From a virus, in IMG/VR virus record IMGVR_UViG_3300028666_000070, positions 1 through 35,720 of that record: a DNA stretch of 35,720 nt; one strand, given 5' to 3'. Under the pieces are notes generated by a model, which ran no database searches, was not told the origin of the DNA, and saw nothing but the letters and a program-made list of their open reading frames with translations. Shown here in pieces: positions 1-35,720 of this stretch. Each line of letters opens with the position of its first letter. Positions within the stretch are counted from its first letter, which is position 1. The translations under genes were made by a program, and so were the position numbers.

Positions 1-1889
1 CCATCGGTGCTACCAAACGAAGGAGTCGTCGCACCACTGATTCCTGCGCGCCCACAGATTTGCAAATTCCCGTTACCATCCATGATGGTAAAACCTTCCG
101 TAAAATAGCGGTTAGCAATCCATCCCGGCGGCTCGGCCTGCAATTCTACCGGAAGAGTTTGGTCGTAGCTGTTGGAAATCTTGGCGGAACCGGAAATGTT
201 AGCCGCCAGATCGCCAAGAAGAGATGGATTAACAGTTACGCTGGTGATCATGCTGCTGCCATATTTCACGCGCTGAAGATTCCACGGCATCAAGTCAGGC
301 GTAACGGCGTTCAAGGATGATACCATCGGACATTTTGCCGCCCACAGTCCAGCAACCGTCGTGCTGACGGAAACGGAAGTTGGTTTAAAATTTTGAGGGC
401 CGAACACTGGGTCGGAAAGCGTCCCACCAAAAGCCCCCCAACTGATCAGTGGATAATAAACCCAATAAAGCATCGGCGGCAAGGTATCACCCAGGTGAAT
501 TTTTTTTACCTGCTCGGAGTTGTGGATTCCGGCAACATTGGTCGCTGTTGAATAGCTTACCGTTAAGCTTCCGTTGCCAGTTCCACCTATATGCGGAACA
601 ACATTTATGGTTCCGTAGCTTTTGGTTGCAAGCTCTCCAATGCCTGTCGAACTGCCATCTTGCAGGTAAACCGAAGTTTTCGTTGTATCGGAATAAACCG
701 TGCCATTTACCGTTATCCCATACCTGCCCGGCGCTACATATCCAGAATAGCTGCAATAAAGTAAAACCTCCTGCGGAGTTGATCCAACGATTTTTTTAGA
801 CCAGCTTCCAAATGGCCAGTTGGTCGTATCCACGCTTACAAGAGTTAGAGGGTCAACTCCATCCGTTCCGGCTAAGACTATGCAATAAACGTAAAAATCA
901 GCGGCCAAGGTGGCGTTAGCGTTGCCACCGACGATAAATTCAAGAATTTCGCTGTCGGCCAACTGAGCGATGGTTCCACGTAGCTTTGTGGTGAATGTTC
1001 CGAGAGCAAAATTTATCAAGGTGTCCGTGATTGAAACCGAAACCGCATAGCCGGGGTCAGGAAAATAGAAATCAACATCCTGATATTGTGCATTGAAACC
1101 GGAAACTGGCCACTGTGATGAAATCGAAAGCTGCGGGTCAGCCGTGGCTGAAAAAAGGCTGGCAATTTCAGTTTGTAGATTTCCGCGCAGCCGGTTTAGC
1201 TCTGTCAACCAGTTTGGATTTTGGTTTAGCTTGAAATACCCGCCGAACTTCGCGCCGGTTCCGGTTCCACCAGTTGCGCTCATCGCGGCCACATCCTGCG
1301 GAACAGTGGTCGCCGTGCTGGCTGTGGTGATCGTAAATGTCAAAATCTTTCCAGCGCCGTCAACTGACGCCACCGCCAACACGGCGGAAAGCTCAGTGAT
1401 GCTCAAGCTGTCACCGTTGGTGTAAGCTGTCCCGCCATCCACCAAATAAAAACCAGTCACCGCTCCGTCGGTTTGCGACCAGTCGGAAAATGAATAAGCT
1501 GCCGTTGGCCCATATTGACCGTAGCTTGACGACAGCAGTTTTAATCCGCTACCAGAACCTCCAGTTGCCGTTGTGCTGCCAGCCGTTGAGGCGTAATTTC
1601 CAACGCCGTCGCTGATGGTGCGGATGCCTAAAACTTTGCCCGTGGCTGAAACCATTTCCACCTTGTAGGAAGATGAGTTGCCGATGGAAACCAAGTTGCC
1701 GACAACGTAGCTGGTGCCGGGATTGGCTGGGTCAATTTGAATGTCAAAATACTTTTTGTAGCCATAGGGCGTGCTTCCGTTCAAATACAGCGGCGAGACG
1801 TTAAATGAAAGCGATGACTTGCCATTCGCCAGCCCAGCCAACGTGGCCAGGTCGGTGACGCTGATTTTGTTTCCGGGCAAAACAGCCAT
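1..1889 (-). CDS. large tail fibre / tail-tip protein, C-terminus cut by window edge
   Basis: The reading frame stays open from an ATG at 1889 to the left edge, about 629 codons without a stop, so the C-terminus lies outside the window. The product starts MAVLPGNKISVTDLATLAG and is rich in Gly, Ser, Thr, Asn and aromatic residues with no membrane segment, the composition of beta-rich receptor-binding or fibre proteins. It is the last gene seen of the leftward tail block, after the tape measure and tail-tip genes, which is where siphophages keep fibre genes. I see no recognisable enzyme motif. The fibre role is inferred from position and composition only. The start follows the stop of the preceding 120-residue gene by three bases, consistent with one transcript. 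Confidence 0.6.
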   Translation of the reverse strand, partial: MAVLPGNKISVTDLATLAGLANGKSSLSFNVSPLYLNGSTPYGYKKYFDIQIDPANPGTSYVVGNLVSIGNSSSYKVEMVSATGKVLGIRTISDGVGNYASTAGSTTATGGSGSGLKLLSSSYGQYGPTAAYSFSDWSQTDGAVTGFYLVDGGTAYTNGDSLSITELSAVLAVASVDGAGKILTFTITTASTATTVPQDVAAMSATGGTGTGAKFGGYFKLNQNPNWLTELNRLRGNLQTEIASLFSATADPQLSISSQWPVSGFNAQYQDVDFYFPDPGYAVSVSITDTLINFALGTFTTKLRGTIAQLADSEILEFIVGGNANATLAADFYVYCIVLAGTDGVDPLTLVSVDTTNWPFGSWSKKIVGSTPQEVLLYCSYSGYVAPGRYGITVNGTVYSDTTKTSVYLQDGSSTGIGELATKSYGTINVVPHIGGTGNGSLTVSYSTATNVAGIHNSEQVKKIHLGDTLPPMLYWVYYPLISWGAFGGTLSDPVFGPQNFKPTSVSVSTTVAGLWAAKCPMVSSLNAVTPDLMPWNLQRVKYGSSMITSVTVNPSLLGDLAANISGSAKISNSYDQTLPVELQAEPPGWIANRYFTEGFTIMDGNGNLQICGRAGISGATTPSFGSTD

Positions 1890-1892
1890 AAG

Positions 1893-2255
1893 TCAAAGCC
1901 ACGTCCCCGCAGACGTTGAAATTTGCACCCAGCCAATGCCGCTATCCGGCGAGTTTGTGTTGGTGTTGATTATGGAGAGATACATCCCCGCCGACGTGCC
2001 GCTGCCAAGCTGCACCACGTCATTCTGCGCGTAAGTCGTAGCTGGGTTGTAAAGGCCAAGCCAGTTCCAGCCGCCACCGCCACCGCCCAGCGGGGTGCGG
2101 AGCTGGCGGGGATTGCGCGCGGCCAGCGCGTGCTGCGCATTCACCCCCTCGGCAGTGCCATGCTGCGTGGCGCCGGCCACGCTGTTCAACTGCTGCCATT
2201 GGCTGTTGGTGCGCGCGCCAGATTTCAGCGACTTTTTGGTATCAGGTATAAACAT
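1893..2255 (-). CDS. small tail-associated protein with carbohydrate-binding-like C-terminus
   Basis: This is a 120-residue protein. I chose the ATG at 2255 (MFIPDTKKSLKSG) because it overlaps the preceding gene's stop by only 14 bases and has GGGATA just upstream; the longer frame runs far into the preceding gene. The C-terminal half reads NPATTYAQNDVVQLGSG, then an aromatic stretch and a W near the end. This resembles the small chitin/cellulose-binding (ChtBD3-like) repeat with its Y-x-x-G/N-D-V-V core. Such modules occur in phage tail fibres as glycan-binding parts. The resemblance is by eye only. Confidence 0.5.
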   Translation of the reverse strand: MFIPDTKKSLKSGARTNSQWQQLNSVAGATQHGTAEGVNAQHALAARNPRQLRTPLGGGGGGWNWLGLYNPATTYAQNDVVQLGSGTSAGMYLSIINTNTNSPDSGIGWVQISTSAGTWL

Positions 2256-3039
2256 CGGTATCCCAAAAGCCGATGCCACCGACCACTGGACCACCGAGAA
2301 AGGTGACATTGAGTTTATACATGGACCCCGCCACGCCGGCCGGATCCAGATCATCAGCCAACCTAAGCCAGCTCACGCCACTGGGCAGATGGCCGGCCAG
2401 CGGACCGCCCGGCGTGGCCGGCACGCCGCCGCGCGAAACCGAGGGGGAACTGTAAGAATACACCTCGTAGGTGTAGCGCCAGCCGGCCAGATAAAACGTT
2501 TCCTCGCCGCGCAGTAGTTTGGCGAGCAGCAGTTGGGCGAGCGCTAGTTGAACCGGCGCGGTGCCGGCGGTGTAGCCATTAGAGCCGTCTACAATATTTG
2601 TTGTCAGGCTGGCTTCACCGCCCAACATACTGCCCGAGGCCGTGGTGGCCGTGTAGAGCGCGTTGTAAACGATATTACACGTCATCGCCGTGATGCCCGC
2701 GAAGCAGCCGGCGCGCTCAATCTTGGGATATAGTTCCTGCGGTTTGAGACTAAAATTCCCAACCGGCAATGGATTGGTGGCGTAACTTCCGCCCGCCTCC
2801 CATTCTGTCACCAGCTTCCCCACGCCGCCGCGCTGGCGGCTCAAGGTGCTTTGATTGACCACCCAGCCGGTGCGGCCGCCGGAGCCAAACGTGCCGCGCG
2901 CGAGCTGGTTGAAGGCGCACCAGGCGTAAGTGCCGTAAGAAATATCCGTGGCGCGGATCCGGTCCGTGGCGCTGCAACCGCCGGTGTCCGAGGCCAGCAC
3001 CAGCGCGTTCGTCGGACCATACCAGAGTTTTAGAGCCAT
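2242..3039 (-). CDS. unknown tail-tip region protein
   Basis: A 265-residue protein beginning MALKLWYGPTNALVLASD. It has several Cys and many Trp, Tyr and Gly residues and no signal peptide or membrane helix. It lies between the tape measure block and the fibre genes, so a distal-tail or tip role is likely, but I do not recognise the family. It overlaps the start of the next gene by 14 bases, showing translational linkage. Confidence 0.55.
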   Translation of the reverse strand: MALKLWYGPTNALVLASDTGGCSATDRIRATDISYGTYAWCAFNQLARGTFGSGGRTGWVVNQSTLSRQRGGVGKLVTEWEAGGSYATNPLPVGNFSLKPQELYPKIERAGCFAGITAMTCNIVYNALYTATTASGSMLGGEASLTTNIVDGSNGYTAGTAPVQLALAQLLLAKLLRGEETFYLAGWRYTYEVYSYSSPSVSRGGVPATPGGPLAGHLPSGVSWLRLADDLDPAGVAGSMYKLNVTFLGGPVVGGIGFWDTDVYT

Positions 3040-3052
3040 AACGGTTTAAGGT

Positions 3053-3385
3053 TCACGCCGCCGGCGCGGTGTCGGGAAAATCCCTGGGCAAAACTTCAAT
3101 CTGCTCCAAGGTCATATTTTTATCCGGCGGCGCGAGGAAGGCCGGGTTGATTTCACCGGCCATGGCAAATAGTGCCTCCAGGGGCAGACAGACTACGATA
3201 GATCCGCGCAGCAGTTGCAGACCGCTCGCGCCCAGCCGGGCCTGCAAAATCACGCCGGGATTTTTCTCGTCCACATGAGCCACGTGCATCGAAGTACCGT
3301 GCGGCTCATGCCATTCACCGATTTCGTGCGTGGGCGAAAACTTGGTGATTATATGCGCTGCGGCGTGGACAGGTTTGGGTCTCAT
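3053..3385 (-). CDS. unknown protein downstream of tape measure gene
   Basis: A 110-residue protein starting MRPKPVHAAAHIITKF, 6 bases after the tape measure stop. Nothing in it matches a family I know. It has a mixed alpha/beta-looking composition with a conserved-looking H-E-P-H-G-T segment in the first half. Its position suggests a small tail assembly or tip component. Confidence 0.5.
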   Translation of the reverse strand: MRPKPVHAAAHIITKFSPTHEIGEWHEPHGTSMHVAHVDEKNPGVILQARLGASGLQLLRGSIVVCLPLEALFAMAGEINPAFLAPPDKNMTLEQIEVLPRDFPDTAPAA

Positions 3386-3391
3386 AAAAAA

Positions 3392-4885
3392 TCAAACCGC
3401 ATTAGCCAGCGCGGCGTCCAGGCTGGAGCCGCCGCCGGCATTGAATTGTCCGCCGTGGCCGCGCAGCGTGCCGAGAATCTGCCCCAGTAAATCTTCTGAG
3501 CGCTTCATGGGATTGCCGCCGCCGCCCATCACAAAACCCATTTTTTCAAACGAGGTGTGATCAGGCTTGTATTTTTGTTCCATGGTGGGCAATTCCGTTT
3601 TTTTAGTGCCGTCGCCGGCTGGTTCCTGTGTCAGTCCCGGCGCGCGCGCGACCAGGCCGTTGAAGAAATTGGCGAGGGCGCTCTGCGCCGGGCCGCCCCC
3701 TTTGTTGGCACCGGCCACCGCCGTGCCAATCTCCTTGAAGCCGTTGAGATATTGGCTAATGCCAGACGTCATCAAATCATTGATTACTGATTGGCCTTCC
3801 GCTCCCTCCTTTTTCCGGTTTTGGAAATTCTCGCCGAAAGATTTGCCTTTGTAGTTATCCAGGCCGAGCGCCGCGCCGAGCTTGGGCGTCTTGCCGATCC
3901 ACTCGTAAAGCTTCTGGAATGCGGTGTCGAAGGCCGCGATCAGCACGGTGCCGATGCTGGCCACCAACAGCAGCATCCCGGTAAAGGTGGTCACAAAATT
4001 GCCCATCATCACATCCCAGATGCCTTTCCAAAAAGATGAGCTACCGAGCGTGCCAGTGACCAGGTTGATACCAAATTCGATGCCGGCAGCCAGGCTCAAT
4101 TGAATCAGCTCCGTGATTTTGCCTTCCTTGAACGCCTCCGCCACGCCGGAAAATATCTGGCCAGCGAACCGGCCGATGCGCAAAAATGAAGCCTCCATTT
4201 TCTTGATTCCTTCCAGCGCGATTTTGAGCCAGGGCGCAATGCCTTCCGCCAGACCGAGGAAAAGGTTGCCCACACCGTCTTTCACCGCCACCAAGAGCAC
4301 GCTGATCTTATGGAACGTAGCCGCCACCCGCTCCATCTCCGCCGCCTTCTCAGCCGCGCCAGCCATAGCCTTCTGAAAATCATCCATGCTGCGGGCGGCC
4401 ACCAAGAGATTGCCGCCGCCCATGCGGCCAAAGATGGAGCTGGCGGCCTTGGCGGCATCATTTTGGTTGAGGCCGTTCAGCTTACTTAAAATCGTCTGCA
4501 TGGCCTCCGCCGCGCCGGTGTGCTTAAGATTGCCCAAATCCAGACCGAGCCGGTAAAAAATATCCTTGGTGCTTTCGCCCATTTCATTCACACCACCGAG
4601 GGCGCGCTGCATGAAACTGACCGAGGGTGAGACGTCATCCGCCGACAGGCCTACCGCCTTGAAGCCGGCCTGCAACCGCACCAGATCGCCCACGCTCGCA
4701 TCCGTGCGCTTGTGCATGACCTCCAGCGCCGCCCCCTTCTCAATCTGCTTCTGGACACCGTCCACGATACCACCCAGGCTGGCCATGCCGCCAATAAAGC
4801 CGAGCACCTTGCCCTGCGCCGTGCCGAGCGCGCTGATGAACTGGCTGGTGGCCATGCCCAGGCTGAATTGTAAAACATTGGCCAT
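3392..4885 (-). CDS. tail tape measure protein
   Basis: A 497-residue protein, MANVLQFSLGMATSQF. The N-terminal third is helical and Gly-rich (GFIGGMASLGGIVDGV), followed by A-x-x-M heptad-like stretches. Central hydrophobic helices lie around residues 190-330 (LFLGLAEGIAPWLKIAL, MLLLVASIGTVLIAAF), and the C-terminus is Gly-rich. This architecture is typical of phage tape measure proteins, which set tail length, scaffold tube assembly and leave the tail during DNA injection. It directly follows the frameshifted chaperone pair, the standard siphophage order. It is short for the family; by the usual length rule it would give a tail of roughly 75 nm. Confidence 0.85.
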   Translation of the reverse strand: MANVLQFSLGMATSQFISALGTAQGKVLGFIGGMASLGGIVDGVQKQIEKGAALEVMHKRTDASVGDLVRLQAGFKAVGLSADDVSPSVSFMQRALGGVNEMGESTKDIFYRLGLDLGNLKHTGAAEAMQTILSKLNGLNQNDAAKAASSIFGRMGGGNLLVAARSMDDFQKAMAGAAEKAAEMERVAATFHKISVLLVAVKDGVGNLFLGLAEGIAPWLKIALEGIKKMEASFLRIGRFAGQIFSGVAEAFKEGKITELIQLSLAAGIEFGINLVTGTLGSSSFWKGIWDVMMGNFVTTFTGMLLLVASIGTVLIAAFDTAFQKLYEWIGKTPKLGAALGLDNYKGKSFGENFQNRKKEGAEGQSVINDLMTSGISQYLNGFKEIGTAVAGANKGGGPAQSALANFFNGLVARAPGLTQEPAGDGTKKTELPTMEQKYKPDHTSFEKMGFVMGGGGNPMKRSEDLLGQILGTLRGHGGQFNAGGGSSLDAALANAV

Positions 4886-4888
4886 AGT

Positions 4889-5116
4889 TCAAAGTTTCTG
4901 CTGCCGCGCCGCTTCCTGCGCGATGTAGCCATCACTGGCCAGTTCCAGCGGAGAGACCGGATGGCGCTTGGCGTGGAACGACATTAGCGCAAAGGCGCGG
5001 TTCAAAGGTAGTTTCATGGCGGCGGTTTCGGTCATGTGAAAATCTCGCATCAGGGTGCCGATGATTTCGAGCCACCAGCCGATGCCATCGTCGGTGCTGG
5101 TGGCGGTGTAAAAACC
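4889..5116 (-). CDS. -1 frameshift extension of the tail chaperone (T-like domain)
   Basis: This open frame has no start of its own near its beginning. It opens after a TGA at 5122-5120 and continues in the -1 frame relative to the upstream gene. It reads GFYTATSTDDGIGWWLEIIG, then LMRDFHMTE and finally ELASDGYIAQEAARQQKL, and stops at 4891-4889, four bases before the tape measure ATG. The fused product would be about 270 residues. The WW-x-E-I-x-G and MRDFHMTE segments look like real protein, whereas the zero frame over the same bases is low complexity. The length and position fit the T part of lambda GT and the Mu gp41/gp42 pair. Confidence 0.7.
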   Translation of the reverse strand, partial: GFYTATSTDDGIGWWLEIIGTLMRDFHMTETAAMKLPLNRAFALMSFHAKRHPVSPLELASDGYIAQEAARQQKL

Positions 5117-5700
5117 GCTTCACCGTTCGGATTAGCCGGCGGTTGAAATTCCAGCGCGGTGGCATAGCTGGCGGCAAAGTGTTCGCCGATGGCGCGCTCC
5201 AGATCGCCGAGCTGGCGGGGATGAAGTTTCTTGCCGAGCGTCAAGAGCGCCTGCTTGCGGAATTTGCCAGCATCCAGCAAGTCCTGGCATTCCTCCACCG
5301 GGGTGGTGAAGGCGAACACTGTTTCGATGATTTTTTCCGGCGGCACCTTGATGCGCTCCACTTCCACTTGGATCTCTTTTTCGATGACCGCCTTTTCCTC
5401 CGCCTGCCCGGCGGCGGCAAAGCGCGCGGCGTTGGCGCGGTAGATGGCGATGATGTCCAGCAGGGGCGATTCCAGGCGCGTGAGGATGGCCAGCAGCCAC
5501 GCATTCACCGGCTGGAGGGTCAAACCATGCAACCGGCGCGGCTCGCCCGCGTAGGCCTCGCGCAGCGGCCCCGGCAGCGGCGCGGAAGCAGCGGCGCCGA
5601 GTTCGTATTCCCGCTCCAGGCGGGCGATGAGTTCCTTGGCGTGACCGGGATAAGCTTCAACGAAATCAGGCGGGAGCGTGATGGGGGAACGTGCATTCAT
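5050..5700 (-). CDS. tail assembly chaperone, zero-frame product (G-like)
   Basis: A 216-residue protein beginning MNARSPITLPPDFVEAYPGH. It contains the conserved-looking segment LQPVNAWLLAILTRLESPLLD followed by a long charged helix. It lies between the tail tube gene and the tape measure gene, where lambda G/GT-type chaperones sit. It ends with a low-complexity Pro/Ala/Ser tail (TPPPAPTMASAGG) that looks like a by-product of the zero frame. The coding signal continues in the -1 frame with a much more protein-like sequence, so this is probably the short form of a frameshifted pair. The short form would coat the tape measure during assembly. Confidence 0.7.
   Translation of the reverse strand: MNARSPITLPPDFVEAYPGHAKELIARLEREYELGAAASAPLPGPLREAYAGEPRRLHGLTLQPVNAWLLAILTRLESPLLDIIAIYRANAARFAAAGQAEEKAVIEKEIQVEVERIKVPPEKIIETVFAFTTPVEECQDLLDAGKFRKQALLTLGKKLHPRQLGDLERAIGEHFAASYATALEFQPPANPNGEAVFTPPPAPTMASAGGSKSSAP
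5108..5116 (-). other. probable -1 ribosomal frameshift site
   Basis: On the minus strand the sequence is GGTTTTTAC. The zero frame reads GTT TTT ACA and the -1 frame reads GGT TTT TAC. A Phe-tRNA on TTT can re-pair perfectly after slipping back one base. The -1 frame only becomes open two codons upstream of this point, so the slip must occur here or before the zero-frame stop at 5050. It is not a perfect X-XXY-YYZ heptamer, so the exact site is tentative. Confidence 0.5.
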
Positions 5701-5727
5701 ATTGGGGTGGCCAGTTCAGGCCGGGAA

Positions 5728-6168
5728 TCAAAACGCGATGTTCGGCCGGTAACGGAGTTCATACTCCATCAACCCTTCCTTCTTCTTCGCGTAATTGAGC
5801 TGGGGTGGCGCCACGATACCGCAGACGTAGGTGACCACGCCGTTGGCGTAGGTCGCACCGTTCCCCTCGCCAAAGGGGATGGCGTTGGCATTGGCACCGT
5901 TGAATGGGATGGCAATGGAGGCGTTGGCACCTTCGATGGGCCACGACTTGCCGGAGTCATACATCACGTTCACCTTGGCGTTAAAACCATCGCGCAGGAT
6001 CACTTCGATGGCGGAAATGCCGTCGTTGTCTTCGATCTCGATAGGCTCGCCATTTTTGGGCGTGATGGAAATACTTTCAATAAGCGCGCCGGCGGGGATG
6101 GCATTACCGAGAATAGAGCCAGTGCCCCAGACGATGGTGCCGATGCCTTTGATATTTTTTAGAGCCAT
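5728..6168 (-). CDS. probable tail tube (major tail) protein
   Basis: A 146-residue protein, MALKNIKGIGTIVWGTGSIL, predicted to be nearly all beta. It is short, has no signal peptide, and sits first in the tail block just before the chaperone pair. That is the invariant place of the major tail protein in siphophages, and the length and beta pattern fit tail tube folds. A GGGGTTACCCC dyad lies 78 bases upstream of its start, so it probably opens a late transcript. I did not recognise the sequence itself, and a decoration or other tail protein remains possible. Confidence 0.55.
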   Translation of the reverse strand: MALKNIKGIGTIVWGTGSILGNAIPAGALIESISITPKNGEPIEIEDNDGISAIEVILRDGFNAKVNVMYDSGKSWPIEGANASIAIPFNGANANAIPFGEGNGATYANGVVTYVCGIVAPPQLNYAKKKEGLMEYELRYRPNIAF

Positions 6169-6245
6169 AATTTTATTTCAGGTTTTGAATTGCGGGCGAT
6201 CCGAATGTGGCTTTGAGTTTGCGGCCAAAGCCGCCGTTTAGCATT

Positions 6246-6256
6246 GGGGTTACCCC
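6246..6256 (-). promoter_or_regulatory. late-promoter candidate dyad GGGGTTACCCC, copy 1
   Basis: The dyad is TTGGGGTTACCCCAA including flanks (6244-6258). It lies just beyond the stop of the preceding gene and 78 bases before the tail tube start. The identical 11-mer occurs only twice more by eye, each ahead of another leftward late block. See the findings for the comparison. Confidence 0.5.
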
Positions 6257-6259
6257 AAT

Positions 6260-6583
6260 TCATTTTCCCATCATCCGATAATTTTCTTTTGGAGCAGCCG
6301 CCGTGACCATGCCCCATCCGTCGCCAGCCGGTGTCCACGATTTTGAATACCACGTCACCAGATCGGTGCTGGCTTCCAGCGTCCATGTGTAATTTGAGTC
6401 CAAATGAGGCAGCAGAATGTCCACGATGCCGTTTGTGAACGGCGACCGCACCGCTGCCAACCGCACAATGACCGGAGCCGCAATCGTGCCGCGGCCAAGC
6501 AGCACGCGATGGCCGAGCGTGGCCGACATGCCCACCACCGGCAGCAGCAGCAGAGCTATCAAAATTGACAGAAAGGTTTTCAT
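6260..6583 (-). CDS. small secreted protein
   Basis: A 107-residue protein with a clear Sec signal peptide (MKTFLSILIALLLLPVVGMS, cleavage probably after SA). The mature part contains TWTLEASTDLVTW, a motif I associate with verrucomicrobial secreted proteins that carry C-terminal beta-sandwich repeats. It is translationally coupled to the preceding 26-codon frame by ATGA. The role is unknown. Its export from the host cell, rather than packaging in the virion, is suggested by the signal peptide. Confidence 0.6.
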   Translation of the reverse strand: MKTFLSILIALLLLPVVGMSATLGHRVLLGRGTIAAPVIVRLAAVRSPFTNGIVDILLPHLDSNYTWTLEASTDLVTWYSKSWTPAGDGWGMVTAAAPKENYRMMGK

Positions 6584-6660
6584 ATCGGCCCATAGCCTTC
6601 CGCGTCCTCGTCGCCGTCGAGGATGAATAGGGAGCGGAGGAATGTGAGGATGGTGGTCAT
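6580..6660 (-). CDS. 26-residue coupled microprotein or translational bridge
   Basis: This short frame encodes MTTILTFLRSLFILDGDEDA plus EGYGPI. Its ATG overlaps the stop of the SGNH hydrolase gene (ATGA), and its TGA overlaps the ATG of the next secreted-protein gene (ATGA). This two-sided coupling suggests it is translated, if only to carry ribosomes to the next gene. It has a hydrophobic first half and an acidic second half. No function is known. Confidence 0.4.
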   Translation of the reverse strand: MTTILTFLRSLFILDGDEDAEGYGPI

Positions 6661-9530
6661 GGAATATGGTTTAACCACGTCACTGTTCCCGACCCCATTA
6701 GCCCTGTCCACAACGTCACTCCATTTGAGTTGGCTTGAAATATCGCGCCCGGCAGCAATCCATTGGTGACTGCGGCAAGATTCCAAGTATTACTCATCCA
6801 ATATTGAGTGCCGTAATTGTTGACTCCAAACTGCACAAGCCCAGTTGATGCTTCTAACTTAATACCGGCGCCGACACTGTTTGCACTACCGCGAACTATT
6901 AACCCGTAATCAGAAGACGTGGCGTTTCGCATCACCACAACTGCTCTCGGCGTGATGACAAGATTGGTTAGACTGGTTAGAAACTCCATGTCTTGAACCA
7001 GCGGTCCACCATTGTAATTGTTTTTGAATTGCAGCCCGCCCAAGCCGCCGCCGACGCCAACCTCTTGCATCCCGGTCACATAATAGTTATTAGTCGTTCC
7101 AGAGCCATTGTAAGCTCCCAAGATTAGAGTCCCAGACGGGTCAACCCCCCATACAGGTGATGTTAAACTTGCTGCTCCACTAGCCCCCTGTGAACCGATT
7201 TGAGAATCAATAATGCGATTATACTTGTTTGCGAACGCGAGCTTCCCATTCCCGTTTGGTGTGTTGATGTTTAGTGGATCATAGCTGTTGGGATTTCCTG
7301 AAAAACCAAGTCGTTGAAAAGAGGTTTCAAAAAACCCTATTCGTTTTTCCGTCAAGCTCGACAAGTAAGCATACGCATCGTTTGTTAAGTGTGTTCCATC
7401 ACCTTGCCAGCCGAGGTTTACAAGGTTTTGCCAGCTACCGCAATCCGTGTAACTATCGCTCGCAAACTGGTTGTAAGTAGCCGCGAAATTAGCCATCTGG
7501 GTATTCTGCAATACTGTCAGATTGCTTATGTTGGTGTCAGCCGAGGTGGGAGTAGTGAGAATATAACACCAATTTGCCAGTGGTGCCGAGTTTGTCCATC
7601 GAACATAATTTGTGTATAAATCCGATGCGAAAGGCACTCCGTTATTTGTGGGCCCGTCTTTGAGTTCAACAAACCCAAGATCGGGGGCAAGGTCTGCAAA
7701 AAAATTTGTGGCAATAGACAGGTTGCAGCTATTGAATGATTGCAATGCTTGACCACCTTGATTCAACTGAATATCAATAATACCTGACGTTACCGTTGCC
7801 CGAAGCCATGCCTCTAAAAAACGATTGGTTCCAGTCGTGCTGTTCAGTTGCACATTCCAATACCCCGTCCCGACATAGATATTTGTAACACCAAACCCAA
7901 CAACGCTGTTGCTGCCATTGACTGTCCCGATGGTGACTAAATTGGTGTTGTAGTAATTAGTGCAAATCTGAATTGTGAACGTACCAGCAGTTGGTTCTTT
8001 GATGTAGTCAACCTCAACAGTGTCCCCATACGCTCCTCCACCGCCATTATTAAACACGAGGCTGCTATTAGGTGGAGCGTAAAAGAGAGTTCCCACAGGC
8101 GACACAGAGAAGTCATTTGTTAGATAAGACCCATTAGTGTAAGCATATGCCGGCATCGTTAAGCCGTATATTCCTGCCACGCCAAAACGCTTGACAAGAT
8201 CAGAGACAATGAACTGTGATTGCCTATAAGCAACTGAATCACCGTAAGCTAATACGCGTAATTGAAAGTTAGTGCTACCTCTATTGCCAAGTCCATTTCC
8301 TTGCATCCCGGCAACTTTAGTAAAAAAATTTTGGAATGGCACCGCAGTCACTTGGTTTTGCAGTGGTAGCGAAACGGGAGACAAATTCACCGGGTTCAAA
8401 CTGGATACATTCGTAGGCATCTGCGAACTGGCCAGCGTGCCGGTGATGCTGTCGGCGGAGAGGTTGGTCAGGCCGGATCCGTTGCCAGCAAAACCTGCGG
8501 TAGCTGAAAAAATACCATTGTAACCAAACGTCCAAGAATTTCCGTTTCCGTTCGTAACAATCAAATTGTCATCGGCACCGCCGTCCGTCACTCCAAAGGT
8601 GAAGTCGGATTCCCCTCTTTGAAATTGAAGCACCCCGTAGCCGTCAACCGCATCCCAATATGGAATGATGGTGGTTTTTTTAAGAGTTACCGATTTTAAC
8701 ATAACGCCATCCTGACCATTCGTCACAATGGAAGTGGATTCCGGATAAAATCCATTGGGGTCAAAAAAACCACCCGACGAACCATCAAGCCCGTAACCGT
8801 AATTATCAGAAAACGATTTTCCAAAAATGTCACCCTGCCAGCTAATTGACGCTGATAAATTGGTGCCGTCTTTACCCCACCATTCTGCTAAGTGCGGCTT
8901 TCCGTGTGTGGCGCCGCCGCCGCCATAAATGCGGAGTGGCACGGCGCTGAGGTTGGTAAACACGACTGTCGTCGCCAGGTTCGTCACCACGTTCGCCGCC
9001 GCCAGCATTGAACCAAAAGCGTCTGGCGTCACATAATTAGTCGGGATGAAAACCGTTTGAAACCAGACGAACGGAACGGCGTTGGTGGTCGGCGCGGCGT
9101 TGGTGATGGCGGTGTTTCCACCCCAGCGTAAATCCCCCTGTGCGAAGGTGGGATAATTGGTGCCCAGGTTCGGCGGCGGATCAAACCATAAATTATTCTG
9201 GGCATAAATCGTTCCGTTCGTCACTGGCGCGCTAAACGTGAACGTAGTAAAATTAGCGCCCACCGGCTGCACTTGGTAAAGAGACGGCACAACATTGGTG
9301 ATAAGAAAACTTCCAGAACTGTCGGTGGTGAAAGTGCCCGTCCGCCATTGCGTGGCCACGCCGCCCGCCGCCGGCTGCGGAAAATCCTGCGCCACCACGA
9401 TGCACTTCACGCCCGCCAGCGGATTTTGCTGCGCGTCCAGAATCGTCACCACCACATTCCCCGCCAGCGTGACGCTGGACCCAATAATTAAAAAAAGCAG
9501 GGTGTAAAAAAGGGCGCTGGTTTTTTTCAT
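6657..9530 (-). CDS. large secreted SGNH/GDSL-family hydrolase, candidate fibre-like esterase
   Basis: I chose the ATG at 9530, which gives a clean signal peptide (MKKTSALFYTLLFLIIG…LAG) and 957 residues; in-frame ATGs at 9548 and 9572 only add a polar extension. Residues ~20-110 look like a carboxypeptidase-regulatory/Ig-like module (VTILDAQQNPLAGVKCIVVA). Then come beta-helix-like Asn/Thr/Gly-rich repeats. From about residue 425 there is an SGNH hydrolase core, with block I GDS (S432) and block V DGTHL (D711, H714), separated by a long jelly-roll-like insertion. The C-terminus is again beta-rich. Enzymes of this type remove acetyl or other ester groups from glycans. It follows the gp37-like gene, where phages often place receptor-binding proteins, yet a Sec signal on a virion fibre is unusual. 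Confidence 0.75.
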   Translation of the reverse strand: MKKTSALFYTLLFLIIGSSVTLAGNVVVTILDAQQNPLAGVKCIVVAQDFPQPAAGGVATQWRTGTFTTDSSGSFLITNVVPSLYQVQPVGANFTTFTFSAPVTNGTIYAQNNLWFDPPPNLGTNYPTFAQGDLRWGGNTAITNAAPTTNAVPFVWFQTVFIPTNYVTPDAFGSMLAAANVVTNLATTVVFTNLSAVPLRIYGGGGATHGKPHLAEWWGKDGTNLSASISWQGDIFGKSFSDNYGYGLDGSSGGFFDPNGFYPESTSIVTNGQDGVMLKSVTLKKTTIIPYWDAVDGYGVLQFQRGESDFTFGVTDGGADDNLIVTNGNGNSWTFGYNGIFSATAGFAGNGSGLTNLSADSITGTLASSQMPTNVSSLNPVNLSPVSLPLQNQVTAVPFQNFFTKVAGMQGNGLGNRGSTNFQLRVLAYGDSVAYRQSQFIVSDLVKRFGVAGIYGLTMPAYAYTNGSYLTNDFSVSPVGTLFYAPPNSSLVFNNGGGGAYGDTVEVDYIKEPTAGTFTIQICTNYYNTNLVTIGTVNGSNSVVGFGVTNIYVGTGYWNVQLNSTTGTNRFLEAWLRATVTSGIIDIQLNQGGQALQSFNSCNLSIATNFFADLAPDLGFVELKDGPTNNGVPFASDLYTNYVRWTNSAPLANWCYILTTPTSADTNISNLTVLQNTQMANFAATYNQFASDSYTDCGSWQNLVNLGWQGDGTHLTNDAYAYLSSLTEKRIGFFETSFQRLGFSGNPNSYDPLNINTPNGNGKLAFANKYNRIIDSQIGSQGASGAASLTSPVWGVDPSGTLILGAYNGSGTTNNYYVTGMQEVGVGGGLGGLQFKNNYNGGPLVQDMEFLTSLTNLVITPRAVVVMRNATSSDYGLIVRGSANSVGAGIKLEASTGLVQFGVNNYGTQYWMSNTWNLAAVTNGLLPGAIFQANSNGVTLWTGLMGSGTVTWLNHIP
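9463..9493. repeat. 32-bp dispersed repeat, copy within SGNH signal-peptide coding region
   Basis: The core palindrome CCAGCGTGACGCTGG followed by ACCCAAT-A-ATTAAAAA matches 27300-27331 at 31 of 32 positions in the same orientation. Here it encodes the end of the hydrolase signal peptide (IIGSSVTLAG, minus strand). The sequence resembles a host-type repetitive element. Confidence 0.7.
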
Positions 9531-9555
9531 AAAATCAATCAGGTGCATCAGCGGG

Positions 9556-10032
9556 TTAGTCAATCTCCTCATCCACTTCGGAGCAGATCACAAACTCCAG
9601 CCGGTAGGCATCCAGGCTCACGCCTTCGATGTTTAACAGACCGTAGCCGTGATAGTAGGGCTTCAGTTCATCTTCGACATCGAAGCGCAGCTTGCGCACC
9701 GCGCAGCGCGCGGTGCGCAGCAGCTCATACATCGGCTTGCCGCCGGCGATGCCTTCCACGAGCGATTTGCCCGCGTAGTTTTCCAGGCTGTAACCGCGCG
9801 AGATGGCCACCCAGAACTTGCGATCCATCCGGCCTTCCACGTCCGACCACTCAGCATTACGCGGCTGTTCATCCACGATCAGCAGGCCGGCACGCGGCGA
9901 GCCGGACGCTTCACCAAGAATCTTCACCAGGTGCGGAATGTCGTGCGCGATATGGACCGAGCCACCGTTGGCCTTGCACCAGTCGCCCAGGCCATCCTTG
10001 ATGCAATTAAGCTGGTCCTCCTCGGTCATCAT
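9556..10032 (-). CDS. Mu gp37-like (DUF1834-type) head-tail / tail terminator protein
   Basis: A 158-residue protein, MMTEEDQLNCIKDGL. It has the size, the alternating alpha/beta pattern and the position (directly after the gp36-like gene, ATGA overlap) of Mu gp37-type proteins, which close the tail end or join it to the head. The mid-protein segment GLLIVDEQPRNAEW and the C-terminal VSLDAYRLEFVICSE are compatible with this. The family call rests mainly on order and length. Confidence 0.55.
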   Translation of the reverse strand: MMTEEDQLNCIKDGLGDWCKANGGSVHIAHDIPHLVKILGEASGSPRAGLLIVDEQPRNAEWSDVEGRMDRKFWVAISRGYSLENYAGKSLVEGIAGGKPMYELLRTARCAVRKLRFDVEDELKPYYHGYGLLNIEGVSLDAYRLEFVICSEVDEEID

Positions 10033-10445
10033 AGGCTGGAGCCCTGCGTCTTGCTGGGCGTGGCGGTGATGGCACCAGGCGCGAAGGCCGGCCGCTCTTG
10101 CGCATCCAGGGATTTCTTACGGTCGGAGATTTCTTTCAGCTCTTCGCGGAAAAGATTCGCGCGGCTGGTGTAGGGGTTTTTTTCATCCACGCCCTGCCGG
10201 CGGCGGTTGAACAGGATCTCGCACGCGAAGATGAGCGCGGCCTCGCCCGCGAGCTTGGGAATGGGCGAGAGCGGCACAACATAGCGACCAGAGAGAAACG
10301 CATCCACGGCATCGCTGGCGCGCTGCAACAGCCGATCCACCACGCCGTCGTCAATCTTGCCGTCGTTGTCATCGTCCAGGGCCTCGATGATCTTGGCGTT
10401 GCCGCCAATCTCGTCTTCCAAAAGTTGTTGGGTGGTGTAGGCCAT
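10029..10445 (-). CDS. Mu gp36-like (DUF1320) head-tail connector protein
   Basis: A 138-residue protein, MAYTTQQLLEDEIGG. It shows the DUF1320 pattern: an Asp-rich N-terminal segment, then RASDAVDAFLSGRYVVPLS (helix, then RY-x-x-P-L), then a helical part with FNRRRQ. Proteins of this family plug the head-tail interface. It overlaps the next gene by ATGA and is preceded by an AATCGTAAATC-type repeat that ends right at its start codon. Confidence 0.75.
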   Translation of the reverse strand: MAYTTQQLLEDEIGGNAKIIEALDDDNDGKIDDGVVDRLLQRASDAVDAFLSGRYVVPLSPIPKLAGEAALIFACEILFNRRRQGVDEKNPYTSRANLFREELKEISDRKKSLDAQERPAFAPGAITATPSKTQGSSL

Positions 10446-10481
10446 GGGATTTACGATTTCGGATTTTCGATTTCCGATTTA
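10446..10481 (-). repeat. AATCGTAAATC-type intergenic repeat, copy 1
   Basis: On the minus strand this is a run of AAATCG(G/T/A)AAAT units. It encodes the last residues of the upstream glycosyltransferase gene (SEIENPKS) and ends at the start codon of the gp36-like gene. Similar runs, in the same orientation relative to transcription, are at 26031, 30562 and 32758. Confidence 0.7.
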
Positions 10482-11764
10482 ACAAACGGATTGCCGGCCT
10501 GGAACGGCAGCGGCCATTCGGCGCGGCCGGCGTGGCGCAGCACAACGTCGGCATCGGCAAAGATTTTTCCGCCCAGCTCCAGCCAGCGCTGGCAGAACAT
10601 CCAATCTTCGGTGAGGAACCTTCCTTCGCGGACGCCCTGCGTCCAGAACGCGAACTCCTCGCGGTGCGGGGCGAAATCCTGTTTGTATTTTTCCACCACG
10701 CCACGCGCGATCAGCGTTTCAAACACCGCGCGCTTAATGCAGAGGAAACCGGTGCCGATGTAGCGCACCGGCGACAGGCCATCCTCCCGCACCGGCGCTT
10801 CGCCGGGAGCGAGGCCGTTCCCGCACCACTCCACCACGGGCTTGAGATTCTTGAGCGGATAGAGGCCGCCGACCACCGGCTCGGCATGCGAACTGACCTG
10901 TGCCACGTCTTCCGCGCTGAAACCGATGTCCGCATCCACAAACAAAATATGGGTGCAATCACTTTCCAGAAAATTGGCGGTGAGAATATTGCGGGCGCGT
11001 TCCACGCTGGGATCACAACTCCAGCCGATCTGGACTTTCACCGTGGTGCGCAAGACGAGCGCGACCAAGGATTGGACAAAGGAGACGTCGTTGTTGGCGA
11101 AGTGGCCGGCCACGGCGAGATAGACAGACCGGGGGGCGGCGCTGGCCGTGGCCTTCGCCGTGAAACTTGTTACGCCATCATCCTTGCCGAATTTCAAAAC
11201 GCCATGCTCGGCGCTGCCTTTGATGCGTTCTAATAATTTGAAACCCGCTTCCACCAGAATGGCGGAAATTATCTGCCGATCCTTGACGCTATGATATTCC
11301 ACCACGACCGCGCGCGTCCGGGAGAGATCCAGATTTTCGAGGATTTCCACCTCGCAGCCTTCGGTGTCAATCTTCACCATCTCATGGCTCGGGATGGTGC
11401 CGGCGGCGTGAACGACGACGGGAATTTTTTCGGACGTCTGGCGTCCGCGCTGGTGGAAGCTGTGCGTGACAAAATTCTCGCCCTTAAAAATCTCTTGGGA
11501 GCCGGCGGCGGCGCGGACGCCCGCCTGGAAAATTGCGATGCCGCCAACCTCGAATTTTTCCTTGAGATTACCGATGAGCGCCCGGCAGTTTTCCGGCACC
11601 GGCTCGTAGGCGGAGATTTTTGCGGCGGGCCATTTGGCGGCGTAGTGGAGACAGAACGCGCCGATGTTTGCGCCAAGGTCGAGGATGCTGGTCGGCGGCG
11701 GGGTGATGTCCAGATCGTATGCCGCCACTTCTTTCGCGAGCCAGTCAGGGATGGGAGTCTTCAT
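10451..11764 (-). CDS. fused FkbM-type methyltransferase and glycosyltransferase
   Basis: The ATG at 11764 (MKTPIPDWLAKEV) gives about 437 residues; longer frames run back through hairpin DNA. The N-terminal half is an FkbM-family SAM methyltransferase: SAM-binding ILDLGANIGAF near residue 28, then YEPVPENC, and KIDTEGCEVEIL. The C-terminal half is a glycosyltransferase with a DxD metal site (LFVDADIGF, D277 and D279), a preceding R-A-R-N-I-L segment, and GTGFLCIKRAVF, typical of the acceptor side. Together they could add a sugar and O-methylate it. The gene sits between capsid genes and the connector genes, behind a terminator. This suggests modification of a virion protein, or of host surface glycan during infection. 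Its C-terminus ends in a host-type repeat tail, hinting at recent insertion of the module. Confidence 0.8.
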   Translation of the reverse strand: MKTPIPDWLAKEVAAYDLDITPPPTSILDLGANIGAFCLHYAAKWPAAKISAYEPVPENCRALIGNLKEKFEVGGIAIFQAGVRAAAGSQEIFKGENFVTHSFHQRGRQTSEKIPVVVHAAGTIPSHEMVKIDTEGCEVEILENLDLSRTRAVVVEYHSVKDRQIISAILVEAGFKLLERIKGSAEHGVLKFGKDDGVTSFTAKATASAAPRSVYLAVAGHFANNDVSFVQSLVALVLRTTVKVQIGWSCDPSVERARNILTANFLESDCTHILFVDADIGFSAEDVAQVSSHAEPVVGGLYPLKNLKPVVEWCGNGLAPGEAPVREDGLSPVRYIGTGFLCIKRAVFETLIARGVVEKYKQDFAPHREEFAFWTQGVREGRFLTEDWMFCQRWLELGGKIFADADVVLRHAGRAEWPLPFQAGNPFVKSEIENPKS

Positions 11765-11799
11765 GTGCATTTGGTTTTGTGCATTGGTTTTTATTAGGA

Positions 11800-11814
11800 G
11801 GCCGAACTTCGGCC
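11800..11814. other. perfect dyad, possible RNA hairpin
   Basis: GGCCGAACTTCGGCC lies directly next to the T-tract of the neighbouring terminator and just upstream of the glycosyltransferase start. It may be part of the same attenuation structure. Confidence 0.4.
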
Positions 11815-11856
11815 AAAAAAGCGGCGGGATGGAAAATGCACTAACCATCCCGCCGC
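11815..11856 (-). terminator. leftward Rho-independent terminator after the capsid genes
   Basis: A perfect 12-bp inverted repeat (GCGGCGGGATGG at 11821-11832, complement at 11845-11856) has a 12-base loop and is followed on the minus strand by TTTTTT (11820-11815). This is a textbook intrinsic terminator. It would separate the strongly expressed capsid genes from the glycosyltransferase and connector genes, or act as a partial attenuator. Confidence 0.75.
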
Positions 11857-11861
11857 ACGGT

Positions 11862-11897
11862 TTAATCCGCTTGCGCGGACGCCACCTAAACGGTGGC
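11862..11897 (-). other. two further tandem hairpins
   Basis: ATCCGCTTGCGCGGAC (11862-11877) and GCCACCTAAACGGTGGC (11881-11897) can each fold into a short stem-loop. They sit just after the stop of the capsid-associated gene and in front of the strong terminator. They could protect the capsid mRNA 3' end. Confidence 0.45.
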
Positions 11898-11903
11898 CGG
11901 GGT

Positions 11904-12308
11904 TTATTCGTTCAGCCAGTCGGCGGTGAGCAGCGCGGCGGTGTTGTCGCCCGCGCCGGTCGGCACAGCCACGAGCAGTCCAGCCGGACCACGGAGGCCG
12001 GGCGGCAGCGGGCAGTCCACATAGCCGGCGGCAGCGCCGTTGGTGGCCACGCCCACGATCTGCACCTGGATGAGCGGGGCGGTGTTGGCGTAAGTCGCGC
12101 CGCCATCCGCGCTGTCCTGGATGGTCGCCGTGATGGTGAGGCTGGAGTTCGAATGGTTCGGCAGCGCCGGCCACGCGATGCGCACGCGGCCCGCCCGCCA
12201 GTTGTCCGAGAAACCCGGCTGATCCACGCCCAGATCCATCGGGTTGATGGAGACGTTGGCGTTGGCGGCGGGCATATAAACTTCGAGATGGAGTGCTTTA
12301 TCTTTCAT
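11904..12308 (-). CDS. capsid-associated (possibly decoration) protein
   Basis: A 134-residue, beta-rich protein, MKDKALHLEVYMPAANANVS. It contains WRAGRVRIAWPALPNHS and TITATIQDSADGGATY. It is encoded two genes after the major capsid protein and is followed by a strong terminator, so it is probably made in quantity. Small beta proteins at this place often decorate the head. I do not recognise the family. Confidence 0.5.
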   Translation of the reverse strand: MKDKALHLEVYMPAANANVSINPMDLGVDQPGFSDNWRAGRVRIAWPALPNHSNSSLTITATIQDSADGGATYANTAPLIQVQIVGVATNGAAAGYVDCPLPPGLRGPAGLLVAVPTGAGDNTAALLTADWLNE

Positions 12309-12355
12309 GGTGTTTGATTTTTAATTTTGCGATGGCGGAGATGAATGGCATCCGG

Positions 12356-12778
12356 TCAATGCCCGATGGCGTGCCAATAGATGGAGTTGGCGTTGTAGGT
12401 GGTGGTCACCGTCACGTTGGTGGTGGTCACCGCCGTTACCGTGGCGGCATTGGTGGTGGAACTGGTGCCCGCAGTCACCACTGGGGCAACCGTATAGATA
12501 TTGGTGCCAAAGGAGATGACGTTGGCCGTGTTGGTGGCCGTGAAGGCGCCCGCCAGAATGCCGGCGGCGACCTGCCGGGCAATCGTGGCGCTGGGCACCA
12601 ACGGGGGGGTGAGCGAATCGCCGGGCTGATAGCCGCCGGTGGCCGTCGTGCTGTTCGTGAAATACTGCTGCGCTTGCGCCGGCGGCAAAGCGAAGCTGGC
12701 CAGCAGCGCGAGCAGCGCCACCACGAGCATGATTTGAACCAGCGAGAAGCCGAATTTTTTGAGAGAGTTTTGTTTCAT
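12356..12778 (-). CDS. prepilin-like membrane protein in the head operon
   Basis: A 140-residue protein. The N-terminus, KKFGFSLVQIMLVVALLALL, looks like a type IV prepilin/pseudopilin signal: basic leader, G-F cleavage site, then a 20-residue hydrophobic helix ending in ALP. The usual Glu at mature position 5 is Gln here. The rest is Thr/Asn/Ala-rich with repeated TNATTVT-like blocks and ends YWHAIGH. It lies directly after the major capsid gene, where no secreted protein is expected. It could be a phage-borne pseudopilin, for example for receptor masking or superinfection exclusion, or a membrane-anchored protein with chance likeness. Confidence 0.55.
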   Translation of the reverse strand: MKQNSLKKFGFSLVQIMLVVALLALLASFALPPAQAQQYFTNSTTATGGYQPGDSLTPPLVPSATIARQVAAGILAGAFTATNTANVISFGTNIYTVAPVVTAGTSSTTNAATVTAVTTTNVTVTTTYNANSIYWHAIGH

Positions 12779-12823
12779 TTTGCGTTTTGGTTTGAGTTTC
12801 AGTTTTAAAATTGAATTTTATTT

Positions 12824-12851
12824 GCCCGCGCCGGTATCACCCGGCGCGGGC
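12824..12851. other. strong hairpin after the major capsid gene
   Basis: An 11-bp perfect stem (GCCCGCGCCGG at 12824-12834, complement at 12841-12851) has a six-base loop and lies a few bases after the capsid stop. On the minus strand it is followed by A-rich DNA, not a T-tract. It is therefore more likely an mRNA-stabilising 3' structure than a complete terminator. Confidence 0.5.
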
Positions 12852-12857
12852 GGTGAA

Positions 12858-13862
12858 TCAGAGGGCGGCGCTCAATTGGATGCCGTCCGTGGGATAAATG
12901 CTGGTCCCGTTCACATCCGTTTGCGGGATGGGAGCGACCGTGCCCTGGTTCGGGCGTTCCGAGCCAGCGCCGAACAAGGTGACCGTGCGCTGCTGTTGCA
13001 GGCCGGCGATGGCGCGCTTGGTGGCGAAGCAGTGCGTGGGGTTGATGCCCTGCGGGAGCAGCGCATGGAGCTTGGAGGAGAGCGCATCCGTCCAGGGATG
13101 GGTCGCGTCAATGTTCTTGATACAGGCCACGCTCCAGGGATTCGCGGCGCTCAGGCCGACAAAGCCGGAGACGTTGCTGACCATGGCGCGATAGCGGGCA
13201 TCGCTCGCGCCGAGATACGCCCACACCCACGGATTGACATCGAGCATCTTGTCGCCGCCGTAGAGGAAATTGATGCCCTGCGGATGCGCCCAGATATACC
13301 AGATGCATTCCACCGCGCCGCTCGTGCCGCCGGCGTCAATGTAGCTGACCATCGGCTTGCCGGTGCGGGAATCGGTCACCGCCGATTTGCCCGCCGCGCC
13401 AAAGTTGCCAGTGTAAATCTTGATGATGTCCAACAAGCCGGGGAAGCCGTTGGCGTTCTGCGCCAAGCCCTGGTAAAACTGCTGGCTAAATTTGATGGCC
13501 TTGTCCTGGAGCGCGCCCGCCACTTCATAGGACTGCAAATCGCCAATGCTGTCACCCTGCTGCGCCGCGCCAATCAGTTCACTTTCGCGGATCTCCAACT
13601 GGCTGTCGAAGAAGAAGGCGTTGAACCGGCGCTTCTCATAAGTGCCCGCGCCCACGGCCACGCCGCCGTTGATGCCAGGGAACGCGCCACCCTTGGCGAT
13701 GCCGATCTGCACCTTCGCCTCGGTGAAGGTGCCGGGGATGGTGCGGCCGGGAATCGTCGCGATTTCCGGCGACCAGTTGACGATCTGCTGGACCAGCCCG
13801 ATTTCTTTATCGGTGCCCCGGCGCCCGGCGAGGTCCATTGCGGTGAGTAATTGTTTGGCCAT
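12858..13862 (-). CDS. major capsid protein (Mu T position)
   Basis: A 334-residue protein, MAKQLLTAMDLAGRRGTDK. The order gpI-like protease/scaffold, then this gene, matches Mu I-T. Features seen in HK97-fold coats include an N-terminal segment with VNWSPEIATIPGR and a central helix (QDKAIKFSQQFYQGLAQ). There is also a P-domain-like stretch with a conserved-looking GINFLYGGDKM. The length fits. A strong hairpin follows the stop. It is the shell subunit of the head. Confidence 0.8.
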   Translation of the reverse strand: MAKQLLTAMDLAGRRGTDKEIGLVQQIVNWSPEIATIPGRTIPGTFTEAKVQIGIAKGGAFPGINGGVAVGAGTYEKRRFNAFFFDSQLEIRESELIGAAQQGDSIGDLQSYEVAGALQDKAIKFSQQFYQGLAQNANGFPGLLDIIKIYTGNFGAAGKSAVTDSRTGKPMVSYIDAGGTSGAVECIWYIWAHPQGINFLYGGDKMLDVNPWVWAYLGASDARYRAMVSNVSGFVGLSAANPWSVACIKNIDATHPWTDALSSKLHALLPQGINPTHCFATKRAIAGLQQQRTVTLFGAGSERPNQGTVAPIPQTDVNGTSIYPTDGIQLSAAL

Positions 13863-13921
13863 ATGTTTTTTTGTTCAGGTTGCGATTGCGGAGATTTTTA
13901 ATTTGGTGATTTTGAAATGGG

Positions 13922-14401
13922 TCAGGCAGTGGCCAGCACCGGCAGCGTCAGGCCGGAAACTTTCGCCTCATCATTGAAGATGGCTGAGAGATCCACGCGG
14001 CCCTTGGCATCCTTGTAAGTCTTGGCCGATTCGGTGGCATGCGGCGCGGTGCGGGCCGAGAGCGGCACGGTGACCGCCGTGTTGGCGAGCAGCAGCTCCA
14101 GCGTGTCCAGCCCGAGCGTCTTGAGTTCGTCGGCGGAATAGTTCGTGCCATCCGCTTTCTTCGGCACCTTGCCCTGGCTGGCGAACAGCGTGACGAGCTG
14201 GCCGCGTTTAATGTCCGTGGCCGTCTTCTCGCCATCGGTCAGCTTCTTCTCCAGCGCCTCAATGCGGGCCGAGAGCGGTTTGAGGTCAACCGTTTCGCCG
14301 GCGGGCAGCGCCAGGCGTTTCGTCAGCGCGGAAGTCACGGCGGCTTCATCGGCGGTTTCCGCCAACCCGAGGGCAGCGGCCAGAACTTTCAATTGAATCA
14401 T
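13922..14401 (-). CDS. possible internally started scaffold protein (Z-like)
   Basis: The in-frame ATG at 14401 (residue 196 of the gpI-like protein) follows a linker, TPAAPQTTEKNHT. It opens MIQLKVLAAALGLAETADE, which looks like a natural N-terminus. Starting here would give a 159-residue scaffold, matching how Mu makes gpZ inside gene I. There is no clear Shine-Dalgarno sequence, only a purine run. Confidence 0.45.
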   Translation of the reverse strand: MIQLKVLAAALGLAETADEAAVTSALTKRLALPAGETVDLKPLSARIEALEKKLTDGEKTATDIKRGQLVTLFASQGKVPKKADGTNYSADELKTLGLDTLELLLANTAVTVPLSARTAPHATESAKTYKDAKGRVDLSAIFNDEAKVSGLTLPVLATA

Positions 14402-14986
14402 GGTGTGATTTTTTTCGGTGGTTTGCGGAGCCGCCGGCGTTGTGCCGGCGGAAAGGGTCTTGAGGTCGGCGGACAGTTCGTTGTCGGCGGAAAGAGTCTC
14501 AGGCGCTTGCGCAAAGCCAACGCCATAAGCCGCCCCAGTGTGGGTGAGCGCCACGCTGTGCGCGCCGATGACGCGACCTTGCTTGTCACAATAAGGCGCT
14601 AGGGAAACATCTTCAAAATCTTGAGCCGATTTTTTGCCGGTGCCGGTGTAGGTGATGGCTTCCGCAAAAATTCCTTCGTTCGGAATGCAGACGAGATTGG
14701 TATGGCCGGCAACGGCGCGCGGCTCGGTGGTGCGCTTGTATTCCGGGGTGCCGGGAACAGTGTTATGCTCAAAGTCCAGCACCACGCGTTCGCGGCCGAT
14801 GGCTTTTTGATTCGCAGAAAAAACGCGGGCGGTGAGTTCATCCACAATCACTTCACCTTCGCTGGTGGGATTCTTACCCCAGCCGAGGAGCTTGATGCGC
14901 GTGGGAAGTTCCGCCGCGACACCTTCGCTCGCCGCTGAAAGTTTCAGCGGAGTGGCGGGGGCGAGAGCGAGGCGGATGCCGTTCAC
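13922..14986 (-). CDS. Mu gpI-like capsid maturation protease with scaffold C-terminus
   Basis: A 354-residue protein with a GTG start at 14986 (VNGIRLALAPATPLKL). The N-terminal half (residues ~30-180) has the Mu I protease pattern: LLGWGKNPTSEGEVIVDE, VVLDFEHNT with a conserved His after Asp-Phe-Glu, EPRAVAGHT, and DFEDVSLAPYCDK. The C-terminal half is a charged helical scaffold (ARIEALEKKLTDGEKTATD). In Mu this gene yields both the protease and, from an internal start, the scaffold Z. A GGGGTTACCCC dyad stands 38 bases upstream, at the place of Mu's PI late promoter. Confidence 0.85.
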   Translation of the reverse strand: MNGIRLALAPATPLKLSAASEGVAAELPTRIKLLGWGKNPTSEGEVIVDELTARVFSANQKAIGRERVVLDFEHNTVPGTPEYKRTTEPRAVAGHTNLVCIPNEGIFAEAITYTGTGKKSAQDFEDVSLAPYCDKQGRVIGAHSVALTHTGAAYGVGFAQAPETLSADNELSADLKTLSAGTTPAAPQTTEKNHTMIQLKVLAAALGLAETADEAAVTSALTKRLALPAGETVDLKPLSARIEALEKKLTDGEKTATDIKRGQLVTLFASQGKVPKKADGTNYSADELKTLGLDTLELLLANTAVTVPLSARTAPHATESAKTYKDAKGRVDLSAIFNDEAKVSGLTLPVLATA

Positions 14987-15023
14987 GCTCGCAACTCTAC
15001 GCGGGCGGAAGGCTTTTGATTAT

Positions 15024-15034
15024 GGGGTTACCCC
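15024..15034 (-). promoter_or_regulatory. late-promoter candidate dyad GGGGTTACCCC, copy 2
   Basis: This copy is 38 bases upstream of the gpI-like gene. On the minus strand the dyad is followed by CATAATCAAAAG, very like copy 3 (CATAACGCAAAAAG). Mu has its PI late promoter at the equivalent place. Confidence 0.55.
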
Positions 15035-15040
15035 GCCTTC

Positions 15041-15068
15041 TTGAAACTGGAGACTTGAAACCTGAAAT
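15041..15068 (+). repeat. TTGAAACCTGAAA-type repeat, copy 1
   Basis: TTGAAACTGGAGACTTGAAA followed by CCTGAAAT lies between the gpG-like and gpI-like genes. The same element in the opposite orientation lies inside the portal gene at 16704-16734. This is a familiar host-type short repeat (ETGNLKPE when translated). Confidence 0.6.
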
Positions 15069-15496
15069 TAGAGCTGGCGCTTGAGCGCGCGCTCGCCGGC
15101 GCGGGCAATCAACTCTTCCGCCGCCGGCGTGAGCTTCCCATCCACCACCGGAAAGAACGGGCGGGCTGGCAGATTCCTTTCCGGGAAACCAAACTGGTGC
15201 GCCGCGGCGTAGATCGTGGGGTTGGAAACCGTGGCGCTGCTGTCGGTGACAGTCAAATGAAAACTGCGCGAGAGCGTGCCGGACCGCTGGAGCTTGCTGG
15301 CGGTGCCGTCTTTTTTATTCGCCCAGGTCTTGGGCCGGAACTTGGCGCCGACGTCGTTGAAATTGCCCATGGTGATGGACATGAAGGTGGTGCCCATCGC
15401 CCGGAAAACTTTTTCAGGATGCTTCGCCGTCGCCGCCAGGGCGGCGAGCTTGGGCGAAACATCGTTGTGGGTAACTTTAAAAGTGACAGCAGCCAT
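15068..15496 (-). CDS. Mu gpG-like virion morphogenesis protein
   Basis: A 142-residue protein, MAAVTFKVTHNDVSPKL. The C-terminal part, IYAAAHQFGFPERNLPARPF, is the hallmark of the phage virion morphogenesis (Mu gpG / P2 gpS) family: a Y-x-x-x-H-Q-F/x-G turn followed by x-P-A-R-P-F. It acts in head completion or tail joining. It follows the MuF gene, as in Mu, and probably ends the first late transcript. A host-type repeat separates it from the MuF gene. Confidence 0.85.
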   Translation of the reverse strand: MAAVTFKVTHNDVSPKLAALAATAKHPEKVFRAMGTTFMSITMGNFNDVGAKFRPKTWANKKDGTASKLQRSGTLSRSFHLTVTDSSATVSNPTIYAAAHQFGFPERNLPARPFFPVVDGKLTPAAEELIARAGERALKRQL

Positions 15497-15512
15497 AAAA
15501 TTATTTTAGTTT

Positions 15513-15566
15513 CACCTCACCCCAACCCTCTCCCCATTCGCAGCCGCTGCGAACGCGGAGAGGGAG
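15513..15566 (+). repeat. CTCACCCC-type inverted-repeat element, copy 1
   Basis: CACCTCACCCCAACCCTCTC and a downstream GGAGAGGGAG form an imperfect hairpin between the MuF and gpG genes. The first 21 bases recur exactly, in reverse orientation, at the 3' end of the small terminase gene (19980-20019). Confidence 0.75.
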
Positions 15567-16388
15567 TCAACTGTTAAGCCAATCCCACACGCTGCGTTTT
15601 TTATCCAGCACTTGATTTTGGGCGAACGTCTGGAACTGCGACCACACTTCGGGATCATATTTCTTTTCCAGATCCGCGAGCGGGATTTTAAAATCGCCGG
15701 GACTCCATTTGAAGCCGGAATTGTCCGGGCCATCAATCGTGGTGTCATACCGGCGACCATCCCGGATGATTTCGCCCTGGTTCAAATGCGTGAGCGCCGG
15801 GCCTTCGATGACGTTCCGCTGGTCGGGATTGCGTTTTTCGTCCGCCGCCTTTTCTTCATCCACCTGGTCGGGATTCATCGGGCGCTTGTAGCAGACGCAG
15901 CCGAGATGTCCCCATGGCCCGGTATGGGTTTCCCAGAACGGATCATCCTTGGGCAGCACCACGCCATTCAGTGCGAGGTGGGAAGGTGTGGGCACATCGC
16001 ATTCGCCATGGAGATATTGGAAGTGCGTGCAATCATCATCCGCCATGCCAGCCTCATGGATGCTCGCGCTGAATGCCTGGAAAGAATTTACGCGCAGCAC
16101 CAACTCAGCCCGCCGATCCGCTCCATCACCCAGATATGGATCCAATTCATCCACGATGGACTTCTTAGCCTGATCCCAGGTCATACCTTCCTTGCCGCCC
16201 AGCGGCACCGCCGCCACGGCGTCGCGGATGCGCTGCATACAGTTCGCGGATTCAATGCCAGCCACCGTGAAGGCCCGCGCCTTGATCTCCGGCAGCAACT
16301 GATTAAACACGCGCTTCACCACCACCGGCTTGCCAGTGATCAGTGTGACAGCCTCGCGATGAGGCGCGGGTGAAAAATCAGCTTCCAT
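15567..16388 (-). CDS. MuF-like head morphogenesis protein
   Basis: A 273-residue protein, MEADFSPAPHREAVTLI. The C-terminal half carries the MuF/SPP1 gp7 signature: THFQYLHGECDVPTPSHLAL, then FWETHTGPWGHLGCVCYKRP, with His and Cys residues in the usual places. Mu F (gp30) is a minor head protein needed for DNA packaging and injection. It follows the portal gene with a 9-base gap, as in Mu. It is shorter than Mu F, mostly at the C-terminus. Confidence 0.9.
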   Translation of the reverse strand: MEADFSPAPHREAVTLITGKPVVVKRVFNQLLPEIKARAFTVAGIESANCMQRIRDAVAAVPLGGKEGMTWDQAKKSIVDELDPYLGDGADRRAELVLRVNSFQAFSASIHEAGMADDDCTHFQYLHGECDVPTPSHLALNGVVLPKDDPFWETHTGPWGHLGCVCYKRPMNPDQVDEEKAADEKRNPDQRNVIEGPALTHLNQGEIIRDGRRYDTTIDGPDNSGFKWSPGDFKIPLADLEKKYDPEVWSQFQTFAQNQVLDKKRSVWDWLNS

Positions 16389-16397
16389 TTCAGCGTT

Positions 16398-18200
16398 TCA
16401 GCTTTTGCCTTTCACCGCCCCGCGCGCCGCGCAAACCTGCATGGCCTCTTCCAGGATGTTCGCGATACGGTCGGGATCCCAATCCGCGAAGAACGTGCGG
16501 AGCTGGTGCTCGGCATCGGCGCGGCTGGTGCTGCTCAAAATAATCTGGCGCACCGGCGCGAGCGAACCGCGGAAGGCACCGGCGAGGGCGAGTGAATGTT
16601 TTGCCACCACTTCATCCACTTCCGTTTTAGTCGCGCCATTACCACCACCAGCGGCCAGCCACATCAACCGGGCGGCGAGCGGCTTGATTTCATCATCGGC
16701 CGCTTCAGGTTTCAGGTTTCCGGTTTCAGGTTTTCCTGGCGTCGGCGGCAGTGCAACCGCCTTGCGTTGCCAGGAGATGCCGGTGCGCTCATTGATGGTG
16801 GCGACGGATTCCGGCGTCGGCTCGTAGCCGGCCTCATTCATGGTCTTGAGCGTGGTGGCAAAGGTGCTGGCATCCGCATCGCTCAAACCGCCCCAGACAT
16901 ATTTGACCATGCCCTTGAGACCGTTGATGTCGCGGAACGGAATGGCGATCTGCTTCACGCACGTTTCCGAGAGCGTCATATTATCCATCATGCGCACGTC
17001 TTCGCGCACGGCCCCGGCGAAATTGCTCTGGCCGGCGTTCAAGCCGCCCGGCTGCTCGGATTTACGGATGCCGGTGATGTGAAACGAAATTGCTTCGTTG
17101 CACATATTATAGAACGTCTCGTAACCCTGAGCCATCCCTTGCACCATGGCCTCCTTGAGTTCGATGCGGCTGGATTCATCCACCACGATGCCGCCGATCT
17201 TCTTGGAGAGATCAAAGGCCGCGTGCAGCAGCGCCACCGCCACCGGATCGTTGGCATCCGTGTAACCCACCGGAAACGGCGTCCCCACGCGCTCCATGCC
17301 GCGCGCAAACCATTCGCGCCCGAGATTGCGGAACAGCCACCACATGACGATGGCCCGGCCGGGACCGCCCCAGTTATCCCGGAACGTCTGCATGAGGTGG
17401 CCGCGATGGACGATGTGCCGCAGCGGATCCAGATAGCTCGCGTTGGTGACGTCATAGATGATGCGCCCCGCATTATCAATCGGCCACAGTTTGAAATACG
17501 GTTCCCAGCGTTCGAGATCAATTTTGTAAGGGCTGGTTTCTTCCGTGCCCAAGCCACCAGGCTTGCCCGCCATTTGCGAAAGCTGGATGGCGCTCGCGGT
17601 GCCCAGACCGACACCGCCCATGAGGTAAGCCCACGAGAAACAATGCAACTGCGGATTGACCGGCACAAATTTGCGCAGTGTATATTGCAGGCGCGGCGCG
17701 CCCGGCTTGGGTTCGCCGGCGGTTTTGTAAAGCCGCTCCACCACGCTCACCGGCCAGAAACCGTTTGAATCCATCAACGCCAGCATTCCCGCCGTCCAAT
17801 TTTCGCAATCATTCTTCGCCTGGGTGAGCGCATTGGCCAGCGCCATGTCATCGGCATTGTTTTTATCTTCCGGCAAAATGGAGAGCGGCTGCGCCAGCAG
17901 CGCCAGCTTGCGCGTGTTGAAACAGGATTGGATATGATCGTCCGAAAGCAACACGTCGCGCAGGAAGCGATAATATTCCTGAACATCGCCGGACTCGGCG
18001 GAGCGGATGGCATTCTGCACGGCCTGCACATCCGCGTTGGTGGTGATGTTGCTCGGCTCGTAACGCGGCGAAAGAAACTTCGTCTGCCGGCTGGCCACCG
18101 GGCCATCATCTGGCAGAGAACCATATTGCGGATTCGCGCGGGATGGTTTGGTGTCACCAAAACTCACGACCGACTTGCCGAAGATTTTTAGCTCTTTCAT
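16398..18200 (-). CDS. DUF935 portal protein (Mu gp29-like)
   Basis: A 600-residue protein, MKELKIFGKSVVSFGDTKPS. It shows the DUF935 portal pattern: YYRFLRDVLLSDDHIQSCFN, a long central domain with WFRNLGREWFARGMERVG-like helix (WWLFRNLGREWFARGM), and FHITGIRKSEQ. The portal ring is the DNA entry and exit channel. It sits between terminase and MuF genes exactly as in Mu. Around residues 490-500 there is an in-frame host-type repeat (GKPETGNLKPEA) in a linker before the last domain. Confidence 0.9.
   Translation of the reverse strand: MKELKIFGKSVVSFGDTKPSRANPQYGSLPDDGPVASRQTKFLSPRYEPSNITTNADVQAVQNAIRSAESGDVQEYYRFLRDVLLSDDHIQSCFNTRKLALLAQPLSILPEDKNNADDMALANALTQAKNDCENWTAGMLALMDSNGFWPVSVVERLYKTAGEPKPGAPRLQYTLRKFVPVNPQLHCFSWAYLMGGVGLGTASAIQLSQMAGKPGGLGTEETSPYKIDLERWEPYFKLWPIDNAGRIIYDVTNASYLDPLRHIVHRGHLMQTFRDNWGGPGRAIVMWWLFRNLGREWFARGMERVGTPFPVGYTDANDPVAVALLHAAFDLSKKIGGIVVDESSRIELKEAMVQGMAQGYETFYNMCNEAISFHITGIRKSEQPGGLNAGQSNFAGAVREDVRMMDNMTLSETCVKQIAIPFRDINGLKGMVKYVWGGLSDADASTFATTLKTMNEAGYEPTPESVATINERTGISWQRKAVALPPTPGKPETGNLKPEAADDEIKPLAARLMWLAAGGGNGATKTEVDEVVAKHSLALAGAFRGSLAPVRQIILSSTSRADAEHQLRTFFADWDPDRIANILEEAMQVCAARGAVKGKS
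16704..16734 (-). repeat. TTGAAACCTGAAA-type repeat, copy 2, inside the portal gene
   Basis: Read on the minus strand it is a run of AAACCTGAAACC-like units encoding ETGNLKPE in frame. It falls in an apparent linker, so it is tolerated by the protein. The related copy is at 15041-15068. Confidence 0.65.
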
Positions 18201-18222
18201 AATTTTAGAAATTTAAATGGGT

Positions 18223-18357
18223 CTAAACTGTGCTGTTAGAAAACATCAGACCGCTTTCCGCCGAGCGTCGCGCGGGGGTAGGTTGCGTTTTTGAAGCCAT
18301 GGACGCGCCGTGACAGCCCTTAAATCGTCCTAGGGCATTTGTGAGCGTTTTCTTCAT
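18223..18357 (-). CDS. small coupled protein between terminase and portal
   Basis: A 44-residue frame (MKKTLTNALGRFKGCHGAS…). Its ATG overlaps the terminase stop (ATGA), and it ends 23 bases before the portal start. No other frame fills this 150-base gap. It is basic, with no known family. Translation is plausible because of the coupling, but it could be a spacer. Confidence 0.35.
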   Translation of the reverse strand: MKKTLTNALGRFKGCHGASMASKTQPTPARRSAESGLMFSNSTV

Positions 18358-19967
18358 AGGCTGGAAGCCCCCCGAAATTGCAGCGGCACCGGATTATTAT
18401 CCGCCGCCAGCGCCATGGGCGGAACGATGGTGCGACCGCTGCCGCCATTCTTAAGCGCGAAACCGCCGAGCTTGTCACCATCAAAAGTGTCGCCGTGCAT
18501 TCCCTGATCGTTCGGCTCGCATACGAACCGGCCGCGATCCTTCATCACCAGCCGATAATCCTGCCGCGTGTAAGTATCCGGCGGCAGGGTGAGATTGTTG
18601 TCATCCAGCTTGGCCACCAGCGCCTCGCCGGTAAATTCTTTATAGTTCACCGGCTTATCCAAACCGGGCTTGTCCACACCTTCGCTGGCCACCACCAGAA
18701 TCACCGGCAATTTCCGGCGCAGCCGCTTGCGGTTGTCTTCCGCATAATATTTTTCGTTCGTGGCATCCTGGGCGAGCGCCACGGCGCGGCCGCCGGGCCG
18801 GCGCGCAATCAAATCAATCACGCCATCCAAACGCTCGTTGGCCACTTCGGGATCCTTCGTCTTCCAAACCAGCCGCGCGCGCACGATCCATTCCGGCCCG
18901 TGCTCTTCCACCAAGGACAGCACGGAAGGATTACTGGTGCCTTTCGTGGTCGTCGCCACATCGAAGCCCAGGCCGATGCGGGCCTTCGGGTCAATGTGCT
19001 CGGCAATCCATTTGAGCGCCGCGAGAAAATCCGCGTGCGTCTCCACCAAGAAATTTTGGCAGGTGCCGATACCGCGTTCCTGTGAGGTTTGCAGCCGGAG
19101 CAGGTCGCACGCGGCGGATCCACCAATGACAAACTTGACGCCGTAGTTACGATCCCACGCATCTTTGTTCGACTCGCGCCGGCGGGATTCGGCGGGCGAG
19201 ATCTCCGCGCCGGTGTCGTCATCGTAAAGTTTTACGCCGTCCGCGTCGGCATCCCACGCGGTGATCATGCGCACGAACACGCCGGACTCGGTGCGGTAAG
19301 TATGACCTTCCGGCGCGGCCTCGGGATTGAATCCCGGCGGAGGCGCGAGCAGTTCAAAGGAATAGTGCGTGTCGTCCGGCGGCGGCGTCGTCGTGACCAG
19401 ACAGCGGAAATCCGGGTTGGAAGAGATGATCGGCTTGACCGCTTCCCACACCTCGCGGAATTTTTTCACGCGGCCCACTTCATCCAGGATGAGGTCGCCA
19501 GTTTCGCCCACGGCATCCGGCGTGAGCGCCACCACCTTGGTGCGGCTGTAAAGCGTGCGGGAATGGTAGAGGCGAAATTCCAGCCGCTGCGCCTCATAAA
19601 GTTCCGTGAAGTCGTCGGGTGAAATAATGAATTTCTTTTCGCCTTCCAGGGCGACCTGATGGCCATCTTTACTATTCACCATCTGCAAATCCATCTTCGC
19701 CTGCTTGGCCTGCGCGGCGATCATCTGGAACGCCTTGGCCATCTGCTCGGATTCCTTGCGGACGATTTCGCGGCCCAGATCCAATTTGACGGAACCGAAC
19801 ACCACCGTGTGCCCGGCGATGCGCATCATCTTCTTAAGCGCGATGCGCGAGGCGTTGGTGGTCTTACCGTATTGGCGGCGGGTCAGGAAGGCGGAGACGC
19901 GATGGAGATCAATATCTCGTTCAAAGGCTACCTGCCCCGCGCGTGCTTTGTAAATGGCGGCGCACAT
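18354..19967 (-). CDS. terminase large subunit (Mu gp28-like)
   Basis: A 537-residue protein. It has the ATPase motifs Walker A (TRRQYGKTT near residue 30) and Walker B (DLILDEVGRV near 160), with coupling motif CLVTTTPPP. The RNase H-like nuclease has its first Asp in GLGFDVATTTKG and late acidic residues in HGDTFDGDKL. It pumps DNA into proheads and makes the packaging cut. In Mu-type phages it is preceded by the gp27 small subunit and followed by the DUF935 portal, as here. Confidence 0.92.
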   Translation of the reverse strand: MCAAIYKARAGQVAFERDIDLHRVSAFLTRRQYGKTTNASRIALKKMMRIAGHTVVFGSVKLDLGREIVRKESEQMAKAFQMIAAQAKQAKMDLQMVNSKDGHQVALEGEKKFIISPDDFTELYEAQRLEFRLYHSRTLYSRTKVVALTPDAVGETGDLILDEVGRVKKFREVWEAVKPIISSNPDFRCLVTTTPPPDDTHYSFELLAPPPGFNPEAAPEGHTYRTESGVFVRMITAWDADADGVKLYDDDTGAEISPAESRRRESNKDAWDRNYGVKFVIGGSAACDLLRLQTSQERGIGTCQNFLVETHADFLAALKWIAEHIDPKARIGLGFDVATTTKGTSNPSVLSLVEEHGPEWIVRARLVWKTKDPEVANERLDGVIDLIARRPGGRAVALAQDATNEKYYAEDNRKRLRRKLPVILVVASEGVDKPGLDKPVNYKEFTGEALVAKLDDNNLTLPPDTYTRQDYRLVMKDRGRFVCEPNDQGMHGDTFDGDKLGGFALKNGGSGRTIVPPMALAADNNPVPLQFRGASSL

Positions 19968-19970
19968 GGT

Positions 19971-20702
19971 TCATTTTTTCACTCCCTCTCCGCGCTGGGG
20001 AGAGGGTTGGGGTGAGGTGTTCGTCGCTGGCGTCCAGGTGTCTCCAAACATCAACTGGCCGAGCTTCTCAATCTTGTCGGCGTTGCTGGTATCGGCGGCG
20101 GCCAGTTCGTTCGCGTGTTTGTCCGCGTGCCATTTCAAAAAGAGTTCGCACGTCTCGCGCTGGTATTTTTCGCGCGCCAGGGAAATCTCCTCGCCCTTTT
20201 GCGAGACCTTGATTTTTTCGAGGCCGAGCTTCACATCCGTCTGCTCGCTGCCGCGCAGGGCCGCGAGCGCGCGGGAAATGTTCACCAGCGCCTCGGGATC
20301 CAGCTTGGTGTCGCCGGTGGCTTCGTCCACGGCTTCGAGCAGTTCCAGCAGCTTGCCGCTGGCGATACTCGCCGCGCCGTCCGCGATGGTGCTGCCATTG
20401 GCCCGCGACTGCTCGGCGGCGTAGCGCGAGAGTTCGCGCGTGCGTTCGATGCGTTCCGCCTTGCGTAGAAAATCTTCGTAGCCGCTCTGCCGCCACGCGG
20501 TGATGTTGGTATCGTTCACCGGCATCCCTTCAAACTCCGCCGCGAGCACGGCCTGCACTTCCGGCAGCGCATTCAGCCAGGCGGTGATGCGCTTGGCGCT
20601 CATACCTTCGTGCAGACGCCGGCACACTTCCTCGCGGACCTTGCTGGGCAGCCGGGCAATCTTGCCTTTGAGCGCGTTGTCGCGGAGTTTGGGTTGATCC
20701 AT
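19971..20702 (-). CDS. terminase small subunit (Mu gp27-like, DUF3486)
   Basis: The ATG at 20702 (MDQPKLRDNALKGKIARLP) gives 243 residues; it lies one base after the upstream stop. The GKIARLPSKVREEVCRRLHE segment, followed by G-M-S-A-x-x-I-x-x-W-L, is the helix-turn-helix-like DUF3486 pattern. A long coiled middle (LGLEKIKVSQKGEEISLARE) follows. It recognises the phage end and loads the large subunit. The C-terminus, SPQPSPQRGEGVKK, is encoded by a CTCACCCC-type repeat, which has evidently replaced the original end. Confidence 0.85.
   Translation of the reverse strand: MDQPKLRDNALKGKIARLPSKVREEVCRRLHEGMSAKRITAWLNALPEVQAVLAAEFEGMPVNDTNITAWRQSGYEDFLRKAERIERTRELSRYAAEQSRANGSTIADGAASIASGKLLELLEAVDEATGDTKLDPEALVNISRALAALRGSEQTDVKLGLEKIKVSQKGEEISLAREKYQRETCELFLKWHADKHANELAAADTSNADKIEKLGQLMFGDTWTPATNTSPQPSPQRGEGVKK
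19980..20019 (-). repeat. CTCACCCC-type inverted-repeat element, copy 2, coding for the small terminase C-terminus
   Basis: CTCCCTCTCCGCGCTGGGGA and the following GAGGGTTGGGGTGAGG fold into a hairpin. Read on the minus strand it encodes SPQPSPQRGEG. It is inverted relative to the copy at 15513-15566. Confidence 0.8.
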
Positions 20703-20703
20703 A

Positions 20704-20970
20704 TCAACTTCTTTCCTGATGCAGCACGCCTTCGCTGGTGGCGCGCCAATACTTCGTGCCGCCGAGTTCATTGAGGATCCACTCGGCGAATTTCAAACCG
20801 CGCAAAATTTCCAGCGCGGCCACGAGCTCGGCCTCCTCAAACAGAAAATCCAAATCTTTTTTCACGGCGTTGCCGAGCTGGCGCGGCGTGAGCGCGGCGG
20901 GATGGCGCACCACCAGCGCGGCCAGCGCCGCCGTGCGCAAATCCTCTTTCTGTCCGTTCGTCAGATTCAT
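20704..20970 (-). CDS. winged-helix protein of the packaging operon
   Basis: I chose the ATG at 20970 (MNLTNGQKEDLRTAAL), giving 88 residues; the longer frame overlaps the upstream gene. It has a winged-helix look: helix, then LTPRQLGNAVKKDLDFLFEE, helix LVAALEILRGLKFA, and a wing ending in KYWRATSEGVLH. In Mu-like phages small genes at this place accompany gp27. It may help DNA recognition, but this is inference. Confidence 0.6.
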   Translation of the reverse strand: MNLTNGQKEDLRTAALAALVVRHPAALTPRQLGNAVKKDLDFLFEEAELVAALEILRGLKFAEWILNELGGTKYWRATSEGVLHQERS

Positions 20971-20974
20971 AAAT

Positions 20975-21370
20975 CTATTTGCCAAGATTGCCTTCGATGC
21001 GGCCCAGCGCGCGGCTGATGGCATCAAACTTGTCCGCCACTTCCTTGCGGATTTCCTTGTCCTCATTGCGCATCGTCATCCAGATATTTTTGATTTCGCT
21101 ATCGTGGCCATCAATCCGCCGGCCATGCTCATCGTGTTTGTCGGTCAAATCTTTGATGGTGGCATTGGGAAAAATCTTCATCGTCGGCAGCGGATTCGGT
21201 TCGAGGAGCGTGGGCTTGTTCTCGCGCCGCTTGTCCATGAAATATTGCAGAGCGGCAAAGAGCGCGCTCACCACGAACGCCATCACCACGATGGCCCCGA
21301 GGGTGAGAATGGCCATCTCCTTCAAAAACCCCGCCGGCAACTGCCCGATGTCCGCCTGCGCGAGAATCAT
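20975..21370 (-). CDS. single-pass membrane protein, lysis-like cassette
   Basis: A 131-residue protein, MILAQADIGQLPAGFLKEM. It has one transmembrane helix at about residues 20-45 (AILTLGAIVVMAFVVSALFA), then a charged helix/coiled coil (DKHDEHGRRIDGHDSEIKNI). Topology and place fit a holin-accessory, spanin-like or Mu gp22-25-type membrane protein. It overlaps its upstream neighbour by ATGA. Confidence 0.55.
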   Translation of the reverse strand: MILAQADIGQLPAGFLKEMAILTLGAIVVMAFVVSALFAALQYFMDKRRENKPTLLEPNPLPTMKIFPNATIKDLTDKHDEHGRRIDGHDSEIKNIWMTMRNEDKEIRKEVADKFDAISRALGRIEGNLGK

Positions 21371-21591
21371 TGCTTTTCCCCTTTCACCCAGATCACCTTG
21401 CCAAGAAATTTCACGATGCCGCCGTGGGCGATGCAGTAATCCGCAAAATCAATGAGCCAGTCGGACAGTTTTTTGATTTCCGCGCGCAGCCAGACGAGGG
21501 CGAAACAGATGGCCGGCCAGTTGGCGCTGACTTGCGCTTTGAGGGTGGCCGCGTCCTGCGCCACCTGGTTGAGTTGGTTCGGGTCAATCAT
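21367..21591 (-). CDS. small membrane-associated protein, lysis-like cassette
   Basis: The ATG at 21591 (MIDPNQLNQVAQDAATL) overlaps the lipase stop (ATGA) and gives 74 residues. A hydrophobic/amphipathic stretch NWPAICFALVWLRAEIKKLS spans the middle, and the C-terminus is basic. A holin-type role is possible from size and neighbours; the sequence itself is not recognised. Confidence 0.5.
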   Translation of the reverse strand: MIDPNQLNQVAQDAATLKAQVSANWPAICFALVWLRAEIKKLSDWLIDFADYCIAHGGIVKFLGKVIWVKGEKQ

Positions 21592-22349
21592 AAGAGAGCT
21601 AATTTTTCCTGATATGCCTTGATGAAATGGTTCGGCAGGAATGCGAGCTGGCAGTGCCGCCACGAATCCAAAATCCCGGCGAGATCGTTGAACAGCGTGA
21701 AGCTGATGGACGGATTCACCGCGTAACCACCCGATGATCGGGAGCCGCCACGGGGCAGAAAAATTTCGTTGCCCTCATCGCGATAACCGAGGAGCAGCGG
21801 CGGAAATAGCGGCACCGGGTCGTTGGCGTTGATGACGTGGAAGGTGCGGTCGCCCAGCGCGCCCCAGTAGATGGCGGCGAAGGCGTAATTGCCCACGCGC
21901 GGCTGGCCGAATGTGATGACATTTTCCACCGGCAAGCCTTGCCGGGAAAATTCCAGCCCCGCCAAAATCGCGATGCCGCCGCCGAGCGAATGGCCGGTGA
22001 TATAAATCCGGGCGGTTGGTTGGGTGGCGAGCAGATTTCTCACCGCCGCCACCACCGCCACGTTGATCGCTTCAAAATCTTCAAGAAAACCCTGATGCAC
22101 TTCCGCCACGATGTCATCCGTGGTGGACAACACAGTGCGCGTGAATTTTGCATCCTGAATAAAATCCTGCGGTTCCTGGCTGCCGCGAAAAGCGACGATG
22201 ATGGCCGGCTCGCCGTTGATGACTTCCGCCAACACCAGCGCCTGCGCATCCGTGGCGGCATCGCTGACCGTGTGCTGGTCATACGCCAGCGCGGCGCGGT
22301 TGGCGAGCAGCTGGATCAGCGACCAGTCAATGGTGGCGGTGGTCATCAT
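21588..22349 (-). CDS. class 3 (fungal-type) lipase, candidate lysis or envelope enzyme
   Basis: A 253-residue protein. It has the lipase_3 layout: IVAFRGSQEPQDFIQD (residues ~51-66, oxyanion region), VHQGFLEDF, and the nucleophile elbow ITGHSLGGG with Ser121. ITFGQPRVGNYAF follows, then Asp177 (NANDPVPLFPP) and a C-terminal His241 (FLPNHFIKAY), so the whole Ser-Asp-His triad is visible. There is no signal peptide, so it would need a holin-like partner to leave the cytoplasm; two small membrane proteins follow with ATGA overlaps. It sits where Mu keeps its lysis genes. It may cut membrane lipids at lysis, like the lipolytic lysis enzymes of some other phages. A virion-borne lipase is the alternative. 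Confidence 0.85.
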   Translation of the reverse strand: MMTTATIDWSLIQLLANRAALAYDQHTVSDAATDAQALVLAEVINGEPAIIVAFRGSQEPQDFIQDAKFTRTVLSTTDDIVAEVHQGFLEDFEAINVAVVAAVRNLLATQPTARIYITGHSLGGGIAILAGLEFSRQGLPVENVITFGQPRVGNYAFAAIYWGALGDRTFHVINANDPVPLFPPLLLGYRDEGNEIFLPRGGSRSSGGYAVNPSISFTLFNDLAGILDSWRHCQLAFLPNHFIKAYQEKLALL

Positions 22350-22495
22350 GGCGTGAGGGCGGCCAGCCAGAGCTTGAGAAGTTCGTGGCGTGCCCAGTCC
22401 ACCAGTGGCCGCACCGCTAGGTGCTCAGGTGAACACCCCACTTGCCGCGCCGCTGGTGATGGCGCAGGGTTTAAATTGGGAGTGCTGGCGTTCAT
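22346..22495 (-). CDS. 49-residue protein coupled to the lipase gene
   Basis: The frame MNASTPNLNPAPSPAARQ… ends with a short helix (VDWARHELLKLWLAALTP). Its TGA overlaps the lipase ATG. It fills a gap of about 170 bases between two clear genes. It is probably translated; the function is unknown. Confidence 0.45.
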   Translation of the reverse strand: MNASTPNLNPAPSPAARQVGCSPEHLAVRPLVDWARHELLKLWLAALTP

Positions 22496-22523
22496 TTTTT
22501 TCTTCACCGGTTTTTTCACGGGG

Positions 22524-22781
22524 TCACTCGGCGGCTTCTGTGAAATCCACGTAGAACTTCTGGCCGACCGTGAGCTTGCCAGCGAGATCGGGATTGTTGA
22601 TGGTCAGCGACAGCGAGCCGGACGGGGAATAACGGGCGAACGTATTGTCTTCGCTCTCGCCATTCGGGCCAAAAGGCTTGTTGCCGCAGACGGGAGCCAT
22701 CGTCACGGTTTGACATTGGCCGGTGGTGTCCAACGGCGTGACCGACTGGACCTGCATTTTTGCGCGCATGACTGGGTTCAT
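22524..22781 (-). CDS. small conserved-type phage protein
   Basis: An 85-residue, beta-rich protein, MNPVMRAKMQVQSVTPLD. It ends in SGSLSLTINNPDLAGKLTVG then FYVDFTEA. I recall similar small proteins with a SGSLSLTINNP core in other phage genomes, without assigned function. It has no membrane segment. Confidence 0.6.
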   Translation of the reverse strand: MNPVMRAKMQVQSVTPLDTTGQCQTVTMAPVCGNKPFGPNGESEDNTFARYSPSGSLSLTINNPDLAGKLTVGQKFYVDFTEAAE

Positions 22782-22826
22782 ATTTCCTTTGTTACTTGGT
22801 TTCTTGGTTGTTGATGATGGCGACCG

Positions 22827-23456
22827 TTAAAGTTTCACACCGATGCCGGCGCCGAGAAAAACATCCGGGCCGATGATCAGCGACGAGATGCCCACGCTGA
22901 AATGCGCGCCGAGCGCGGCGGCGATATTCGCATAGACATAATTCTCCCAGCCGTGCCGTCCAGGAATCGTGATGCCATAAGCCTCCGTGCCGGAGGTGCC
23001 AGTGACGTAGCAGAGGCCCGCCGCCACGGATTGCTCGGTGCGCAGGTTGTAATTAATGATCGGGATGCGAACCGTGCCGCTGCTCTTGAGTCCGCCCACG
23101 ACCGCCGCACCGCCTTTCATCCGTTCACCAATGAAGCCGGCGGCGGCGATGTAAGTATTGTCGCCGGTTGACCACCGAACCTCTCCAGCAAGGATGCAGT
23201 TTTTGAGTTGAGCTGAGCGCGTGTTGACGAAGACGCCGGCGTCAATGCTCACGCGGTCAAGCCAGGTAGCCGGCGGATTGGTCAGCGAGGATTCAATGGC
23301 GGCGAATGCCGGCATTACATTCGTCGCCAGCGCCGCATCCGAATTTGCCCAGTTCACATTCAACGCCTTCACGGCATCAACACGATTGGAAATATCCTGC
23401 GCACGAACGGCGGCGGCGGTGAGCAGTAAGAGAAATAAGGTGGTGATTTTTTTCAT
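22827..23456 (-). CDS. secreted, possibly outer-membrane protein
   Basis: The ATG at 23456 gives a signal peptide (MKKITTLFLLLLTAAAVRAQ). The mature part has alternating Gly/aromatic beta strands at the C-terminus (FSVGISSLIIGPDVFLGAGI), which suggests a small beta-barrel. It is the first gene of the leftward late block behind the GGGGTTACCCC dyad. It may alter the host envelope. No family was recognised. Confidence 0.55.
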   Translation of the reverse strand: MKKITTLFLLLLTAAAVRAQDISNRVDAVKALNVNWANSDAALATNVMPAFAAIESSLTNPPATWLDRVSIDAGVFVNTRSAQLKNCILAGEVRWSTGDNTYIAAAGFIGERMKGGAAVVGGLKSSGTVRIPIINYNLRTEQSVAAGLCYVTGTSGTEAYGITIPGRHGWENYVYANIAAALGAHFSVGISSLIIGPDVFLGAGIGVKL

Positions 23457-23512
23457 GGCGCGAGTTTTCAAATTGCGCCGCCATTAAACCACCGCCCCGC
23501 TTTTTGCGTTAT

Positions 23513-23523
23513 GGGGTTACCCC
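23513..23523 (-). promoter_or_regulatory. late-promoter candidate dyad GGGGTTACCCC, copy 3
   Basis: This copy is 57 bases before the first gene of the lysis/packaging block and just past a terminator. The minus strand continues CATAACGCAAAAAG, like copy 2. Confidence 0.55.
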
Positions 23524-23577
23524 TGAAAAACCCAGAGAAGATTCAAAAAACAACGATGCCTGTTTTTTGGAAGAGGC

Positions 23578-23600
23578 AAAAAGGTAGCTGCTACCTTTTT
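23578..23600. terminator. bidirectional intrinsic terminator
   Basis: A perfect dyad, AAAAAGGTAGC and its complement around a single T, gives a stem with T-runs on either strand. It lies 70 bases beyond the lipoprotein stop and just before the late-promoter candidate. It would insulate late transcription from the lysogenic-region gene. Confidence 0.75.
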
Positions 23601-23669
23601 GAATGAATGGCAAAAAACGGGTATGCTCCCATTTTGTTATCTTCACCAATACAGCCACTTGCGAAGAAC

Positions 23670-24383
23670 TTATTTTGGAAGTGCCACCAACTCCCGCTGC
23701 GCCGTGTCGCTGCCTTTGAGTGCGGCCTGATGCAGAAGTTCATGCGCCTTGGCCAAATCTTTGGCCACGCCATCACCATCGCGGTAACGCTCGCCCATGC
23801 GCAACAGGCCGTAAGCATCGCCGGCGGCGGCGGCGGACTGGTTTGATTTCAAAGCAGCCTGTCCGCTAACAACCTTCGCCTTTAGAAAGTTTGATGCCGT
23901 AACCGATTGCATTTGCCTCATAGCGGTTTCCTGCTCCGTCGTAAGCGGGAATGGAATAGCGGGCGGCAATGTTCCGTAAATAGAATCCCCGACCACCAGA
24001 TAATCAGACCTCATGGCGATGTCTGATTTGAAAATATAGGCGAGCCATCCACTTCTGATTTTTGCACCAAAAGAATTTTGCGCGTCCACATAACCACCGC
24101 AGAGCCATTGGTGATAGCCGTAAGGAACAATCTTGGCCTCGGTGTCCCAACCGAGCGATGAGAATTTTGCATCGCCGGGTGCCTTGAGATATTGAGAGAC
24201 GGATTTGGTGGCGTAATAATATATCTCCGAAAGGTCTGCCGTGCTGATCTCTTCTTTGGGTTTTGAAATCGAGACCGGCTTTGCGGGCTGGCCAGTTGGC
24301 GATTCTTCATCACACGAACAAATTAAATTGCAGGCCGTCACGATGATGACGGTGCGCACCAAACCTGAAAAATACTTATTCAC
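23670..24383 (-). CDS. Sel1-repeat lipoprotein, probable lysogeny-expressed moron
   Basis: A 237-residue protein. The N-terminus MNKYFSGLVRTVIIVTACNL followed by ICSCDEE looks like a lipoprotein signal with a somewhat irregular lipobox. The last 50 residues (AAAAGDAYGLLRMGERYRDG…AHELLHQAALKGSDTAQREL) form a Sel1-like repeat. It is flanked by its own terminator and by the repressor gene on the same strand. This is a typical site for a gene expressed in the lysogen, such as one that changes host surface traits. Confidence 0.6.
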   Translation of the reverse strand: MNKYFSGLVRTVIIVTACNLICSCDEESPTGQPAKPVSISKPKEEISTADLSEIYYYATKSVSQYLKAPGDAKFSSLGWDTEAKIVPYGYHQWLCGGYVDAQNSFGAKIRSGWLAYIFKSDIAMRSDYLVVGDSIYGTLPPAIPFPLTTEQETAMRQMQSVTASNFLKAKVVSGQAALKSNQSAAAAGDAYGLLRMGERYRDGDGVAKDLAKAHELLHQAALKGSDTAQRELVALPK

Positions 24384-24443
24384 ATTTTTGAAAAGTTATT
24401 CCCATGGACAGCCAATGTCCAACCCTAGATGTAAAGCTATCGC

Positions 24444-24623
24444 GTGAAAAAAACAATTGGGAAATGGATTCAACTGGAGTTGGCTCGGGAAGAGCAACTG
24501 GAACTGGCGCTAATTTTGGAGAAACAGGCGCAAGCTATTCGCGCGGAACTTTGGGATGAACTGGAACGCGTCGGGCATGTGTCTCGAGATTGCTCCCCGC
24601 GATTTGATCCAGCCTGGAACTAG
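24444..24623 (+). CDS. small helical protein converging on the repressor gene
   Basis: From a GTG at 24444 a 59-residue frame reads VKKTIGKWIQLELAREEQLE and continues as a strongly amphipathic helix (LALILEKQAQAIRAEL). It overlaps the 3' end of the repressor gene on the opposite strand by about 90 bases. The heptad-like sequence looks like real protein, but there is no clear ribosome-binding site, so this is tentative. Confidence 0.35.
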   Translation: MKKTIGKWIQLELAREEQLELALILEKQAQAIRAELWDELERVGHVSRDCSPRFDPAWN

Positions 24624-24915
24624 GCTGGCCCGGATCCGCCAGTCGGCGCAGTTCGGCACGCAGATCCGCGAGTTGCAGCTCAGCAGTCCGCGCGCGCCGC
24701 CGCCATATCTCCAACTCTGTTTCCACCGGCACCGCCGGCGCGTCAATGATTTTGCTCAGACCGTAAACCTCCATCAACTTATCCTTGAGCCGGTCGCTGC
24801 CGACACCTTCACGCTCAAGGTCGCTGATTGTCCCCACCCCCCAGCCAGAAAGCTTCGCCACTTCACGGAGTTTTAATCCCAAAGTTTCGCGGGCTTTTTT
24901 GTAGTCCAAACTCAT
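24535..24915 (-). CDS. XRE-family (Cro/CI-type) repressor
   Basis: A 126-residue protein. Residues ~5-50 form an HTH_XRE domain (RETLGLKLREVAKLSGWGVG then TISDLERE). A helical, Arg/Leu-rich segment (WRRRARTAELQLADLRAELR) that could dimerise follows. It is transcribed away from the ner-like gene, with dyad operators in between, which is the layout of the Mu c/ner switch. It probably holds the phage in the lysogenic state. No protease-type C-terminal domain is present, so it would not be self-cleaving. Confidence 0.8.
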   Translation of the reverse strand: MSLDYKKARETLGLKLREVAKLSGWGVGTISDLEREGVGSDRLKDKLMEVYGLSKIIDAPAVPVETELEIWRRRARTAELQLADLRAELRRLADPGQPSSRLDQIAGSNLETHARRVPVHPKVPRE

Positions 24916-24916
24916 T

Positions 24917-24931
24917 TTACGATTTCCGTAA
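24917..24931. promoter_or_regulatory. operator O1
   Basis: TTACGATTTCCGTAA is an imperfect dyad. It lies immediately upstream of the repressor start codon, so its occupation would also repress the repressor gene. Its centre is 31 bp (three helical turns) from that of O2. Confidence 0.6.
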
Positions 24932-24938
24932 ATAATTA

Positions 24939-24968
24939 TTGACCATATTACGGATTCCGTAATATAGT
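24939..24968 (+). promoter_or_regulatory. early promoter
   Basis: TTGACC (24939-24944) and TATAGT (24963-24968) with an 18-base spacer form a good sigma70-type promoter. Operator O2 fills the spacer. Transcription would begin at about 24975, the GTG of the ner-like gene. Confidence 0.65.
24946..24964. promoter_or_regulatory. operator O2
   Basis: TATTACGGATTCCGTAATA is a perfect dyad around one central base. It shares the TTACG/CCGTAA half-sites with O1 and covers the early promoter between its -35 and -10 boxes. Confidence 0.7.
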
Positions 24969-24974
24969 CGTCCT

Positions 24975-25157
24975 GTGACCTGTCACAAGACGCCCAAACT
25001 AACAGCCGGAAGCGGAAAAGGCAACCGCCTCACGCAGGGTCAGGCGGCGGAGCTTCTGGGCGTTACGCGGGAGCACTTGAATCGGGTTCTCAATGGTGTG
25101 CGCCAAAGTAGGTCTCTCACGCGCCGCTACCAAAAACTTCAAGGAGATTCCAAGTGA
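24975..25157 (+). CDS. Ner-like HTH regulator
   Basis: A 60-residue protein with GTG start (VTCHKTPKLTAGSGKGNRL). It carries one HTH: LTQGQAAELLGVTREHLNRV. First gene of the rightward early operon, it corresponds to Mu ner, which turns down both early and repressor transcription. The start codon lies at the predicted transcription start, so the message may be leaderless. The sequence GTGACCTGTCAC at its start is itself a dyad. Its stop overlaps the next start (GTGA). Confidence 0.65.
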   Translation: MTCHKTPKLTAGSGKGNRLTQGQAAELLGVTREHLNRVLNGVRQSRSLTRRYQKLQGDSK

Positions 25158-25687
25158 ACGAACACGAGAACGAAATGAAGCGGCGCTGCGCCATGCAGGC
25201 CATCGGCCGTTCGCTTCTCAAGGATGTGCGCCGGCTGGATCTAAACTTCCGCGAATACCAGATCGCCGAGATGATCCTGGAACTTTCCTACGGCTGGGGT
25301 CGTGAGTGGGTGATCGTGCCCAAGCTGGATATTTTCACCGCGCTCACCGGCGTGGCCCGGCCGCACGTCTCCACCAACCTCGCCGCCATGATTGAGATGG
25401 GGCTGCTCGTGGCCGAGAAAACGGAAACCGGGATGCGCTATTCCATCACCACCGATCCCAACGCCTGGCGCTGCCGCCTGAAAGTTTCCCGCGACGCCGT
25501 GCGCGAAGCCATCACCACCCTGAAAATCTACAACGGCATGGACAACCAGCAGGCCAAGGCCGGCTGCGGCAACGAAGATACCCAAGGATGCCCCCATTTT
25601 TTTGAGCCGCTTTACAATGCCCATTTTTTTGCCCCGGTCGTTACGTCGTCGGTAACGGTTACAGCACAGGAGATGTTAAAACTATGA
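25154..25687 (+). CDS. replication-O-like winged-helix protein
   Basis: A 177-residue protein with a GTG start behind a perfect AAGGAG box (25141-25146). The first 100 residues show the phage replication O / DnaD-like winged helix: LNFREYQIAEMILELSYGWG, then LDIFTALTGVARPHVSTNLA and IEMGLLVAEK. This domain binds DNA. In a transposing phage it may help early replication or regulation. The C-terminal 70 residues have no known domain. Confidence 0.6.
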   Translation: MNEHENEMKRRCAMQAIGRSLLKDVRRLDLNFREYQIAEMILELSYGWGREWVIVPKLDIFTALTGVARPHVSTNLAAMIEMGLLVAEKTETGMRYSITTDPNAWRCRLKVSRDAVREAITTLKIYNGMDNQQAKAGCGNEDTQGCPHFFEPLYNAHFFAPVVTSSVTVTAQEMLKL

Positions 25688-25878
25688 GCGCGCAATATCT
25701 CATCGCCTACGCCGGATTGTATTACAGAGAGGGCACATGGGAACTGGTGCCGGCGCGCTGCGCCACGATTTACACCAGTGAGGCGGAAGGTTGGCATGCC
25801 GCGTATCAGGCCGGACTTTCCCCCGACAACGCGAGCGTCATCCCCCGCGATGCCGCCCTAGCCAAGGAGGTCGCATGA
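25684..25878 (+). CDS. small unknown early protein
   Basis: A 64-residue protein, MSAQYLIAYAGLYYREGTWE, coupled by ATGA on both sides. No known motif. Confidence 0.5.
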   Translation: MSAQYLIAYAGLYYREGTWELVPARCATIYTSEAEGWHAAYQAGLSPDNASVIPRDAALAKEVA

Positions 25879-26060
25879 GCATGACCGAACAAGGCGTCGT
25901 GATTAAAACCGCCGCCGAGTATCAGTTCCAAGCCTGCCAAAACTTGGAGGCCGAGTTTGCCGCGCGCGGCGACACCGAATCCGTGCGCCATTTCCAGCAG
26001 CGCCAGCGAGCCTTGCGGTCCGCCGCCGCCAAATCGTCAATCCCAAATCGTAAATCGTAA
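25875..26060 (+). CDS. small unknown early protein with repeat-encoded C-terminus
   Basis: The ATG at 25875 has AAGGAGG in front and overlaps the preceding stop (ATGA), giving 61 residues (MSMTEQGVVIKTAAEYQF). It is helical and charged. Its last residues, SSIPNRKS, are encoded by an AATCGTAAATC-type repeat. Confidence 0.5.
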   Translation: MSMTEQGVVIKTAAEYQFQACQNLEAEFAARGDTESVRHFQQRQRALRSAAAKSSIPNRKS

Positions 26061-26062
26061 AT
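26031..26062 (+). repeat. AATCGTAAATC-type intergenic repeat, copy 2
   Basis: AAATCGTCAATCCC is followed by two AAATCGT units. The repeat supplies the end of the upstream gene and stops four bases before the next ATG. Confidence 0.75.
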
Positions 26063-26065
26063 GCA

Positions 26066-26539
26066 ATGATTCATCCCCGCGTCAACCTGGTCCATGCGGA
26101 AGTCGTCGCCACCATGCGCGGCGTCGCGCGCGAGGCGGTGTATGACCTCGTGGATGGCGTGGGTAACAACGGGGAATCCTTCATCTGGGTGTTCAATGTC
26201 TGCGCCCGGCCGAATCGCGAGCGCGAGCTGCGCTTCTGGAGCCGCGAGCTGAACCAGCCCGCCGCCGTGCGCGGCCTCTTACTGGAAGAGGTCATCCGCC
26301 AGATCGTGCCGCGCCGCGACGTGGTGCCTGGTCAATTTTGCGGGCTGCCCAACTGGCAGGTGCGCGACCTGTTGCGCGTCTCGCGCCGCACCCTGCTGGA
26401 TCTGCGCTCGGAACTCGGCAGCGTGCCGCACAACGGCGGTATGTATGTTCCGCGCGTGGCGCTGGAAAGCTTTTTCCGCCGCCGCTGGTGTTTCGCCGCC
26501 ACGCTGGCCGCCGAGCTAGCCGCCAAAAGAAATTTATGA
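26066..26539 (+). CDS. probable DNA-binding early protein
   Basis: A 157-residue protein, MIHPRVNLVHAEVVATMRGV. Near residues 95-120 LPNWQVRDLLRVSRRTLLDL looks like a helix-turn-helix of the MerR/excisionase kind. The protein is Arg-rich. It is coupled to the next gene by ATGA. Function unknown. Confidence 0.5.
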   Translation: MIHPRVNLVHAEVVATMRGVAREAVYDLVDGVGNNGESFIWVFNVCARPNRERELRFWSRELNQPAAVRGLLLEEVIRQIVPRRDVVPGQFCGLPNWQVRDLLRVSRRTLLDLRSELGSVPHNGGMYVPRVALESFFRRRWCFAATLAAELAAKRNL

Positions 26540-27294
26540 AAAACGTATCTTTGGAAAAATTCGCCCGCAACTTTGCCGCGCCCGCCAACACCACCTTGCG
26601 CACCGCTGTGCTGGCCGCGCTCTCCAGCGTGGAGAATGCCAAGCAGCTCTGCATGATGGCCGGCCAGATGTTGCTGGATGAAAAAGCCACGATGGACCAC
26701 GGCGATTTTCAGCAGCACATTGCCAAGACTATCCCTGAGGTTCATTACGATACCTGCCGCGTTTGGATGCGCGCCGCCGGCAACATCGTCAAGGCGCTAC
26801 CCGCCGTGGATTTTGTGGATGTGGAAGTGATCAGCATTTCCCAAATCCTTTCCAGCCCGGAAGAAAAACTAACGCCCGACCAGCGCATCTACAAACAGGC
26901 GTGGCTGGATTTCACCGCCGACAAATCCATCCGTCAATGCCTGGACAGCGTGACGATTTACGGCTCGCCGGCACACAACGTGGATCGCGCCGTGAACGGC
27001 AAGACCAAGGGCGGCAAGGGCAGCGAGAATGCGCCCGACCGCAAGGCGTTTGAAAAGTTCACCGCCACCAAGCTCGGCCACATCACCACCTTTCTCACCA
27101 TCACCAAAAAGTCGGCGGCGAGCGGCAAGAAACAGATCGTGGGCTGGCGGCAGCTCTCGCCCGTGCAGCAGAACGCCATCGGCGCGGCTTTCACGGCCTC
27201 GCTGCAAAAATGGCCGACCTGGCTGCTGGAAATTCTCGCGGACAAGATCAAGACAGAATCCAAGCTCGGCGACGCCGAACGCCTCGCCCGATAA
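26536..27294 (+). CDS. unknown early protein
   Basis: The ATG at 26536 overlaps the preceding stop and gives 252 residues (MKNVSLEKFARNFAAPANTT). The longer frame upstream is antisense-like noise. It is helical, with a Lys/Gly-rich loop near residue 160 (GKTKGGKGSEN). No family was recognised. Confidence 0.55.
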   Translation: MKNVSLEKFARNFAAPANTTLRTAVLAALSSVENAKQLCMMAGQMLLDEKATMDHGDFQQHIAKTIPEVHYDTCRVWMRAAGNIVKALPAVDFVDVEVISISQILSSPEEKLTPDQRIYKQAWLDFTADKSIRQCLDSVTIYGSPAHNVDRAVNGKTKGGKGSENAPDRKAFEKFTATKLGHITTFLTITKKSAASGKKQIVGWRQLSPVQQNAIGAAFTASLQKWPTWLLEILADKIKTESKLGDAERLAR

Positions 27295-27299
27295 CCAGC

Positions 27300-27331
27300 G
27301 CCAGCGTGACGCTGGACCCAATCATTAAAAA
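27300..27331. repeat. 32-bp dispersed repeat, intergenic copy
   Basis: This copy lies in the short gap between two early genes and matches 9463-9493 at 31 of 32 positions in the same orientation. The core CCAGCGTGACGCTGG is palindromic. Confidence 0.7.
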
Positions 27332-27343
27332 CAAATCACCACC

Positions 27344-27577
27344 ATGAACCCGAACCAATCTCAAGCCGACTTTGTTAACTCGCTGGATATGCGGTTGCAA
27401 CTGCCGGGCGTGCGGCCGGATCTGTTCATCGGCGAGCGTGTGGGCACGGTGGCCACGCACCCTGGCACCGTGGAAACCTCCTGGACGCTGCGCGATGGCA
27501 GCGAGTTCAAACAGGTAGCCGCCATCAGCGTGGCGGTGGTTAATGGTAAGCCGTGGCTGATGAGTTTCAATAACTGA
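27344..27577 (+). CDS. small unknown early protein
   Basis: A 77-residue protein, MNPNQSQADFVNSLDMRLQL, ending two bases before the transposase start. No known motif. Its closeness to the transposase gene suggests co-expression. Confidence 0.5.
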   Translation: MNPNQSQADFVNSLDMRLQLPGVRPDLFIGERVGTVATHPGTVETSWTLRDGSEFKQVAAISVAVVNGKPWLMSFNN

Positions 27578-27579
27578 CC

Positions 27580-29895
27580 ATGAATCTTCCCCGCACCAAC
27601 CCAGCTTCCGTGGCGGACGACGGCTCCGAACCCGTTGCGGAAATTTCTGCCCGCCCGGCGGGTTTCCCGGTGGCCGCATCGTCGGCGGTCGCCAGCTTTT
27701 TTGATCTCGATGAAGAAGCGTTCACTGCCGCCGAATCGGAATTGGCTTCGGCCAATGGTGGCCGTAACGCAGTTACTTTGCTCACGAACGCCGATAAGAC
27801 CGCCGAGAACACGGCTGTAGCCAAGACACCGCCGAGCGGAAACGCTGAGGCGGCAGTTGCGGAACCAGGTGCGGTGGCGAGTGCCAGTAGTGAGCGCCCT
27901 TTTTATTCCATCCCCCCCGCAAAAACGCTGGTGCCGGTCCCCCACGCCACCCGCAACACCGACACCACGCTGGCCGGGGCCGAAGCCCTGGCCGGCGTAT
28001 GTCGGGAGTTTGACCGGCTGATGGCGGATGGCGCGCACTCGCTCCGCACCGCCGCCGCCGCGTTGGGCCGCAGTCCGAGTTTTTTCAGCGGTGAAAATTC
28101 CTTTTATGCGCGGTTCCAGCGCCACGGCCTCGCGGGCCTCGTGCCGGCCCAGCGCGCAACCGGTTCCACCAGCATGGCCGTGCCGTCATGGTTCGTGCCG
28201 GCGGCCCGGTTCTTTTACCTGCTGACCAACCGCACCTTCAATACCGGATCCATGCCCGAGGCTGTGCGGCGCGTGATCTCGCTTCCCAATCTCCCCTTCG
28301 GTTGGACCCGCACCCACCGCGAACGGTTCCTCAAGGCAATTGGTCTTGTGGAACTGCCGGCGTGTCCAGCCGAATTGCGGGAGAACATTCTCGCCCGCCA
28401 GGCCGCTGGCAAACCACTCGTGCCGCCCACACTCGCCCGCCAGATCATCGTCAATAAATCCATCGTCCAGTTCAAACGCAGCCCGCGCGATTGGAGTCTG
28501 GATAATCAATCCGCCCCTGGCTCGCAACGCCGGTTCACCGATCAGGGCGGCGACCGCCACATCATGGCGCCGGGCGACTGGTTCGGCGGTGATGACGCCA
28601 CTCCCGGCATCGCCGTGTGTGTGCCATGCAAGGAAGTCATCACGCCGGTCTCGCAAAAATTCGGCGTGCTGCTTGGCCGCTTCCAATGGCTCGCGTATCA
28701 CGATGCCCGCACCGACAAGCTGCTCGCCTGGGATTATGTGGTGCGCCCGCGTGGCAGCTACCGGGCGGAAGATATTTTGAATGGCATGGGCGCGGTCGTC
28801 CGCACGCACGGCATCCCCAATCAAGGTTTCCAATTCGAGGGCGGCGCGTGGAACTCCAAGCTTGTCAAGCAGGCCATCGCGCTGCTCGGCTGCCAGCATT
28901 GGCGCACCTACTCGCCGCATCAGAAGGCCATCGAAGCCGTGTTCAACAAAGTCTGGACGCGCCTCGCCGTGCAGTTTCCGCACGCGGACATGGGGCGTTA
29001 CCGAAATGAGAACGAAGCCAACTGCAAACTTTATGAAGCCTGCAAAGCCGGTCACCAGGACCCGCGCAAATACTTCCCCACGCTCGAAATCATTGTTCGC
29101 GTTTTTGAGGAGGAAGTTTCCGCTCACAATACCAAGCTCATTGTGTCCGCCCAATATGGACGCTGGGTGCCCGATGATTATTTTGCGCAAGCCGTGAAGG
29201 TGTCGCCACTCCGCGGCTTCAGCGCGGAAATGGAATGGATGTTCTCGCCCTTCGCCGCCGAGCGCACGGTCAAGGGCATGATGGTGAGCTGCCGCGTGCC
29301 GATGTTTGAAAACTTTTCCGTGCCGTTCGATTTCGGCGCGGACTGGCTGCCGCAATACGCGGGCAAAAAAGTCCGCCTCCATTTCAATCCCCGCCAGCCC
29401 AAATGCTCGGCCAAGGTGGTGCTGCTGGAAAATGCCAATGGCCAGTGCGGCACGCACCCGGGGGATATTTTGGGCGACGCCGAACTCATTGGCGAGACGG
29501 CGGGCCATATTCGCTACATCCTAAATTGGGGCGATGACGACCAGCGCGCCGGCTATCTCCAGCGCCAGCGCGTGGGCAACTTCATCCGCCGCGAGACGCG
29601 CGGCATCGGCACCGGTGGCCGCGTGGAATACAGCAAGAGCGAGGAGCGCGACGGCCTGGCCAATATTTCCCAAATTGAAAAATCTGCTGGCGGGATACTG
29701 GACTCCGGCAGTGATGATCCGGGGACGACGCGGCCCACCAGCAAACACGTTACCGCGCCGTCCGTTCATAACAACCGTTCTGCCCGGTTGGAATCGTCAC
29801 CGGCAGACGCCGACGCCGACGCGGTTGACAGCCGCGCCGCGCGTCGCGCCGAACTCGCCGAACTCGAACGCCAAACCAACCACCTGTTTGTTTAA
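27580..29895 (+). CDS. MuA-like DDE transposase
   Basis: A 771-residue protein. After a low-complexity N-terminal region, residues ~140-190 form an HTH (LRTAAAALGRSPSFFSGEN), then a Mu-type catalytic core. Visible core parts are GDWFGGDDATPG (Asp 333, 338, 339), RTDKLLAWDYVVRP, GIPNQGFQFEGGAWNS (Glu420) and SPHQKAIEAVFNKVW (Glu452). A beta-barrel-like domain (VPFDFGADWLPQYAGKKVRL) and a basic C-terminus follow, as in MuA. It cuts and joins phage ends to target DNA for integration and replicative transposition. The second catalytic acid seems to be Glu instead of Asp. MuB-like ATPase is encoded three genes downstream. Confidence 0.85.
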   Translation: MNLPRTNPASVADDGSEPVAEISARPAGFPVAASSAVASFFDLDEEAFTAAESELASANGGRNAVTLLTNADKTAENTAVAKTPPSGNAEAAVAEPGAVASASSERPFYSIPPAKTLVPVPHATRNTDTTLAGAEALAGVCREFDRLMADGAHSLRTAAAALGRSPSFFSGENSFYARFQRHGLAGLVPAQRATGSTSMAVPSWFVPAARFFYLLTNRTFNTGSMPEAVRRVISLPNLPFGWTRTHRERFLKAIGLVELPACPAELRENILARQAAGKPLVPPTLARQIIVNKSIVQFKRSPRDWSLDNQSAPGSQRRFTDQGGDRHIMAPGDWFGGDDATPGIAVCVPCKEVITPVSQKFGVLLGRFQWLAYHDARTDKLLAWDYVVRPRGSYRAEDILNGMGAVVRTHGIPNQGFQFEGGAWNSKLVKQAIALLGCQHWRTYSPHQKAIEAVFNKVWTRLAVQFPHADMGRYRNENEANCKLYEACKAGHQDPRKYFPTLEIIVRVFEEEVSAHNTKLIVSAQYGRWVPDDYFAQAVKVSPLRGFSAEMEWMFSPFAAERTVKGMMVSCRVPMFENFSVPFDFGADWLPQYAGKKVRLHFNPRQPKCSAKVVLLENANGQCGTHPGDILGDAELIGETAGHIRYILNWGDDDQRAGYLQRQRVGNFIRRETRGIGTGGRVEYSKSEERDGLANISQIEKSAGGILDSGSDDPGTTRPTSKHVTAPSVHNNRSARLESSPADADADAVDSRAARRAELAELERQTNHLFV

Positions 29896-29896
29896 T

Positions 29897-30328
29897 ATGA
29901 AACAACAAAAATCCATTCTCGAAACCAGCCTGGGCTTGGTCGTGGTGCTGGCGCTCATCGGCCATCTGCTCGGCACGCTCATCGCGTCCGCGCAGACTTA
30001 CAAACTCAATTTCACCCGCTCGCCGGATGAGACGAACGGCTCGGTGCTGGGCTACATCGCCGTGTGGACGCCCACGAACAGCTTTGCCACCAACAGCCCC
30101 GGCACCAACTGGTATGTGTTCGGCAATGCGGCCTTGGGCAGTTCCAACCTCACGATTCCCTCCACCGTGGGCAGCCCGGCTTATCTGGCGGTGCAAACGC
30201 AGGGGACAAATTACCTGCTGAGCGCGCCCACCAACCGCGTGCTGTTCGATACCGGCGCGCTCGCGCTGATCTACACCAACAACCCCGCGCCGCCGCGCCC
30301 GCCCAGCACGCCCACGCTTTCGCAGTAA
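29897..30328 (+). CDS. membrane-anchored or secreted protein between transposase and MuB genes
   Basis: A 143-residue protein. Residues ~12-35 are a hydrophobic signal/anchor (LGLVVVLALIGHLLGTLIAS). The rest is a Thr/Asn/Gly-rich beta domain (LNFTRSPDETNGSVLGYIAV) like host fibronectin-type modules. An exported protein in the transposition operon is unexpected. It may be a moron for host-surface change. Confidence 0.55.
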   Translation: MKQQKSILETSLGLVVVLALIGHLLGTLIASAQTYKLNFTRSPDETNGSVLGYIAVWTPTNSFATNSPGTNWYVFGNAALGSSNLTIPSTVGSPAYLAVQTQGTNYLLSAPTNRVLFDTGALALIYTNNPAPPRPPSTPTLSQ

Positions 30329-30346
30329 ACCATCAAAAAATGCACC

Positions 30347-30562
30347 ATGAAAACGAAAATTAAAGCAGTTATAAAGCTCCTAGAAGCTGAGAGTGATCGC
30401 CATATGAATCTTGCCAATAATATCGCGATTAATTGGACTGCAACTCTCGCGCTAACACGAAAAAACCCTTTCGGCCCGGAAGCAAAAAAAAAGAAACATC
30501 TGTTCCATCTCCACTACGTTCACGCCGAATCGTTCAAGGCCGCCGCCGCGCTGATTTCTTAA
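30347..30562 (+). CDS. small basic unknown protein
   Basis: A 71-residue protein, MKTKIKAVIKLLEAESDRHM, Lys/His-rich. The A+T-richer, slightly different codon use compared with its neighbours could mean recent arrival. No family known. Confidence 0.45.
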   Translation: MKTKIKAVIKLLEAESDRHMNLANNIAINWTATLALTRKNPFGPEAKKKKHLFHLHYVHAESFKAAAALIS

Positions 30563-30597
30563 AATCGTAAATCGTAAATCCTCAATCATAAATTCCA
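30562..30597 (+). repeat. AATCGTAAATC-type intergenic repeat, copy 3
   Basis: AAAATCGTAAATCGTAAATC, then CTCAATCATAAATTCC, ends three bases before the MuB-like ATG. Confidence 0.75.
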
Positions 30598-30599
30598 AA

Positions 30600-31640
30600 A
30601 TGCACACCAACGACACCAACATCACGAAGCTCCGGCAACTCGCCGGGGAAGTCCGAAACTACCAGTTTGAACGCGGCTGGTCTGATTCCAAGCTCTGCAA
30701 GGAGATCGCCAGCGTCGGCTCCAGCAAGACTTACAAGCGCATCCTGGACGCCGAGGATGAGTTGGACGAGCTGAACATCGAGAACCAGCTCCGCAACTAT
30801 CAGAGCGCCGTGGAGATCATCGCCAGTTTCCGCCAGAAGGATCGCCCGGCGGAACCGGAATATGCGGACTTCGCTAATGTGCAGCGCGCCGAGATTGCCG
30901 TCCGCCGCGCCATGCAGGAAGACGAGGAATGCGTCGCGCGCCTGGTCATCATCGAAGGTCACACCAGCACTGGCAAGGATGCCGTGCGCCGGCACCTGCT
31001 GAACAAGTTCCCCAACAACACCGTCACGGTGGAGGCGAACGATCTCTGGAAAAGTTCGCCCACGCCCGGCCATACCGCGCTGTATGAGGCACTGAACATC
31101 GTGCGCCAGGGCGACAAGAACCAGAAGCCGCCGCGCCACCCCAGCGGCCTGCTCGCGGAGATCATCGCCGAATTGAAGGAACGCAAACTCATCCTCATCA
31201 TCAACGAGGCGCACCATCTGGGCATTCCCGGCCTGAACATGGTCAAGACCCTGCTCAACACCACTCCCACCATCGTGGTGCTGGAGTGCATCCCGATCCT
31301 GCTCACGCGGCTGCTCGGCAGCAATTACGAGGAGGCCATCCAACTCACCGGCAACCGGCTCTGCGAGCGCGTGCTGCTGCCGTGTCCGCCGGCCGAGGAA
31401 ATCCTGCTGATGCTGGATCGTCGCGGCGTGAAATTTGAGAACGTGGAAACCCGCAACGCCACTGCCAAACAACTGGAGACCGACGCTCCGACGTATGGCA
31501 ACTGGCGCTTCGTCATCCAAGTCACCCGCAAACTCTACGAGGCCAGCAAGCGGGCACCGGTGGCCCAAGCCGTGGTCAGCAAGGCCATGGCGGAAGTGAA
31601 ATCCATGCGCACCCGCATCATCAAGCAAAAGGAGGCATAA
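30600..31640 (+). CDS. MuB-like AAA+ ATPase, target-DNA activator
   Basis: A 346-residue protein. N-terminal residues ~10-60 look like the MuB HTH (NYQFERGWSDSKLCKEIASV). The AAA core follows: Walker A GHTSTGKD (120-127), Walker B LILIINEAHH (197-206), and an Arg-rich sensor region (LTGNRLCERVL). MuB coats target DNA, gives target immunity and activates MuA. The Walker A lacks the usual Thr/Ser after Lys (Asp instead). Its place after the transposase gene agrees with Mu A-B order, though two small genes intervene. Confidence 0.85.
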   Translation: MHTNDTNITKLRQLAGEVRNYQFERGWSDSKLCKEIASVGSSKTYKRILDAEDELDELNIENQLRNYQSAVEIIASFRQKDRPAEPEYADFANVQRAEIAVRRAMQEDEECVARLVIIEGHTSTGKDAVRRHLLNKFPNNTVTVEANDLWKSSPTPGHTALYEALNIVRQGDKNQKPPRHPSGLLAEIIAELKERKLILIINEAHHLGIPGLNMVKTLLNTTPTIVVLECIPILLTRLLGSNYEEAIQLTGNRLCERVLLPCPPAEEILLMLDRRGVKFENVETRNATAKQLETDAPTYGNWRFVIQVTRKLYEASKRAPVAQAVVSKAMAEVKSMRTRIIKQKEA

Positions 31641-31644
31641 GAAT

Positions 31645-31941
31645 ATGAGCATCCTGGAAGCCATCTCTCAGACCGCCCGCGAAATTCTGAACGCCGGCGA
31701 TGACAAATATCAGTTCGATGTCACCTGGCGTTATGCCAGCGGCACGAACACCGCGCGCTGCCTTGGTTGCACGGCCAGCTCCACCAGCGACGCCAAGATT
31801 GCCGCCAGCGCCGCCGCCCTCAAACACTGGCACCGGTTCCTCGGCATCAGCGGCGTGAACGGCAGCCTCTATACCCTTACCGTCAAACCCAGTGGCGTCG
31901 GCACATTCATCGCCACATTTACGAAGAAGGCGGCTCAATGA
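31645..31941 (+). CDS. small unknown early protein
   Basis: A 98-residue protein, MSILEAISQTAREILNAG, with a GGAGG box upstream. Mixed alpha/beta. No family recognised. It overlaps the next start (ATGA). Confidence 0.5.
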   Translation: MSILEAISQTAREILNAGDDKYQFDVTWRYASGTNTARCLGCTASSTSDAKIAASAAALKHWHRFLGISGVNGSLYTLTVKPSGVGTFIATFTKKAAQ

Positions 31942-32330
31942 AAAACATCTATTCAGACTCCGGCGGCTACCGCGTGCAGATTGAGCGCAACGGGGTGCGG
32001 TTCGACAGCTTTGTCGGCTTCGGCACGGACCGCGCCGCCGCCCTGAAAAAGGCGGTCGCCATCCGCGATGATTTTCTGGCCAAGGCCGATGTGTTGCGCG
32101 GGCGCAGCAACACCGGTGTGGCCGGCGTAAGTGAACTCACCCACTGGACCAGCGGCAGTCCGCGCCAATGTTTTCAAGTGACCTGCGGCAGTCCGCGGCC
32201 GAACTGGATGCGCCGGTTTTTCTACCGGACATTTTCGCAACGCCAGCGCGCCCTAGACCTGGCCGTGCGCGACCGCGCCCGCCGCGCCGGCGAACCGGTG
32301 GAAAAATTATTGGAGGCCGCCCATGTCTGA
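31938..32330 (+). CDS. AP2-like DNA-binding protein
   Basis: The ATG at 31938 gives 130 residues (MKNIYSDSGGYRVQIERNGV). It contains two blocks of the AP2/phage integrase-like N-terminal type. The first is YRVQIERNGVRFDSFVGFGT followed by a helix A-A-L-K-K-A. The second is NTGVAGVSELTHWTSGSPRQ…FSQRQRALDLAVRDRA. Such domains bind DNA through a three-stranded sheet. By-eye recognition only. Confidence 0.55.
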   Translation: MKNIYSDSGGYRVQIERNGVRFDSFVGFGTDRAAALKKAVAIRDDFLAKADVLRGRSNTGVAGVSELTHWTSGSPRQCFQVTCGSPRPNWMRRFFYRTFSQRQRALDLAVRDRARRAGEPVEKLLEAAHV

Positions 32331-32568
32331 AAAACTTGCCAGTGCGGCAGCGCACCCCTTCAAAAAGATGGAAGTCTGCGACACCTTCACGCCGGAACGG
32401 GTGATGATCTTCACCCGCCCGCGCGAGGATAACGACACCATCATCATTCAAACCCGTGGCGATGCTTCCTACGCCTTCCCGCGCGCCGATTTCCACCTGG
32501 ACGCCGGCACCTTGAAAGTGGTGGCCGAAGTCCTGGGCTTGCCACACTCAACCAAGGCTGTCCGATGA
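32323..32568 (+). CDS. small unknown early protein
   Basis: An 81-residue, beta-rich protein, MSEKLASAAAHPFKKMEVCD, overlapping both neighbours. No known motif. Confidence 0.5.
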   Translation: MSEKLASAAAHPFKKMEVCDTFTPERVMIFTRPREDNDTIIIQTRGDASYAFPRADFHLDAGTLKVVAEVLGLPHSTKAVR

Positions 32569-32774
32569 ACGAATCCGAGATGACGAATGAGGAACATAGC
32601 CGCTATCTGCGAGCGCTGCCCCGTAAAAAATTCCTGCAATGGAAAATGCGGGGCTGGGGCTTGCACCTGCCCAACCGTTACAACACCCGCCGCAACCGCA
32701 ACCTGGCCATTCAAAAATGGTGGAACCGCCAGAACATCCTGATGGCCAAGTGGCGCGTCAATCGCAAATCGTAA
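32565..32774 (+). CDS. small basic protein with repeat-encoded C-terminus
   Basis: A 69-residue protein, very rich in Arg, Lys, Trp and Asn (LQWKMRGWGLHLPNRYNTRR), perhaps nucleic-acid binding. The terminal VNRKS is encoded by an AATCGTAAATC-type repeat. Confidence 0.45.
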   Translation: MNESEMTNEEHSRYLRALPRKKFLQWKMRGWGLHLPNRYNTRRNRNLAIQKWWNRQNILMAKWRVNRKS

Positions 32775-32783
32775 ATCGTAAAT
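32758..32783 (+). repeat. AATCGTAAATC-type intergenic repeat, copy 4
   Basis: CAATCGCAAATCGTAAATCG then TAAAT ends directly at the ATG of the GemA-like gene. Confidence 0.75.
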
Positions 32784-33257
32784 ATGAGCGCCCCCCTCGA
32801 CAACCGCCAGAAGCGCATCCTCTCGCAGCTCGCCCGCCGGGCGTTCAACCGTGAGCTGGCGCTGGCGCGTGGCCGGGGCGAGAAGCTAGCGGATCTGAAT
32901 GAGGCAGAGTTCCGTCATCAGCACGTCGCGACGGCGTGCGGCAAGCTCGGGCTGCGCTGTTGTTCCCAGGACGATTACGGGGCGGTCAAAGCTCACTTTC
33001 TAGACTTGCTTGGCGAGCATGGCGCGGCCTTCAAGGCCGTCCATCACGGCGAGGGGAATGCCCGGCGCGTGGCGGAGTTCAAGCTCGTGCAGACGTGTGA
33101 AGTGGCTGGGCTGGCTCTCACCTACGCCGCGAAAATCTGCCAGAACCAGTTCAAGTGCAGTTTGGAGGATGCCACCGAGAAACAGCTTTGGTGCCTCACC
33201 TTCACCGTTAAAAACCGTGGCCGCAAAGTCACTTTTGGAAAGGAAGTCGCCGCATGA
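32784..33257 (+). CDS. GemA-like (Mu gp16, DUF1018-type) protein
   Basis: A 157-residue protein. The N-terminal KRILSQLARRAFNRELALAR and the middle helix-loop (LRCCSQDDYGAVKAHFLDLL) resemble the GemA/gp16 group found in Mu-like early regions, which affects host gene expression. The Cys pair and C-terminal VKNRGRKVTFGK are not diagnostic. The call leans on position before the gam gene. Confidence 0.4.
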   Translation: MSAPLDNRQKRILSQLARRAFNRELALARGRGEKLADLNEAEFRHQHVATACGKLGLRCCSQDDYGAVKAHFLDLLGEHGAAFKAVHHGEGNARRVAEFKLVQTCEVAGLALTYAAKICQNQFKCSLEDATEKQLWCLTFTVKNRGRKVTFGKEVAA

Positions 33258-34009
33258 AGCCAATTGATTTCAGCTTGCAGACGTTTGAAGACCTGAAAGC
33301 CAGGTTGAATGAAAATCGTCTCGCTGTGCATCGCGCCTGGCTCGCGCACGGCCCGGGCACCACCCGCGATGTCGCCGCGAAGGCGAACATTGACCTGCTT
33401 TCCTTCCGCCCGCGCTCTACGGAACTTTATCAGATGGGCCTGCTCACCCTGGTGGATTCGGTTGACCTGGTTATTCCTGATTATTCTGGAATGGACGCTA
33501 CCATTGTCACCATCCCCGCCGGCAGCCATGAAGGTTTGTATGTCGCCCGCACGATAGCGGAGTGGGAAAATTTTGTGGCCGCGAAGCGGCTGCCCGCCAC
33601 CGGCCAGCTCGCCCTCGCAATCAAGACCGCCATCGTCCTCTTCATAGCCTGCCTGTCATTCTCCGCCTCGGCTATGGATCGGTGGTCCGCGCTTTCGCAG
33701 ATTGAATCCGGCGACAACGACCGGGCGCATGGCCGTTTCGGCGAAGTATCGCGCTACCAGATCCGCCGGCTGGAATGGCGCCGGGCCACCGCGCAGCCGT
33801 TGAGCGCCGCCACCCATCGCGCCATCGCGCTGGCCGTGGCCCAGGGTATCCAGGGCGAACGCATCGGTCAGTTTGAAGTGAACCACCGCCGCGCGCCGTC
33901 CGCCGTGGAATTTTACCTGCTCTGGAACCAGCCAGCCAATGTGGATCACCCCACGCCCGCCGGACTGGAAGAAGCCCGGCGCTTTGAAAATCTCGTGAAC
34001 AAAAAATAA
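33254..34009 (+). CDS. winged-helix domain fused to secreted lytic transglycosylase-like domain
   Basis: One frame of 251 residues holds two unlike parts. Residues 1-107 form a winged helix (AWLAHGPGTTRDVAAKANID then MGLLTLVDSV) with a C-terminal ARTIAEWENF tail. Residues ~108-134 are a signal-peptide-like stretch (LALAIKTAIVLFIACLSFSA), followed by a lysozyme/transglycosylase-like domain: catalytic Glu in WSALSQIESGDND, then GEVSRYQIRRLEW. An in-frame GTG at 33575 (residue 108), with GGAG upstream, would give an exported enzyme alone. It may be the phage endolysin, or a muralytic protein working with the lipase, and lies among early genes just before gam. Overlaps the GemA-like gene by ATGA. 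Confidence 0.6.
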   Translation: MKPIDFSLQTFEDLKARLNENRLAVHRAWLAHGPGTTRDVAAKANIDLLSFRPRSTELYQMGLLTLVDSVDLVIPDYSGMDATIVTIPAGSHEGLYVARTIAEWENFVAAKRLPATGQLALAIKTAIVLFIACLSFSASAMDRWSALSQIESGDNDRAHGRFGEVSRYQIRRLEWRRATAQPLSAATHRAIALAVAQGIQGERIGQFEVNHRRAPSAVEFYLLWNQPANVDHPTPAGLEEARRFENLVNKK

Positions 34010-34021
34010 CCAGAAAAATAT

Positions 34022-34552
34022 ATGTCAAAAACCCGCATCAAAGTAAACTTGCCGCTCATCGCCACCCGCACCGAAGCCGAGTCGGTGATGAACGATCTTT
34101 CACTCACCGCCAACAATCGCCGCAAGCTCGCCGCGCGCATGGACGCCGCCGTCCTGAAAATCCAAGATGAAGTCGCGCCCGGACTCGCTGAATGCGACGC
34201 GGATATTAAAACTAAATCAGACGCCCTGCGCGCGTGGGCGGAATCCAATCCGACCGAGTTTGGCAAAAAGAAAAGCATAGAGTTTCTCGCCGGCACGCTC
34301 GGTTTCCGCACCGGCACACCCAAGCTGGCGCTGCTCTCGCGGGCGTGGAATTGGGACAAGGTGCTGGAAGCGCTTAAGGCGCGGCCACTGTTCAAATCTT
34401 TTATCCGCACCAAGGAAGAGGTGGACAAGGAGGCGCTCATCACCGCCTACACCATAGCCAAGGCGGATCTGTCCGTCATCGGCGCGAAGGTCGTGCAGGA
34501 TGAATCATTCTTTGTGGAACCGAATCTCACGGACGCGGAGGCGAAGCTGTAA
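34022..34552 (+). CDS. gam: Mu Gam-like host-nuclease inhibitor
   Basis: A 176-residue protein, MSKTRIKVNLPLIATRTEAE. The long N-terminal helix (RRKLAARMDAAVLKIQDEVA) and the motif LGFRTGTPKLALLSRAW are typical of Mu Gam, a Ku-like protein that protects DNA ends. Length matches Mu Gam. The C-terminal helix contains VDKEALITAY. Its TAA lies inside the first attC-like site, so the cassette array begins at its last codon. Confidence 0.9.
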   Translation: MSKTRIKVNLPLIATRTEAESVMNDLSLTANNRRKLAARMDAAVLKIQDEVAPGLAECDADIKTKSDALRAWAESNPTEFGKKKSIEFLAGTLGFRTGTPKLALLSRAWNWDKVLEALKARPLFKSFIRTKEEVDKEALITAYTIAKADLSVIGAKVVQDESFFVEPNLTDAEAKL

Positions 34553-34638
34553 CGCTCCGCTTGAGCCAAGCGGGGCCAACGACGCCCAAAAAACAAAATG
34601 ACCGCCGTCCCCGCTTTGGCTCCGAGCGGTTGTTAAGC
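34547..34638 (+). other. integron attC-like site A
   Basis: 5' core CTGTAAC (34547-34553) and 3' core GTTAAGC (34632-34638) enclose long complementary arms. CCGCTTGAGCCAAGCGGGG pairs with the later CCCCGCTTTGGCTC-CGAGCGG arm, leaving a few unpaired bases on the 3' arm only. Total 92 bases. The size, core sites and one-sided bulges are attC hallmarks. Confidence 0.7.
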
Positions 34639-34651
34639 GGCGAATATAGAC

Positions 34652-34801
34652 ATGAACAAAATCTGTAAATTTGCACTCTTGGTTTTCGTGCTCGAACTGT
34701 GTGCCGGAATCGAGTGTGCCTGCAAGCACAACTGGAAGATGGCTGGAGTCTGGACGCTCTACTCGATGTCCAACCTCTTGCTGGCTTTCGTGAACGAATA
34801 A
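34652..34801 (+). CDS. cassette 1 gene a: small Cys-rich membrane/secreted protein
   Basis: A 49-residue protein, MNKICKFALLVFVLELCAGI then ECACKHNW. It has an N-terminal hydrophobic signal-like segment, then a Cys pair and a hydrophobic end. It starts 14 bases after the core site of attC A, as usual for cassette genes. Function unknown. Confidence 0.5.
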   Translation: MNKICKFALLVFVLELCAGIECACKHNWKMAGVWTLYSMSNLLLAFVNE

Positions 34802-34806
34802 AATCT

Positions 34807-34995
34807 ATGAATGAAAAATGGAAAATGTGCCCGCGATGCCAGACTCAAAATCTGGACTGGAGCAAGTGTATAAAATGCGGATGCAATCTGAATCCGCCCG
34901 GCCCACCAAACCCGCCGAGAGCAAAATGGCAAGAGCCAAGCGGACTCGTGGGGCATAATAATCTGAAGCCGCTTAACGATCAAGCTCACGCATGA
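34807..34995 (+). CDS. cassette 1 gene b: zinc-ribbon microprotein
   Basis: A 62-residue protein from the ATG at 34807. MCPRCQTQN and CIKCGCNL form a double Cx2C zinc ribbon, followed by a Pro-rich tail (PPGPPNPPRAK). Its C-terminus is encoded inside attC B, so the stop falls within the recombination site. Confidence 0.55.
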   Translation: MNEKWKMCPRCQTQNLDWSKCIKCGCNLNPPGPPNPPRAKWQEPSGLVGHNNLKPLNDQAHA

Positions 34996-35068
34996 GTGCC
35001 GCCAATAAGACATCCAAAGCGCCCAGGAGATCGGCGCGGACCTCATTGCGTGCAGCGCTTGGTTCGGC
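34971..35068 (+). other. integron attC-like site B
   Basis: 5' core GCTTAAC (34971-34977) and 3' core GTTCGGC (35062-35068), 98 bases. The arm CAAGCTCACGCATGAG pairs fully with CTCATTGCGTGCAGCGCTTG, with four extra bases all on the 3' arm. The 5' core with flank, GCCGCTTAAC, is the exact reverse complement of GTTAAGCGGC at the start of cassette 1. Confidence 0.75.
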
Positions 35069-35084
35069 TGCCGACTCCGGTGGA

Positions 35085-35213
35085 ATGATCCTCAACCACT
35101 GCCGGCGGTGCAACGGCTGGGGCGTCATCTGGGGCAAGGCTGGCATTCCTAACGAGACGCGAATCTGCGACCTATGCCGCGGAAATGGAATCCAGCCGAA
35201 CATTCGGAGATGA
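35085..35213 (+). CDS. cassette 2 gene: CxxC zinc-finger microprotein
   Basis: Within the cassette the ATG at 35085 gives 42 residues (MILNHCRRCNGWGVIWGK), 22 bases after the cassette boundary. C-R-R-C-N-G-W-G and CDLCRGNG form a DnaJ-like Cx2CxGxG pair that probably binds one zinc ion. A longer in-frame start at 34992 would have to translate through attC B, so I reject it. The stop lies inside attC C. Confidence 0.55.
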   Translation: MILNHCRRCNGWGVIWGKAGIPNETRICDLCRGNGIQPNIRR

Positions 35214-35294
35214 GCCATGCGCGACCAAATGACATCCAACCGCGATAGCGGACTGACAGCGCCAACGCGCATTGGCTCCGGCGACTGGTTAGAC
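35195..35294 (+). other. integron attC-like site C
   Basis: 5' core GCCGAAC (35195-35201) and 3' core GTTAGAC (35288-35294), 100 bases. GAGCCATGCGCG pairs with CGCGCATTGGCTC with one extra base on the 3' arm. CAGCCGAAC is the exact complement of GTTCGGCTG at the start of cassette 2. The 3' half is closely similar to that of site A (TTGGCTCCG…GTTARRCGGCGAATA). Confidence 0.75.
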
Positions 35295-35321
35295 GGCGAA
35301 TAGAGACAACCAAATAAGAAT

Positions 35322-35609
35322 ATGAACTGTGAATATGTGAAACAAAACTACGGCGTGCCTGCTGAAATCGGAAGGCGCGTGACCGTGTATGGCAAACCGG
35401 GAATCATCGCGGAAGATCGCGGCCACTACATCGGCGTGAACTTCGATGCCGACAAACCTGGCGTCATCAAAAACGCGCACCCGACCAGCGAGGTGCAATA
35501 TCACGACATGGGCGAGATAAGGAAGCAAACCCGCTCGCAAAAACGATACGGTGACTATCTGCGCTCTGAATCAAGCGACTCATTTGCGCGATATATTGGA
35601 GCCGTCTAA
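35322..35609 (+). CDS. cassette 3 gene: small conserved phage/cassette-type protein
   Basis: A 95-residue protein, MNCEYVKQNYGVPAEIGRRV. GKPGIIAEDRGHYIGVNFDA and HPTSEVQY give it an SH3/KOW-like small-barrel look. I recall relatives of this sequence as unassigned proteins in phage and cassette contexts. The TAA stop lies inside the GTCTAAC core of attC D, a common arrangement in integron cassettes. Confidence 0.65.
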   Translation: MNCEYVKQNYGVPAEIGRRVTVYGKPGIIAEDRGHYIGVNFDADKPGVIKNAHPTSEVQYHDMGEIRKQTRSQKRYGDYLRSESSDSFARYIGAV

Positions 35610-35635
35610 CGACGGAGCTATGCCGCGTGCGGTCA
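35604..35635 (+). other. integron attC-like site D, 5' half only
   Basis: The core GTCTAAC with flank (GCCGTCTAAC, 35601-35610) is the exact complement of GTTAGACGGC at the start of cassette 3. The following GACGGAGCTATGC resembles the 5' arm of site B (GATCAAGCTCACGC). I cannot find a matching 3' arm before the next gene, so the site is truncated or degenerate. Confidence 0.5.
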
Positions 35636-35648
35636 ACAATCCAAAAAT

Positions 35649-35720
35649 ATGAGCGAATCCAAAAATCTAGCCTGCCCGTTCTGCGGCGGACAAGCCCGTG
35701 TGATAAGCCGAGGCTACCAA
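35649..35720 (+). CDS. cassette 4 gene: Lar-like zinc-ribbon protein, cut by window edge
   Basis: The frame opens MSESKNLACPFCGGQARVIS and runs off the right edge. The C-P-F-C-G-G start is typical of Lar-type restriction-alleviation and related zinc-ribbon phage proteins. With only 24 residues visible, this remains a likeness. Confidence 0.5.
   Translation, partial: MSESKNLACPFCGGQARVISRGYQ

Follow-up and report, generated by a model that had tools for sequence, protein, structure and literature searches.

Three identical dyads as predicted activator sites of late promoters in a Mu-like phage

Three identical 11-base dyads in an undescribed Mu-like phage very probably mark activator-dependent late promoters that work like those of Mu, as judged from sequence comparison. 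The window, which is the whole stretch of DNA that was analysed, is a 35,720-base viral record of IMG/VR. We favour this reading because relatives of the phage carry their own elements at equivalent places, because the spacing between the element and a -10-like hexamer is locked, because in one host genome the element is restricted to the prophage, and because the late promoters of Mu have the same arrangement. The positions, the constant spacing, the recurrence and the prophage restriction were computed directly. For phages of bacterial phyla whose viruses have hardly been studied, a bare repeat becomes a regulatory map that can be tested.

The window encodes a DDE transposase, a target-choice ATPase, Gam (PF07352) and a gpI-type protease, the set by which a Mu-like transposable phage is recognised. 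The transposase and the ATPase were matched by phrog_310 and phrog_296, and terminases, portal and tape measure were also recognised. The late genes run leftward from about 23.5 kb, while the early genes run rightward from about 25 kb to the contig end. The head maturation protease, of the Mu gpI type, is encoded on the minus strand at 13922..14986 (phrog_328; PF10123, E 5e-10, above the cut-off). According to the gene calls, the first gene of the lysis/packaging block, at 22827..23456 on the minus strand, encodes a signal-peptide protein of no known family, and it is followed by an esterase/lipase-like gene (21588-22349) and then by the terminase genes. About 50,000 deposited phage genomes yielded no relative of the protease; relatives are present in IMG/VR and in genomes of Verrucomicrobiota, Kiritimatiellota and related bacteria.

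The 11-mer GGGGTTACCCC occurs exactly at 6246-6256, 15024-15034 and 23513-23523, and nowhere else in the window. All three copies are intergenic, as defined by a simple codon-usage gene caller. The transcribed, minus-strand reading is GGGGTAACCCC, a perfect 5+1+5 dyad. The copies lie 78, 38 and 57 nt before the next leftward start codons, ATG 6168, GTG 14986 and ATG 23456, respectively, and exact matching thus bears out the three positions and the range of 38-78 nt given in a preliminary description of this DNA. That description also had an A-run follow two of the copies on the minus strand at a fixed two bases. The run is present after the copies at 15024 (CATAATCAAAA) and 23513 (CATAACGCAAAAA), but the gap is of 1-2 nt; the copy at 6246 continues as CAATGCTAAAC. 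Of the genes named behind the sites, the gpI-type protease and the first lysis/packaging gene hold, while the tail-tube gene (5728..6168, minus strand, by gene calls), which is the first behind the copy at 6246, is placed by position and has no family match.

The expected count of this exact 11-mer is 0.01 per shuffled window. However, some 5+1+5 dyad with three copies appeared in 13 of 200 shuffles (about 0.065, or 6.5%), so the dyad count by itself is near chance and is weak evidence. The location of all three copies in the non-coding 9% of the window contributes a further factor of about 0.0007, and the sequence shared by the protease gap and the lysis gap exceeded that of 200 out of 200 shuffles (z 5.5, p 0.005). 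The words could also be terminators or attenuators between operons, and the copy at 6243-6259 does score as terminator-like. It is the only one of the three to do so, and on the plus strand, opposite to the genes; at none of the window copies did the gene strand show the G+C-rich hairpin and subsequent T-run that we required of an intrinsic terminator. Moreover, the elements of relatives keep a fixed distance to the -10 hexamers and start codons that they precede, which speaks against both chance and termination, and we consider this pair of explanations extremely unlikely.

Each dyad is followed, after exactly 24 nt at all three copies, by a -10-like hexamer on the minus strand. These hexamers are CAAACT (6216..6221) behind the first copy, TAGAGT (14994..14999) behind the second, 7 nt upstream of the protease GTG, and TTTAAT (23483..23488) behind the third. 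No -35/-10 pair of the sigma-70 type, and no -35 hexamer, was found at the three sites. In the spacing test, the hexamer located 7 nt upstream of the protease start codon served as reference, and the partner sites were scored at the same distance from the element, with anchors that had been set by hand from the repeats prior to hexamer scoring. Of the 23 partner sites, 11 have xAxxxT exactly at the predicted offset and 20 have it there or 1 nt to either side; other offsets give 0-2 of 23. Over 33 sites, A occupies position 2 in 30 and T position 6 in 31, counts that are descriptive, as the sites were picked by their hexamers and one window hexamer is one base off. Two partner hexamers lack A at position 2, those of the lysis sites of the window (TTTAAT) and of a close relative, g2 (TTTTGT), and the partner hexamer of L034 fits only after a shift of several nucleotides.

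The elements might instead be -35-type boxes of an alternative sigma factor, coded by the phage or the host. In two relatives, g1 and L070, the elements do reach within 17 nt of the hexamer, which is the distance of a -35 box, but the window dyad ends 24 nt and other elements 20-29 nt before it, which is too far. The sequences of the elements also vary between phages, where a host sigma factor would keep one, and the early genes that we examined included none recognisable as coding for a sigma factor. We therefore hold a sigma factor to be very unlikely, and take the elements to be predicted activator sites: of a promoter like Mu Plys for the lysis/packaging block (23513..23523), of one like PI for the protease and head genes (15024..15034) and of a tail promoter (6246..6256), all on the minus strand. 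The first two assignments draw on the exact match and on the copies in relatives, those of the lysis site lying at the same place, and the third on the exact match.

The preliminary description proposed a search for the motif in related phages. The exact window element was found in no relative, and the relatives carry different elements. The 11-mer GGGGTTACCCC is missing from the two closest phages, g1 and g2, and exact GGGGTAACCCCATAA is found across 2.9 million viral contigs in 21 stretches, a single copy in each, in seemingly unrelated contexts and in none of the relatives. However, 13 relatives have an element of their own, specific to the phage, upstream of the gene I-type protease and repeated before the lysis block, a tail gene or both. 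In g1 (the contig of L027), TGCACCGCAGAATAACGG stands just before the protease and, some 9 kb further upstream, again in front of the lysis block, and g2 (the contig of L028) has ATCCGCGCCGGATRCGCTT in the same arrangement; each word has two copies in its whole contig. We compared the protease gap with all other gaps on the same strand, and this test brought out significant repeats in other relatives too; they stand +6.7 to +10.6 kb away, before a gene equivalently placed after the tape measure. The lysis copy of g1 fell outside the gap test because of a miscalled start codon and was recovered by repeat search. Full contigs hold three or four copies of the element in L031, L037, L039 and L071, and pairs in L034, L051, L070, L074 and L079. 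Repeats in L054 (a nearby repeat), L056 (REP-like), L067, L075 and L080 (local duplications) and L069 were discounted.

The element shared by L050 and L053, ACCCGCCAGAGNRAAATG, has three copies in total in the 4.5-Mb genome G008, and all three are within the prophage: one precedes the small membrane-protein and hydrolase genes of the lysis block, one the protease and one an adhesin-like gene. In genome G006 it is found at the same three places, with one additional match, of one mismatch, inside a coding region. Elements of this kind also occur in prophages of cultured bacteria, in the genomes of Geminisphaera colitermitum TAV2 and of the Kiritimatiellaeota isolate B1221. A scattering of the motif over non-promoter places would have spoken against the idea of late promoters, and the idea survives in this relative. 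As for a common sequence, the core AACCC is not enriched in the protease gaps of relatives (14% vs 10%); the pattern [AG]ACCC[CG], chosen post hoc, is present in 21 of 36 confirmed element sites and in none in reverse. Dyad symmetry is clear in the window and is not general among the elements of relatives. In L105-L107 (G008:C11), L031, L037, L039, L071 and L079, the orientation of the lysis/packaging block with respect to the head genes is reversed, yet the block retains its promoter element, as though each block moved together with a promoter of its own.

Perfect dyads are a typical feature of repressor operators, and an HTH_3 protein is encoded between the early and late blocks (24535-24915), so that the sites could be operators at which such a protein silences the late genes in the lysogen. 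Yet the sites lie upstream of the -10 hexamer, where activators sit, and have no -35 hexamer; no copy is found at the early or repressor promoters, and the layout matches Mu promoters that require an activator (PMC4461284). Repression is thus an unlikely function of the dyads. For activation, we infer promoter activity in the cell and an activating bound protein. An activator coded by the phage, probably a dimer, would bind the dyad, whose centre is about 42-43 bp upstream of the predicted transcript start, replacing the -35 box, and would help the host RNA polymerase to use the -10 hexamer (TAGAGT, TTTAAT or CAAACT) located 24 nt downstream. In this way, one activator could turn on all three blocks, lysis/packaging, head and tail, at the same time in late infection.

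The protease mRNAs of these phages are probably leaderless, as read from the sequence before their start codons. Among 37 relatives, 11 have xAxxxT at 7 nt upstream of the protease start (about 1.4 expected, p 1e-7) and 7 further ones have it at 6 nt (about 1.4 expected). A Shine-Dalgarno-like word is found before the protease in 0 of the 37 relatives, while such a word is present in 188 of 591 genes overall of these phages. It is the hexamer peak at 6-7 nt, together with the missing Shine-Dalgarno word, that points to leaderless mRNAs. The window protease, with TAGAGT 7 nt before its GTG, has the sequence features of a leaderless start, and its transcript would begin at the GTG or within 1-2 nt of it. 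The dyad centre is 43 nt from this GTG, which places it at about -42/-43 relative to the predicted transcript start. The lysis and tail transcripts of the window would carry leaders. Our search of the openly available literature found no paper that treats late promoters or leaderless transcription of Verrucomicrobia or of the phages of this group.

The arrangement in the window resembles that of the late promoters of Mu, where C binds a dyad at four promoters, Plys, PI, PP and Pmom (PMC4287176, PMC4461284). The annotated late promoters of Mu lie before lys, I and P; as in the window, they precede the lysis block and the gpI protease and are found in the tail region, and they have a -10 hexamer without a good -35 and an activator dyad just upstream. 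They are 7.6 and 9.3 kb apart, compared with 8.5 and 8.8 kb in the window. At the three Mu promoters, AAYCCC stands 26 nt before the -10 hexamers TAGACT, CAAACT and TATCCT, so that the same architecture is visible in known promoters, while in the window AACCCC stands at 30 nt. The suggestion in the preliminary description of a late activator site or promoter element gains support from this likeness to Plys, PI and PP, and from the same-place elements of relatives at a fixed distance from the -10. Furthermore, the combination of a repeat of the protease gap with a spacing-locked -10 finds late promoters without RNA data and recovers those of Mu itself. The differences from Mu are that element sequence and spacing change from phage to phage in the relatives; that gene I of Mu has an annotated ribosome-binding site, whereas the protease mRNAs of the window and its relatives look leaderless; and that the third site of the window lies before the gene at the tail-tube position, whereas that of Mu comes after the tape measure.

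P2 and P4 also have several late operons with a common activator dyad upstream of the -10, served by Ogr and Delta. The P2 sites, of the kind TGT-N12-ACA, have their centre near -55, and the protein that binds them is a small zinc-finger protein. The window shares with them the predicted activator dyad upstream of several late operons, but its sites do not seem to follow the P2 pattern. The middle promoter Pm of Mu, which has a -10 and no marked -35, carries a Mor dyad centred at -43.5 (PMC4287176, PMC4461284). In the window the dyad centre lies 43 nt from the protease start codon, a similar distance if the transcript begins there; however, Pm is a single middle promoter, whereas the window has three sites at late blocks.

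The family of Mor and C (PF08765) was found in 0 of 20 related records, including the whole host genomes of prophages, which also sets these relatives apart from Mu. The C/Mor-like activator that had been suggested could therefore be alike in function at most, and the window is described as similar to the Mu set without being assigned to it. No similarity was found between the candidate activator proteins and Mu C. An activator gene was not recognised in the window either, perhaps as a result of the cut contig. Two positions were considered for the coding gene, which we also infer. The best-placed candidate, in the slot of C, falls past the contig end of the window. The second-best is a winged-helix protein encoded after the GemA-like gene (33254..34009, plus strand), the place taken in Mu by mor, which comes after gemA. 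This gene is nearly universal in the relatives, and its recognition helix, VRPRxTEL, is nearly invariant though the elements differ between phages, which makes this protein less likely to set the specificity. In the window, 33254-34009 is a single ORF of 251 aa that fuses the winged helix to a second domain, and in g1 these are two separate genes.

In nine phages, the winged-helix gene is followed, in place of C, by a gene of family A3, whose proteins of about 140 aa have a predicted C-terminal winged helix. A Foldseek search with A3 gave no significant match. In a second comparison, its best partners were phage Xis and an excisionase, at Z of about 4, which was too weak for naming it as such. 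One A3 subtype (A, B, L031, L070 and L071) goes with elements of the AACCCG type and the other (L034, L037 and L039) with elements of the CCAxACCCC...GCCA type. This pairing is in line with A3 being the activator, but relatedness is a confounder, and the identification of A3-type proteins as the activator is accordingly a doubtful one, though possible. In g1 there is an HTH-like gene some 5 kb beyond the winged-helix gene, and its window counterpart would be past the contig end.

In the relatives the third copy precedes a tail-fibre or adhesin-like gene, whose window counterpart would lie left of position 1. The copy at 6246 comes directly after an insert of lower G+C (6260-9572) and before the gene at the tail-tube position. 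The insert encodes a secreted signal-peptide protein of 963 aa, with a sub-threshold CarboxypepD_reg domain, and this is probably a cargo gene; the copy at 6246 may have been added so that the tail genes behind the cargo keep a promoter. A stretch of 33 nt in the signal-peptide region of the cargo gene (9462-9494) recurs with 97% identity at 27299-27331, in the gap before the transposase gene region.

More broadly, we tentatively propose, with a confidence somewhat short of even, a Mu-like phage lineage of PVC bacteria with two to four leaderless or near-leaderless late promoters. Their activator would be unrelated to Mor/C, the candidate being a winged-helix protein of about 140 aa, of the excisionase/MerR kind, encoded just before the head genes, and their operator would diverge between phages, leaving each prophage with a late regulon of its own. 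What is new here is an operator that is private to each phage and diverges throughout the family, together with the lack of a recognised Mor/C protein and the sequence signs of leaderless mRNAs; the circuit design itself is that of Mu. This suggests that a late circuit of several promoters can persist while the operator sequence and, seemingly, the activator family change.

Other repeats were noticed in the window. Tandem heptamers AAATCGT are found at 26021-26062, 30552-30593 and 32756-32783, directly before early genes and at the place of a ribosome-binding site. On the plus strand, a repeat of 41 nt (76% identical) precedes small early ORFs at 34612-34652 and 35268-35308, and its copies may serve this phage as early or middle promoters. 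Within the late genes, an exact inverted repeat of 24 nt occupies 15513-15536 and 19996-20019, the second being near the end of the small terminase gene.
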